Virus record (IMG/VR): IMGVR_UViG_3300047317_000335
Span: 1 to 40,212 of that record
Source: a virus
Direction: 5' to 3' (one strand)
DNA: 40,212 nt
The notes under the pieces were generated by a model, which saw only the letters and a list, made by a program, of their open reading frames with translations, searched no databases and had not been told where the DNA came from. Positions 1 to 40,212 of the stretch are shown here, in pieces. The first letter of the stretch is position 1; each line of letters begins with the position of its first letter. The translations under genes were made by a program, and so were the position numbers.

Positions 1-44
1 GGACGGAGTCACGCCACCGTGCCCCGTCTGTGTCAGCTCTAAGG

Positions 45-58
45 GCCCAAGCTTGGGC
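45..58. repeat. 14-bp perfect palindrome near left end
   Basis: GCCCAAGCTTGGGC is a perfect palindrome in the gene-free left end. A second dyad, CCCGGAGC paired with GCTCCGGG, lies at 138-162. No gene was found in 1-180. The palindromes may be transcript hairpins or part of an end or attachment structure; nothing further can be supported. Confidence 0.5.
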
Positions 59-180
59 TGTGAGGAAGGGCAAAGGCTGCACGGCGCCTACCGGCTCGCG
101 AGGATCGGTAAGCCCATAGCGGCGGGATAGGGCGAGCCCCGGAGCATCCATAGCGCTCCGGGACCCGCTAGCACGACTCT

Positions 181-214
181 AAGCCCCGTTCGGCGTCACT
201 GCTGGGCGGGGCTT
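181..214. terminator. Probable bidirectional terminator
   Basis: AAGCCCCG and CGGGGCTT form an 8-bp stem. It lies just beyond the stop codon of the leftward small gene at 224-388 and could end that transcript as well as any rightward one entering from the left end. The T-runs are short, so strength is uncertain. Confidence 0.55.
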
Positions 215-223
215 CCTGCTGGC

Positions 224-388
224 TCACACGGCCCAACCCCAAGCGCGCCGGTCATGGTGGTACGGGCATGCGTCCGTATCGGGTACGGCGGCTTCCTCGC
301 ACCGGTAGCCGTACACGTCGACCGTCGTTTCTGCGCCGTCGGCAAGCTCAACGGTCATGGGGCGGGACACTAGAACCTGGCAGTGCAT
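224..388 (-). CDS. Small leftward hypothetical protein, 54 aa
   Basis: This is the only leftward gene that I can support. It starts at ATG (388) and is preceded by AAGGA about eight bases upstream on the minus strand, a convincing ribosome-binding site. The product has 54 residues, begins MHCQVLVSRPMTVELADG, and holds three Cys (one at residue 3) and a CPYHHDRR segment near the C-terminus, which could bind metal. No transmembrane helix is visible. I do not recognise the family. It is divergent from the integrase gene and ends beside the hairpin at 181-214. A divergent gene next to an integrase could be a lysogeny-expressed or control gene, but that is inference from position only. Confidence 0.6.
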   Translation of the reverse strand: MHCQVLVSRPMTVELADGAETTVDVYGYRCEEAAVPDTDACPYHHDRRAWGWAV

Positions 389-520
389 CTTGCTGTTTCC
401 TTATGAACCGTGGCGTATAGACGAATATCCCAACGATTCGGACACAGAAGTCATTCCCTGGGGCGGTTGTGATGCGTGTTGGGTAGTACTTCCGACGTGT
501 CGAAACTGTCGCCCAGCACG

Positions 521-526
521 TATCAT
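521..526 (+). promoter_or_regulatory. Possible -10 box for leaderless integrase mRNA
   Basis: TATCAT lies seven bases before the ATG at 533, and no ribosome-binding site precedes that ATG. This spacing would place the transcript start at or next to the ATG, as in leaderless actinobacterial mRNAs. A good -35 box is not visible, so the call is tentative. Confidence 0.3.
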
Positions 527-532
527 GCCCTC

Positions 533-2062
533 ATGACAACCAACGACGTCCCGGCGACGTTCCGCCAGCGCAAGCGAGCCAGCCTGTACGCCCGACTGTC
601 CGTCGCCGCTGACGCTGAGAATCTGTCGCTAGACGGCATGGTCGCCGACATGCGCGCGCTGTGTGCTGCCGAGGGACTAGAAGAGATTGCGCTGCATGTC
701 GACGATGGTAAGTCAGGTGGGCGCCGTGACCGTGACGAATACCAAGAATGGCTTGCCGACGCGAAATCCGGGCGCTGTGATGTGCTCATCAATACGAACA
801 CGGACCGCCTCACGCGTGAGGGTCTGAATGTGGCAGCGCAGATTCTCGACGTCGTTGAAGGAAAAGACCCGCACACCGGAAAGGTCACTCACCGGCCGGT
901 ACGGCTGCTGGATTGCAACGGCATTGACTCACTGCACGGCGACGGATTCCGATTCCGGTTTGTCATTCAGGCGGAAGTGGGACGCGCCGAACGTGAACGT
1001 ATTCGGGACCGTGCCCGTAAGCGTGCGCGCAATCTCCGGCGCGCTGGCCGATGGGGTGGCGGCACTCCGCCTTTCGGATACCGGGCCGTAGAAAACCCGG
1101 AGGGCGCCGGTTGGGTACTGGACATCGAGCCAGCGGAGGCCGCAGCAATCCGTGACGCTGCCGACGCGCTACTGAAGCCAGCCCCGGACCCGCTGACGCG
1201 CGTTGTCCGGCGCATGAACCATGCGGGCATCAAACCGCGCCGTGCGCCTCGCTGGACGCGTCAGACGCTCCGTAGGGTCCTCACGGGTGACCACATCCTT
1301 GGGAGGGTCTCACAAGGCGGCAGACCGCTCCGTGATGAGGAAGGGGAGATCCTCGCTCCCTTCCCTCCCGTGCTCACCCTGGGGCAAGTGACAGCGCTCC
1401 GGGCACGGCTCATCACGGATGACCAAGCGCCGACTGGCGGAGGACACCCGGCACGCATCCTCTCCGGCCTGCTGTCCTGTCACGCGTGCGGTGCAGATTT
1501 GATCGTCCACCACGCCACAGCGCGGACGCGCGACGGTAAGGAGAAAGCACCGGACCGGCCAGCGAAGATCATGTATCGCTGCCCGACTCGCTCACAGGGT
1601 GGTATCTGCGAAAAGCCAGTAACCGTGACGGCTGCCCCGCTTGAGGACTACCTCACTGGTCTATACCTCTCCGCTGTCGGCAACACTCCGATGTTCAAAG
1701 AACGAACCATCGTTTCCGGCATTGAGGAGCTAGCGGCCATTGAGGAAGAGATCAAAGAAACGCTTGCCGACTTGGCCACGCAGGCTGACGCCGACACATT
1801 CGCCAAGCTCCAGCGGCTACAGGCACGCCAGCGCGAATTGGCGGACGTGGAAACCGAGAGCGCCACGGAGCTTGTACCGACCGGCCAGACCATGGCGGAG
1901 CATTGGGCCGGTGCCATGACCAGCGACCGGCGGAGCATGCTCGACACAGCGTTTGAGGAGCTAGTGATCCTGCCGGGTCGCCGTGGCCCCAAGGGGATGG
2001 ACAAAGAGCGGCTAATTGTTCGCTGGGCTGCGCAAGAGCATGACGACTACGACGCTTACTGA
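533..2062 (+). CDS. int: Large serine recombinase, phage integrase
   Basis: Catalyses site-specific recombination between phage attP and host attB. The N-terminal resolvase domain (about residues 16-150) has YARLS, whose serine (about S23 from the 533 start) is the expected nucleophile, and TDRLTREG in the position of the conserved arginine helix. A recombinase domain with PPFGYRAV follows (about 170-270). A zinc-ribbon segment with CHACGADL and a later YRCP...C pair lies around residues 325-370, then a coiled-coil-like EEIKETLADLATQADADTF stretch. Length, about 509 aa, fits large serine integrases. The frame is open from GTG 476, giving 528 aa; I prefer ATG 533, where conserved sequence soon begins. 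A terminator follows at 2085. The Gp3-like protein at 27186 is its probable directionality partner. Confidence 0.95.
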   Translation: MTTNDVPATFRQRKRASLYARLSVAADAENLSLDGMVADMRALCAAEGLEEIALHVDDGKSGGRRDRDEYQEWLADAKSGRCDVLINTNTDRLTREGLNVAAQILDVVEGKDPHTGKVTHRPVRLLDCNGIDSLHGDGFRFRFVIQAEVGRAERERIRDRARKRARNLRRAGRWGGGTPPFGYRAVENPEGAGWVLDIEPAEAAAIRDAADALLKPAPDPLTRVVRRMNHAGIKPRRAPRWTRQTLRRVLTGDHILGRVSQGGRPLRDEEGEILAPFPPVLTLGQVTALRARLITDDQAPTGGGHPARILSGLLSCHACGADLIVHHATARTRDGKEKAPDRPAKIMYRCPTRSQGGICEKPVTVTAAPLEDYLTGLYLSAVGNTPMFKERTIVSGIEELAAIEEEIKETLADLATQADADTFAKLQRLQARQRELADVETESATELVPTGQTMAEHWAGAMTSDRRSMLDTAFEELVILPGRRGPKGMDKERLIVRWAAQEHDDYDAY

Positions 2063-2084
2063 TGTGATCTAGCACACAGTTAAT

Positions 2085-2117
2085 GCCCCGGTATCCACAT
2101 CGGATATCGGGGCTTTC
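2085..2117 (+). terminator. Rho-independent terminator after integrase
   Basis: CCCCGGTATCC pairs with GGATATCGGGG across a 5-nt loop and is followed by TTTCTGT. It lies 22 nt after the integrase stop codon. Confidence 0.8.
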
Positions 2118-2120
2118 TGT

Positions 2121-2148
2121 AGTTATCCACAGGCGCCTGTGGATAACT
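2121..2148. repeat. 28-bp perfect palindrome of two inverted DnaA boxes
   Basis: Each arm begins AGTTATCCACAGGC and the whole 28 bp is exactly self-complementary. Each arm contains TTATCCACA, which is the E. coli consensus DnaA box (the Streptomyces consensus is TTGTCCACA). It lies directly behind the integrase terminator. It may be a DnaA-binding or replication site, or simply a second transcript hairpin. Confidence 0.7.
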
Positions 2149-2210
2149 TTGCAACGCCGGTGGCGAAACGCAGACAGCGCCAAGGCTGTGACCAGCGCTA
2201 ATGGCGCGGA

Positions 2211-2288
2211 GTGGTGTTTCAGTCTCTTGTTTAGGTTCTTTGTCTATATGTGTAAGAGCAATACCAAACTCAGCCCCCGAAACACCAC
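2211..2288. other. 10-bp inverted repeat around AT-rich spacer, possible attP
   Basis: GTGGTGTTTC at 2211-2220 is matched exactly by its reverse complement GAAACACCAC at 2279-2288. The 58-nt spacer is unusually AT-rich for this window and includes TTTGTCTATATG. The pair lies about 150 bp downstream of the serine integrase. attP sites of serine integrases are about 50-bp imperfect dyads, often near int, so this is one candidate. The spacing is wider than usual and no crossover dinucleotide can be assigned. Confidence 0.3.
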
Positions 2289-2325
2289 CGACACCACCTC
2301 GCTGTGTTGTCATCCTCAAGCACGA

Positions 2326-2345
2326 GGGTGCACTTGTGCCCCTTA
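2326..2345 (+). repeat. Start-associated 20-bp element, copy 1
   Basis: GGGTGCACTTGTGCCCCTTA matches the element found seven more times in the window. It lies upstream of the tRNA cluster rather than of a start codon. The following CCTTAC-TAA-GTGAGG can fold as a hairpin. Confidence 0.55.
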
Positions 2346-2466
2346 CTAAGTGAGGCGGGAATACCGCGCACCCTTCCGGGCTAACCGGCCACTGGCGGAC
2401 TGTGTACCCCCTCAAGCGGCTGGCTCGCTCCCTCCCACTCTCCCGGAGGTTGAGCGGCCAGCCTAT

Positions 2467-2539
2467 GCCTAGCTAGCTCAATTGGAAGAGCGCCGGAGTG
2501 AAGTCCCGGAGGCTGGTGGTTCGAATCCATCGCTTGGCA
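2467..2539 (+). tRNA. tRNA-Phe (GAA)
   Basis: A 73-nt cloverleaf can be drawn by hand. The acceptor stem GCCTAGC/GCTTGGC has one T-T mismatch. The D arm is GCTC/GAGC. The anticodon stem CCGGA/CCCGG has one mismatch next to the loop GTGAAGT, which gives anticodon GAA after U33. The T arm is GGTGG-TTCGAAT-CCATC and the discriminator base is A. CCA is not encoded. Confidence 0.85.
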
Positions 2540-2604
2540 CGGAGCGCGGGACATGTGAGGGGCATGCACTCCCTAGGCACTGGAAGACAGTGGCTTCCGC
2601 GCAA

Positions 2605-2675
2605 CGGCGTATAGCTCAATGGCAGAGCATCCGGCAGGGGCCGGAAGACTGTTGGTTCGATTCCAACGGCGTCGA
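2605..2675 (+). tRNA. tRNA-like gene, probably Pro, with a short anticodon loop
   Basis: The acceptor stem CGGCGTA/GGCGTCG has the C1-G72 pair and A73 that mark bacterial tRNA-Pro. The D arm GCTC/GAGC and T arm GTTGG-TTCGATT-CCAAC are good. The anticodon arm TCCGG-CAGGGG-CCGGA has only six loop bases and lacks U33. GGG would be the natural anticodon. A six-base loop is abnormal, so this may be a decayed or specialised tRNA. It lies 65 nt after tRNA-Phe. Confidence 0.6.
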
Positions 2676-2679
2676 CGTA

Positions 2680-2868
2680 GGTGCAACCGGCAAGGCCGTG
2701 ACTGGCTAATGGCGGCTGCACCCTGGGTGAAACCGGCGCAAGCCTGCCTGGCTAGTCACCAGGAAAGTGCGCGGCGAGTAACCCTAAATCTTCCCGCTGG
2801 TGTAAGCAGCACATCCCGTCAAGGGAAAGTCCGGCACGCAATCCGGGCGGGTCGCCAATATTGAAGAT
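2680..2868 (+). ncRNA. Structured non-coding stretch after the tRNAs
   Basis: No ORF is convincing here, but many helices can be drawn. GGTGCA (2680) pairs with TGCACC (2717). CCTG-G-GTGA (2722) pairs with TCAC-CAGG (2756) around a GGC-GCAA-GCC hairpin with a GNRA tetraloop. GCTG/CAGC occurs at 2796-2810. CCGG/CCGG occurs at 2831-2846. ATCTTC (2788) pairs with GAAGAT (2863). GTGACT (2698) can alternatively pair with AGTCAC (2754). It leads directly into the HNH gene. It could be a phage tRNA-adjacent RNA, an HNH leader or an intron remnant; the class is not recognised. Confidence 0.35.
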
Positions 2869-2881
2869 CGGGGGTGCTTCC

Positions 2882-3259
2882 ATGCGCGTCTGCGCTGCCT
2901 GCAAAACTGGGAAGCCACTTACCGACTTCTACCGGAACGGCAACGGGTACCGCCACGAGTGCAAGCCTTGCTACAACCACAAGTCGGGTAAGCGCGTTAG
3001 TACCCACCGACGAAACGTCAAGCTAAGGCTTGTTGAGATCCACGGTGCAAAGTGTCTTGACTGTGGGTTTACCGGTCCGCCGTTCATGTTCGATTTTGAT
3101 CACAGGGACCCGTCCGTGAAGTCGTTCAACGTGACGGGCGACATTCGGGCATTCGCCGCACTACTCGCCGAGTCGCGAAAGTGCGATCTGCTGTGTTCTA
3201 ACTGTCACAGGTTCCGTACGCATAGACAGCGCTGCACAGGCTGTGAACACTGCGCTTAG
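2882..3259 (+). CDS. HNH endonuclease with zinc-finger start
   Basis: A 125-aa protein. The first 40 residues carry CAACKTGKP and CKPCYNH, a four-cysteine knuckle common in small phage HNH proteins. Residues about 58-115 carry CLDCG, the catalytic-type FDFDHRDP and LLCSNCHRFRTH, which is the beta-beta-alpha metal fold. ATG 2882 is chosen because GGGGGTG precedes it; the frame is also open from TTG 2861. It stands alone between the tRNA region and the late module, as free-standing homing endonucleases often do. The target site is unknown. Confidence 0.85.
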   Translation: MRVCAACKTGKPLTDFYRNGNGYRHECKPCYNHKSGKRVSTHRRNVKLRLVEIHGAKCLDCGFTGPPFMFDFDHRDPSVKSFNVTGDIRAFAALLAESRKCDLLCSNCHRFRTHRQRCTGCEHCA

Positions 3260-3265
3260 GCGCTA

Positions 3266-3300
3266 CCCGCTGATGGTGTAACGGTAGCCACGCCAACCAT
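3266..3300 (+). other. Possible tRNA fragment (D-arm-like)
   Basis: GGTGTAACGGTAGCCACG resembles the D arm of Gln- or Glu-type tRNAs, but no matching T arm or acceptor strand follows before the palindrome at 3303. It may be a remnant of a third tRNA in the cluster, cut short after the HNH gene. Confidence 0.25.
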
Positions 3301-3302
3301 AT

Positions 3303-3324
3303 CAACGTGCGAATTCACACACTG
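3303..3324. repeat. 22-bp palindrome, copy 1
   Basis: The core CGTGCGAATTCACAC ends in ACTG. It belongs to the 13-copy intergenic family and stands directly before the GTG starts at 3327/3333, so it opens the late module. Confidence 0.85.
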
Positions 3325-3332
3325 GGGTGAGC

Positions 3333-3830
3333 GTGAAAACTTCCTATCCGCTGCCCGGCGATTTTGGGCTTACCCGCATAGCTGGTGTTACCGGCAAGCT
3401 TGTGAGCGTCGGCCAGCGCGCTGTGGGGAGCGGTAGCTACTTCACGCACGCGTTCGTGTATGTCGGCAACGGCCACATCATTGAAGCGGAGCCCGGAGGC
3501 GCCCGACTGTCGACGCTGGCTCATGCGCTGGAAGGTGGCAAGCATGCTGTCTATTCGGATCTTGAGTTGACTGGCGCCCAGCGACGCGACATTGTTTCCG
3601 CCGCGCTTTCGCTCAAGGGGACGCCGTATTCCTTCCTTGACTATCTCGCCATCGGTGAGGCGCGCATTTTGCGCACCAAGCATCTTGAGCACTTTGTTGC
3701 TGACAGCGGCCACATGATTTGTTCGCAGTTGGTTGATGAGTCGTATAGGCGCGCTGGCATTGATCTTTTCCCCGGACGTCTTACGGGTGATGTTGCCCCT
3801 GGCGACCTTGCCCGGCTGATTGGAGCGTAG
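3333..3830 (+). CDS. Permuted papain-like peptidase (YiiX/NlpC-P60 type)
   Basis: About 165 aa. FTHAFVYVGNGHIIEAEPGG near residues 36-55 supplies the conserved His and Glu pattern of the permuted NlpC/P60 (YaeF/YiiX) family. MICSQLVDESYRRAG near residues 128-142 supplies the Cys. Members are amidases or acyl hydrolases; in actinophages such proteins occur near structural genes and may act on cell wall or lipid. GTG 3327 is an alternative start; 3333 is favoured because GGGGTGA then has room to act as ribosome-binding site and the distance from the palindrome fits the other genes. The stop codon abuts the next ATG. Confidence 0.75.
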   Translation: MKTSYPLPGDFGLTRIAGVTGKLVSVGQRAVGSGSYFTHAFVYVGNGHIIEAEPGGARLSTLAHALEGGKHAVYSDLELTGAQRRDIVSAALSLKGTPYSFLDYLAIGEARILRTKHLEHFVADSGHMICSQLVDESYRRAGIDLFPGRLTGDVAPGDLARLIGA

Positions 3831-4133
3831 ATGGCTGCGTGCGGTAATTGCGGATCATCTGCGCTGGTCCAGTGGGTTAGGCGCCCTACGGCGGATGAGC
3901 TTGCCGCTATCCCGGATAACCAGGGTGGTGCGGAGGCGACGGCCGAGAATACGACGGTGGCCGTATATGCGTGCGGCAGTCATGCTATTTCCCAAGAGCT
4001 TGCTGGCCTAGTCCACCAGGCTGTGTGCGCTGGTCCTACTAGCACTGTGCTACCCAACTGCACGTGTGCGCCCGTGCCATGGCCGGAGAGCGACCCGGAG
4101 CCCACTACTGGTCTGCCTGCTGGGTGGGTCTGA
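3831..4133 (+). CDS. Hypothetical zinc-ribbon-like protein, 100 aa
   Basis: The N-terminus MAACGNCGSSALVQW carries a CxxC pair, and the middle and end carry further Cys (VYACGSH, NCTCAP), consistent with a small metal-binding fold. The start immediately follows the previous stop and the end overlaps the HNH start by one base, so the three genes are translated together. Genes of this kind often lie between a lysis- or entry-type gene and HNH in actinophages; the function is unknown. Confidence 0.7.
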   Translation: MAACGNCGSSALVQWVRRPTADELAAIPDNQGGAEATAENTTVAVYACGSHAISQELAGLVHQAVCAGPTSTVLPNCTCAPVPWPESDPEPTTGLPAGWV

Positions 4134-4471
4134 TGGCATTGCGTCCCTGCCTCCGCTGTAAGCGTCTGACCCGCAATGCTTCCCGCTGTGACGTGTGCGA
4201 TGCACAGTACAGAGCAGTGCGTGAGCGGCAGCGTGGCAGTGCTAGTAAGCGTGGGTACACCAGTAGGTACCGGACCATAGCTAAGACAGTGGTATCAGAG
4301 CATGTGAGGTTGCATGGTCAGCGCTGTCCTGGTTGGGGTGTGCCTGCTCACCAGGCCACTGACCTAACCGTTGACCACATCATTCCCCTTGCTGCTGGTG
4401 GCACCCATGAGCGCGGCAACCTCCGTGTGTTGTGCCGGGGCTGCAATAGCAGGAAGCGTGACGCTGTGTGA
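4133..4471 (+). CDS. HNH endonuclease upstream of terminase
   Basis: A 112-aa protein. An N-terminal zinc finger (CLRCKRLTRNASRCDVC) is followed by the HNH core: LTVDHIIPLAAGGTHERGNL and VLCRGCNSRK. Start ATG 4133 overlaps the previous TGA. HNH proteins placed just before TerS in cos-packaging phages (for example HK97) work with terminase in cutting the genome at cos, so this copy is more likely part of packaging than a homing enzyme. Lys/Arg-rich segments agree with DNA binding. Confidence 0.9.
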   Translation: MALRPCLRCKRLTRNASRCDVCDAQYRAVRERQRGSASKRGYTSRYRTIAKTVVSEHVRLHGQRCPGWGVPAHQATDLTVDHIIPLAAGGTHERGNLRVLCRGCNSRKRDAV

Positions 4472-4674
4472 CGCTGCCTGGTGCATAGCCATGCGTAGCC
4501 AAGGCTCCAATCTTGCATATGTATGCATGGTGGGGGGCGGTACAGAGTCTGGGACAATGCGCCTTGCGGACCCGGCCCCTTAGGAGGCAAACGCCTCTGC
4601 GAAATTCTAGGGTGGGGGGTCTGGCCCCAAAAGCGCTCCGATGCGCATAATTATGCGAAAACGGAGGTGGCGGC
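4472..4674. other. Gene-free dyad-rich region, putative cos or terminase-binding site
   Basis: Between HNH and TerS there is no gene. Three dyads stand out: TGCATA-TG-TATGCA at 4514-4527, GAGGC-AAAC-GCCTC at 4584-4597, and CGCATAATTATGCG at 4644-4657. GGCCCC recurs before and after the middle dyad, and a G-run (GGTGGGGGG) lies between. The position suits a cos or TerS-recognition region, but the cut site itself cannot be seen. Confidence 0.4.
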
Positions 4675-5142
4675 ATGCCTGCTGGACGTCCGCCGGTACC
4701 TACGGAGCGTAAGCGCAAGCTGGGCAACCCTGGGCAGCGCAAAATGCCGGATCTTGCCGACACGCACGACGTTGCGCCAGTGACAGAGAGTGTCCCCGCG
4801 CACCTTGGCGAGGCTGGGGCAGGCATGTACCGGCGGATTACCGCTGGCGCCGCTTGGCTCGCTGAGACTGACAAGCCAACGCTTGAATTGCTGTGCGAAA
4901 AAGTCGACCGGCGAGAGCAGATGAAAGCTCAGCTAGCGCGCAGTGACCTGGTGCTCTTCACAGACAAAATGTACGCGTATCCCAACCCACTAGTCGGCAT
5001 GCTCAGCACCATTGAGACTGAGATTGCCAAGCTATTCAGCGCGCTGGGTCTGACGCCTACCGATCGCACGCGTATGGGGCTCGCTGAGGTTAAGGCGCGC
5101 AACGCGTTTGAGGACTTTCTAACCAAGCAGGCTGCCCGCTAG
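4675..5142 (+). CDS. terS: Terminase small subunit (P27 family)
   Basis: A 155-aa protein that recognises the phage genome end and recruits the large subunit. The N-terminus MPAGRPPVPTERKRKLGNPG is the P27-type start, followed by LGEAGAGMYRRI, WLAETDKPTLELLCE and the conserved C-terminal LGLTPTDRTRMGLAEV segment. CGGAGGTGG lies seven bases before the ATG. The location between HNH and TerL supports the call. Confidence 0.9.
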   Translation: MPAGRPPVPTERKRKLGNPGQRKMPDLADTHDVAPVTESVPAHLGEAGAGMYRRITAGAAWLAETDKPTLELLCEKVDRREQMKAQLARSDLVLFTDKMYAYPNPLVGMLSTIETEIAKLFSALGLTPTDRTRMGLAEVKARNAFEDFLTKQAAR

Positions 5143-5164
5143 CAGCGTGCGAATTCACACACTG
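5143..5164. repeat. 22-bp palindrome, copy 2
   Basis: CAGCGTGCGAATTC followed by ACACACTG. It starts one base after the TerS stop and ends 12 bases before the TerL start; the adjoining GGGGGG may serve as ribosome-binding site. Confidence 0.9.
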
Positions 5165-5176
5165 GGGGGCTGAAGG

Positions 5177-6694
5177 TTGAGCGCTCCCTACCTGCTGACG
5201 CCGGTTGCCGATGCTGACATTGAGCGAGGCGACGGGGACGCGTTCGTTTCATTCTCTGAGTCTTTCCTCCGGGTCACCAAGGACTCTGTCGGAGGCTCTA
5301 GCGGGTCTCTGCTGGAGTTTCGGCCGTGGCAGCGAACCTTGATGCGTCAGTTGCTTGCGAGGCGCGCAGACGGCAAGTACAAGCACCGGCAAGCGCTCAT
5401 TGGCATGCCCCGTAAGAATGGTAAGTCAGCCGTAGGCGCTGCCATTGCGATTTACGGCCTGGTGTCTGGTCCCAAGGGTGGCGAGGTTTACTCCATTGCC
5501 GCTGACAAGGAACAAGCGCGCATCGTTTTCGGCACTGCCAAGAAAATGATTGAAATGGCGCCGGAAATGGCGAACAGTTTTCGCGTATACCGTGACGCCA
5601 TTGAGCTACCGGCTACCGGCTCCGTTTATCGCGTACTCAGCGCTGAGGCTTTCACCAAGGAGGGGCTCAACCCTCACCTTACGATTGCGGATGAGGTCCA
5701 CGCGCAGCCCACACGTGAGCTATGGGATGTTATGTCCCTCGCTTCCGGTGCGCGTGTTGAGCCCATGATGATCGGCATCACTACCGCTGGAGTCAAGACA
5801 GACTCAACCGGCGGCGACTCGCTGTGTTACGGCATGTATCAGTACGGGCAGAAAATCGTGTCCGGCGAGATTGACGACCCGGCATTTTACTTTGCCTGGT
5901 GGGGTGTGCCGGAAGGTGTCGACCATCGGGACCCGGAAGCGTGGGCGCAAGCCAACCCTGGCTTGGGCGACATTGTCAGCGTGGAAGACTTCCATTCCTC
6001 CGTACTGCGGACACCGGAAGCGGAGTACCGAACCAAGCGACTCAACCAATGGGTTTCGACGGCGCAAGCCTGGCTGCCTGCTGGCGCTTGGGATGAGTGT
6101 GCAGGCGAGGCGGACCCCATACCGGCCGGAGCCGAGGTGGTCCTAGGGTTTGACGGGTCGTTCAACAACGACTCAACGGCGCTTGTGGTTGTGCGCTGTC
6201 CCGTTGGTGAGGATGACAAGCCACATGTAGACGTCGTGGCAGCGTGGGAGCGACCGCAAGAGGCTGGAAACGATTGGGCCGTGCCCATTGTTGACGTTGA
6301 GGCGGAGATTAGAGCGGCGTGCCGCAAGTGGCAGGTGCGCGAGATTGTCTGTGACCCGTTCCGGTGGGCTCGCACCTATCAGATCCTTGAGGCTGAAGGT
6401 CTGCCGATTGTGGAGTTTCCGCAGTCTCCGGCGCGCATGGTTCCGGCCACGCAGCGTTTCTATGAGGCAGTGCTCAACAAGACTGTCACGCACTCCGGTG
6501 ACCAGCGCCTAGCGCGCCACCTTTCAAACTGTGTTCTTCGCACGGATTCGCGCGGTTCCCGGCTGTCGAAAGACGCCAAGGGTTCGCCCCGAAAGATTGA
6601 CCTTGCCGTATCCGCTGTCATGGCGCTGGAGCGCGCTTGCCAGGAACCGGAGGCAGTGCCTATTCCCCAATTCTTCAGTTGGGCTGACCTTTAG
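5177..6694 (+). CDS. terL: Terminase large subunit
   Basis: A 505-aa ATPase-nuclease that drives DNA into the prohead. Walker A is GMPRKNGKSAVG near residue 76, and Walker B is LTIADEVHA near 168-176. The nuclease domain starts with GFDGSFNNDSTAL near 324, continues with IVCDPFRW near 397, and ends with KIDLAVSAVMA near 470-485, giving the expected acidic residues. The length fits the Terminase_1 (HK97-like) family. The start is TTG 5177, a weak codon, but no better one is present in this frame before the conserved region; the palindrome and its G-run lie just upstream. Confidence 0.95.
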   Translation: MSAPYLLTPVADADIERGDGDAFVSFSESFLRVTKDSVGGSSGSLLEFRPWQRTLMRQLLARRADGKYKHRQALIGMPRKNGKSAVGAAIAIYGLVSGPKGGEVYSIAADKEQARIVFGTAKKMIEMAPEMANSFRVYRDAIELPATGSVYRVLSAEAFTKEGLNPHLTIADEVHAQPTRELWDVMSLASGARVEPMMIGITTAGVKTDSTGGDSLCYGMYQYGQKIVSGEIDDPAFYFAWWGVPEGVDHRDPEAWAQANPGLGDIVSVEDFHSSVLRTPEAEYRTKRLNQWVSTAQAWLPAGAWDECAGEADPIPAGAEVVLGFDGSFNNDSTALVVVRCPVGEDDKPHVDVVAAWERPQEAGNDWAVPIVDVEAEIRAACRKWQVREIVCDPFRWARTYQILEAEGLPIVEFPQSPARMVPATQRFYEAVLNKTVTHSGDQRLARHLSNCVLRTDSRGSRLSKDAKGSPRKIDLAVSAVMALERACQEPEAVPIPQFFSWADL

Positions 6695-6702
6695 GGACGG
6701 AC

Positions 6703-6855
6703 ATGAAGCGACCCAATCGGCGCACGCTGGCAGAGATTGCCGACGTGCTTGGTATTGGCTGCCTGGTGGGTGCTGGCTGGGAATGGAATTCCATTCTTGG
6801 GCTTGCGCTGGCCGGTGCTGGCCTGCTGGTGGCTAGTTGGGTGGTGGACCGTTGA
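6703..6855 (+). CDS. Small membrane protein between TerL and portal, 50 aa
   Basis: ATG 6703 follows AGGGACGG and lies eight bases after the TerL stop. The product has a basic start (MKRPNRRTLAEIADVLG) and one or two hydrophobic stretches (IGCLVGAGW, then ILGLALAGAGLLVASWVV), ending VDR. It overlaps the preferred portal start. Small membrane-like proteins at this position are common in actinophages; the role is unknown. Confidence 0.7.
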   Translation: MKRPNRRTLAEIADVLGIGCLVGAGWEWNSILGLALAGAGLLVASWVVDR

Positions 6856-8105
6856 GCCTGCTAAAGCGTGCTGCTGACACTTCCAAGCGCTTTTACGCGC
6901 CGTCCGGTGGGGGAGACCCTTGGACGATTCCCAGTAACGGCAGCCTTGCCGCGTACACAGCGTCCGGCGTGCCGGTGAACGATGACACGGCCATGCAGAT
7001 GATTGCCGTTGCTGCCTGCGTGCGCCTGCTCTCTGACGCTGTCAGTGGACTTCCCCTTGATGCCGTCCGGGCCAAGGGTGAGATCCGGGAGACCATTGAG
7101 CCCCCTCCGGCGATTGTTGCTGACCCGTTCGGGGGTGCGCAGACTTCCGGATTGCCGACACGGCGCCAAGGCATGGCTCAGATGATGGTGTCCTTGCTGC
7201 TCCGGGGCAACGCGTATTGCCTGGTGCTGGCGCGTGATTCCTACGGGCGTCCCATGCGCCTCCGTGTGCTGCACCCGGACCGCGTTGACTGCACCTTTGA
7301 TGAGTCCGGCCAGCGGGTGTACAAGATCGACCGCAAGCCTGTTGATTCGCCGGAAGACATTGTGCACCTTATGGGCATGGCGTATCCGGAGTCTCCCACG
7401 GGCATGAGCGTCATTAGCTACGCGAGGCAGGCTATTGGCCTTGGCCTTGCCGCTGAAGAGTTTGGCGCCCGTTTCTTCGGTGAAGGCGCGCACATGACTG
7501 GTGTGCTTGAGATTGAGGCAGACCTAGACGTTGCTCGCGCCCGGCAGATCAAAGAGAATTTCGGCGCCTCGCACAGTGGGCTGAAGAACTCTCATGCCGT
7601 TGGTGTGCTGTCTGGCGGAGCTAAGTGGAAGCCCATTTCAATCTCGCCGGAAGATGCGCAGTTCCTTGGAACGCGTGCCGCGCAGAACCTTGATATTGCC
7701 ATGTTGTTTGGTGTCCCGCCGCACATGCTTGGGCAGGTGGACAAAACGACGTCATGGGGAACGGGTATTGAGCAGCAAGGCTTGGGATTCCTCGCCTACA
7801 CGCTCAGTGCGTGGCTTGGCCGCTTTGAAGATGCATGGTCCGCCATGCTTCCGCGCCCCCAGTCTGCCCGCTTCAATGCTGACGCGCTCTTGAGGACCGA
7901 CACAGCGGGTAGGTACGCCGTTTATACGGCTGCCCGTTCAACCGGCATTCTCACTGTCAATGAGATCCGCGCACTTGAGAATTACGCGCCGATCGCTGAC
8001 GGAGACGATATCGCTATGCCGCTGAATTCGTCGGCACCCAAGATGAAAGACAATGAGGCGTCACCTACGGCGCCAAAGGCGGATGCGTTGGGAGCAGTGC
8101 TGTGA
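6852..8105 (+). CDS. Portal protein, HK97 type
   Basis: About 417 aa. Forms the dodecameric ring at the capsid vertex that holds the terminase and tail. Typical segments are AVAACVRLLSDAVSGLPLDA near 55, LLLRGNAYCLVLARD near 120, VLHPDRVDC, GMSVISYARQAIGLGLAAEEFGA, and FGVPPHMLGQVDKTTSWGTGIEQQG, which is characteristic of the family. The start is probably TTG 6852, overlapping the previous TGA; GTG 6837 is the upstream alternative. The stop overlaps the protease start by four bases. Confidence 0.95.
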   Translation: MSLLKRAADTSKRFYAPSGGGDPWTIPSNGSLAAYTASGVPVNDDTAMQMIAVAACVRLLSDAVSGLPLDAVRAKGEIRETIEPPPAIVADPFGGAQTSGLPTRRQGMAQMMVSLLLRGNAYCLVLARDSYGRPMRLRVLHPDRVDCTFDESGQRVYKIDRKPVDSPEDIVHLMGMAYPESPTGMSVISYARQAIGLGLAAEEFGARFFGEGAHMTGVLEIEADLDVARARQIKENFGASHSGLKNSHAVGVLSGGAKWKPISISPEDAQFLGTRAAQNLDIAMLFGVPPHMLGQVDKTTSWGTGIEQQGLGFLAYTLSAWLGRFEDAWSAMLPRPQSARFNADALLRTDTAGRYAVYTAARSTGILTVNEIRALENYAPIADGDDIAMPLNSSAPKMKDNEASPTAPKADALGAVL

Positions 8106-8812
8106 CAGATTTTTCTAGCCGTGCCGAACGGCGCAACGTACGGGAGGATAGGCGCCGCCCGTTCGAGGGTATGGAGCTGCGTGAGCAGTCAGACGGCACA
8201 CTCCGTTTCACTGGCTATGCCAGCGTGACAGAGACCCCGTACGAAATGAGTGACTGGCTGGGCGACTATGCCGAGGTTGTCCGCCGGGGCGCGTTCACCA
8301 AGACTCTCGCTGAGGGTGCTGACGTCCCGTTTAAGCTCAACCATGACGGCATGACGCTTGCGCGGACTAAGTCAGGCACCATGCGGCTATCGGAAGACTC
8401 GACGGGCCTTCACGTTGAGGCTGACTTGGACCCGGCTAACGGCCAGGTTCGGGACATTCGCAGCGCCATGGAGCGTGGCGACCTTGACGAAATGTCGTTT
8501 GCTTTCCGGGTCACCCGTCAGGAGTGGTCGCCGGACTACACACAGCGGGACATCACTGAGGTCAACATGAACAAGGGTGATGTGTCGATAGTCAACTACG
8601 GCGCCAATCCGCACACGTCTGGGCTTACCTCGCTGCGCGGCGCGCTGACTGACGGCACTCTCGACCGTGACCGGCTGGCGGAGCTAATCCGCTCCGTTCC
8701 GGAACTTGCCGACATGCTTGCCGAGCGCACTGAAGAGCCAGCGCCGGAAGCGGAACCCCGCAGCGAGGATCTTTCGCTGTATGAGGCGCGACTCCGCGCC
8801 CTAAAGCTTTGA
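8102..8812 (+). CDS. Prohead maturation protease, HK97 (S78) type
   Basis: A 236-aa serine protease that cleaves the capsid delta domain during head maturation. RFTGYASVTETPYEM and VRRGAFTKTL are family signatures. FKLNHDGMTLARTKSGTMRL contains the catalytic-type His, and DEMSFAFRV the Ser. The C-terminal tail is acidic and Pro-rich. GTG 8102 overlaps the portal stop, so the two are translationally coupled. Confidence 0.95.
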   Translation: MTDFSSRAERRNVREDRRRPFEGMELREQSDGTLRFTGYASVTETPYEMSDWLGDYAEVVRRGAFTKTLAEGADVPFKLNHDGMTLARTKSGTMRLSEDSTGLHVEADLDPANGQVRDIRSAMERGDLDEMSFAFRVTRQEWSPDYTQRDITEVNMNKGDVSIVNYGANPHTSGLTSLRGALTDGTLDRDRLAELIRSVPELADMLAERTEEPAPEAEPRSEDLSLYEARLRALKL

Positions 8813-8813
8813 C

Positions 8814-8835
8814 CAGCGTGTGAATTAACACGCTG
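8814..8835. repeat. 22-bp palindrome, copy 3
   Basis: CAGCGTGTGAATTAACACGC then TG. The last base of the core GAATTC is changed to A, yet AGCGTGT/ACACGCT pairs perfectly. It lies one base after the protease stop and 125 bases before the capsid gene. Confidence 0.85.
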
Positions 8836-8909
8836 CTCTGCCCGCCCGGTTTACGCCGGAGCCTACGCCGGACCCCATGCAGCACGGGGCACCACCTAGG
8901 CCACCACCT

Positions 8910-8945
8910 AACGCAAGTGGTGGGCGATTCCCCAAGAATCGAACC
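8910..8945 (+). promoter_or_regulatory. Hairpins in the capsid leader
   Basis: CCACCAC pairs with GTGGTGG around TAACGCAA, and directly after it CGATTC pairs with GAATCG. These two hairpins fill the leader just before AGGAAAGG, the capsid ribosome-binding site. They may stabilise the abundant capsid mRNA or mark a processing site. Confidence 0.4.
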
Positions 8946-8960
8946 TAGGAAAGGTCCCTA

Positions 8961-10295
8961 ATGGACAAGCGTTCCCTCATTGCCAAGCTGGTGGCCAAGC
9001 GCGCTGAAGAGCGTGGAAAGCTTGACGCGCTGCTGGAGTCCGCCAAGACTTCGGAGGCGCGCGCGCTTTCCGAAGATGACAAGGCCAAGTTTGACGCTGG
9101 CGAGTCTGAGATCCGCGCGCTTGATGAGCGTGTGGCGGAGCTTGACGCGGCTGTGCGTGCGGATGAGGCTGCGGCGGACATGGCCAAGCGCTATGCGCCG
9201 TCCGGCGTGACTGTGACCAGCGAGCCGGAGATTTACCGGTCTGGTGTTGGCGGTAACTCGTACTTCCGTGACATGTGGAATGCGCGCCAGAATGGCGACC
9301 GTGACGCCATGGACCGACTTCAGCGAAACAACCAGGCCCGTGCTGCTGAAAAGCGCGCACTGACCACGGTTAACGGCGCCGGTGGCGAATTCGTCCCCCC
9401 GCTGTGGCTTGAGTCGCAGTTTGTGCGCCTCGCGCGTCCCGCCCGGATTACCGGCAACCTTGTGCCCACGCAGCCCCTTCCGGCTGGCACTGACTCCATC
9501 AGCATTCCCAAGGTTTCGACCGGCACGGCCGTTGCGGTGCAGGCGACTCAGAACAGCGCCGTACAGCAGACGGACCTTGCGACCACGTCCGTCAACTCGA
9601 CGGTTACCACCATTGCCGGTGGTCAGACGGTTTCGCTCCAGCTCATTGAGCAGAGCCCGTTGAACGTGGATGACATCATCCTTGCGGACCTTGCTGCGGC
9701 CTATGCCCAGCAGTACAACACTCTGATTCTGTCCGGCTCCGGCTCCGGCGGTAACCCCACCGGTATTTTCACGCTGTCGGGCACCAACGCTGTCACCACC
9801 AGCGCGGCCACGATCACGGGTGTCTACGGCGCTATCGCCAACGGCATTCAGCAGGTTCACACGAACCGGTTCCTGCCGCCGGACACGATCATCATGCACC
9901 CGCGCCGGTGGGCTGCTCTGCTGGCTGCTGTCGACTCGACCGGGCGCCCGCTGGTTGTCCCTAACGCCAATGCGCCGATGAACGCGCTTGGTAACCAGGG
10001 TGAGCCGGTGTCCCAGGGCTACGTGGGCACGATTCAGGGTCTCCCGGTTTACGTGGATTCCCTCATCCCCACCAACGTTGGCGCCGGTACCAACCAGGAC
10101 CGCATCATCGTTGCCCGCATGGCGGATCTGATGGCGTGGGAGGGCAACGTCAAGGCGGAGGCTTTCCCGCAGACGTACGCCAACCAGCTGTCTGTGTTCG
10201 TCCGGCTGTACAACTACATGTCGTTCCAGCCTGCCCGTTACCCCAAGTCGATTTCGGTTATCGACGGTACCGCGCTGGTCCCGCCGTCTTTCTAG
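8961..10295 (+). CDS. Major capsid protein, HK97 fold
   Basis: A 444-aa protein. The first about 80 residues form a charged coiled-coil-like delta domain (KRAEERGKLDALLESAK, SEIRALDERVAELDAAV) that would act as scaffold and be removed by the protease. The mature part begins around residue 90 and contains GGEFVPPLWLESQFV, TGNLVPTQPLPAGTDSISIP, ILSGSGSGGNPTGIFTLSG and IIMHPRRWAALLAAVD, all typical of HK97-like capsids. ATG 8961 has a strong ribosome-binding site (AGGAAAGG). It stands as its own unit between palindromes 3 and 4. Confidence 0.95.
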   Translation: MDKRSLIAKLVAKRAEERGKLDALLESAKTSEARALSEDDKAKFDAGESEIRALDERVAELDAAVRADEAAADMAKRYAPSGVTVTSEPEIYRSGVGGNSYFRDMWNARQNGDRDAMDRLQRNNQARAAEKRALTTVNGAGGEFVPPLWLESQFVRLARPARITGNLVPTQPLPAGTDSISIPKVSTGTAVAVQATQNSAVQQTDLATTSVNSTVTTIAGGQTVSLQLIEQSPLNVDDIILADLAAAYAQQYNTLILSGSGSGGNPTGIFTLSGTNAVTTSAATITGVYGAIANGIQQVHTNRFLPPDTIIMHPRRWAALLAAVDSTGRPLVVPNANAPMNALGNQGEPVSQGYVGTIQGLPVYVDSLIPTNVGAGTNQDRIIVARMADLMAWEGNVKAEAFPQTYANQLSVFVRLYNYMSFQPARYPKSISVIDGTALVPPSF

Positions 10296-10318
10296 TCTGA
10301 ACGGTTGATGGTTCGGGG

Positions 10319-10340
10319 CAGTGTGTGAATTCGCATGCTG
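10319..10340. repeat. 22-bp palindrome, copy 4, in a terminator-like hairpin
   Basis: CAGTGTGTGAATTC followed by GCATGCTG. Outside it, CGGGG pairs with TCCCG, so transcript through the site would form a longer stem. It lies 23 bases after the capsid stop. Confidence 0.9.
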
Positions 10341-10369
10341 TCCCGTTCCATGCTTAGCGAAAGGGACAC

Positions 10370-10618
10370 ATGAATCCGATCAATTACGCGCGCGGCCTGG
10401 TCGACGAATTCGACGGGACGCAGCGATCCGGCGATAAGGAGCGGGAAGCGCTGGTGCGCGAATCGCTGGCTTGGGTCGCTGGTGAGCTGGACAAGCTTGA
10501 GGGTGCCTCGCTGACCGATGGCGTGCGTGAGCTTTACGAGGGTGCCAAGGCTGCCGTTTCTGACGTGCTGGCCAGCAAGCCCAAGCGTGCGGCCAAGGCT
10601 GCCGCCACTGACGCGTAG
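10370..10618 (+). CDS. Small acidic/Ala-Lys-rich protein after capsid, 82 aa
   Basis: The product is predicted helical: YARGLVDEFDGTQRSGDKER, then SLAWVAGELDKLEG, and ends in a Lys/Ala-rich tail (SKPKRAAKAAATDA). Its position between capsid and connector is where head decoration or assembly-helper proteins of actinophages lie, but I do not recognise the family. AAAGGGACAC before the ATG provides the ribosome-binding site and partly pairs with the palindrome-flanking TGTCCC. Confidence 0.8.
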   Translation: MNPINYARGLVDEFDGTQRSGDKEREALVRESLAWVAGELDKLEGASLTDGVRELYEGAKAAVSDVLASKPKRAAKAAATDA

Positions 10619-10626
10619 GGGGAATC

Positions 10627-11517
10627 GTGCCGCTGATCTACTTCACCGGTCAGGACGTTGCGCTTACGGCCAGTCCGCTGGATGACAGCGGCAACCCTCC
10701 CGGAGGCGCTGTAACCGTCTCTGTGACCGTTACAGACCCGTCCGGGTCTCCCAGCACCCCAACAGTCTCCGGGCCCGTCAGCGGGGCATACACAGCCGTT
10801 GTGCCGTCCGTGAGCGTCACGGGTGTGTGGCTGGCGCGCTGGACGGCTACCGGTACCGGCGTGCGCTGGACGTACGAAACTCAGTTTCAGGTGCGCGCTC
10901 CGGGGGTTGAGCAACTTGTTGACCTCCCCAGCGTCAAGGCGCACTTGAACATTCCGGCCAGCGACACGCGGCAGGATGACGAGCTACAGGGTTTCATCCT
11001 CGCTGCTGGCGAGATTGCCCGTAACCACTGTGGGCCCTTCATTCCGGAGACTCATACGCAGTATTTCGACGGTGGGCGCGAAAAGGTAGTGCCGGACTTT
11101 GTGCCGGTAGCCAGCGTGCTGAGTATCACGGAGTACTACGGACTGAGCGCGTTCCCGCTGACTGAGCAGCCGCTAGACGCTCAGACAAACGCGTTTGCCT
11201 TCACCGTGGACACCAGCACGGGGCAGATCACGCGCCGGACGCTCGGAGGCGAGGCGGCAACGTTCGCTTTCGGCAGTAAGAACATCAAGGTTGTGTACAC
11301 AGCGGGTCGCGCTGGTGCCGTGCCGTGGTCTGTGCGCCTTGGCGTGCTGGAGCTAATCCGCCACATGTGGCAGATGACTCAGCAAGGTGGGGGACGGCCC
11401 AAGTTCAACGGCGGAGCCTATGAAGGTGGCGAGGCGAGTGTGCCCACTGGCTTTGCTATCCCGTCCCGCGTGCTGGAGCTGTGGCAGACGTACTACAGGG
11501 GGCCCGGTATCGCATGA
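10627..11517 (+). CDS. Head-tail connector with N-terminal Ig-like domain
   Basis: 296 aa, GTG start after AGGGGGAATC. Residues about 1-95 are a beta-rich, Thr/Ser/Val-rich domain (AVTVSVTVTDPSGSPSTP) resembling phage Ig-like modules. Residues about 96-296 resemble gp6-type connectors: VDLPSVKAHLNIPASDTRQD, DDELQGFILAAGEIARNHCG, a beta middle (VASVLSITEYYG) and LGVLELIRHMWQMTQ near the end. It would sit under the portal. The fused Ig-like domain makes it longer than plain connectors and may be surface exposed. It overlaps the next gene by four bases. Confidence 0.8.
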   Translation: MPLIYFTGQDVALTASPLDDSGNPPGGAVTVSVTVTDPSGSPSTPTVSGPVSGAYTAVVPSVSVTGVWLARWTATGTGVRWTYETQFQVRAPGVEQLVDLPSVKAHLNIPASDTRQDDELQGFILAAGEIARNHCGPFIPETHTQYFDGGREKVVPDFVPVASVLSITEYYGLSAFPLTEQPLDAQTNAFAFTVDTSTGQITRRTLGGEAATFAFGSKNIKVVYTAGRAGAVPWSVRLGVLELIRHMWQMTQQGGGRPKFNGGAYEGGEASVPTGFAIPSRVLELWQTYYRGPGIA

Positions 11518-11981
11518 GCATCCCTTCTAGTACAGCGCCAGCGGTCCGACAGTGGCTTTATGACCAGTGCACCGCGCTGCTCCCGCTGGACCAGGCAGAC
11601 ACTCACGCATCGCTGCTGGTGTGCTTTGACCAACCGGGCCCGAACAATCCGGAAGACATTGTGGCCATTGGTGGTGTCCGGCGTCAGCTCAAGGTGGCCG
11701 CGATGATTGGCGGAGGTGGCGCCGGTTGGCTCGATGAGCACTACACAGTCTCGGTTGTCATTGACGTTTTTCGCGGCGGTGACAGCGGGCAGGTGGCCTA
11801 CTTGCGCGCCATGGACCTTGCCAACGCCGTAATTTCCATCGTGCGGACGGATCTCACCCTTGGTGGCCACGTCATTAAGGCGGTACCCACGGGGGATGAC
11901 GCGGAAGTGGAATGGGACAGCGAGCATGGCGGCAAGCATGCGTGCGTGACTGTCGAAATCGAATGCGTAACGAGGATCTAA
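11514..11981 (+). CDS. Probable tail terminator or tail completion protein
   Basis: 155 aa. ATG 11514 overlaps the previous TGA. SSTAPAVRQWLYDQCTALLP at the start, YTVSVVIDVFRGG in the middle and CVTVEIECVTRI at the end give the alpha-beta pattern and length of tail terminator (tail-completion) proteins that cap the tail tube. The position, after the connector and before the tail tube, fits. Sequence motifs in this family are weak, so the name relies partly on order. Confidence 0.65.
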   Translation: MSIPSSTAPAVRQWLYDQCTALLPLDQADTHASLLVCFDQPGPNNPEDIVAIGGVRRQLKVAAMIGGGGAGWLDEHYTVSVVIDVFRGGDSGQVAYLRAMDLANAVISIVRTDLTLGGHVIKAVPTGDDAEVEWDSEHGGKHACVTVEIECVTRI

Positions 11982-12187
11982 TGCCGGAATTCACTTACAG
12001 CGGAGACGACTCCCGCTATTACCCGTCACTTGCGCTGGCCGTTGAGCCTGGCGACACCGTGACGCTTGACTCTGACCCCGGTGACGGCCGGTTTACGGCC
12101 AAGGGTGTTACGCCCGTGGCTGCCGTTCCCGCTACTGACCTGGCGCCGGTTTCTGCGCCTGCTGACATCCCGGAGGTTGGCAACTAA
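11981..12187 (+). CDS. Small hypothetical protein before tail tube, 68 aa
   Basis: ATG 11981 overlaps the previous TAA by one base, and its own TAA overlaps the tail-tube ATG by one base, so it is embedded in a tightly coupled chain. The product is acidic with an N-terminal beta-like part (MPEFTYSGDDSRYYPSLAL, VEPGDTVTLDSDPGDGRF) and a Pro/Ala-rich end. Similar small neck-region proteins occur in other actinophages; the role is unknown. Confidence 0.75.
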   Translation: MPEFTYSGDDSRYYPSLALAVEPGDTVTLDSDPGDGRFTAKGVTPVAAVPATDLAPVSAPADIPEVGN

Positions 12188-13152
12188 TGCCCAAGGCAAC
12201 ACAGCTCTCATTTCTCGGTATCGCCAAGGAAGTCACTCCGGGCACCGCCGTACCGTCCACCAACTACATTCCCGTTACGCAGCTCACCCCCAAGGACAGC
12301 GTCACGCTGCTTGAGGACAAGGGACTGCGCGGCGCTTTCGTTGATGTCTACGACGAGATTGCGGCGAACATTTCCGCAACCGTGGACTTTGACGGCAACG
12401 TCCACCCGGACACCATCGGTTTTCCGCTGGCTGGCATCCTTGGTGACGTCGTCACCTCCGGCGCCTCCGCTCCGTTCACGCACAACTTTGCGGTACTCAA
12501 CACTGGCACCGGTCAGCCTCCGTCGTACACGCTGAACGACAACTATGTCGCGGGTAACCGGCAATACGCTGGCGCCAAGTTTTCTGAGCTTGGGTTTAAG
12601 TTCACTGACGCTGGCCTGCTGACCTACTCCGCCAAGGCCACCACGTTTGGCAGCGCCACGGCGACCGCTCCGACTCAGTCCTTTACCACCATCCCGCCCA
12701 TGACTGGCTGGCAGGGTGTCGTGCAGATTGGTGGCATCACGCAGGCTGGCGTGATTGATGGCGAGGTGACCATCAAGCGAGCCGTGACCATCATCAACGG
12801 CATTGACGGGTCTCAGAACCCCGCGACGCTGTGGTCTGGTCCGGTTCAGGTTGATGGCAAGGCCACGCTGGTCATGGAAGATGACACGCAGCTGACCAAC
12901 TATCTGACCAACACGCGCCCGGCAATTGACTTCAACTTCACTTCCGGGGCTGGCGCTGCCGCCGTTCAGCTCAAGCTGCACATGTCCAAGTGCGCCATTA
13001 GCGCTGCGGATGTGACGCGCGGCAAGGATTACATTGAAATTCCGATCACGTGGACGGCGCTTGCCAACGCCACTGACATTGGGGCTTCAAACGGGTATTC
13101 GCCCATCAAGGTGACCATTCAGAACGCGATTGCGGCGGGGACGTACAAGTAA
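12187..13152 (+). CDS. Major tail tube protein
   Basis: A 321-aa protein that polymerises into the tail tube. It has the beta-rich, Gly/Thr/Ala-rich composition of siphovirus tail tubes, with FLGIAKEVTPGTAVPSTNYI at the N-terminus (a common start of this family), DVYDEIAANISATVDFDGNV, and a C-terminal ITWTALANATDIGASNGYSP segment. It lies directly before the tail-assembly chaperones and tape measure, the usual order. Start and stop both overlap neighbours. Confidence 0.9.
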   Translation: MPKATQLSFLGIAKEVTPGTAVPSTNYIPVTQLTPKDSVTLLEDKGLRGAFVDVYDEIAANISATVDFDGNVHPDTIGFPLAGILGDVVTSGASAPFTHNFAVLNTGTGQPPSYTLNDNYVAGNRQYAGAKFSELGFKFTDAGLLTYSAKATTFGSATATAPTQSFTTIPPMTGWQGVVQIGGITQAGVIDGEVTIKRAVTIINGIDGSQNPATLWSGPVQVDGKATLVMEDDTQLTNYLTNTRPAIDFNFTSGAGAAAVQLKLHMSKCAISAADVTRGKDYIEIPITWTALANATDIGASNGYSPIKVTIQNAIAAGTYK

Positions 13153-13583
13153 TGAAGAGAATTGATCTGCCCTCCGGCGCGACTGCCGATATCCGCGAGG
13201 TTGCCGACGTAACCGAGCGTGCGCGGCGCCCCATCAAGCGAATTCAGACCCGGCTTGCTGGTCTCCCTGCGTTCGTGAACGCCATTGATGAGGCCAAGGC
13301 CCAGCGTGAGGGGGAGGAGCTTTCTCCGGAAACTCAGCTCAAGATTGCCGCCGGTATGGGCGAGGCGTTTGACCTGCTGGAAGAGCTTAACGATTCCCTG
13401 GTGGCCGCGCTGGTGGCTGGGTGGTCGTATGGCTTTGCCGTTTCCGTGGATGCTGTGCAGGATCTTCCGGGCCGTGACCTTGACGCGCTCCGTACTGCTG
13501 TCTCGCCGTACCTGTCGCAGCTCAACCCTGACTTTGACCCGTCGCCGGAGCCGGAGTCCCCTTCCGTCGCCTCCGTCGCCTAA
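13152..13583 (+). CDS. Tail assembly chaperone, upstream (G) part
   Basis: 143 aa. ATG overlaps the tail-tube stop by one base. The product is helical and acidic (IKRIQTRLAGLPAFVNAIDE, MGEAFDLLEELNDSLVAALV, LSQLNPDFDPSPEPESP), as in chaperones that coat the tape measure during tail assembly. The gene ends where an open region begins in the -1 frame, as in the G/GT pair of lambda and most siphoviruses. Confidence 0.85.
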   Translation: MKRIDLPSGATADIREVADVTERARRPIKRIQTRLAGLPAFVNAIDEAKAQREGEELSPETQLKIAAGMGEAFDLLEELNDSLVAALVAGWSYGFAVSVDAVQDLPGRDLDALRTAVSPYLSQLNPDFDPSPEPESPSVASVA

Positions 13584-13795
13584 CGGAGGCTCTTTCCCGC
13601 ACGGACGGGATTGAGTACACAGCGGATGAGATACCTAGCGAGGAATACCGGACGTGGCGGCTGTGCACATTGCTGCATTGTCGCCCGTCCGAGCTAGAGC
13701 ATGAATCCGCCGTGACCCTTGATTGGGTGCTGGCCACTGACGACGCCGTTCAAAAGGCGCGCAAGACAGTTGAGGAGCGTGCCAACAATGGCTGA
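13583..13795 (+). CDS. Tail assembly chaperone, downstream (T) part in -1 frame
   Basis: This 70-codon open stretch has no start codon near its beginning and overlaps the previous stop in the -1 frame, so it is best explained as the C-terminal part of a GT fusion made by ribosomal frameshift. The -1 frame is blocked by TGA at about 13537, which puts the shift between there and 13583. C-CCT-TCC at 13559-13565 is the only slippery-like site I see and it is not canonical. The product contains YRTWRLCTLLHCRPSELEHE and ends KARKTVEERANNG. It overlaps the next gene by eight bases. Confidence 0.75.
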   Translation, partial: TEALSRTDGIEYTADEIPSEEYRTWRLCTLLHCRPSELEHESAVTLDWVLATDDAVQKARKTVEERANNG

Positions 13796-14288
13796 AGGCA
13801 TGGGCGCAGTCGTCAAGGGAGTGCGTGAGGTAGGTGTGGCGCTCACAGAGATGGACGTTGCCGTAAATGAGGCGACGCGACTCACAGTTAGGCGTGCGAC
13901 GCGTTACACCAAGGGGCGAATTAAGGGCAGCATGCGCGGTCGCCCACGCTGGGGTCACAAGGGAGCGGACCCCGTAACCGGGCAGCCTGCTGTACACACT
14001 GGCCGTGTGCCCGACCACATTAACCGCACCGGCGGACCGGGGCGCCTCACCGGTGACCTTTCTAGGTCTATCCGGAATTCACGCAGGCCACGCCCGGAGG
14101 GTGCTGGGGCATGGTCAGCGGTAGTCATGGCAGGTGGTAACGACGGATATCAGAACCGCTATAAGGCCACCGTTGAAGCCAAGACACCGTATTTCAAGCC
14201 TGGTGTTGAAAAGTCCTCACCCAAGATCCGCGCAATGTTTGAAGGTTCTTGGGCTGCGGCCACCAACGGCAAGGGAAAGAGGAGGTAA
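13788..14288 (+). CDS. Possible HK97 gp10-like neck or tail protein
   Basis: 166 aa, basic. GPGRLTGDLSRSIRNSRRP is the kind of segment (TGxLxxSI) seen in HK97 gp10-like neck or tail-completion proteins, and an N-terminal helix (MGAVVKGVREVGVALTEMDV) fits as well. The unusual point is location: it stands between chaperone and tape measure instead of before the tail tube. Start ATG 13788 overlaps the end of the T frame. The assignment is tentative; a minor tail protein is the alternative. Confidence 0.7.
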   Translation: MAEGMGAVVKGVREVGVALTEMDVAVNEATRLTVRRATRYTKGRIKGSMRGRPRWGHKGADPVTGQPAVHTGRVPDHINRTGGPGRLTGDLSRSIRNSRRPRPEGAGAWSAVVMAGGNDGYQNRYKATVEAKTPYFKPGVEKSSPKIRAMFEGSWAAATNGKGKRR

Positions 14289-14290
14289 CC

Positions 14291-17200
14291 ATGGGCGCGT
14301 TGCCTCCGGTATTTGTTGAATTCCTTGGCCGCTCCACTGGCTTTATGGCCACGGCCAAGGGAGTCAAGACAGAACTTGCCACCGTTGAGGCTGAAGGCGG
14401 CGGCAAAATGGCCAAGTTTGGCGCGGTGAGCAAGGCTGCGCTACTTGGTGTAGGTGTGGCCGCTGGCGTGGCTGCTGTCAAGACTGTGCACATGGCTGCC
14501 GACTTTCAAACGGCCATGACTCGCGTGCGCACTGGTGCCGGTGAGTCCGCGCAAAACATGAAAATGGTTGGTGACGGTGTACTCAACATGGCTGGCCGTG
14601 TCGGTCAGTCAACTGAGCAACTCACCAAGGGCCTTTACATGGTTGAGTCCGCCGGTTACCACGGATCTGATGCGCTGAAGGTGCTGGAAACCAGCGCCAA
14701 GGGGGCCAAGGTTGGTGCGGCGGAGCTGGGCACGGTGACTGACGCCGTGACCACGGCCATGAACGCTTACAAGCTGGGCGCTGGTGACACCACAACGGTC
14801 ATGAACGCCCTGGTTGCGACGGAGTCTGAAGGCAAGACCAACCTTGAGGCGCTGGCCGGATCAATGTCCGGCATTCTGCCGGTTGCTGCCGCCGCTCACG
14901 TTGGGCTCAATGAAGTCTTGGGCGCCATGGCCACCATGACGTCACAGGGTACGGATGCACGCGTTTCGGCGACGTATCTCCGGCAGACGATCGGCCAACT
15001 TTCCAACCCTTCAACCAAGGCTGCGGCCACTATGAAGGGGCTTGGGCTTGATGCCAACAAGGTTTCGCAGGAGCTTGGTAAAAGGGGTCTCGCTGCCACG
15101 CTGACGACGCTTACGGACGCCATCAAGAGCAAGATGGGCCCGGCTGGCACTGTGCTAATTAGCACACTGCAAAAGGCATCCAAGCACAGCAAGGACTTTG
15201 CGGGTGTGCTCCAGCATGCCAGCGGCAGCCAAAAGACATACATCGGCGCGCTGGCCACCATGGTGGGTGGTACCAAGTCCATGATGGGTGCTTTGCAGCT
15301 CACCGGACCGCACATGGACACGTTTAAGAAGAACGTGGATGGTATCGGCAAGCACATCCGCGATGGTGGCAAGAACATTGAAGGCTGGAGCGACGTTCAA
15401 AAGACGTTCAACCAGCGCATGGCTGAGGCCAAGGGCGCCATTGAGGCAGTCGGCATCAAGATTGGTACGGTGCTACTGCCGTACGCCACCAAGATGGCTG
15501 GTTGGCTGGCAAGCGGCGTCACGTGGATGACTAAGCACAAGGCAGCCGTTTATGCCCTTGCTGGAGCCATCGGCGCTATTCTGGCCGTTGGTCTGGCCGT
15601 GGCCACTGCCGCAGTAATTGAATTCACCGTGGCCATGTGGGAAACCGGTATTCCCGAAATTGTGCTTGGTGTCATGGCGCTGGCCGCTGGCATCATGTAC
15701 CTGTATTCGCACTGGAGCCAGGTTTCCGCGTGGCTGTCCGGCGAGTGGCAGACGGTCATGCACGCGCTTGGCGACGCGTGGCACTGGCTGGCTGACAAGA
15801 CCATGAGTGCCTGGCACACCATAGAGAATGGTGTGAAGACTGCTTGGCACGCGGTAGCCAATTTCTTTTCCTCCGCCTGGCACACGGTGACTGACCCGAT
15901 CGTCAAGGCTTGGAATTGGGTCTCTCACGCCACGTCGACGGTGTGGAACGCCATAGCCGGATTCTTCAAAAAGTGGTGGCCGCTACTGCTGCTCATCATC
16001 GCGCCGTGGCTAGTCGGGCTTATTTATCTCTGGAATCACTTTCACACGACCGTTTGGAATAAGGTCAAGTCGGTCTGGGATGCGGTTGCGGGATTCCTAA
16101 GCGATACCTGGGACGGCATAAAGTCGGTGGCCAAGTCCGTTTGGGCCTCCGTTCAGCGGAACATTGTTGATCCGATCATGGGCGTCTGGCACAAGCTAGT
16201 CAGCGTTTGGGACAGCGTATCGAGCTACCTTAGTGGCAAGTGGTCTGACCTAAAGGCCGTAGCGCTGATCACGTGGCTTGAGATCAAAAAGTCAATGATT
16301 GACCCGATCACGGGCGCTTGGCACACCATCACCAAAACGATGGGCCAAATAAAGGATGCGATATCTAAGAAGCTGGACGACGCGTGGACGGCTGTAAAGA
16401 ACATCGGCACCAAGTTTGCGACCATCGGTAAGGCAGTCGTTGACGGCATCGTTACCGGCATCACAAACGCGGCCAGCGGACTAATGGACAAGGTTGGGGG
16501 TCTGGCTAACGACGCACTTACCGCTGCTAAGCACGCGATCGGCATCAAGAGCCCCTCTCGCGCGTTCCGGGACCAGGTCGGCAAGTGGATACCGCTCGGC
16601 ATCGCCGAGGGCGTCAGGGCGCACGCCAGCCACGCGCACGACTCCGTCCGGGAAACCGCTACCGGCATGGTGAGCACTTTCTCTAACGCGCTGGGCATCG
16701 CCTCCCCCAGTAAGGTGTTCCGGCAGCTTGGTATCTGGGTTCATCAGGGCCTAGTCGACGGGCTAACTGGCTCGCTGTCGCAGGTGAAGAGCGCCGTCAA
16801 GAAGACTGAGACTGAGCTGATACAGGCTCGGAATCGGCTCGCTGACATGCTCGGCACGAAGGCTGGAAAGGGCCACAAGGGATGGATTAAGTCCCATGAG
16901 GCAGCGATCACGCACCTTGAGAGCATGGTGAAGCGCGAGGGTACACAGCTTGAGCGGCTGGCTACCCAGCGCGAGGGAATCGCCAAGCGGTTGAAGTCGG
17001 CGCAAGACCACCTCAAGAGCATTGCAAAGGAATGGGCAGCGACCCAAAAGGATGTTGCCAACAACATCATGCAGGGCGCCAGCATCATCACTCAGAGCCA
17101 GACTGATGGGCTCTCGCTGGACGCTGCCACTGTGGTGGATAACATGCAGCAGCAGGTACAGGCAGCCACGGAGTTTGCGGCCAACCTTGACGCGCTGCGT

Positions 17201-17812
17201 AAGCGTGGGCTCCGCTCTGACCTGGTCAAGCAGATTGCCGACGCTGGCGTTTCTGGTGGTGGCGACACGGCGCAAGCGTTGCTTACAGCGAGCCCCGACC
17301 AAATACGGCAACTCAATCAGTTGCAAACGCAGTTGGGGAGTGCAGCCAATGCCACCGGTGCCACCGTGGCGGACGGCATGTACGGCGCTGGCATGAATGC
17401 CGCCAAGGGTCTTATCAAGGGGCTTCAGTCCCAAGAAAAGGCCATTGACAAGCAAATGTTGAAGATTGCCAAGAGCATGGAAAAGGCAATCAAGCACGCG
17501 CTTGGCATTCACAGCCCCTCGCGTTTGTTCCACGAAATTGGACAGTTCGTGTCCGCTGGTCTCGTGAACGGCATTGACTCCGGTCACGGGAACGTTGAGC
17601 GCTCCGCGCATCGCATGTCTGACGCTGTGGTCCGGGGCGCCAAGGTTCCCCGACTGAGCGGCACGGCTGGCGGAGGTGGCAACACCGTGGTTGTGAACAT
17701 CCATGTTGAGGGCAGCGTGTTGGCGGAGCGCGACCTACGCGACACGGTGCAGCGCGAAATGCTGCGCCTTGGCTCGCGCAACTCAAACACCTGGGCACCG
17801 TACCGACGCTAG
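14291..17812 (+). CDS. Tape measure protein
   Basis: A 1173-aa protein that sets tail length (at about 1.5 A per residue, roughly 175 nm). AGGAGGTAACC before the ATG is a perfect ribosome-binding site. The N-terminal third matches TP901-type tape measures: MAADFQTAMTRVRTGAGESA and VESAGYHGSDALKVLETSAK. Hydrophobic segments lie near residues 430-490 and 560-590 (WPLLLLIIAPWLVGLIYLW). Trp-rich repeats (SAWHTI, TAWHAV, AWNWVS) occupy about 500-700. The C-terminal half has three copies of a GIxSPSxxF motif, each followed by G and GLxxG-like spacing, plus coiled coil. A variant of the 22-bp palindrome lies inside at 15148. Confidence 0.95.
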   Translation: MGALPPVFVEFLGRSTGFMATAKGVKTELATVEAEGGGKMAKFGAVSKAALLGVGVAAGVAAVKTVHMAADFQTAMTRVRTGAGESAQNMKMVGDGVLNMAGRVGQSTEQLTKGLYMVESAGYHGSDALKVLETSAKGAKVGAAELGTVTDAVTTAMNAYKLGAGDTTTVMNALVATESEGKTNLEALAGSMSGILPVAAAAHVGLNEVLGAMATMTSQGTDARVSATYLRQTIGQLSNPSTKAAATMKGLGLDANKVSQELGKRGLAATLTTLTDAIKSKMGPAGTVLISTLQKASKHSKDFAGVLQHASGSQKTYIGALATMVGGTKSMMGALQLTGPHMDTFKKNVDGIGKHIRDGGKNIEGWSDVQKTFNQRMAEAKGAIEAVGIKIGTVLLPYATKMAGWLASGVTWMTKHKAAVYALAGAIGAILAVGLAVATAAVIEFTVAMWETGIPEIVLGVMALAAGIMYLYSHWSQVSAWLSGEWQTVMHALGDAWHWLADKTMSAWHTIENGVKTAWHAVANFFSSAWHTVTDPIVKAWNWVSHATSTVWNAIAGFFKKWWPLLLLIIAPWLVGLIYLWNHFHTTVWNKVKSVWDAVAGFLSDTWDGIKSVAKSVWASVQRNIVDPIMGVWHKLVSVWDSVSSYLSGKWSDLKAVALITWLEIKKSMIDPITGAWHTITKTMGQIKDAISKKLDDAWTAVKNIGTKFATIGKAVVDGIVTGITNAASGLMDKVGGLANDALTAAKHAIGIKSPSRAFRDQVGKWIPLGIAEGVRAHASHAHDSVRETATGMVSTFSNALGIASPSKVFRQLGIWVHQGLVDGLTGSLSQVKSAVKKTETELIQARNRLADMLGTKAGKGHKGWIKSHEAAITHLESMVKREGTQLERLATQREGIAKRLKSAQDHLKSIAKEWAATQKDVANNIMQGASIITQSQTDGLSLDAATVVDNMQQQVQAATEFAANLDALRKRGLRSDLVKQIADAGVSGGGDTAQALLTASPDQIRQLNQLQTQLGSAANATGATVADGMYGAGMNAAKGLIKGLQSQEKAIDKQMLKIAKSMEKAIKHALGIHSPSRLFHEIGQFVSAGLVNGIDSGHGNVERSAHRMSDAVVRGAKVPRLSGTAGGGGNTVVVNIHVEGSVLAERDLRDTVQREMLRLGSRNSNTWAPYRR
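15148..15169. repeat. Operator-like palindrome variant inside tape measure gene
   Basis: CACTGTGCTAATTAGCACAC then TG. It matches 17 of 22 positions of the intergenic palindrome, and the central TGTGCTAATTAGCACA is perfectly self-complementary. It is the only such copy within a coding sequence. It could be a weak operator or chance. Confidence 0.4.
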
Positions 17813-17828
17813 GCAACGCTTCCAGGGG

Positions 17829-17850
17829 CAGTGTGTGAATTCGCATGCTG
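17829..17850. repeat. 22-bp palindrome, copy 5, in extended hairpin
   Basis: CAGTGTGTGAATTC followed by GCATGCTG. CCAGGGG and CCCCTGG on either side extend the pairing to 17822-17857, forming a 36-nt near-perfect hairpin after the tape measure gene. There is no T-run, so termination would be inefficient or factor-aided. Confidence 0.9.
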
Positions 17851-17856
17851 CCCCTG

Positions 17857-17876
17857 GGGTGCGTTTGTGCCCCCTA
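17857..17876 (+). repeat. Start-associated 20-bp element, copy 2
   Basis: GGGTGCGTTTGTGCCCCCTA, ending 19 bases before ATG 17896. Its CCCC can pair with the ribosome-binding site GGAAGGGG. It directly adjoins palindrome copy 5. Confidence 0.75.
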
Positions 17877-17895
17877 TGTATGGAAGGGGTGAGCT

Positions 17896-20748
17896 ATGGC
17901 TCTCAATCCAAATTTTCCGCAGATGGAATACGGCTGGGGTGCACTGTGGAATGCCAACGCCGGTGACTCGCCGATAGACCGGTACGTCAACGTGACGCCA
18001 CGGACCCACGGAAGTGCGGGCACGTCGCGCGGTCGACAGTATGAGCTTGACCAGGTACAGGCTGGCACGCTTCAGCTTGCGCTGAGCAACACGGATGGTG
18101 CGCTGGACCCCAACAACGGGGCCGGTCCGTACGCAGGCCACATCTGGCCCTATCAGCCGTTCCGCATGCGCGCACAGTGGCCACCTACCGCCAACCTGCT
18201 GGCGCCTGTAATCGCCAACGGTGGCGACGGCTCACCCGTGGGTACGCTGGACGCTGGCAGCGCCGGACAAGACATCTTGAGCAGCACAGACGGCACCGGT
18301 GGGCAGATTGTTGCCAGCGGCACGGCCTACAACGGCACCAACGTTCTTCAATTCAACGTGCCGTCCGCCACGGCTGTGGCCACGCGTATTGCGCACACTC
18401 CGCAGCCTGCTGTGTTGCCGCTCCAGACGTACACCATGACCATGCGGGTACGGAACATCACTCCGTCCACCTCGCTGGACGTGAAGCCGGTTATTGGTTG
18501 GTACGGTCCGCCTCCGCCGGGCGCTCCCATCACCAGCGTCTACGGCACGACTGTGACGCTGGCAGGTTCGGCCACGGCGCCTTGGACGACTGTCACCGTT
18601 ACTGCCACGGCGCCAACTAGTCCGTACGGCGTAGACGTTGGTGTTGCTGTGGCTACAACTGCCGCCGCTACCTGCTCCGTTCAAGTCGACGGCTGGCAGC
18701 TGGAAAAGGGCAGCGTTGCAAGTGCCTTCATTTCTCCGGGCACTTGGTATCCGGTCTACTCCGGTTTCGTTGAGCGCTGGCCGCAGAGCTGGGACCTTGA
18801 ATCCACGTACGGCCTGGTGAGTCCGACGACCGTGGACGCCTTTGCGCTGCTCTCTCAGCGACAGTTGCGCGACCCGCTGACGGAGGAGATTTACCGGCGG
18901 AACCCCACTTTCCTTTACACGCTGGCTGACCCGGCTGGCTCCGGCACGTTCACCGACTCCACTGGCAAAAATCCGGCCGTGTCGGTCGCTAAGAGCAAGT
19001 ACGGCGCTGGCTCGCTGGTCTCTGGTGTGTCCATCACGTCTACTGACGCCGGAGGCGCCTATACCGGCGCTACGGGCACTGTGGTGCGAATCAGCAACAG
19101 TAACCCCGGCACCAGCACAGTAGGCCCGGCATCGTTCATCAACCTTGCTGCCGCTGGCATTGTGGGTCCAGAGACTCCCAATACGTGGGCGCGGATGATG
19201 GCGTTTCGCTGGACCGGTTCCGGCAATCCGGCCAGCGCTGCCTATGTCTGGACGTCGTTTGATAAGCAGCGCGCCAACGGTCTGCCGTCCGGCTCAACTA
19301 TCCGGTTCACCATTCAGAACGACGGTAAGTTTGCTGTCGGTATGGGTGGGCCCTCCGGCAACATGCAGGGATACGTCCCGCAGACCGCTGGTGTTGGTGT
19401 CACGGTGACGGATGGTGACTGGCACCTTGCCGGGGTTGCCTGTAATGCGGCTACCGGTGAGGTTTGGGTGACGTGCGACGGAGTTTCGAGCTATTGGAGC
19501 GGCCAAGGGGCAATCAACCCCACTGGCGTTGTTGGTGACTCTGTTGGTGGCTGGGTTGACCCCACTGTGGGCAACGGAACTGCGTGGAATTTCAAGGGCG
19601 ACATTTCCTATGTGATGGAATTCCCCACGTTCCTTGGCGGCAGCGACTTCAGCGCCATTTATGGTGCATGGAAGAACGCATTCGCCGGTGACTCGACCGA
19701 TAAGCGATACGCGCGCATTCTGACCTATGCCGGTTACAACGGGCCCAGCAGCATTCAGCCAGGTATGACCACCAGCATGGGACCCATGACTTCCGACGGC
19801 ACGGACGCGCTGAGCGCGCTTAACGACGTGGTCACCACTGAAAACGGTGAGCACTACGTTGACCGCGCGGGTGTCGTCACGTTCAAGGCGCGCAGCGCGA
19901 GGTACAACGCCACGGTTCCAACTTTCACCTTTGGTGAGCGCACGGACCTTGGCGAATTGCCATACGAATCGGTTGAGCTGGACTACGACCCTACGCACCT
20001 GGCCAACCTGGTGACGGTTACGCAGAAAAGCACCGGCCAGACATTCACTGCCGCTGACGCCACCTCGCAGACCAACTATTTCCCGCGCACCATGACACGG
20101 GATATCGACAGCACGGACCCGCTTGAGTGCCAGGATGCTTCCAACTACCTGCTCAGCAGGTATAAGAACCCCTTGCCGCGCGTGTCCACGCTGGTGCTGC
20201 ACCCGGCTGCCAATCCGGCGCTGTGGCCCGCGTGTCTCTCGCTGGAGCTGGGCACCCGTGTCCGAATCATGCGACGACCCATCGGCGCTCCGGCAATTCA
20301 GATTGACGCGTTCGTGGAGCAGGTGCAATGGGGTGTGTCAGACAAGGGTGACGCCACCGTAACGCTCCAGTGCAGCCCCATCGACGCACAGCCCTACGCA
20401 GCCTTTGCGGCATGGCGAACGACGCTTAGCGCTGTGTCTTCAGCGGGTGCCAACTCCATCACGGTGAACGCGCCCGCATTCGACACGGTAAACCCCCTGT
20501 CGGCGCTGGTCACTCCGGGTCAAGTGCTGGTGGTGGGGCAAGGTGGCGCCACGCCGGACACCATGACTGTTCAGTCTGTGTCTAATACCGGAACCAACTG
20601 GACCACGGGAACTATCACGTTCACCGCGACCATGCCGCACGCACATTCCAACGGGGACACCGTAGGCGAGGCGCTTCCGGCTGGCGTGACCAACGCAGCA
20701 ACTTGGGACACGCTCTCAAAATTCGACAGCATCGCATTTGCCTACTAG
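17896..20748 (+). CDS. Large minor tail protein with LamG-like insert
   Basis: A 950-aa tail-tip protein. The N-terminal part (MEYGWGALWNANAGDSPIDR, then a beta-rich stretch) resembles distal-tail/baseplate proteins. Residues about 90-285 look like a carbohydrate-binding beta-sandwich (TMTMRVRNITPSTSLDVKPV, WQLEKGSVASAFISPG). Residues about 335-600 look like a concanavalin/LamG fold (FLYTLADPAGSGTFTDSTGK, FKGDISYVMEFPTFLGG). The remainder resembles tail-associated proteins (YLLSRYKNPLPRVSTLVLHP, GTRVRIMRRP). Sugar-binding folds here suggest contact with the host envelope. The gene follows the tape measure as expected. Confidence 0.85.
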   Translation: MALNPNFPQMEYGWGALWNANAGDSPIDRYVNVTPRTHGSAGTSRGRQYELDQVQAGTLQLALSNTDGALDPNNGAGPYAGHIWPYQPFRMRAQWPPTANLLAPVIANGGDGSPVGTLDAGSAGQDILSSTDGTGGQIVASGTAYNGTNVLQFNVPSATAVATRIAHTPQPAVLPLQTYTMTMRVRNITPSTSLDVKPVIGWYGPPPPGAPITSVYGTTVTLAGSATAPWTTVTVTATAPTSPYGVDVGVAVATTAAATCSVQVDGWQLEKGSVASAFISPGTWYPVYSGFVERWPQSWDLESTYGLVSPTTVDAFALLSQRQLRDPLTEEIYRRNPTFLYTLADPAGSGTFTDSTGKNPAVSVAKSKYGAGSLVSGVSITSTDAGGAYTGATGTVVRISNSNPGTSTVGPASFINLAAAGIVGPETPNTWARMMAFRWTGSGNPASAAYVWTSFDKQRANGLPSGSTIRFTIQNDGKFAVGMGGPSGNMQGYVPQTAGVGVTVTDGDWHLAGVACNAATGEVWVTCDGVSSYWSGQGAINPTGVVGDSVGGWVDPTVGNGTAWNFKGDISYVMEFPTFLGGSDFSAIYGAWKNAFAGDSTDKRYARILTYAGYNGPSSIQPGMTTSMGPMTSDGTDALSALNDVVTTENGEHYVDRAGVVTFKARSARYNATVPTFTFGERTDLGELPYESVELDYDPTHLANLVTVTQKSTGQTFTAADATSQTNYFPRTMTRDIDSTDPLECQDASNYLLSRYKNPLPRVSTLVLHPAANPALWPACLSLELGTRVRIMRRPIGAPAIQIDAFVEQVQWGVSDKGDATVTLQCSPIDAQPYAAFAAWRTTLSAVSSAGANSITVNAPAFDTVNPLSALVTPGQVLVVGQGGATPDTMTVQSVSNTGTNWTTGTITFTATMPHAHSNGDTVGEALPAGVTNAATWDTLSKFDSIAFAY

Positions 20749-20757
20749 GGAGGGCCA

Positions 20758-21312
20758 ATGGTTCTTGCAGCCCCCACGTCATATACAGCGGCACCAGGCA
20801 ACTTTCTGACGTCAGCACTGTGGAATGCCCAGGTGCGCGATTCAAACGCGTTCTTTGCTGGCGTCCCCGTGTTCTCTGGCTATCAGTCCGTGGCCCAGCC
20901 CATCAACGGCAGTAATAACTGGGCTCCGCTCCTCATTGACTCAGAAACCATCGACAATTACGGCGGACACTCGACCACCACGAACACTTCCCGCTATACG
21001 GTCCAGCTTGCTGGCACTTATCAAGTGTTCGGTAGCGTCGCGTGGACAGCGAGCAGCACCGGTGACCGGCGACTACAGATCACTCAGAATGGCGCGTCTG
21101 TGCTGGGCTCGGCCAGTTCATTTGACCCCAGTCAGGTTGTGCTCTGTGCACAGCAGACCATGTGCATTGTCCCTGCCGCTGTGGGCGACTATTTCGAAAT
21201 TCAGGCGTGCCATACGGCGACTACGTCACCCACCACTTTCAACACCAACGCAGGTAGCGGCGGCAGCGCCATGTTTACATCAAGCATGCGCGTTCTGTGG
21301 ATTGGTAACTAA
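20758..21312 (+). CDS. Minor tail protein with jelly-roll (C1q-like) domain
   Basis: 184 aa. AGGGAGGGCCA precedes the ATG. After an N-terminal SYTAAPGNFLTSALWNAQVR, which is a frequent linker in actinophage tail-tip proteins, comes a beta sandwich with YTVQLAGTYQVFGSVAWTAS, RRLQITQNG and a final SMRVLWIGN. This resembles C1q/TNF-like receptor-binding domains. It probably forms a trimeric tip protein. It lies between the large tail-tip gene and the lysin. Confidence 0.75.
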   Translation: MVLAAPTSYTAAPGNFLTSALWNAQVRDSNAFFAGVPVFSGYQSVAQPINGSNNWAPLLIDSETIDNYGGHSTTTNTSRYTVQLAGTYQVFGSVAWTASSTGDRRLQITQNGASVLGSASSFDPSQVVLCAQQTMCIVPAAVGDYFEIQACHTATTSPTTFNTNAGSGGSAMFTSSMRVLWIGN

Positions 21313-21321
21313 GGAGAAAAA

Positions 21322-22017
21322 ATGGCTGTTCTCGGAGTGGACGTTTCCGGCTATCAGTCGGCAACGTTCGATACCAAGGGACTGGCTTTCGCGTTCGTCA
21401 AGGCGACCGAGGGGACCGGCTACGTAAACCCCAAGTACAAGGCCCAGGTTGCGCACGCGCGTGCCGCTGGCCTGGTGGTCGGTCACTACCATTTCGGCAA
21501 GAACGGCGGCAGCGCTGAGGCCGATTACTTCCTGGGCAAGCTTGAGTTGCACACGGGGGATATCCTCGCTTTCGACTGGGAGACCAGCGGCGTTTCGCAG
21601 AGCGAGCGCGACGCGTTCATATCGCGTGTGAAGGCCAAGGCGCCCGGTCATAAGGTGGTGCTGTATTGCAACACGGATTACTGGCACCACCGTGATAGCG
21701 ACAATGGCGGACCCATGGACGGTCTGTGGATTGCTGACCCCAACCACCCGGCGGGGAAGCCCAGCGTCCAGCACGGGTGGGTGTTCCACCAGTATTCGTG
21801 GGCCGGTGGTATTGACCGCAACGTGGCCAATTTCAAGGATGCTGCCGCGCTCCGTGCTTGGGCGACTCCGCACGCTGCCGCCAAGCCTCCGGTGCCTCCG
21901 GCGACTCACCCGGCTCCGGTTCCGGTGCACCCTGCCCCGGCTCCGGCTCCGTCCCTTGAGCAGCGCGTGAGCAAGCTTGAGGCGGACGTCAAGGCGCTTC
22001 AGGCGCGGGTGCACTAG
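21322..22017 (+). CDS. Endolysin, GH25 muramidase
   Basis: A 231-aa enzyme that cleaves the glycan strands of peptidoglycan. The GH25 markers are GVDVSGYQ at the N-terminus, FVKATEGTGYVNP near 30-42, VGHYHF near 54, LAFDWETSG near 80-88 (the catalytic-type Asp-Trp-Glu) and a final beta strand with HQYSWAGGIDRNV. A Pro/Ala-rich linker (residues about 190-215) leads to a short coiled coil, LEQRVSKLEADVKALQARVH, instead of a recognised wall-binding module. There is no signal peptide, so export relies on the holin. AAGGAG lies seven bases before ATG. Confidence 0.95.
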   Translation: MAVLGVDVSGYQSATFDTKGLAFAFVKATEGTGYVNPKYKAQVAHARAAGLVVGHYHFGKNGGSAEADYFLGKLELHTGDILAFDWETSGVSQSERDAFISRVKAKAPGHKVVLYCNTDYWHHRDSDNGGPMDGLWIADPNHPAGKPSVQHGWVFHQYSWAGGIDRNVANFKDAAALRAWATPHAAAKPPVPPATHPAPVPVHPAPAPAPSLEQRVSKLEADVKALQARVH

Positions 22018-22349
22018 TGAGCATCATTGACGGCGCCAGCCTGACACCCGGAGTGGCGTGGATGGTTGGCGCAATCGTCACCAGCGCGGTAACCACGGGA
22101 CCGGCGTACCTCGCCGCCAAGCGCTCACGTGGTGCAGCGCGGGAAGAGGGGGCACTCACCCGTGATGCTGTCGTTGAAGCCATCGGCGAACTCAACGGCA
22201 GGATTGACCAGTTGGGGGAGGGGTTGCGCTCCGACATAGGCGAAGTGCGCGACTGGCAAGCGGCACACACCACCGAACACGCGGTGTCGGCATTCCAGCG
22301 GACCAATCCGCACCCGAACAGACTCGAATACCGAAACAATCAGGAGTGA
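22017..22349 (+). CDS. Membrane protein of the lysis cassette, one TM
   Basis: 110 aa. GTG 22017 overlaps the last base of the endolysin stop. Residues about 10-33 (GVAWMVGAIVTSAVTTGPAYLA) form one transmembrane helix, followed by a charged, coiled-coil-like cytoplasmic or extracellular part (AIGELNGRIDQLGEGLRSDIG). Proteins of this kind beside a lysin and holin are candidate second holins, antiholins or spanin-like factors. The exact role cannot be told from sequence. Confidence 0.75.
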   Translation: MSIIDGASLTPGVAWMVGAIVTSAVTTGPAYLAAKRSRGAAREEGALTRDAVVEAIGELNGRIDQLGEGLRSDIGEVRDWQAAHTTEHAVSAFQRTNPHPNRLEYRNNQE

Positions 22350-22351
22350 AT

Positions 22352-22684
22352 ATGGCTATCTCTGGCAAGGTCACGGCGTCCACTGTGGCAGCGTCGGTAA
22401 CCACCGTGGTTTCCGGCATTCTCGCGCCGCACGTTTTCTGGCGCTCCGTTCCCAGTGACGTGCGCGGTCTGGTTGAGGCTGGCGTCACTGCCGTTGTCAC
22501 CTTTGGCGCTGGCTACCTCGCGCGGCATGGTGTCGACGCTGGCAAGCTTGCGGAGGATGCGGAGGCCGTAGCCGCTGATCTTGGCGTGCCGTTCATGGCG
22601 CTGTCCGATGCTCCGGAGACTCTGGCGGACGTCGTGGCGGACCCGGCGGCTACTGACCCGGCTCCGGCTGCCCCTCTCGTGTAG
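22352..22684 (+). CDS. Putative holin
   Basis: 110 aa. ATG 22352 is chosen because CAGGAG lies six to ten bases upstream; the frame also has GTG 22346. There are two hydrophobic stretches, at about 9-27 (ASTVAASVTTVVSGILAP) and about 42-58 (EAGVTAVVTFGAGYLAR), and a long acidic, Pro/Ala-rich C-terminus. Two membrane helices and adjacency to the GH25 lysin support a holin that releases or triggers the lysin. Confidence 0.75.
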   Translation: MAISGKVTASTVAASVTTVVSGILAPHVFWRSVPSDVRGLVEAGVTAVVTFGAGYLARHGVDAGKLAEDAEAVAADLGVPFMALSDAPETLADVVADPAATDPAPAAPLV

Positions 22685-22686
22685 CG

Positions 22687-22706
22687 GGGAGCGTTTGTGC
22701 CCTCTC
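22687..22706 (+). repeat. Start-associated 20-bp element, copy 3
   Basis: GGGAGCGTTTGTGCCCTCTC. It lies directly against palindrome copy 6 and ends 33 bases before TTG 22740. Confidence 0.75.
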
Positions 22707-22741
22707 CAGTGTGCGAATTCACACGCTGGGGAGGGCATTTT
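22699..22741 (+). terminator. Terminator-like hairpin built on palindrome copy 6
   Basis: GCCCTCTCCAG pairs with CTGGGGAGGGC outside the palindrome and is followed by ATTTTG. The right arm GGGGAGGG is also the only ribosome-binding site for TTG 22740, so folding would both end late transcription and hide the next start. Confidence 0.7.
22707..22728. repeat. 22-bp palindrome, copy 6
   Basis: CAGTGTGCGAATTC followed by ACACGCTG. It forms the centre of the terminator hairpin at 22699-22741. Confidence 0.9.
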
Positions 22742-23291
22742 GCGTTATCCGAACATTGCGCTTAGCGGTAAGGCGCAGTCCGGCAAGGACACAGCGGCGG
22801 CACACCTGGTGGAAGTCCACGGGTATACGCGGCTGGCGCTGGCGGACCCACTCAAGGAAATGGCGCTGGAGATCAATCCGTACATTCCCACGGGTTACGG
22901 AGTCTTGGCGCGGCTGGCGCGACTTGTTGCCGACGTTGGTTGGGACTACGCCAAGACCACGTATCCGGAAGTCCGGCGGCTGCTCCAGCACACCGGCCAA
23001 ACCGTCCGAGAGTACGACCCGGAATTCTGGCTGCGCGCGCTGTACCGCCAAGCGGAGCACGTTGCCGGGCCAATCGTTGTAACGGACGTGCGGTACCGCA
23101 ATGAGCTTGCCTCGCTCTCGCGCGCTGGCTTCACAGCGGTGCGGATCATGCGTCCGGGAATCGTCGGCATGACGCACGCCAGCGAAACGGAGCTTGACGG
23201 ACTCACGTTCACCGCTGGCGTATCGAATGACGGCACCGTGGAACGGCTACACGCCAAGATTGACGGGCTGCTGGCCGCGCTTGCCGACTGA
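22740..23291 (+). CDS. Deoxynucleoside monophosphate kinase
   Basis: About 183 aa. Phosphorylates dNMPs for phage DNA synthesis. NIALSGKAQSGKDTAAAHLV near the N-terminus is the P-loop (GxxxSGKD-type) and LADPLKEMAL the following substrate helix, as in phage dNMP kinases. QTVREYDPEFWLRALYRQAE and VVTDVRYRNELASLSRAG are further family segments. TTG 22740 is the likely start; no ATG or GTG is usable in this frame before the P-loop. Functionally it belongs with ThyX and dCMP deaminase far to the right, yet it sits at the end of the late module. Confidence 0.85.
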   Translation: MRYPNIALSGKAQSGKDTAAAHLVEVHGYTRLALADPLKEMALEINPYIPTGYGVLARLARLVADVGWDYAKTTYPEVRRLLQHTGQTVREYDPEFWLRALYRQAEHVAGPIVVTDVRYRNELASLSRAGFTAVRIMRPGIVGMTHASETELDGLTFTAGVSNDGTVERLHAKIDGLLAALAD

Positions 23292-23295
23292 AAAC

Positions 23296-23337
23296 AACCC
23301 CTGTCACTGGGCATCATGCCTGGTGGCAGGGGTTTTC
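23296..23337 (+). terminator. Rho-independent terminator
   Basis: AACCCCTG pairs with CAGGGGTT around an inner hairpin and is followed by TTTTC. It lies five bases after the kinase stop and separates the late module from the early module. Confidence 0.85.
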
Positions 23338-23349
23338 TGCGTTCCGGGG

Positions 23350-23371
23350 CAGTGTGCGAATTCGCACGGTG
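23350..23371. repeat. 22-bp palindrome, copy 7
   Basis: CAGTGTGCGAATTC followed by GCACGGTG. It stands just after the terminator at 23296 and before the next unit. Confidence 0.85.
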
Positions 23372-23380
23372 GCTGGACAC

Positions 23381-23410
23381 GGGGCACCGGACCCGCTAGT
23401 CTGGTGCCCC
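23381..23410 (+). promoter_or_regulatory. Leader hairpin GGGGCACC/GGTGCCCC
   Basis: An exact 8-bp stem with a 14-nt loop, ending 20 bases before the start of the 441-aa gene. It occupies the place that the start-associated element holds before other genes and may be a functional counterpart. Confidence 0.45.
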
Positions 23411-23430
23411 ACCCCAAAGAAGGAGACGAA

Positions 23431-24756
23431 ATGGCCGAGCGCAACGAACTCACGGTGTGGCTGGACGACACCACCTCGCACCGTGGCTTCATGCGCATCG
23501 GCAAGGGTAAGTCTGCCCACCTCACCAAGTACAACGACGAAAGCCTCTGCGGGCGCCTCATGTTCCCCGATGCGGGTGGCGCCTACCTTGACAGCGTGGA
23601 TGTGGCCAACATGCCGAACATCTGCGCAACGTGCTGGAAGATCATGGAAAAGGAAGCGGGAGAGATCATGGCCAAGAACACGCAGACCACCGAAACGGTT
23701 GAGGTTGACGAGAGCCTGGCTGACGCGCTTGGCGACGCGCCGGAGCAGACGCCGGAGGAAGCCACCATGGAGCAGATCCTCGCCAACATCGAGCGTGCCC
23801 GGTCGCTCGCTGAGGCCGAGAACACTGAGGGGCTCGCGGAGCTGGACAAGGAAACCAAGGCGCTCATTTCCTCGCTGCCGCGCGGTGGGAAGACGCCGGA
23901 CGGTAAGACGTGGGCGGGATTCAAGGCCAAGGCTGGCCAGGACTTCCGGCAGGCGGCAGCCGCGCAGCCCAAGACTGACGGCCCGTCAAAGGCCGTGGCC
24001 ACCAAGGCGGAGGCTGCCCCGGACGTCACCACGGACTACACCATGACGGAAGGCGTCAAGGAGATTGTTGACAAGGGCGCCGCGCTGGTCCGCGAGGGTG
24101 TCCAGCTCCACGTCAAGGGCGCGCAGACTGCCCGCGCTATCGCTGGGATGCTGCTGGACACGCGCCGCCGGATCATCACCAAGGACGGCGTGCCTGACCT
24201 CAAGGCCCACACGCAGGCTGCCCGCAACGCGTCTACCGACATGTACGCGGCTGCCGAAAAGGTGCTGGCGGAGGAGTCCGGCGACACGGAGCACGCCAAG
24301 GCGCTGGTGCGCAAGCTGTCGCAGGCCGTGCGCAATCAGATGTCTGACGTGCTGGTTGGCTACGTCAAGGAGTTGGACACGGCCAGCGAGGAATGGGCGG
24401 AGCACTACGGCGCGGTTGCCAAGGCGCACCCGGAGCTGACCCCCAGCGAGGCGGTTTTCAAGTTCTACGACATCAACCCCGTTTCGCGCCGTGAGCTTGC
24501 CGCCCAGCGACAGGCGGAGCGCAGCACCAAGCTGGCGGAGCTGGAGGCTGCGGCCAAGAGTGGTGACGCTGAGGCCGCTGAAGAGGCGGAGGAGCTGAAG
24601 GCCAAGACCGTTCAGGAGCGCATTGCCGGTGACATCCAGACGGCGGAAAAGGCGCTCAAGGCGGCTGTGAAGGCTGCGGCGGAGCTGAGCGAGGAAGACA
24701 AGAACGCGCTCAAGGCCAAGGTGGCGGAGCTGATGGCGCTGGTTGCCGCACTGTAA
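23431..24756 (+). CDS. Large charged, Ala/Glu/Lys-rich protein, 441 aa
   Basis: I do not recognise this family. ATG 23431 follows AGGAGACGAA. Residues 1-75 look like a small domain with two Cys pairs or singles (ESLCGRLMF, NICATCWKIME), perhaps a zinc ribbon. The next 110 residues are acidic and low complexity. Residues about 200-360 are mostly helical (TEGVKEIVDKGAALVREGVQ, DMYAAAEKVLAEESGDTEHA), and the C-terminus is a long Lys/Glu/Ala coiled coil. It is the first gene of the rightward early module, behind a terminator and a palindrome. A DNA-binding or host-takeover role is possible but unproven. Confidence 0.85.
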   Translation: MAERNELTVWLDDTTSHRGFMRIGKGKSAHLTKYNDESLCGRLMFPDAGGAYLDSVDVANMPNICATCWKIMEKEAGEIMAKNTQTTETVEVDESLADALGDAPEQTPEEATMEQILANIERARSLAEAENTEGLAELDKETKALISSLPRGGKTPDGKTWAGFKAKAGQDFRQAAAAQPKTDGPSKAVATKAEAAPDVTTDYTMTEGVKEIVDKGAALVREGVQLHVKGAQTARAIAGMLLDTRRRIITKDGVPDLKAHTQAARNASTDMYAAAEKVLAEESGDTEHAKALVRKLSQAVRNQMSDVLVGYVKELDTASEEWAEHYGAVAKAHPELTPSEAVFKFYDINPVSRRELAAQRQAERSTKLAELEAAAKSGDAEAAEEAEELKAKTVQERIAGDIQTAEKALKAAVKAAAELSEEDKNALKAKVAELMALVAAL

Positions 24757-24824
24757 GACACACCAGGTAGGGCCCGGCTGCCAGTACGGAGCCGGGCCCG
24801 TCCGCGTAGGGAGGGATCAAAGCA

Positions 24825-25445
24825 ATGGCACGCAAGAAAGCACACAACGGCAGGATTACGGGTCACGGAACCGGTGGCCACCACACGCCGGAGGGGGCGC
24901 ACGTCATCCTGTACGGGGAGATCACGGACGCCGCCGACGCTGGCCGACCGATCGCGTACAAGCTGAGCGAGGCGCAAGCGCGACACTGGGCGGCTGGGCT
25001 GATTCGAATGGCCGACTACATCCGGGGCCAGCGGGATGGGGTGGCGGAGCCGGAGCCGGAGCCAACCGAACTCACTGGGGGACTGGCCAGCCTGCTGGGG
25101 GTGGCCGGTAAGCCAGCGGTTGACTTCACCGAGGTACGCCCCAAGGTCTGGAAGACAGCCACGCCGGAGGATGCGGAGCGGCTAGACGCGACCATTGATG
25201 AGGCGCTGGCGGGGCTGGGTACCTCGCTGGCGGAGCTGAGGGAGGGCGACCGCGATAGGACCCCAACGGAGTGCCAGTCGGAAGGCTGCCACAGGGTGCG
25301 CCCACGCTGGACCATGGCGCGTCGCGTGTCGGCAAGCGGTGACCAGTGGGTGTGCGACCCCAAACTAGCCATGCACTGTGCGGTGTGCTGCAAGCCGGGG
25401 GAGTCACTGACGCACTACACGGAGGAAGAGCACCAGCACGGCTAG
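24825..25445 (+). CDS. Hypothetical protein with C-terminal zinc cluster, 206 aa
   Basis: ATG 24825 follows AGGGAGGGATC. The N-terminus is basic (MARKKAHNGRITGHGTGGHH). The middle has helical segments and a Pro/Glu stretch (EPEPEPTEL). The C-terminal 60 residues carry ECQSEGCHRVRPRW and AMHCAVCCKPGESLTHYTEE, with Cys/His spacing of a zinc-binding fold. It forms a two-gene unit with the 441-aa gene, closed by the terminator at 25467. Function unknown. Confidence 0.8.
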   Translation: MARKKAHNGRITGHGTGGHHTPEGAHVILYGEITDAADAGRPIAYKLSEAQARHWAAGLIRMADYIRGQRDGVAEPEPEPTELTGGLASLLGVAGKPAVDFTEVRPKVWKTATPEDAERLDATIDEALAGLGTSLAELREGDRDRTPTECQSEGCHRVRPRWTMARRVSASGDQWVCDPKLAMHCAVCCKPGESLTHYTEEEHQHG

Positions 25446-25466
25446 GCGCCCGTCTCAGCCCCTCAC

Positions 25467-25504
25467 AGCCCCGGTAGGCCTCCCTGGTCCGCCGGGGCTT
25501 TCTC
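25467..25504 (+). terminator. Rho-independent terminator
   Basis: AGCCCCGG pairs with CCGGGGCT and is followed by TTTCTC. It lies 21 bases after the 206-aa gene. Confidence 0.85.
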
Positions 25505-25532
25505 ATGCCCTCAGACGGCCGTACAGCGGCGC

Positions 25533-25633
25533 CAGTGGTGAACGGGTGGCCGGAGTGGTGAAGTAGAGGGTTTTTCTGTATTGCCTTTAGAAAATCCAAT
25601 AGCAATACAGAAAATGACCCCACTTCACCACTC
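25533..25633. repeat. AT-rich island with 81-nt hairpin and iteron-like repeats
   Basis: GAGTGGTGAAGT at 25553-25564 is the exact reverse complement of 25622-25633. Inside, TTTTCTGTATTGC at 25572-25584 exactly matches GCAATACAGAAAA at 25602-25614, and GGGT pairs with ACCC, leaving only a small bulge and a 17-nt loop. AGTGGTGAA also occurs as a direct copy at 25534-25542. The stretch is gene-free and much richer in A and T than its surroundings. It could be a replication origin, a regulator-binding site or a small structured RNA. Confidence 0.65.
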
Positions 25634-25641
25634 ACACAACC

Positions 25642-25661
25642 GGGAGCGTTTGTGCCCCTTA
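25642..25661 (+). repeat. Start-associated 20-bp element, copy 4
   Basis: GGGAGCGTTTGTGCCCCTTA, ending 30 bases before ATG 25692. Its GTGCCCCT is exactly complementary to AGGGGCAC at 25681-25688, which contains the ribosome-binding site of the nuclease gene. Confidence 0.8.
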
Positions 25662-25691
25662 GTCGCTGTACCTGACTGAGAGGGGCACGAA

Positions 25692-26549
25692 ATGCCCAAC
25701 GTAAAGACCATGCACAAGGGTGGGTCACGTTTCTACGTTGACCACGAAACGCGCGTGAGCGTCCCTGGTGTGACTTCCGTCATCGGCATGCTGCCTAAGC
25801 CGTTCCTACGTTTCTGGGGTCAGAAACTTGTGGCGGAGGCCGCTGTCGATTCCTTTGACTACCTTCAGCGCATGGTGGAGACGTCCGGCCGTGACGCTGT
25901 GGTGGATCACCTCAAGAACGCGCCGAACCGGTACACCAAGCTGCGTGCCAACGTTGGCAGCGAGGCGCATGATCTGTTTGAGCGCATGATCCGGGGCGAG
26001 ACCATCGGACGCGTTCACCCGGACCTTGAGCCGTACCGCCGGAACTTTGCGGAATTCCTCCGCGATGTGAATCCGGAGCTTGTGCGCGCGGAAGACATAG
26101 CGTGGAGTGACGCGCACCAGTACGCCGGTAGCTTTGACGCCATCCTCCGTGTGTGGGTCATCAAGCGGCTGGACGGCAAGCTAGTCATTGACCCTACGCG
26201 CGGACCCGACAGCGAGCCGGTGCTCTTGATTGTCGACTGGAAGACATCCAAGGCCACGTATCCGGATGTGGCGCTTCAGATGAGCGCATACGCCAACGCT
26301 GACAAGCTCATTGACCCGGAGGGCAACGAACACCCCATGCCGGAGTTTGATGGGGCGGCAGTGCTGCACATCACGCCGGATGAGTGGGAATTCAAGCCAG
26401 TGGACATCAGTGCCGCTGTCTTTGACATCTTCCTGGCGCTCCGTCAGATCTTCGATTGGGACCGGACGCTCAGCAAGGAAGTGCTGGGCCGTGCGCTGGC
26501 GCGTAGTGCGCGGAGCGTTGTGACTGGCACACAGCGACGGGGGAAGTAA
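25692..26549 (+). CDS. PD-(D/E)XK nuclease, RecB/Cas4-like
   Basis: 285 aa. The catalytic core is recognisable: SEAHDLFERM near residue 77 (a motif-I-like His), YAGSFDAIL near 145 (Asp) and LLIVDWKTSK near 178-187 (Asp-x-Lys pair), followed by ALQMSAYANA, the QxxxY helix of RecB-type nucleases. Such proteins in phages process DNA ends in replication or recombination. It is the first gene after the AT-rich hairpin and start-associated element. Confidence 0.85.
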   Translation: MPNVKTMHKGGSRFYVDHETRVSVPGVTSVIGMLPKPFLRFWGQKLVAEAAVDSFDYLQRMVETSGRDAVVDHLKNAPNRYTKLRANVGSEAHDLFERMIRGETIGRVHPDLEPYRRNFAEFLRDVNPELVRAEDIAWSDAHQYAGSFDAILRVWVIKRLDGKLVIDPTRGPDSEPVLLIVDWKTSKATYPDVALQMSAYANADKLIDPEGNEHPMPEFDGAAVLHITPDEWEFKPVDISAAVFDIFLALRQIFDWDRTLSKEVLGRALARSARSVVTGTQRRGK

Positions 26550-26551
26550 GC

Positions 26552-26632
26552 ATGCTGCAAATCCTCAATGACCCTTGGTTCTGGCTCGCGCTGGTCCTTT
26601 GGTTTGTCCGCGTGACGGACCCCAAGCGCTAG
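26552..26632 (+). CDS. 26-aa membrane microprotein
   Basis: ATG 26552 lies two bases after the nuclease stop and behind GGGGGAAG. The product is essentially one hydrophobic helix, WFWLALVLWFV, with a short polar start and VTDPKR end. Conserved tiny membrane proteins are widespread in actinophages; the function is unknown. A terminator follows. Confidence 0.55.
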   Translation: MLQILNDPWFWLALVLWFVRVTDPKR

Positions 26633-26643
26633 CCGCTCAACTC

Positions 26644-26683
26644 GCCCCGGAGATTGGTCACTTGGCCAGCCTCCGGGGCTTTT
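26644..26683 (+). terminator. Rho-independent terminator
   Basis: GCCCCGGAG pairs with CTCCGGGGC and is followed by TTTT, closing the nuclease unit. Confidence 0.9.
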
Positions 26684-26703
26684 CCATGTCCGGCGCAGCC
26701 CCA

Positions 26704-26723
26704 GGGAGCGCTTGTGCCCCTAC
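26704..26723 (+). repeat. Start-associated 20-bp element, copy 5
   Basis: GGGAGCGCTTGTGCCCCTAC, ending 37 bases before ATG 26761 and 20 bases after the preceding terminator. Confidence 0.8.
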
Positions 26724-26760
26724 ACAGACGACCCGGAAAACGCACGAGAATGGAGCGCAC

Positions 26761-27138
26761 ATGCAGCCCATCAATGTGACTGCCTCCGATGTGGTCGCGG
26801 AACTCCGCGCCGTTGTGGCGGAGCAGCCCGACTATGTCTACGAGTACCCCGGTGAAGCGCCGGACAAGAGTCTTGATTGTTACTACGTGCACCCCAGCGA
26901 GAGCGGCACGGTGCCTGGCTGTGTCGTCGGGCACGTCCTTAACCGCCTTGGTGTCCCGCTTCACGTGCTGCGCGGATACGAGGGCAGTGACGCGCGCAAT
27001 GTTGCCGAACGCACGCTCAACATCACCGGCGACCCGGACCACGGCCATGACGCGCGGCTGGCGCTTCAGCAGGTGCAGTGCGCCCAAGATCGCGGAATGG
27101 CTTGGGGTGCCGCGCTGGCCATGGTGCTGGACGACTAA
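26761..27138 (+). CDS. Hypothetical protein, 125 aa
   Basis: ATG 26761 follows GGAGCGCAC. The central CYYVHPSESGTVPGCVVGHV has two Cys and a His, and LRGYEGSDARNVAERTLNIT follows. This type is familiar as a conserved hypothetical in Streptomyces and mycobacterial phages, but I know of no assigned role. It is a single-gene unit between a start-associated element and palindrome copy 8. Confidence 0.8.
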   Translation: MQPINVTASDVVAELRAVVAEQPDYVYEYPGEAPDKSLDCYYVHPSESGTVPGCVVGHVLNRLGVPLHVLRGYEGSDARNVAERTLNITGDPDHGHDARLALQQVQCAQDRGMAWGAALAMVLDD

Positions 27139-27151
27139 CCGCTTGCGCTAG

Positions 27152-27173
27152 CAGCGTGCAAATTCACACACTG
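27152..27173. repeat. 22-bp palindrome, copy 8
   Basis: CAGCGTGCAAATTC followed by ACACACTG. It ends 12 bases before the GTG of the Gp3-like gene, so a bound protein would directly affect expression of that gene. Confidence 0.85.
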
Positions 27174-27185
27174 AAGGGAAACCAC

Positions 27186-27902
27186 GTGGTAACTCGCATT
27201 TTCGAAACTGACCCGGACGCTAAGCCTAAGCAGCGTGTCAGTTACAGCAAGGCTGACATTGACTTTTTCTTCCGGTCCGGCATGCAGGTGCTCAATGAGC
27301 GCACGCGCAAGCTGGAGCCCACCTCGCTCGCTGAGTGGCGCGTGACTACCGGCGACCCGGACACGGCTGACGCCATTGCCCAGCTCTACGGCGGCAAGGC
27401 GGAGGAGTGGGACACACCCAAGGATGACGCGCTACAGGTGCTCACCGCGACTGGCACAATTCAGATTGTGCTCTCTGGCGCTGACGCCATTCGGGACAAG
27501 CTTGTCCTTTGGGGTCGGCAGGGTCCGGTGCATGAGTGCGATGGCATGTACTTTCTTTCGCCGGAAGAGGATGCGGGCAACCCTTGCGGCTGCCCCAGCT
27601 ACCTCAAGGAGCGTAAGGAGATGGCGCGTGCTGGCCGTGGTCCGGCGCCCCACACGCAGGTGACGTTCCGGCTGGCGGACGACTATGACCTTGGTGTTGG
27701 TCAGTTCACGTCCACGTCATGGGACCTGCTCACCACCCTCCATGAGGTCCGCAACGACCTTGACGCCGTTGGCGGGGAGGCGCTGTGCGAGTTGAGCCTT
27801 GAGCTTGTCTCGTACACCACCAAGGCTGGCCGCGCGGTCGAATACCGCAAGCCTGTAATCACTGTCCTTAAGTCCTGGTCTGACGCGATTGCGGAGGCGT
27901 AA
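27186..27902 (+). CDS. Recombination directionality factor-like protein (phiC31 Gp3 type)
   Basis: 238 aa, close to the 244 aa of phiC31 Gp3. Recognisable family segments are DTADAIAQLYGGKAEEWDT, a TIQIVLSGADAIRDKLVLWG stretch, VHECDGMYFLSPEEDAGNPC-GCP, ARAGRGPAPHTQVTFRLADD and GVGQFTSTSWDLL. In phiC31, Gp3 binds the serine integrase and switches it from attP x attB integration to attL x attR excision. GTG 27186 follows AAGGGAAACC. Palindrome copy 8 lies just upstream, consistent with repression in the lysogen. It heads a run of five small genes ending at 28895. Confidence 0.8.
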   Translation: MVTRIFETDPDAKPKQRVSYSKADIDFFFRSGMQVLNERTRKLEPTSLAEWRVTTGDPDTADAIAQLYGGKAEEWDTPKDDALQVLTATGTIQIVLSGADAIRDKLVLWGRQGPVHECDGMYFLSPEEDAGNPCGCPSYLKERKEMARAGRGPAPHTQVTFRLADDYDLGVGQFTSTSWDLLTTLHEVRNDLDAVGGEALCELSLELVSYTTKAGRAVEYRKPVITVLKSWSDAIAEA

Positions 27903-27906
27903 GCAA

Positions 27907-28122
27907 ATGGCTTTCTATGAAGTGTTCCGCGACGACGAAACCGGATACGCCACGGCGCTGGTGCGTGCACACGGACTCCGGCAGGCTGTCGCCACTGTCT
28001 CGCACCTTGGCTTCACCGCCAACAACAGTGTTGCCGTGCGTGTGCCGGACGGCCGGACGGAGCCGAATAAGGTTCTGGCTTTCGCTGAAGAGCGCTCCGC
28101 CAACTCTGCCCCGGTCGAGTAG
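27907..28122 (+). CDS. Hypothetical protein, 71 aa
   Basis: ATG 27907 is four bases after the Gp3-like stop. The product begins MAFYEVFRDDETGYATALVR and continues with GLRQAVATVSHLGFTANNSV, an alpha-beta pattern. It is probably co-translated with the Gp3-like gene. The function is unknown; small accessory proteins after Gp3 occur in phiC31 relatives, but homology is not claimed. Confidence 0.75.
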   Translation: MAFYEVFRDDETGYATALVRAHGLRQAVATVSHLGFTANNSVAVRVPDGRTEPNKVLAFAEERSANSAPVE

Positions 28123-28127
28123 GCGAT

Positions 28128-28316
28128 ATGGCTACGCGTGATGGGCAGCTGTCATACGCCACCCGCGCGCGTTTCTGGGCAATTGCTCTCAAGGGGGCGA
28201 CGGATGACGAGATCCGCCGTCCCCTTTGGGAGTACCCGCCGGAGGCGTGCGCAGCACTGAAGCATGAACGGCGCCGCCGGTTTAAGTGGGACATTGACAG
28301 CGAGGGAGAGCGCTAG
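28128..28316 (+). CDS. Hypothetical protein, 62 aa
   Basis: ATG 28128 is five bases after the previous stop. The product is basic, with RARFWAIALKGATDDEIRRP and ALKHERRRRFKWDIDSEGER, and looks like a single small helical domain that might bind nucleic acid (a resemblance only). No family recognised. Confidence 0.7.
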   Translation: MATRDGQLSYATRARFWAIALKGATDDEIRRPLWEYPPEACAALKHERRRRFKWDIDSEGER

Positions 28317-28318
28317 AA

Positions 28319-28612
28319 ATGGCAGTTGCACAAAGGCACGTTGAGCGTCGCGTGATTGAAGACGTGACGGTAATTCTCAAGCTCAGCGAAGATGAGGCGC
28401 GGACGCTGGCCGCTGTGCTGGCGCTGGTGAACGGTGACCGGCGGAAGTCTCCGCGAGAGCACGCCGTTGCCATACTCAACGCGCTCCGCGAGTCGCGTGT
28501 GTTGCGGGGGCTGGGGAGTCCGTTCGAAATGGCGCTCACTGACGCTGTGGCCGACCACCCGTCAACGCTGGCCAGCGGAGCTATCAACTTCCGCACGTAC
28601 CCGGAGGACTGA
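28319..28612 (+). CDS. Hypothetical protein, 97 aa
   Basis: ATG 28319 is two bases after the previous stop. It begins with a beta-like segment (HVERRVIEDVTVILKLSEDE), followed by EARTLAAVLALVNGD. VTVILKLSEDEARTLAAVL is the pattern of small phage proteins predicted as beta strand plus helix. The function is unknown. It is part of the Gp3-like operon. Confidence 0.75.
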   Translation: MAVAQRHVERRVIEDVTVILKLSEDEARTLAAVLALVNGDRRKSPREHAVAILNALRESRVLRGLGSPFEMALTDAVADHPSTLASGAINFRTYPED

Positions 28613-28616
28613 GCGC

Positions 28617-28895
28617 ATGGGTAAGCGAGGGACCGTTACGGACTACGCCGGAGATGAGCTGTACGCCGGGGACCTGGTGGCCTACGCGGCACGCCGGGGC
28701 AACGGTGTCCGGCTGTCAGACGCCGTAGTCCAGAAGGTGACCACCAAGCGCGCACTCGGCCGCGTGATTCCCTTCCTGCTGGTGAAGCCCACCGGTAACG
28801 AGAGTGGCTTTGTCCGGCGCAAGACTCAGCGCGCTGTGTGGGTCGCTGCGGAGCATGTGCGCCTAGTGGCCACGGCGGAAGAGTTGGCCGCGTAA
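28617..28895 (+). CDS. Hypothetical protein, 92 aa
   Basis: ATG 28617 lies four bases after the previous stop. The product is beta-rich and basic: GTVTDYAGDELYAGDLVAYA suggests a small SH3-like barrel, continuing with RRKTQRAVWVAAEHVRLV. It is the last gene before the terminator at 28911. Function unknown. Confidence 0.75.
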   Translation: MGKRGTVTDYAGDELYAGDLVAYAARRGNGVRLSDAVVQKVTTKRALGRVIPFLLVKPTGNESGFVRRKTQRAVWVAAEHVRLVATAEELAA

Positions 28896-28910
28896 GGCCA
28901 CGTTGTTGTA

Positions 28911-28953
28911 GCCCGGTAGGTGGTGCTCGCGCACTGCCCGCCGGGCCCTTTTT
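28911..28953 (+). terminator. Rho-independent terminator
   Basis: GCCCGG pairs with CCGGGC around an inner GTG...GCAC hairpin and is followed by TTTTT. It closes the Gp3-like operon. Confidence 0.85.
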
Positions 28954-28970
28954 GGTTTGGAGATCCGTTG

Positions 28971-29135
28971 GTGATCAGTAAGGGAAGTGCTCCGGCGCTG
29001 GGGGATATTCGGTCCCTTGGCGCTGGCGACACGATATGGGCGCGAAGGGACGCGCGAGAGCGCAAGGACTGGCCGCGCTATGTGGACGCGATTGCGGCGG
29101 CTGTGAGCCGTGGCACGGATGTGAGGTGGATATGA
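28971..29135 (+). CDS. Hypothetical protein, 54 aa
   Basis: GTG 28971 lies eight bases after GGAG; TTG 28968 is an alternative. The product is basic: MISKGSAPALGDIRSLGAGD then RRDARERKDWPRYVDAIAAA, ending TDVRWI. Its TGA overlaps the ATG of the following membrane microprotein. No family recognised. Confidence 0.6.
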   Translation: MISKGSAPALGDIRSLGAGDTIWARRDARERKDWPRYVDAIAAAVSRGTDVRWI

Positions 29136-29200
29136 GTTACCTGGTGCTTGCCGTTGTGGCGCTGGCAGTTGGCTTTGCCTTGGGGGTGACGGCACGGTGA
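29132..29200 (+). CDS. 22-aa membrane microprotein
   Basis: ATG 29132 overlaps the previous TGA by four bases. The product is MSYLVLAVVALAVGFALG plus VTAR, a single transmembrane helix and almost nothing else. It in turn overlaps the next GTG by four bases. Four consecutive 4-base overlaps at 29132-29298 argue that these are real, co-translated genes. Confidence 0.5.
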   Translation: MSYLVLAVVALAVGFALGVTAR

Positions 29201-29298
29201 ATGCTACGCAGGTAGTTGGGCTGTTGCTGGTGGGGTTCCTCGCTGGAGTGTGGTCACTGTTCGCACTGCTTTGCCTGTGGGGCGGTGATGGTGAATGA
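29197..29298 (+). CDS. 33-aa membrane microprotein
   Basis: GTG 29197 overlaps the previous TGA. The product has one hydrophobic helix (VVGLLLVGFLAGVWSLFALL) and an acidic end GGDGE. Its TGA overlaps the ATG of the HNH gene by four bases. Role unknown. Confidence 0.5.
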   Translation: MNATQVVGLLLVGFLAGVWSLFALLCLWGGDGE

Positions 29299-29717
29299 AA
29301 GTGTGTCGGCAATGTGGCCGTGCAAAAGCGGCTGAGGCTTTTTTGGCGGGTAAGGCGCAGCGCGTTTCGTCTACTTGCTCAACCTGCCGCCGGAAAGCAG
29401 CAGCACAGCACCGGCGGAACTATTACGCGAGTCTTCCGCCGGACAAGCGGCATGAGCTGACCCACAAGCGCCGTGCGGAGACTTACGGCGTGAAGCATGA
29501 GCGCTACAGCCGTACGGACATCATGGCTCGCTGGCGGCGGAGCTGCGCCTACTGCAATGGCGTAGCCACGCACCTTGACCACGTGCACCCGCTCAGCAAG
29601 GGGGGCGAGGATGTCGAGTCAAACATTGTTCCGGCGTGCGCCCCATGCAACCTGAGCAAGGGTGCCAAGACACTGGCTGAGTGGGCAGCGACGTTCACCT
29701 ACGAACCCCCTTTCTGA
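29295..29717 (+). CDS. HNH endonuclease, 140 aa
   Basis: Two N-terminal CxxC pairs (CRQCG, CSTCRRKAAAQHR) form the zinc finger typical of phage HNH proteins. The core is CAYCNGVATHLDHVHPLSKG followed by NIVPACAPCNLSKG, carrying the His-Asn-His arrangement. The stretch LPPDKRHELTHKRRAETYG is basic and helical. It overlaps the previous gene by four bases, so it is expressed with the small-protein unit. It may be a homing endonuclease placed in the early region. Confidence 0.9.
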   Translation: MKVCRQCGRAKAAEAFLAGKAQRVSSTCSTCRRKAAAQHRRNYYASLPPDKRHELTHKRRAETYGVKHERYSRTDIMARWRRSCAYCNGVATHLDHVHPLSKGGEDVESNIVPACAPCNLSKGAKTLAEWAATFTYEPPF

Positions 29718-29728
29718 CGGGAGGTCAC

Positions 29729-29863
29729 ATGCTTCGCAAGAGTCGCACGCTGGGCTGGGACGCATGCCGCTGTAACGGGTGCTACGACCGGAAGCGAGAC
29801 AAGCGTCTGTGGCGCCGGATCGCACGCCGGAAGGAAGAGCGAGCATGGCGCGCTGAGGCGTAG
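29729..29863 (+). CDS. Small basic Cys-containing protein, 44 aa
   Basis: ATG 29729 follows GGGAGGTCAC, a good ribosome-binding site. The product has CRCNGC, then an Arg/Lys-rich helix (RDKRLWRRIARRKEERAWRA). It could bind nucleic acid or metal. It is the last gene before start-associated element copy 6. Unknown family. Confidence 0.6.
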   Translation: MLRKSRTLGWDACRCNGCYDRKRDKRLWRRIARRKEERAWRAEA

Positions 29864-29866
29864 CGA

Positions 29867-29886
29867 GGGAGCGCTTGGGACCCTAC
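29867..29886 (+). repeat. Start-associated 20-bp element, copy 6 (diverged)
   Basis: GGGAGCGCTTGGGACCCTAC, with two changes from consensus in the TGTGCCCC half. It ends 21 bases before TTG 29908. Confidence 0.65.
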
Positions 29887-29907
29887 GGAGCCGGAAGGGA
29901 GAAAACG

Positions 29908-32331
29908 TTGAAATTCCAAGAGATCCTGGCTCGGTTCCAAGACGTCAGTGAGACCAGTGACGGTTACCTCGCTGTCTGCCCGGCACACAATGACTCGCGC
30001 CCCTCGCTCCGCATTTGGTATGGGGAGGACGGACGGGTACGGCTCAAGTGCCGGGCAGGCTGCGAGACTGGCGCCGTGGTGACTGCCGCCGGTCTGCGCT
30101 GGCCGGACATGTTCGACGCTGAGGGACCGGGGCTCACCGTGGCCAAGGAACCTCCGGCGCCGGTTGCTCCGGGGCATGTGGCAGCGCTGGCGTATTTCGT
30201 CGACACGTCGTCTGCCGCGCTTTTCGACTTCATAGAGCCTATGGCGGAGACTGCCCGGAAGTACGCGGCTGGCCGGTTCGGATTGTCGGAAGACATGGTG
30301 GCGGACCTTGAGCTTGGGTTTGCTCCGGCTGGCGTGCAGTTCCGCTACGCATCCCGCGCGTTTAGCGCTTTCCCGCGCCTCACCGTGCCACTCAAGGACT
30401 TTGCCGGACGTCCGCGCGGATTGCAGGGGCGGGACTTGTCCGGTAACTGTCCGGGCCGGTGGGTGTCGCTGTCCAACCCTGAGGGCCACCGGTGGGCCAC
30501 GTACGGCGTTTTCAGGGGGCAGGGTGGCTATGGGGTCACCATCGTGTCTGAAGGGCCCGGAGATGGGCTCACAGTGGCTGCCGTTGGCTATGACGCTGTC
30601 TCCATCCGTGGCGCTGCGCTGGCCGGTAACCCGGATCTACTCCGTGAGCTTGCCGAGGGGCTCAAGGGCAGTCAGGTAATCGCCGCTGGCGACGACGACG
30701 ACGCTGGGCGACAGTTCAACCGGCGTCTTGCCGACGGACTGAAGGCGTACGGAATCACTGTCTACGCGCTGCCCCTTGGCGGGCCGGATATCACAGCGTG
30801 GCGTGAGTCTGCGGCTGACGAATTCGCCCCCGCACTGCACACTGCCGTTAAGTCGGCGCGACCGGTAGCCAGCGCACATGAGGCCGTGGCCGAGCAAGCT
30901 ACACAGAGCCTCGCTGAGCGCACCGGTGCTGACTTTGTCAGCCGTGACCAGGGCGTTGAAGCGGCGCGCATGTTGGGCGAACTCACCAAGCAGTACGGCG
31001 AGTCGCACGCGATAAGCGCCTACGCGCTGGTGGCTTGGACTGACGGCCGTATCAAGCACGCGCCGGAGCTTGGTTTCATGGTGTGGAACGGGCAGGTGTG
31101 GGAACGCAGCGCCACCAAGGTCCGCCAAGAGATTCACCGCATGGGCGCCGCGCTGGCGCTGGCTGGCGAGACTGTGGCCGCTAAGCAATTCCTGAACACC
31201 ACGGGCATTGACTCGATCCTCACGGAACTTAAGAGCGTGCCGAGCGTTCACGTGGCTGCGCATGCGTTTGATGCTGCCACGCATCTGCTCAACTTCCGCA
31301 ACGGCACGGTAGATCTGCGCACGGGGAGCATGCGACGCCACAATCCGGCGGACATGCTCACGTACGCGCTAGATGTCGACTACCGGCCGGAGGCGACTGC
31401 ACCGCGCTGGGAAAGGTTCCTGGGGGAGATCTTCCCCGATAACCCGGAGCTACCGGCGTACATGCGTCGCATGGTCGGTTACGGCATTACCGGTGACGTC
31501 AGTGAGCAGGCTTTCGCTGTGCTGTGGGGCAAGGGTGCCAACGGCAAGAGCGTGTTTACCGACACGCTGACTTCTGTGTTCCGCACCATCACGCGCACCA
31601 CGGGTTTCGCCACGTTCGAGGAAAAGCAGAATGGCGGAATTCCCAACGACATTGCCGCGTTGCGCGGGTCCCGCCTGGTTATGGCCAGCGAGGGTGAAGC
31701 GGGCAAGCCCATGAGCGAGGCGACGCTCAAGCGCGCGACCGGCAAGGAAATGATGCAAGCGCGTTTCCTCCGCAAAGAATTCTTTGAATTCAAACCCCAA
31801 TTCCTCATCATGCTGGCGACCAACCACAAGCCCCGGTTTAAGGGGCAGGATGAGGGGCTGTGGCGACGCGTCAAGCTCATCCCGTTCAGCCGCTGGTTTG
31901 CCCCGCATGAGCGTGACTATGAGCTTGACCGGAAGCTACTGGCGGAGGCGGAGGGCATTGCCGCTTGGGCCGTTCGGGGCGCCGTCGAGTGGTACGCGCG
32001 TGGCCTTGGTGAGCCTGACTCCATCACAGCGGCTACGCGTGAGTACCGGGAGACGTCTGACGCGCTGGCCGGTTTCTTCCCTGGTGTGCTGCTGGCTGAC
32101 GCGCGTGAGCAGATGAACGGCTCTGATGTGTTCGCCGCGTATCTCGATTGGTGCGAGGCGGAGAATCTGCCAGCCAAGGAACGCTGGACCCGGCGAGGGT
32201 TTTACAGCGCCATGGAAGAGCGAGGCGTTTACAAGAAACCCACCAACAAGGGTGTTGCGCTGGTGGGTGTCCGGCTGGCGGATGCTGCTCCGGCATTCGA
32301 TGGCCCCGGAATCTTCGGAGGCGGCAAGTGA
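29908..32331 (+). CDS. Primase-helicase fusion, D5 type
   Basis: An 807-aa replication protein. A zinc-binding primase start is seen in CPAHNDSRPSL and LKCRAGCETG (residues about 24-55). Toprim-like motifs are TIVSEGPGDGLTVAAVGYDA near 212 and VIAAGDDDDAGRQF near 256. A D5-N/DUF5906-type region follows, with FRNGTVDLRTG near 467. The helicase P-loop is LWGKGANGKSVFTDTL near 540-552, RLVMASEGEAG serves as Walker B near 588, and FLIMLATNHKPRF as sensor near 632. TTG 29908 is chosen because GGAAGGGAG precedes it. It makes primers and unwinds DNA for the polymerase gene that follows. Confidence 0.9.
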   Translation: MKFQEILARFQDVSETSDGYLAVCPAHNDSRPSLRIWYGEDGRVRLKCRAGCETGAVVTAAGLRWPDMFDAEGPGLTVAKEPPAPVAPGHVAALAYFVDTSSAALFDFIEPMAETARKYAAGRFGLSEDMVADLELGFAPAGVQFRYASRAFSAFPRLTVPLKDFAGRPRGLQGRDLSGNCPGRWVSLSNPEGHRWATYGVFRGQGGYGVTIVSEGPGDGLTVAAVGYDAVSIRGAALAGNPDLLRELAEGLKGSQVIAAGDDDDAGRQFNRRLADGLKAYGITVYALPLGGPDITAWRESAADEFAPALHTAVKSARPVASAHEAVAEQATQSLAERTGADFVSRDQGVEAARMLGELTKQYGESHAISAYALVAWTDGRIKHAPELGFMVWNGQVWERSATKVRQEIHRMGAALALAGETVAAKQFLNTTGIDSILTELKSVPSVHVAAHAFDAATHLLNFRNGTVDLRTGSMRRHNPADMLTYALDVDYRPEATAPRWERFLGEIFPDNPELPAYMRRMVGYGITGDVSEQAFAVLWGKGANGKSVFTDTLTSVFRTITRTTGFATFEEKQNGGIPNDIAALRGSRLVMASEGEAGKPMSEATLKRATGKEMMQARFLRKEFFEFKPQFLIMLATNHKPRFKGQDEGLWRRVKLIPFSRWFAPHERDYELDRKLLAEAEGIAAWAVRGAVEWYARGLGEPDSITAATREYRETSDALAGFFPGVLLADAREQMNGSDVFAAYLDWCEAENLPAKERWTRRGFYSAMEERGVYKKPTNKGVALVGVRLADAAPAFDGPGIFGGGK

Positions 32332-32429
32332 ACAGATGGTTTGTCGAAATGATCGCCGCATGGCTGCTGGTGTTCGGCGTGCTGTGTCCGGTGGCACTGC
32401 TCATTGAGCACTGGCTAGGTCTTTGGTAG
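32328..32429 (+). CDS. 33-aa membrane microprotein
   Basis: GTG 32328 overlaps the primase TGA by four bases. The product is mainly one hydrophobic helix, MIAAWLLVFGVLCPVALLI, followed by EHWLGLW. It ends just before palindrome copy 9. Role unknown; the fourth such tiny membrane protein in this phage. Confidence 0.55.
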   Translation: MNRWFVEMIAAWLLVFGVLCPVALLIEHWLGLW

Positions 32430-32436
32430 TCCGCCG

Positions 32437-32458
32437 CAGCGTGTGAATTCGCACAGTG
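32437..32458. repeat. 22-bp palindrome, copy 9
   Basis: CAGCGTGTGAATTC followed by GCACAGTG. It separates the primase unit from the polymerase unit. Confidence 0.85.
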
Positions 32459-32465
32459 AGGGTGG

Positions 32466-32485
32466 GGGAGTCTTTGGGCCCCCTC
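32466..32485 (+). repeat. Start-associated 20-bp element, copy 7 (diverged)
   Basis: GGGAGTCTTTGGGCCCCCTC. The flanking AGGGTGGGGG pairs with CCCCCTCACCCT, so here the element forms a strong hairpin. It ends 18 bases before ATG 32504. Confidence 0.6.
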
Positions 32486-32503
32486 ACCCTGGGAGGTACA
32501 CAC

Positions 32504-34354
32504 ATGAGGGAATTCCGCTACGCCGTTGCCGGTGACCCGGTCGTTGTCAACGTGCCCGAAACCGAAGATGACTTGCGCGCATTCTTCGCTTGGTGCCAGC
32601 AGGCAGACCAGCGAGGCATCAAGATTGCGCTGGACACGGAGACTAGTGGGCTGGACATCTTCAGCCCCGGCTATGCGCTCCGCACTGTGCAGTTTGGCGA
32701 CGCGCACACAGCGTGGGTCATCTGCTGGGAATGGGGCGGGCGCTTCCGCGAGGCTGCTCTCTGGGTGCTGCGTCGGATGCGTGCCTTCCTGGTGCACAAC
32801 GCTGCCTTTGACTGGCTGGTGTTGGACCGGCATGCCGGAGTGCCGCTGGAAGAACTCAGCGCCAAGACCACGGACACTCGCCTACTCGCTGCCCTGGTGG
32901 ACCCGCGCCAGCCCCAAGATGGGGGCATCGGCACTGGCCTTAAGCCCCTAAGCGGGTACTACGTTGACCCGGCTGCCCCGGACACCCAAGGGGACCTAAC
33001 GGCCATCTTCCGGGAGCAAGGACTCACCAAGTCCACTGGTTTTGCACGCATCGACATTCGGAACCCCACCTACCTGCTTTACGCCGGACTAGACGTCATC
33101 CTCACTGCACGGCTGGAGCCCAAGCTACGGAGTGAGCTGACCCGGCTGGACGTGCGCCCCGCACTTGAGCCGTACGAGCATGAGTTGGCGTACATCTGCG
33201 CCCACATGATGCGCACTGGCTTTCTGCTGGACACGGAGTACACGACTGCGCTGGCGTCCAACTTGTCAGCGGAGGAGCAGCGTTACCGCGAGGTGGCCGG
33301 ACGGTACGGCGTTGAAAACGTCAACTCCACAGCGCAGATTGCTGACGCGCTGCGCGGCATGGGCGAGGATCTGACGGAGCGCACTGCCTCCGGCGCGCTG
33401 AAGGTCGATAAGGCAGTGTTGCTTGACCTTGCTGACCTAGACCGTGACTGGAAGCGCGTTGGTGCCCGTACGGCCAATCCGCTGGCGGATGCTGTGATCC
33501 GTGCCAAGCGGTCCGGCAAGTGGCGGAGCGCGTATGCGGACACGTTCCTTGAGGTCATGAGCGCCGAGGGTCGCGTGCACCCGTTCGTGAACAGTTTGCA
33601 AGCACGGACGGCACGTATGTCCATCACCCGTCCAGCGCTGCAAACGCTGCCGTCAAGTGACTGGGTTATCCGGCGTGCGCTGCTGGCGGATGAGGGCCAC
33701 GTCATGGTGTCCACGGACTTCACTGCCGTTGAAATGCGTGTGTTGGCCGCGCTGGCGGGCGTGCGCAAGATGCAGGAAGCCATTGCCAGCGGTGCGGACC
33801 TTCATGACTTCACTGCCTCGCTGGTGTTCGGGCCGGACTTCACCAAGAAACACCGGAAGATTGCCAAGGGCATTGGTTTTGGCAAGGTCTACGGAGGCGG
33901 AGCGGCAAGCATCGCGCGGCAGACCGGTGCGGACGAGAATGACGTAAGGCGCGCGCTGGCTGCCTATGACGCTGTCTATCCGGAAATTAAGCGCTTCAGT
34001 AACAAGCTCCAGCGCGAGGCGAGGTGGGCCGGTTGGGTTGGTCTGAGCGCTACTGGGCGCCGTCTGCCGGTCGACCGTAACCGTGCTTACGCCATCGTGA
34101 ATTACGTGGTGCAGTCGACGGCGCGTGACTGTCTCGGCAACGCGCTCATTCAGGCCAAGGAAAAGGGTCTGTTGCCTCTAATGCGGCTGCCTATCCATGA
34201 CGAAATTCTCGCGTCCGTTCCGCGCGAAAACGCCACGGAGGTTGCTCGGGAGTTTGAGCAGTGCATGACCTTCAGCCTTGGCGGAGTACGCATTGAGGCG
34301 GAGGCGGAAATAGGTGGCCGGAGCTGGGGAAGCCTGTACGGAGCCGACGCATAG
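32504..34354 (+). CDS. DNA polymerase I (family A)
   Basis: A 616-aa replicative polymerase. The 3'-5' exonuclease domain shows ALDTETSGLD near 42-51, VHNAAFDWLVLD near 98 and LLYAGLDVILTARL near 190. The polymerase domain shows motif A VSTDFTAVEMRVLAALA near 402, motif B-like HRKIAKGIGFGKVYGG near 450, and motif C LPIHDEILASV near 563. The size and the lack of a 5' nuclease domain match actinophage polymerases. GGGAGGTACACAC precedes the ATG. It is separated from the primase by a palindrome and start-associated element, so its level can be set independently. Confidence 0.95.
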   Translation: MREFRYAVAGDPVVVNVPETEDDLRAFFAWCQQADQRGIKIALDTETSGLDIFSPGYALRTVQFGDAHTAWVICWEWGGRFREAALWVLRRMRAFLVHNAAFDWLVLDRHAGVPLEELSAKTTDTRLLAALVDPRQPQDGGIGTGLKPLSGYYVDPAAPDTQGDLTAIFREQGLTKSTGFARIDIRNPTYLLYAGLDVILTARLEPKLRSELTRLDVRPALEPYEHELAYICAHMMRTGFLLDTEYTTALASNLSAEEQRYREVAGRYGVENVNSTAQIADALRGMGEDLTERTASGALKVDKAVLLDLADLDRDWKRVGARTANPLADAVIRAKRSGKWRSAYADTFLEVMSAEGRVHPFVNSLQARTARMSITRPALQTLPSSDWVIRRALLADEGHVMVSTDFTAVEMRVLAALAGVRKMQEAIASGADLHDFTASLVFGPDFTKKHRKIAKGIGFGKVYGGGAASIARQTGADENDVRRALAAYDAVYPEIKRFSNKLQREARWAGWVGLSATGRRLPVDRNRAYAIVNYVVQSTARDCLGNALIQAKEKGLLPLMRLPIHDEILASVPRENATEVAREFEQCMTFSLGGVRIEAEAEIGGRSWGSLYGADA

Positions 34355-34371
34355 CGGGGGAGGGGTGCGGC

Positions 34372-34623
34372 ATGTTCTACCGCCGGAAGCGTACGCGTGT
34401 CGCACCCTCGCTGGACGAAATATACGCACAGTGGGCTGAAGCGGACGCGTGGGCATGTATCTACTGCGGAGCGCCATGGGAGCACGTGGAGCACTTCCAG
34501 CCGATCGCGCGTGGGGGAGTCACGGAGCTGGGGAATCTCTGGCCTGCGTGTGCGCTGTGCAACCTAACGAAAGCGGACCGTGACCCCTGGGAGTACCTCC
34601 GGTCACTAGGCGTAGCGGTTTAG
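34372..34623 (+). CDS. HNH endonuclease, 83 aa
   Basis: The core is compact: CIYCGAPWEHVEHFQPIARG, then LGNLWPACALCNLTKADRDP. The first His-type residue and the Asn/His positions are present, and two CxxC pairs bind zinc. GGGGAGGGGTGCGGC precedes the ATG. It follows DNA polymerase immediately and ends one base before palindrome copy 10. It is the shortest of four HNH proteins here. Confidence 0.85.
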   Translation: MFYRRKRTRVAPSLDEIYAQWAEADAWACIYCGAPWEHVEHFQPIARGGVTELGNLWPACALCNLTKADRDPWEYLRSLGVAV

Positions 34624-34624
34624 G

Positions 34625-34646
34625 CAGCGTGCGAATTCGCACAGTG
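34625..34646. repeat. 22-bp palindrome, copy 10
   Basis: CAGCGTGCGAATTC followed by GCACAGTG, one base after the HNH stop. It opens the 380-base gene-free region before the sigma-like gene. Confidence 0.9.
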
Positions 34647-34975
34647 CCGTTGCCAAGTCTTTATTCTGACGCCGTGTCGCACGTGCAAACCCGCTGTACC
34701 GAAGGTAACCAGGTCCCGTGGCATATGCCGTTCCGTGGATCTGAAGGCGGGAACCCCGTTCGCACCTTAGATGGTCCGTCAGTTAGCGCCTACGACCGTA
34801 GTTAGTAGCCATCTTCACAGCTTCCATACATGCCGTTACACGCCTACGTTCACACCACAACGAACGGCGGCAGCAAAGGCCACGCCCCGCCGGGAGTCGC
34901 AACCTCCCTGGTGGGGCTTTGTCTTGCCCCGAACTCAACTGTGACCCGCTTCACAGTCGTGGCTTGCCCCTTTCA
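34647..34975. promoter_or_regulatory. Gene-free region upstream of sigma-like gene
   Basis: No gene is convincing here. It holds the palindrome GGCATATGCC near 34724, the terminator at 34884-34920, and ACTGTGA-CCCGCT-TCACAGT at 34938-34957, a 7-bp-arm dyad that looks like an operator. CTTGCCCC occurs twice (34923-34930 and 34963-34970). TATTCT at 34662, near palindrome 10, could be a -10 box but has no matching -35. The region seems to be a control region for the sigma-like gene. Confidence 0.45.
34884..34920 (+). terminator. Rho-independent terminator
   Basis: GCCCC and GGGGC enclose GGGAG paired with CTCCC, followed by TTTGTCTT. It lies upstream of the sigma-like gene and ends any transcript from the polymerase unit. 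Confidence 0.8.
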
Positions 34976-34995
34976 GGGAGCGCTTGTGCCCCTAG
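34976..34995 (+). repeat. Start-associated 20-bp element, copy 8
   Basis: GGGAGCGCTTGTGCCCCTAG, ending 32 bases before ATG 35028. GTGCC can pair with GGCAC just beyond it. Confidence 0.8.
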
Positions 34996-35027
34996 GCACC
35001 TGAACCCCCGAGAAAGCAGGCAAAACC

Positions 35028-35837
35028 ATGATCGACATCACCATTGAGCAGATCCGCGCGGCAGCCGCGAACGACCTTGCGGCAGTAACGGCAGTGCTCG
35101 CGGAGTTTGAGCCCCACATCGGGCGCCTCGCCAACAAGTACGCGACTAGCGGCGGACGATACGACGCGGACCGCGCGGAAGAGCTTGCGCAGGCTGGCCG
35201 CATAGCGCTGTGGGAGCGCATCGGGGAATTCAACGGTGACAGCGTCGGCGAATTCGTCAGCTACATGGACAAGTGGATACGCGGCACCATGGCTGGCGAA
35301 CGGCGCGACGACTCGCACAACGGGGGCGTGAGTCGCCAGACGGTATGGCGCTTCAGCAAGTGCCTTGACGTCACCGGAGGCGACCCGTACGCGGCGGAGC
35401 GCGAGGCGGTACGGCCGGACGGATGCCTTGGCGGTGAGCGCATGACCCCGGAAACGGCGTACGCGGCGCGGCTGGCATGGCAGGGAGTTGCGTACCTTGA
35501 CGCTCCGGGCGCCAGCGGGAATGAGGGAACCCTCGGCGAGACCATAGCCACCACGTACGGCGTGCCGGATGACCTGGTTGAGGCGGCAGACATCAACGCT
35601 GAGCGCCGGAGGGTGCAGCGCAACGCCGTACACGCCACGCTGGAGCGCATGGGACGGCAGGCTGCTTTCACGCTGCGTGCCACGTACGGGATTGACCCGG
35701 TACCCCACATGGAGAGTGACGCCGAGATTGGCGCAGCGCTGGGAATCGACCACAAGCGCATTCGCCGCATCCGCAGCATGGGCAAGGACCGTTTCCGCGA
35801 GTTGTACCTCGCTGGCGCTGCCGCTCTCGCCGAATAA
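35028..35837 (+). CDS. Sigma-factor-like protein, 269 aa
   Basis: The N-terminal half resembles sigma-70 region 2: LAEFEPHIGRLANKYATSGG, then EELAQAGRIALWERIGEFNG (a DLxQEGxxGL-like element) and FVSYMDKWIRGTMAGERRDD (the helix that melts and reads -10). The C-terminal 50 residues resemble region 4 helix-turn-helix: DAEIGAALGIDHKRIRRIRS, ending GKDRFRELYLAGAAALAE. The middle is a linker of about 110 residues. It could redirect host RNA polymerase to phage promoters. AGAAAGCAGGC precedes the ATG. A non-sigma DNA-binding regulator remains possible. Confidence 0.7.
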   Translation: MIDITIEQIRAAAANDLAAVTAVLAEFEPHIGRLANKYATSGGRYDADRAEELAQAGRIALWERIGEFNGDSVGEFVSYMDKWIRGTMAGERRDDSHNGGVSRQTVWRFSKCLDVTGGDPYAAEREAVRPDGCLGGERMTPETAYAARLAWQGVAYLDAPGASGNEGTLGETIATTYGVPDDLVEAADINAERRRVQRNAVHATLERMGRQAAFTLRATYGIDPVPHMESDAEIGAALGIDHKRIRRIRSMGKDRFRELYLAGAAALAE

Positions 35838-35870
35838 GTAGCCACCCCACCACCCAAGGGAGAAACGCTC

Positions 35871-36026
35871 ATGTGTTACACCACCAAGACTGGCCACGCC
35901 GTTCAGTTCACGCGCGTCGGCACCGGATACGACGTCCACACGCGGAACGCCAAGGGCGAAACCATTTCGACTGTCTGGCTCACCGCTGACGAATCGCGCA
36001 CCCTCATGACGGCGCTTGAGGCGTAG
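35871..36026 (+). CDS. Small hypothetical protein, 51 aa
   Basis: ATG 35871 follows AAGGGAGAAACGCTC. The product MCYTTKTGHAVQFTRVGTGY then DVHTRNAKGETISTVWLT appears to be a small beta-rich domain with a helical end (ADESRTLMTALEA). It is probably transcribed with the sigma-like gene, 33 bases behind it. No family recognised. Confidence 0.65.
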   Translation: MCYTTKTGHAVQFTRVGTGYDVHTRNAKGETISTVWLTADESRTLMTALEA

Positions 36027-36029
36027 GCC

Positions 36030-36203
36030 GTGGCGGCTATAGATGGCTCTGTGAACGACCCAACGGCCACCGGTGGGGTGGCGGACCGGGCAGACGTCTG
36101 GCGGGCCGCTAGAGCGCTACTGAGCGCCTCCGGCATGGCCAGCGAGGCACGACCGGATGACGTGCTGGAGCTAGCGCGCTTCCTGGCTGGCGACGACTTC
36201 TAA
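36030..36203 (+). CDS. Small acidic helical protein, 57 aa
   Basis: GTG 36030 is three bases after the previous stop. The C-terminal part is helical (ADVWRAARALLSASGMASEA, PDDVLELARFLAGDDF), reminiscent of small phage proteins that accompany nucleotide genes. It ends just before the 13-bp hairpin at 36208. Start choice and function are uncertain. Confidence 0.55.
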   Translation: MAAIDGSVNDPTATGGVADRADVWRAARALLSASGMASEARPDDVLELARFLAGDDF

Positions 36204-36207
36204 GACT

Positions 36208-36247
36208 GGGGCAGTGAGCGGGTGGCCAGTACCTCGCTCACTGCCCC
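36208..36247 (+). terminator. Strong hairpin, possible terminator or attenuator
   Basis: GGGGCAGTGAGCG is exactly complementary to CGCTCACTGCCCC, a 13-bp stem with a 14-nt loop and no T-run. Its outer arms GGGGCAGTG/CACTGCCCC match the arms of several palindrome copies, but the centre is different. It precedes ThyX by 23 bases. Confidence 0.6.
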
Positions 36248-36270
36248 GCACCACGTAGGAAGGGGCGCAT

Positions 36271-36966
36271 ATGCGCATTGAGATCCTGGCAAGTACGTAC
36301 TTGCACCGCCCGATACTGGAAGACGCGTACGGGTACGACCCGGCACCGAAGGCAGGTACCAAGGGCGCGGACGCACTGAGCGAGGCAGCCGGACGCATCT
36401 GCTATCTGTCGTGGGAGCGACCCAATCCGGCGACTGCCGACAATGCCGGATACCTCGGCAACATCCTCCGGCAGGGGCATCACAGCGTGCTAGAACATGC
36501 CTCCGTTACCTTCCTGGTGCGCGGTGTGTCTCGCTCGCTGCTCGCTGAGCTGACCCGGCACCGGCACTTGAGTTTCAGTGTGGTGTCACAGCGCTACGTG
36601 GACTACGCGGCGACCGAGCCCGTCATCCCTCCGGCGCTCCGTGGCAGTGAGGGGGAGGCTTTCCTCCGCAGTGCGTACGCGTACGCCGTTGGCCGTTACC
36701 AATCCGCTGTAAAGGAACTGCGCGCCAAGGGTTTGAGCCGTAAGCAGGCTCGCGAGGCTGCCCGCGCTGTACTGCCAAATGCCGCGCCCGTCGACATGGT
36801 GGTTACCGGAAACCTGCGTGCGTGGCGTGATGTGCTGGGCAAGCGGAATTCTCCGGCGGCGGATGCTGAGATACAGGAATTCGCTGGGGAAGTGCTTGCA
36901 CTACTGCACAGCATTGCGCCGAGCAGTTTTCAGGACTTTGCGCCGGACAACAAAACTGATGGGTAA
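36271..36966 (+). CDS. thyX: Flavin-dependent thymidylate synthase
   Basis: 231 aa. Converts dUMP to dTMP with FAD and methylene-tetrahydrofolate. The ThyX signature [14 protein letters not shown] (RHRxxSxxxxSxR) is near residues 92-105. [13 protein letters not shown] near 70-82 and [20 protein letters not shown] near 185-204 are also conserved. AGGAAGGGGCGCAT precedes the ATG. With dCMP deaminase (37316) and dNMP kinase (22740) it gives the phage its own dTTP supply. Confidence 0.95.
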
Positions 36967-36968
36967 CC

Positions 36969-37112
36969 ATGTACGTACTCACTGAGGGTTGGTACGAGGA
37001 TGAGACCGTTACGGGTGTCGTCTATAGCGAGGATGAGGCGCGCGACTGGGAGCGCGATAACCAATACCGTTCATACTACGGGCCGTTTGAGCCCGGAATG
37101 CCGGAGGCTTAG
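36969..37112 (+). CDS. Small acidic protein, 47 aa
   Basis: ATG 36969 lies two bases after the ThyX stop. The product is acidic and aromatic-rich (MYVLTEGWYEDETVTGVVYS, DWERDNQYRSYYGPFEPGMP). It is probably co-translated with ThyX. No family recognised. Confidence 0.6.
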   Translation: MYVLTEGWYEDETVTGVVYSEDEARDWERDNQYRSYYGPFEPGMPEA

Positions 37113-37114
37113 CC

Positions 37115-37255
37115 ATGATGGATATGTTTAGTGAGGCGCGCCAAATGGCCGCTCAGTTCCGCGAGGTATTCGAAGCCTTCATATTCGTTGGCTTCACCGA
37201 GCAGCAGGCCATGCAAATGGTGCTTGCCCTCATGTCTGCGCCTATCCGTGGCTAG
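37115..37255 (+). CDS. Small Met-rich helical protein, 46 aa
   Basis: ATG 37115 lies two bases after the previous stop. The product is helical with seven or more Met (MMDMFSEARQMAAQFREVFE, EQQAMQMVLALMSAPIRG). Its stop overlaps the next GTG region by eight bases. Function unknown. Confidence 0.55.
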   Translation: MMDMFSEARQMAAQFREVFEAFIFVGFTEQQAMQMVLALMSAPIRG

Positions 37256-37319
37256 GGTGCTCTCATTCCTCATAGGCGCGCTGGTGATGCTCTCGCTGAC
37301 CCCCGTGACTGCCCGGTGA
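37248..37319 (+). CDS. 23-aa membrane microprotein
   Basis: GTG 37248 lies within the end of the previous gene, and the TGA overlaps the deaminase GTG by four bases. The product MARVLSFLIGALVMLSLTPV plus TAR is one hydrophobic helix. The overlapping arrangement supports translation, but the call is modest. Confidence 0.4.
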   Translation: MARVLSFLIGALVMLSLTPVTAR

Positions 37320-37699
37320 CCAACCGGCCCAACTGGGATGAGTATTTCCTCGCTGGCGCAGCGTGGGCAGCGAGTCGCGCGGACTGCACCCGTCGCAAGG
37401 TGGGCGCCATCCTGGTCAACGCGCGGCATGAGGTACGCGGAGTGGGGTACAACGGCGCCCCGGCTGGCGTGCCCGGCTGTCTCTCCGGCAACTGTCCGCG
37501 AGGCAGGCTGACAGCGGAGCAGTGCGCCCCAAATAGTGACTACGCCAACTGTGTTGCCGACCATGCGGAGCGCAACGCTATCCGCCACTGTGACCCGGCG
37601 GAGCTTGCCGGATCCACGCTGTACGTGACGGATGAGCCGTGCCCCTCATGCTGGACGCTCATTCACGCGGCTGGCATCAAGCGTGTAGTTACGCCGTAG
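37316..37699 (+). CDS. dCMP deaminase
   Basis: 127 aa. Deaminates dCMP to dUMP, the substrate of ThyX. Zinc-binding motifs are VADHAERNAI (HAE, with catalytic Glu) near 82-91 and TDEPCPSCWTLI (PCxxC) near 106-117. RRKVGAILVN and GYNGAPAGVPGC are typical of the family. GTG 37316 overlaps the microprotein stop. The nearby ThyX completes the pathway. Confidence 0.95.
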   Translation: MTNRPNWDEYFLAGAAWAASRADCTRRKVGAILVNARHEVRGVGYNGAPAGVPGCLSGNCPRGRLTAEQCAPNSDYANCVADHAERNAIRHCDPAELAGSTLYVTDEPCPSCWTLIHAAGIKRVVTP

Positions 37700-37700
37700 G

Positions 37701-37722
37701 CAGCGTGCAAATTCACACACTG
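37701..37722. repeat. 22-bp palindrome, copy 11
   Basis: CAGCGTGCAAATTC followed by ACACACTG, one base after the deaminase stop and 15 bases before the lipoprotein ATG. Confidence 0.85.
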
Positions 37723-37737
37723 AGTTAGGGATGGAAC

Positions 37738-37953
37738 ATGAGAAAGCTTGCTCTCGCCGCGCTGGCTGGGGTGGTGCTGTCGCTCGCTGCGTGCGCACCC
37801 ACGGATGACGCTGGAGACCCGTTGCCCAGCGCCACGACGCATGAGGGTGACTCCGCGTACTACCCGAACGTTGGGACGCTTCCGCACAGCGCTGCGCCCC
37901 ACCACAAGGGGCATACCAAGCCGCTCCGCGTGTGCTCCAGCGCCAAGAAATAG
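37738..37953 (+). CDS. Predicted lipoprotein, 71 aa
   Basis: A classic lipoprotein signal: MRKLALAALAGVVLSLAAC, with LAAC lipobox and Cys near residue 19. The mature part is short and rich in His, Pro and Ser (SATTHEGDSAYYPNVGTLPH, HHKGHTKPLRVCSS). Lipoproteins encoded by temperate phages can alter the host surface or block superinfection. AGGGATGGAAC precedes the ATG. It stands alone between palindrome copies 11 and 12, so it may be expressed from the prophage. Confidence 0.8.
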   Translation: MRKLALAALAGVVLSLAACAPTDDAGDPLPSATTHEGDSAYYPNVGTLPHSAAPHHKGHTKPLRVCSSAKK

Positions 37954-37957
37954 GTTT

Positions 37958-37997
37958 CGGGCCCGTGCTTCAGCTTGCGCGCTGGGGTGCGGGCCCG
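37958..37997 (+). terminator. Possible hairpin terminator
   Basis: CGGGCCCG occurs at 37958-37965 and 37990-37997; since it is its own complement, the two copies can pair. No T-run follows, so function is uncertain. Confidence 0.35.
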
Positions 37998-38040
37998 TAG
38001 TGTCTGCGACGTAAGCACAACAACGACGGAGGCACACACC

Positions 38041-38226
38041 ATGCGATTCACCATCAAGCCCCAGCCGGTCTACTCCCGCACCAACGGCGCGCACGTCGCC
38101 ACCAACTTTTACGTGGTCGACTCCATCGGCGACAATGGGCGCCCCAAGATGCTGACGAACTGGGCATTTGGCACGATTGATGCGGCCATGGATCACGCGG
38201 ACCTGCTTGAGGCGCACTGGGGCTGA
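38041..38226 (+). CDS. Small hypothetical protein, 61 aa
   Basis: ATG 38041 follows GGAGGCACACACC. The product begins MRFTIKPQPVYSRTNGAHVA and continues NFYVVDSIGDNGRPKMLTNW, then a helical IDAAMDHADLLEAHWG. It resembles short alpha-beta proteins common in actinophage early regions. Function unknown. Confidence 0.7.
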   Translation: MRFTIKPQPVYSRTNGAHVATNFYVVDSIGDNGRPKMLTNWAFGTIDAAMDHADLLEAHWG

Positions 38227-38231
38227 AAGGT

Positions 38232-38253
38232 CAGCGTGCGAATTCACACACTG
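38232..38253. repeat. 22-bp palindrome, copy 12
   Basis: CAGCGTGCGAATTC followed by ACACACTG, six bases after the previous stop. Confidence 0.9.
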
Positions 38254-38290
38254 GGCCCGGCACTCCGCTTGACCGGGGGTTGCCGGGCCC
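38253..38290 (+). terminator. Hairpin next to palindrome copy 12
   Basis: GGGCCCGGCA is exactly complementary to TGCCGGGCCC, and TTACTG follows. It directly adjoins palindrome copy 12 and precedes the 239-aa gene by 43 bases. Confidence 0.6.
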
Positions 38291-38332
38291 TTACTGTGTC
38301 CGGAGTACGGCAACAAGGGAGGGGAGGGCGCA

Positions 38333-39052
38333 ATGTTCACCGCTGGCGACCGGGTCACCTATGCAGGCAACTTGGCTGAAGTGCGGGGCATGCGTGGAGT
38401 CGTCAAGGGACCCGGCACGCGGGATGGGAGGGTCACAGTCGAGTTTCCGGCCCTTGGTGTCGTTCTTGACATGAGTGATACCGTTTTGGAAAACGACGCA
38501 CCGGAGGAAGACGAAATGGGCAAGGCGCGCACCACCACCGTTACGCACCCGGACGGGACCGTTTCCACGCGCAGCAGCGCAAGCGCCACCTACACACACG
38601 CGGTTGAGCAGCGCGAGGATGTATGGGCCACGGCCAAGCTGCACCGGAATGTGGCAGCTGATAAGCGCGAGGAAAAGACACGGTTCATCGCCGCTGTGCG
38701 TGCTGGCCGGATTGCCGTACGCAAGGACTCTAAGCATTTCGATTCGGTCTACCTGCTTGGGGAGGGTCGCGAGGAATGGTGGTTGGGCAGCAATGACTAC
38801 GCCATGCCGTCGATTGGCCGCGAGGCTTCCACGCTGGACCGTAAGACGGCTATCCGTGAGTGGCTGGCCAACGCTGACTCGCTGGCCGCAACCTTTGACC
38901 GTCATGCCGATAAGGCGGAGGCCGGGTCGCAGTACAGCTATGGCGTGGTGCGCTGGTCCATGAGTCACGAGAATGCCACCAAGGGGCTCCGCGAGTTTGA
39001 GGGGCGCAACCTCCCCACCAGCACGTTTCGGGTGGTAGCTGTCGACGCGTAG
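38333..39052 (+). CDS. Hypothetical protein, 239 aa
   Basis: ATG 38333 follows AGGGAGGGGAGGGCGCA. The N-terminal 50 residues suggest a small SH3-like or KOW-like barrel: MFTAGDRVTYAGNLAEVRGM, RGVVKGPGTRDGRVTVEFPA. The remaining part has EEWWLGSNDYAMPSIGREAS and helical, charged segments. It is the last gene before the repeat-rich control region and ends in a palindrome-terminator. It is a possible control protein, but there is no classic helix-turn-helix. Confidence 0.75.
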   Translation: MFTAGDRVTYAGNLAEVRGMRGVVKGPGTRDGRVTVEFPALGVVLDMSDTVLENDAPEEDEMGKARTTTVTHPDGTVSTRSSASATYTHAVEQREDVWATAKLHRNVAADKREEKTRFIAAVRAGRIAVRKDSKHFDSVYLLGEGREEWWLGSNDYAMPSIGREASTLDRKTAIREWLANADSLAATFDRHADKAEAGSQYSYGVVRWSMSHENATKGLREFEGRNLPTSTFRVVAVDA

Positions 39053-39065
39053 CGGGCAGCGTGAG

Positions 39066-39099
39066 CGGCCAGTGTGTGAATTCACACACTGGCCGTTTT
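39066..39099 (+). terminator. Terminator formed by palindrome copy 13
   Basis: CGGCC and GGCCG extend the palindrome to a 30-bp perfect inverted repeat at 39066-39095, followed by TTTTC. It lies 14 bases after the 239-aa gene. Confidence 0.8.
39070..39091. repeat. 22-bp palindrome, copy 13 (perfect)
   Basis: CAGTGTGTGAA followed by TTCACACACTG, exactly self-complementary. This is the best copy in the window. Confidence 0.95.
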
Positions 39100-39314
39100 C
39101 TTGTGCCTCGGAGTCATTGCTTAGCCTAACTAAATGGTCGGCATTACCGACACTGTTCGGCATTACCGACCCTTGTGTCCCATATGGGGAATCCTTGACT
39201 CCGTTTGTGAAGCCTTGACTGGCCGTTCACTGGCTGGCCTTCACAGGAGGCACACAGAACCTTAACGATCATTTACGTTTAGGGTTCAAACGCTTGAGGT
39301 GAAGGGGGTGGGCC
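39100..39314. promoter_or_regulatory. Repeat-rich control region
   Basis: No gene is evident on either strand. TCGGCATTACCGAC occurs at 39138-39151 and 39157-39170, 19 bases apart, each with inverted TCGG/CCGA arms. CCCATATGGG is a palindrome at 39179-39188. CCTTGACT occurs at 39193-39200 and 39213-39220, exactly 20 bases apart; TTGACT resembles a -35 box. ACGTTTAGGGTTC lies further down. The layout of dyads plus -35-like boxes suits an operator-promoter region for lysogeny or early control. Confidence 0.5.
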
Positions 39315-39812
39315 GTGGTGGCAACTCTTGACGTGCTGATTGAGCTGCGCGCAAGCCATGGCACGACGCAATGGGCACACTGGGGCGACGCGACGGAGTA
39401 CGTCTACACGCGCCCGGAACTGCTGAAGGTGCTGCGGACGTACGGCACCTGGGGAAGCAACATGACCGGAGGCAGCCACATACGTCTGACGACCCGTGGG
39501 CGCTTCAGCGGACGGGTGTGCGGCCAGTGGGAATGGTTCCGGGGCGCGCCGGTGGGGGAGCCGTGGGTGTACTGGCCAGCGTGGGAAAACCTGGTGTTCG
39601 CCGCGCAACTCCATGTGCCGTACTACACGGAGCATGATGACCGCCGGTTGGTGGAGACCGGCGGCACGGACGTCAGCACGCTGAGAATGCGACCCGTTGC
39701 CGACACGGCGCCGCTGGCGGACCAGGGCCCGTACGTGCGCCACAAGGAAGATGTCCCGCATGAGGGGGCCTTGGCGGATCTGTACGGCCTACGGCGCTAC
39801 ATGCGTCGCTGA
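39315..39812 (+). CDS. Hypothetical protein, 165 aa
   Basis: GTG 39315 (or 39318) follows GAAGGGGGTGGGCC. The product has an N-terminal helix (ATLDVLIELRASHGTTQWAH), then ELLKVLRTYGTWGSNMTGGS, which loosely resembles a DNA-binding helix pair, and a Trp-rich middle (WEWFRGAPVGEPWVYWPAWE). It is the first gene after the control region. That position would suit a regulator, but no helix-turn-helix signature is clear. Confidence 0.75.
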   Translation: MVATLDVLIELRASHGTTQWAHWGDATEYVYTRPELLKVLRTYGTWGSNMTGGSHIRLTTRGRFSGRVCGQWEWFRGAPVGEPWVYWPAWENLVFAAQLHVPYYTEHDDRRLVETGGTDVSTLRMRPVADTAPLADQGPYVRHKEDVPHEGALADLYGLRRYMRR

Positions 39813-39891
39813 GGGGCTGTGAGGCACCCGGAGGCACCAGGACACCCCCAGCGCGTTACAGGGGCTCCAGTGGCCGCATAGGCTGCCCCGC

Positions 39892-40122
39892 ATGGATGAC
39901 GAGACGTATGAGCCGATGGACGGCATCACCCCGCCCAAGATCAAGACTTTCAGCGGCATGGCGGAGCTGCTGGCCAAATTGGAGGGGCGCGCGGCCATGT
40001 GGGAGCGCGTAGCGCGGGAGAACAAAGAGCGTGCGGAGGAGTTTGAAAGTGCTGCACAGCGAGTGAGGGGCGGTGCAACAAGTGTGACCGTAGGGCGTAC
40101 GACGTACGTACTAGGGGAGTAG
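39892..40122 (+). CDS. Small coiled-coil protein, 76 aa
   Basis: The ATG at 39892 begins MDDETYEPMDGITPPKIKTF. A helix with regular hydrophobic spacing follows (MAELLAKLEGRAAMWERVAR, ENKERAEEFESAAQRV), ending in a beta-like tail. The preceding GGGGCTCC...GGCTGCCCC may fold. No clear ribosome-binding site is seen other than GCCCCGC, so expression could be leaderless. Function unknown. Confidence 0.6.
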   Translation: MDDETYEPMDGITPPKIKTFSGMAELLAKLEGRAAMWERVARENKERAEEFESAAQRVRGGATSVTVGRTTYVLGE

Positions 40123-40170
40123 CCTGACTCAACTAGTCCGGTAACGGACCGGACCTGACGCCGAGTTAGG
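40123..40170. repeat. Nested inverted repeats near the window end
   Basis: CCTGACTC pairs with GAGTTAGG (one G-T pair) around GTCCGGT/ACCGGAC with a 5-nt centre. The total dyad is 48 bp. It ends before AAAATCG. It is either an attP-like dyad or a hairpin. Confidence 0.45.
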
Positions 40171-40196
40171 AAAATCGAACAATGACCGCCAGCGGA

Positions 40197-40212
40197 CAAC
40201 GCACATGCGTTG
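40197..40212. repeat. Inverted repeat at the very end
   Basis: CAACGCA-CA-TGCGTTG, 7-bp perfect arms around two bases, coincides with the last 16 bases of the window. It may be part of a genome-end structure or chance. Confidence 0.4.

Follow-up and report, generated by a model that had tools for sequence, protein, structure and literature searches.

The stretch of DNA analysed here, called the window throughout and 40,212 bp long (IMG/VR record IMGVR_UViG_3300047317_000335), is to judge by its sequence a phage of soil bacteria and kin of Streptomyces phage phiC31, with a phiC31-type genome. Its primase has 61.8% identity to phiC31 gp9a and up to 65.0% to other phiC31-type phages, and the arrangement of integrase, RDF, tRNA and gene order is phiC31-like; an Rfam scan returned two tRNAs and nothing else, and megablast of positions 1–25000, in a database that may lack its closest records, found no DNA match to a named phage. 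Dispersed through the window is a 22-bp palindrome, CAGYGTGYGAATTCRCACRCTG, in 13 strong copies (4 with no mismatch, 9 with one), so that the many near-identical symmetric intergenic repeats that are a feature of phiC31-type conserved inverted repeats (CIRs) are present. At up to 3 mismatches the pattern occurs in 14 places and a reversed control pattern in none, while the best matches in 20 order-2 Markov shuffles of the window, four in number, had 5 mismatches.

An earlier note on this DNA had located the 13 strong copies, and all of its starts were exact. Its statement that every copy lies in a gap between genes is valid only for those 13, because the fourteenth, weaker copy is within the tape-measure gene; by independent gene calls all 13 are entirely intergenic, as are only 10.7% of the window's 22-mers. 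The placement within a few bases of a stop codon, which the note called usual, was found for 6 of the 13, at 0–5 bases past a stop; 10 of the 13 lie within 25 bases, with the remaining three at 43, 58 and 105. Copy 13 is, as claimed, perfectly symmetric, and is the sole such copy, but the claim that differences elsewhere keep near-symmetry was only partly right: just 8 of the 28 base combinations that face each other across the dyad at the two Y/R positions of the 14 copies are Watson-Crick pairs, and positions that are mostly unpaired are as expected of a protein site.

The features are listed below, the putative operators without strand. A gap is "filled" if a relative has its own palindrome there; these figures are plain counts, from a table of 51 of 77 loci (L001, L005, L008, L012, L040, L047, L050 and 19 loci shorter than 8 kb were left out) whose rows are not independent, with loci of one contig standing as separate rows (L015/L057, L027/L058, L043/L075, L021/L032). 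The spans searched were set by us: about 170 bp to the side of a gene, 230 upstream of the capsid gene and 480 upstream of sigma.

3303–3324, no strand: putative operator 1 (1 mismatch), 2 bp upstream of the g3 start; gap filled in 14/18 testable relative loci
5143–5164, no strand: putative operator 2, terminase small/large gap; filled in 16/27 relative loci
8814–8835, no strand: putative operator 3, protease/major capsid gap; filled in 21/22 relative loci, including L013, which has the window's own motif
10319–10340, no strand: putative operator 4, capsid/g12 gap; strong predicted plus-strand RNA hairpin; filled in 16/21 relative loci
15148–15169, no strand: fourteenth, operator-like copy (3 mismatches), inside the tape-measure gene; similar copy in L013 at 11929
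17829–17850, no strand: putative operator 5, tape measure/g20 gap; putative hairpin composite; filled in 13/15 relative loci, again including L013 with the window's motif
22707–22728, no strand: putative operator 6, before dNMP kinase; putative hairpin composite, ATTTTG past the stem; gap filled in 0/20 relatives
23350–23371, no strand: putative operator 7, dNMP kinase/c gap; adjoins the -35 of the predicted c promoter; filled in 19/22 relative loci
23373–23402, plus strand: predicted c promoter CTGGAC-N18-TAGTCT, read by eye; like arrangement in several relatives
23431–24756, plus strand: c repressor gene, 441 aa; PF25746 Phage_Repressor_c, E 1.7e-55; phrog_19947
27152–27173, no strand: putative operator 8, g29/RDF gap; filled in 18/25 relative loci
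32437–32458, no strand: putative operator 9, primase/DNA polymerase gap; filled in 26/28 relative loci
34625–34646, no strand: putative operator 10, HNH/sigma gap, 381 bp upstream of the sigma gene; filled in 27/29 relative loci, at 368–448 bp
37701–37722, no strand: putative operator 11, downstream of dCMP deaminase; filled in 8/14 relative loci
38232–38253, no strand: putative operator 12, g45/g46 gap; filled in 1/2 relative loci
39070–39091, no strand: putative operator 13, perfectly symmetric, after g46; putative hairpin composite followed by TTTTCTT; filled in 2/2 relative loci

The c repressor gene

The gene at 23431, which was among the regulator candidates of the earlier note, is the c repressor gene, and it lies as in phiC31 downstream of the structural genes, between dNMP kinase and a Cas4-like gene. 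Counted from the ATG that follows the best ribosome site, it encodes 441 aa; its frame runs on without a stop as far back as a TTG at 23194. Proteins annotated as immunity repressors in Rowa, Dubu, Nesbitt and AbbeyMikolon match the product at 30.6–33.1% identity over partial length, and 17 other c proteins are 23–57% identical to it. Residues 1–102 of its structure model have pLDDT below 50, and at an E threshold of 0.001 the fold matched nothing in PDB; the best VIA-align hit (Z 7.6) was one helical segment, within the chance range for helical proteins, a BFVD search returned the Shawty homologue only, and a sequence search gave no solved relative (best E 0.047).

Copy 23350 abuts predicted -35 and -10 elements ahead of c, and an operator set against a -35-like box upstream of c was likewise read by eye in several relatives; phiC31 and TG1 differ from the window in what follows the c operator. 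In phiC31 the operator is associated with autoregulation of c. A consensus scan of 22600–40212 listed 1 site resembling a promoter (2.9 in shuffles) and 14 resembling terminators (12.0 in shuffles), with no promoter-like site beside any operator, and also missed the predicted c promoter.

Palindromes of related phages

Relatives in IMG/VR were obtained with capsid and polymerase queries; a query with the c protein gave 10 pattern matches, none confirmed. In IMG/VR the exact motif occurred in a single contig only, that of a close relative (L013, with L001 on the same contig), the capsid of which is 98% identical to the window's and which has the window's motif unchanged in every letter at all 5 intergenic sites covered. 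Among genome contigs it had one single-copy match, in Paenibacillus alkaliterrae, which was taken as chance, about 0.2 matches being expected by arithmetic.

Most of the phiC31-type relatives examined have their own palindrome of 18–23 bp, different in sequence, in the same gaps (phiC31 CCTACTCACGTGAGTAGG, TG1 GGCACTCACGTGAGTGCC, L057 GGTAGTAAATTTACTACC, L058 GTGGGTAAATTTACCCAC and others), and in close relatives these lie at nearly equal offsets within the gaps. Within one phage the sequence is kept across sites; between phages it changes wholesale. Widely shared gaps include those of 8814, 17829, 23350, 32437 and 34625, and phiC31 itself has its palindrome in 7 of the window's 13; the gap before dNMP kinase is empty in all 20 testable relatives, and terS/terL in 11 of 27. 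The relatives have copies elsewhere too (3 of 14 distinct L057/L015 sites). The earlier note had held that relatives lacking the motif at equivalent gaps would speak against its reading, and this is literally so for this sequence in most of them, but their own palindromes occupy those gaps, which strengthens the operator reading.

The even-centred palindromes fall largely in a common 22-bp frame, with CA at the outer ends and A two bases from the dyad. By majority letter in 21 other even rows, C stands at 11 from the dyad in 18, A at 10 in 18, C or G at 5 in 21 and A at 2 in 20, and the window motif fits all four positions. In TG1, Dubu, Nesbitt, Euratis, Rowa and a number of IMG/VR loci, palindrome clustering settled on GC-rich noise under one setting or under both, and in such cases the core was taken from the k-mer table or from the other setting; Rowa, with a repeated imperfect palindrome, was left out of the tables, Dubu gave no trusted palindrome, and Shaeky, scored with a poor 14-mer, was counted as empty. 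In several loci Markov shuffles produced clusters equal to or greater than the chosen one, so that the case for the palindrome in these loci comes from its turning up again in the same gaps.

Similarity of operators was correlated with identity of c at r 0.41, of polymerase at 0.49 and of dNMP kinase at 0.43; since the correlation with c was no better than with the other genes, no co-divergence specific to c, beyond genome-wide relatedness, was found among the three compared. This failure to single out c, together with sites near g46 and g47, could suggest that another phage protein (g46, g47 or the sigma factor, for example) is the regulator, but we regard this as quite unlikely, given that c is the only repressor recognised, that an operator adjoins its predicted promoter, that loci such as L072 and L077 have palindromes and c with no match to g46 or g47, and that phiC31 offers a precedent. 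Dispersed palindromes are also known from the plasmid-phage N15, and the sites might be thought to serve partition (parS-like), replication or packaging; this can hardly be so, as the sites are tied to gene boundaries and to the c gap, integrase and RDF point to integration, and neither ParA nor ParB was found among the proteins scanned with PHROGs (which left out a few small ORFs).

Predicted hairpins at a subset of sites

Four of the 14 window sites fold strongly: 10319 (-28.1 kcal/mol, z -8.6; classed as middle, not strong, in the arm test), 17829 (-32.8 kcal/mol, z -7.5; strong arms), 22707 (-33.1 kcal/mol, z -8.2) and 39070 (-30.5 kcal/mol, z -8.3; strong arms). The other 10 have z of -3.8 to +1.1, with 3303 and 27152 no better than shuffles, and the GC-rich stem and T run that intrinsic terminators would show at every copy are thus not general here. 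On inspection by eye, 22707 and 39070 each have a T-rich tail; of these, the 22600–40212 scan lists only the former (22697–22738, terminator-like, in a list no longer than chance), and 39070 is absent from it.

Among 238 operators of 20 phages picked for clear even-centred motifs, 47 sit in longer inverted repeats and are called strong-arm sites, including 17829, 22707 and 39070 of the window. Arms of at least 6 pairs occur at 23% of the 238 sites, against a mean of 10% and a maximum of 14% in a swapped-flank control. Imperfect core pairs in the strong-arm sites, read on the sense strand, are G-T in 32 cases and A-C in 7 (p 7e-5), compared with 24 and 14 in 53 middle sites and 35 and 51 in 138 weak-arm sites (Fisher, strong versus weak, 1.6e-5; 7e-4 without the window), and G-T exceeds A-C in strong sites in 12 of 13 informative phages. 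With sense-strand mismatches that favour G-T over A-C, these sites look like composites of operator and RNA hairpin. Four or more T occur within 8 bases past the stem at 14 of the 47 strong-arm sites and on the opposite side at 6, the weak-arm figures being 4 and 7 of 138. A second dispersed motif, considered as a hairpin, was dropped; its phiC31 version is not self-complementary by eye.

The four strongly folding sites, the G-T bias and the T-rich tails are what would be expected if the palindromes were RNA elements only, i.e. intrinsic terminators or processing hairpins, and not protein operators. Such a reading seems very unlikely, however, as it would not account for the 10 window sites that fold weakly or at shuffle level, nor for C/A as the commonest combination at the degenerate positions (13 of 28), which cannot pair in a transcript, and a terminator needs neither a sequence constant within a phage nor its wholesale change between phages. 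Rather, some window copies may form RNA hairpins in addition to being operators. More broadly, the phiC31-type palindrome could carry two codes, a DNA operator respecified from phage to phage in a fixed 22-bp frame and, at about one-fifth of sites, an RNA hairpin selected in the direction of transcription, such that road-block and terminator would be one element changing together with the operator; on this proposal we are evenly divided. No report of operator diversity or of operator-hairpin composites in phiC31-type phages was found among the open-licence papers searched.

Discussion

The palindromes are very probably operators of the phage's own c repressor and would then represent a new specificity within the phiC31 conserved-inverted-repeat system; the palindrome sequence itself is new. 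The phiC31-like genome, the c gene and the relatives' palindromes in the same gaps support the proposal of the earlier note that one repressor-operator system is spread through the genome of a temperate phage, with binding by c being inferred from them. The fourteenth copy, the predicted c promoter beside 23350 and the RNA-hairpin subset go beyond what that note had noticed. Its comparison with both phiC31 and L5 stands for the former kind, symmetric and with a c repressor, and not for the latter. As in the window, the phiC31 CIRs go with a c-family repressor, are symmetric and mainly intergenic, include one copy just upstream of c, and have most of the 22-bp frame in addition to the shared gaps. 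The two differ in the letters at variable positions (CAGYGTGYGAATTC... in the window, CCTACTCACGTG... in phiC31), phiC31 has, with up to 4 mismatches allowed, 16 copies, of which one falls within the annotated c frame, and of the two the window alone has copies ahead of dNMP kinase and within the tape-measure gene. Multiple dispersed repressor sites are described for phiC31 and L5 (18–30) in PMC4557955. The stoperators of L5 and cluster A (PMC6550527, PMC13313380) resemble the window's sites in being many, dispersed, phage-specific in consensus and mostly off promoters, but they are asymmetric sequences of 13–14 bp mainly in one orientation, which the symmetric 22-bp sites of the window are not. 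An R4-like Streptomyces phage system (PMC10276819) also has dispersed intergenic repressor sites, but belongs to another phage group and is likened here by placement of sites, not by their sequence.

In a lysogen the c repressor, presumably a symmetric dimer because its site is symmetric, would bind the 13 sites (14 with the tape-measure copy). At 23350 it would occupy DNA directly beside the -35 box of the predicted c promoter, providing autoregulation of c, and at the other sites, many just past stops, it would block initiation or elongation so that the lytic and structural blocks are silenced. The subset at 17829, 22707, 39070 and probably 10319, within longer inverted repeats foldable in the plus-strand transcript, may act as RNA hairpins or terminator-like elements as well.

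A probable repressor-operator pair is thus identified for an undescribed phiC31-type phage. The phiC31-type family has about twenty operator sequences, the majority of which share one frame and occupy the same gaps, so that the c operator code, and the way in which a dozen scattered sites change together with a single repressor, become open to direct testing. Composites of operator and hairpin suggest a way in which dispersed repressor sites might be coupled to termination.

Results

Genes of the window, assigned with PHROGs and Pfam, follow phiC31 order: serine-type integrase, terminase, portal, protease, capsid, tape measure, endolysin, dNMP kinase, c repressor, exonuclease (Cas4-like going by annotation in relatives), gp3-like recombination directionality factor (RDF), primase, polymerase, sigma factor, ThyX and dCMP deaminase. 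Top primase matches were Streptomyces phages, with up to 65.0% identity (phiC31, 61.8%); a search with the first 25 kb found no DNA match to named phages. The gene at 23431..24756 (+) falls in PF25746 ("Streptomyces phage repressor protein c"; E 1.7e-55); phages Rowa, Dubu, Nesbitt and AbbeyMikolon have annotated immunity repressors that match it.

An earlier note had read thirteen copies of a 22-bp palindrome as a genome-wide operator system, and all thirteen start coordinates were exact. Four copies match the consensus CAGYGTGYGAATTCRCACRCTG without mismatch and nine with one, while the best match in 20 shuffles of the window had five. Allowing up to three mismatches, the motif matched the 40,212-base record 14 times and a reversed control pattern had no match. 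By our own gene calls the 13 strong copies are all outside genes (intergenic share of 22-mers, 10.7%), but the claim that every copy is intergenic fails for a weaker fourteenth, at 15148 within the tape-measure gene. Copy 13 (39070) is indeed the sole perfectly symmetric copy. Differences said to keep near-symmetry did so in 8 of 28 cases at the two Y/R positions, Watson-Crick paired across the dyad, with the remainder unpaired; these positions thus appear to vary as protein-tolerated bases, unlike stem pairs.

The tape-measure gene holds an operator-like copy at 15148-15169, as it does at 11929 in L013, a close relative with the window's motif; in loci L015 (15308) and L017 (11553) a copy stands at the gene's start instead. 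The tape-measure proteins of the window (14291-17812) and L013 are 63% identical in the best segment against 92-100% for other matched proteins, which looks like mosaic exchange. The EcoRI site forms the operator core in 10/13 strong copies, and with 32 GAATTC in 40 kb there is no sign of EcoRI-site avoidance.

Relatives (10 named phages and 65 IMG/VR loci) were searched by k-mer counts and palindrome clustering, some choices being manual. Most with enough sequence had their own dispersed palindrome, largely in equivalent gaps, with exceptions, and in several loci shuffles reached cluster sizes similar to the real ones.

Candidate operators by window start, with gap and relatives occupied/testable (51 locus rows; L013 is counted at 5143, 8814, 10319 and 17829)
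3303: 14/18
5143, terS/terL: 16/27
8814, protease/capsid: 21/22
10319, after capsid: 16/21
17829, after tape measure: 13/15
22707, before dNMP kinase: 0/20
23350, dNMP kinase/c: 19/22
27152, before RDF: 18/25
32437, primase/polymerase: 26/28
34625, HNH/sigma: 27/29
37701, after dCMP deaminase: 8/14
38232, g45/g46: 1/2
39070, after g46: 2/2

L013 has the window motif letter for letter at 5/5 intergenic sites covered. The closest c-bearing contigs, L057/L015 (c 52%, primase 87%) and L058/L027 (c 57%, primase 85%), carry GGTAGTAAATTTACTACC and GTGGGTAAATTTACCCAC, respectively, in the window's gaps. L057/L015 have 14 distinct sites: 11 share a gap with the window, two of these both lying between dNMP kinase and c, and 3 are elsewhere. 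PhiC31 has its own palindrome in 7/13 of these gaps: before large terminase and after capsid, tape measure, dNMP kinase, primase, polymerase and dCMP deaminase.

Palindrome-to-gene distances in L057/L015, L058/L027 and the window (relatives measured from the 18-bp core)
Upstream of capsid: 127, 126, 125 bp
Downstream of capsid: 28, 24, 23 bp
Upstream of polymerase: 51, 49, 45 bp
Upstream of sigma: 382, 384, 381 bp

Candidate operator 10 (34625) opens a 404-base non-coding stretch (34624-35027) ahead of the sigma gene, in which no Rfam match was found; operator-to-sigma distance is 368-448 bp in 27/29 testable loci. L021 and L032 lie on one contig (IMGVR_UViG_3300046690_000279, 81,716 bases), whose two phiC31-type capsid regions differ from each other (83 and 80% to that of the window); it is either a pair of tandem prophages or a chimeric assembly.

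A further 21 rows with an even centre, representing 20 distinct cores, were aligned on the dyad; their majority letters gave a frame with C at position 11 and A at 10 (18/21 each), A at 2 (20/21), either C or G at 5 (21/21), and a variable middle. Certain majority letters fall below 60%. The window half-site CAGYGTGYGAA agrees with it, and this fit, judged from sequence, places the palindrome in the phiC31 operator family with an apparently new specificity. The centre is odd in L060 and Euratis. Odd-centred operators (CCTACTAGTcACTAGTAGG; CCCACTCACcGTGAGTGGG) were seen in L060, L059, L075, L043 and L009, where the two half-sites are separated by one more base than in other loci.

One base after copy 23350, CTGGAC-N18-TAGTCT is a predicted c promoter (by eye; absent from the sigma-70 scan's list), with the c start 59 bases past the operator. 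Six relatives (L057, L058, L063, L077, L066, L067) have a similar layout by eye; that of phiC31 and TG1 differs, and both have an additional palindrome copy within the annotated c frame. A hairpin with a TTTT tail (23292-23340, by eye; absent from the terminator scan's list) lies past the dNMP kinase gene right before the c operator, and several relatives have a similar T-rich tail there.

Folding energies of 42-base windows around 10319, 17829, 22707 and 39070 were -28 to -33 kcal/mol (z -7.5 to -8.6), against z -3.8 to +1.1 at the remaining 10 sites. Among 238 sites from 20 phages, 23% had at least 6 pairs outside the 22-mer against 10% with swapped flanks (maximum of 200 shuffles, 14%). Sites were strong (at least 5/6 Watson-Crick pairs just outside the 22-mer; n=47), middle (n=53, including 10319) or weak (n=138). 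Imperfect core pairs on the gene-sense strand, which the class-defining arms exclude, were 32 G-T versus 7 A-C at strong sites (p 7e-5), 24 versus 14 at middle and 35 versus 51 at weak sites (Fisher, strong versus weak, 1.6e-5; without the window, 7e-4), sites from related phages not being independent. Per phage, G-T exceeded A-C in 12/13 at strong sites (sign p 0.003) and 6 versus 8 at weak. The 8 bases past the stem held 4 or more T at 14/47 strong sites (other side 6/47) and at 4/138 weak sites (other side 7/138). The window-only effect (7/8 versus 8/20, p 0.04) is partly circular because its four hairpin sites were picked by folding, which favours paired positions.

A second, directional motif, GGGNGCGYTTGTGCCC (+), lies at 2326 (before a tRNA), 17857, 22687, 25642, 26704, 29867, 32466 and 34976, mostly 20-60 nt upstream of gene starts (one start uncertain). 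Five copies are exact; 15 places have up to 3 mismatches against 6.8 expected, and 1/100 shuffles reaches 15. Apparent own versions precede the same genes, by eye, in phiC31 (GGTTGCCGACTCCCTTAC), L057 (GGAAGTGYTTGCGCTCC) and Shady (GCTTAACCCACACCCTCTCTG). It is possibly a phage-specific early promoter used with the phage sigma factor.

Discussion

The palindrome system adds a member to the kind of operator already known from phiC31, and the earlier reading stands in both observation and interpretation. The c repressor of a lysogen, probably a dimer, would autoregulate at 23350 and silence or block transcription at dispersed sites, some doubling as RNA-hairpin terminators; binding, silencing and termination at the window sites we infer from homology and phiC31. 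Two results count against c as the protein reading the operators: no DNA-reading part was identified in c, and operator similarity tracked c no better (r 0.41) than polymerase (0.49). The primary phiC31 papers are Ingham 1994, Wilson 1995 and Smith 1999. Three isoforms of the phiC31 repressor, and multiple, dispersed sites for it, are described in PMC4557955.

The working of the window sites may be likened to that of L5 stoperators, yet they are not of that kind, since L5-type stoperators are 13-14-mers that lack symmetry and mainly share one orientation (PMC6550527, PMC13313380). Evolution of repressor-stoperator specificity has been published for cluster A (PMC6550527); the literature examined yielded no counterpart for phiC31-type phages, though one may exist. 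The more novel aspect here is the operator-hairpin composite together with the family-wide frame.

Follow-up and report, generated by a model that had tools for sequence, protein, structure and literature searches.

A mirrored-iteron element upstream of gene 1 in phiC31-like phages: a candidate replication origin and its predicted recognition by the phage primase-helicase

In a phiC31-like Streptomyces phage represented by IMG/VR record IMGVR_UViG_3300047317_000335 (the window, i.e., the whole stretch of 40,212 nt analyzed here), a noncoding segment with nested inverted repeats and a marked dip in GC content raises the question of whether it is a site where replication begins, a DNA site serving some other protein, or a structured RNA. 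We consider it highly probable that the element is a replication origin bound by the phage's own primase-helicase; binding, melting, double-hexamer loading, and origin activity are all inferred. The element lies in the gene order terminator, element, gp1 (coding for a Cas4/RecB-like exonuclease), a gp3-like recombination directionality factor (RDF), HNH, primase-helicase, polymerase A, and sigma factor (Table 1). Our literature search found no mapped origin for the phiC31 family, which is weak evidence of novelty, as subscription papers were not covered.

The description of this segment in an earlier note, made without database searches, largely survives measurement. The 81-nt hairpin that it reported is a dyad at 25553-25633, and the two nested perfect arms of 12 and 13 bp are formed by outer arms GAGTGGTGAAGT (25553-25564) and ACTTCACCACTC (25622-25633), paired at 12 of 12 positions, and by inner arms TTTTCTGTATTGC (25572-25584) and GCAATACAGAAAA (25602-25614), paired at 13 of 13. 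The extra direct copy is the third exact AGTGGTGAA, at 25534; the other two begin at 25554 and, on the minus strand, at 25624, and the whole window holds no more. The noted drop in GC corresponds to a core of 28% GC, versus 62% for the window, which is its lowest-GC 47-mer, and the nuclease gene said to follow the site is indeed gp1, the first gene past the element. The span given, 25533-25690, holds for the part containing the dyad and fails at its right end (25642-25690), which belongs to a different feature, the GGGAGCGTTTGTGCCCC motif.

Table 1. Coordinates of the element, its subunits, and associated features in the window
Feature	Position	Strand	Basis or remark
Intrinsic-terminator-like hairpin that closes the transcription unit on the repressor side, upstream; marks where the element is bounded on the left	25468..25501	+	Terminator scan
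Extra outlying iteron GTGGTGAA	25535..25542	+	Repeat search
Left-arm iteron GTGGTGAA	25555..25562	+	Repeat search; 8-bp periodicity in 30 relatives
Left-arm second unit GTAGAGGG, 8 bp, degenerate	25563..25570	+	Sequence; clearer in relatives
AT-rich core, putative melting region, containing the inner 13-bp dyad	25571..25617	.	28% GC
Right-arm second unit GTGGGGTC, 8 bp, degenerate	25616..25623	-	Sequence; overlaps the last two core bases
Right-arm iteron GTGGTGAA, mirroring the left one	25624..25631	-	Repeat search
Leader/promoter-like motif GGGAGCGTTTGTGCCCC, outside the dyad	25642..25658	+	8 copies genome-wide
gp1, Cas4/RecB-like exonuclease	25692..26549	+	First gene past the element in the window phage and close relatives
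Toprim primase with D5_N/DUF5906 helicase, proposed initiator	29875..32331	+	Domain search
Winged-helix domain, primase residues ~725-805	32047..32289	+	Structure model
Primase residue 789 (P), wing	codon 32239-32241	+	
Primase residue 794 (V), wing	codon 32254-32256	+	

Among inverted repeats with arms no more than 300 bp apart, the element is the longest in the window (39-nt arms, 79%). The outer arms by themselves are not above chance dyads elsewhere in the window; what matters is the combination of features and the conservation of the element rather than the outer arms singly. The core contains two CTATAG-like motifs (CTTTAG at 25585 and CAATAG at 25597), and this inner pair, sought as a genome-wide motif, is not above chance elsewhere in the window. 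No sigma-70 promoter was found inside the dyad.

Our survey of the sequence in front of gp1 began with 26 relatives from IMG/VR plus 10 reference phages and went on to 117 loci with both gp1 and primase. These loci came from phage records, viral contigs, and genomes of bacteria, and some of their contigs overlap the first set. A counterpart is located directly upstream of gene 1 in nearly all close relatives examined, including phiC31 (21666-21759 of AJ006589.3), phiBT1, and TG1, and the element is also present in Curtobacterium phage SpecialK, Microbacterium phage IAmGroot, and Arthrobacter phages KeAlii, DrSierra, and Emotion. As the window phage and phiC31 are separated by a large distance at the DNA level, this conservation is informative; absence in close relatives, which the earlier note would have taken as refutation, is not what we see in those examined. 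The observed conservation concerns the layout and not the hairpin sequence: tandem 8-bp iterons are mirrored around an AT-richer core of 47 to 65 bp, so that a typical locus reads, gene order permitting, as a terminator, an outer arm of two to three tandem 8-bp units, the core, and the mirrored arm. In fixed windows of 30 hand-checked phages, identity at a lag of 8 within the arms is 0.389 versus 0.274 ± 0.010 (z of 11), and no other lag from 4 to 15 exceeds a z of 4; each left arm resembles its own right arm (12.0) far more than those of other phages (7.5), a difference reached in 0 of 5,000 permutations. The dyad lies above the 95th percentile of shuffles in 74% of the 117 automatically scanned loci, and the remaining quarter or so is partly explained by the scan locking on terminators or by uncertain gp1 starts, some of which were placed automatically. 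The inner perfect 13-bp dyad is a speciality of the window, and we rejected it as a conserved signal since it lies above the 95th percentile of shuffles in only 31% of relatives.

The spelling of the iteron varies considerably. Most phages have GTGACGAA, and others have GTGTAGAA, GTGCAGA, GTGATGAA, GTGTCGA, CTGACGAA, or GGACGTTC, and the window group has GTGGTGAA; given as 6-mers, the spellings include GTGACG, GTGTAG, and GTGCAG, versus GTGGTG in the window. The element is not universal, because Microbacterium phages Doobus and Franklin22, despite an annotated primase/helicase, have no dyad in front of gp1, and Streptomyces phage phiSASD1 has no recognizable copy and no clear iterons. A dyad search of 16.8-kb stretches of Doobus and Franklin22 (L242 and L244) likewise returned nothing convincing, and in both phiSASD1 and Attoomi dyads are present without clear 8-bp iterons. 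A 58.9-kb viral contig (L073) shows a hairpin with 29-bp arms at the same place upstream of gp1; no D5 primase was detected in the stretch examined, and its origin system may differ.

Could the element act as RNA, i.e., as a small RNA, an attenuator, or a terminator without a poly-U tail? The hairpin predicted in the window is strong (z of -7.1 on the plus and -9.4 on the minus strand, with 0 of 200 shuffles equally stable), and early terminators lacking poly-U tails are known from phiC31. However, a transcribed structure should favor G-U among its arm mismatches on the transcribed strand, and wobble-type mismatches split 30 to 35 between the strands, with 66 of 131 mismatches being transversions. 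Folding is near random (z near 0 to -1) in several relatives that keep the element (L061, L070, L071, and L042), Rfam yielded no match for it, and neither the tandem 8-bp repeats nor their covariation with a DNA-binding domain (see below) would be explained. A protein-binding DNA site fits better than RNA, because the mismatches have no strand bias and folding is weak in some relatives. We accordingly rejected a small RNA or attenuator, the third possibility raised in the earlier note, and a known structured RNA, for which neither an Rfam match nor wobble changes on one strand were found, and hold the RNA explanation as a whole to be scarcely credible. An intrinsic terminator, with a GC-rich stem followed by a T run, was rejected as well: in a terminator scan, the sole hairpin called was the upstream one (25482-25497), which has sequence matches in phiC31, TG1, and Rowa.

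We compared the similarity of arms between phages with protein distances and computed partial correlations after removing the gp1 and polymerase distance. In a first set of 28 phages, with arms delimited by hand, the arms track primase residues 701-805 (partial r of 0.45, p of 0.0002), with weaker signals in residues 521-700 (0.25) and 1-160 (0.20) and values between -0.10 and 0.11 for gp1, polymerase, and the RDF. The held-out set comprised 56 phages and prophages, with arms found automatically and sequences dereplicated at 95%; ten loci where the scan had settled on terminators or noniteron dyads were taken out by eye before testing. Here, residues 701-805 again stand out (partial r of 0.29, p of 0.0005), with other primase parts at or below 0.09, the polymerase at 0.08, and a weak signal for gp1 (0.16). 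Phages phiSASD1 and Attoomi, with unclear iterons, and contig L073, with no primase match, were left out of these tests. Iteron spelling thus tracks the C-terminal winged helix of the primase much better than it does other primase domains, the exonuclease, or the polymerase; the two possibilities that the earlier note listed separately, an origin and an initiator-binding site, are both supported and merge into one, as mirrored iterons around an AT-rich core that covary with the primase C terminus, a domain of the origin-binding type.

The same comparison bears on whether the element could serve the immunity repressor or another transcription factor as an operator, as its palindromic form and its location, with the repressor region on one side and the early operon on the other, might suggest. 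In the first set, the arms track neither the RDF nor the sigma factor but the primase C terminus. Moreover, operators of the repressor type are other palindromes: the window has 13 copies of a palindrome near TGTGTGAATTCACACA, versus 0.1 expected (3306, 5146, 8817, 10322, 17832, 22710, 23353, 27155, 32440, 34628, 37704, 38235, and 39073), which are probably the immunity-repressor operators of this phage, and the right part of phiC31 has 10 copies of CCTACTCACGTGAGTAGG. None of the former lies at 25533-25690, and the phiC31 operators are likewise absent from the phiC31 element. The conserved inverted repeats of phiC31 that serve as repressor operators are thus similar to the element in being palindromic and intergenic in the same phage family but differ in sequence and in their many copies per genome. 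We rejected a repressor operator on the ground that these families are different multicopy palindromes, and an operator of any kind appears very improbable. Related phages diverge in operator type, with CCTACTCACGTGAGTAGG-like sequences in phiC31 and phiBT1 and CCACCTCACGTGAGGTGG-like sequences in Nesbitt.

Returning to the primase-helicase as the proposed reader of the iterons, we scanned all 611 variable primase columns for mutual information with the central dinucleotide of the iteron. Residue 794 ranked first and residue 789 second, following iteron bases 5 and 4, respectively (residue numbers are counted from the open reading frame start at 29875, although translation may in fact begin some codons further on). 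Across 84 related viruses, iteron spelling changes in step with these two amino acids: A at base 4 is accompanied by K789 in 50 of 58 cases, versus 1 of 25 otherwise (Fisher test, 5e-13), and A at base 5 by M or N at 794 in 15 of 16, versus 2 of 67 otherwise (2e-13), although neither test takes kinship into account. On a tree of primase residues 1-700 only, the base-4 trait has a minimum of 13 changes and the base-5 trait a minimum of 9, and the mean tally of independent pairs concordant in direction is 4.8 to 0.3 and 5.6 to 0, respectively; the sign test on such pairs gives ~0.06 and 0.03, being limited by the few supported pairs. The tree was a quick one that carried a long-branch warning, and the assignment of spelling types relied on matching a simple pattern within the arms. 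The window combines a GTG-GT-GAA iteron with P789 and V794, and the five phages that spell the iteron this way each have a small uncharged residue at position 789. One of them is L069; its sister L064 differs in its iterons and has R789. A natural swap is seen between L070 and L195, whose primases share 84 to 98% identity in each 50-residue block up to residue 700 but only 64% across 751-800, and whose iterons are GTGTAG in one and CTGACGAA in the other. The coupling of bases 4 and 5 to residues 789 and 794 is what was observed; that it amounts to a two-position code is a reading toward which we lean with some reserve. Residue 789 of the wing would read base 4, K going with A, R with T or C, and a small residue with G, and wing residue 794 would read base 5, I or V going with C or T and M or N with A; the wing and iterons would be swapped together by recombination. 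If true, such a code sets origin specificity in a large group of actinobacterial phages, and their replicon-specificity types become predictable from sequence. Specific binding of the iterons by the C-terminal domain has only the indirect support of this covariation, as there are no binding data.

An AlphaFold2 model of the C-terminal region of the primase is a winged helix (pLDDT of ~80 for the domain core) in which residues 789 and 794 fall in the β-hairpin forming the wing, with model strands 148-152 and 155-163 corresponding to primase residues 786-790 and 793-801. Structural comparison placed RFX DNA-binding domains at the top (Z of 8.4 to 8.8), followed by the origin-binding domain of phage P4 (1KA8; Z of 7.6 to 7.7, root mean square deviation of 2.4 to 2.5 over 75 residues, 19% identity) and the C terminus of the African swine fever virus PrimPol (Z of 7.4 to 7.7), with unrelated winged helices at 5.7 and less. 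The domain is thus predicted to share the fold of 1KA8, although by itself a Z of 7.7 may indicate no more than a common fold. The wing of RFX1 contacts the major groove, and the coupled residues also lie in the wing; however, RFX proteins are eukaryotic transcription factors, and a shared fold shows no shared function. The best sequence match of the window primase in the PDB is 7ola (E of 2e-8), listed only as a DNA primase, which we take to be the SaPI5 primase-helicase.

Judged against known replicons, the protein has what is expected of an initiator of this type, namely, Toprim, D5_N, and DUF5906 domains with a C-terminal winged helix matching 1KA8, and the DNA has the layout of an iteron origin, with 8-bp periodicity, mirrored arms, and an AT-rich core. 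The P4 alpha protein similarly unites primase, helicase, and C-terminal winged helix in one polypeptide that targets short iterons. P4 has separate ori and crr regions, whereas the window has one compact mirrored site with 8-bp tandem spacing before an exonuclease gene. Origins of phage-inducible chromosomal islands (PICIs) are likewise built of two sets of iterons with an AT-rich region between them (PMC6092414), and in SaPI Rep (Pri-Rep), a D5/SF3-type helicase, the C-terminal domain reads the iterons (PMC7581432). The SaPI primases differ in being of the AEP type, that of the window being Toprim.

Because the layout equals that of PICI origins and the recognition scheme that of SaPI Rep, we propose that the C-terminal winged helix of the primase-helicase would bind the 8-bp iterons (GTGGTGAA in the window phage) that stand in mirrored sets on the two sides of the AT-rich core, with copies of the protein assembling in opposite orientations on the two arms. 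The core might then melt, allowing a D5-type helicase to load on each strand and the two helicases to diverge, with the Toprim domain priming and phage polymerase A extending. Findings that count against an origin include the degeneracy of the second 8-bp unit in both arms of the window element and the distance of ~4.2 kb by which the site precedes the initiator gene; in SaPIs, the origin is instead directly downstream of rep, and the element fails this SaPI criterion. GC skew, sought as a sign of an origin, is mostly positive along the window and does not switch at the element.

An auxiliary or regulatory site of the primase-helicase, with the origin elsewhere, might take the form of a second cis region as in P4, where one is needed besides ori, or of a switch by which the bound initiator represses the early operon. 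The position just upstream of the early-operon leader motif is compatible with an effect on transcription, but the window has no second GTGGTGAA cluster, all three exact AGTGGTGAA copies being at the element, and two iteron sets around a core that is the least GC-rich stretch of its length in the genome are the layout of origins. Such a site is unlikely, though it cannot be excluded.

A widely used serine integrase comes from phiC31 and its relatives, as do many Streptomyces vectors. If the origin reading is right, it names an initiator and a candidate origin of ~100 bp in nearly all close relatives examined, provides a natural data set in which an origin and the DNA-reading residues of its initiator change together, and would supply natural variants for a direct test of how D5-type primase-helicases recognize origins.

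Several neighboring features merit description in their own right. The 17-bp motif GGGAGCGTTTGTGCCCC occurs in 8 copies (2326, 17857, 22687, 25642, 26704, 29867, 32466, and 34976) where 0.3 would be expected. Several copies lie some tens of bases 5' of genes, and the motif is likely a phage-specific promoter or translational leader; in phiC31, BT1, and TG1, a counterpart, GGTTGCCGACT / CCGACTCCC, is repeated instead. A hairpin at 25651-25690 adjoins the gp1 start and possibly hides the gp1 ribosome-binding site; a similar stem with a TGTAAGCA-like loop is found in many relatives. At 2605-2676, adjoining a tRNA-Phe gene, is a tRNA-like gene with an unusual anticodon loop and no ARAGORN assignment. 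A noncoding gap of a few hundred base pairs (34624-34991), which holds an operator, separates the polymerase-side genes from the sigma-factor gene and is conserved among relatives, measuring ~480 bp in phiC31. Finally, across the primase family the C-terminal end of the protein (32290-32328 in the window) bears, beyond a variable linker, a conserved GPGIF tail reminiscent of the short tails that recruit other replication proteins.
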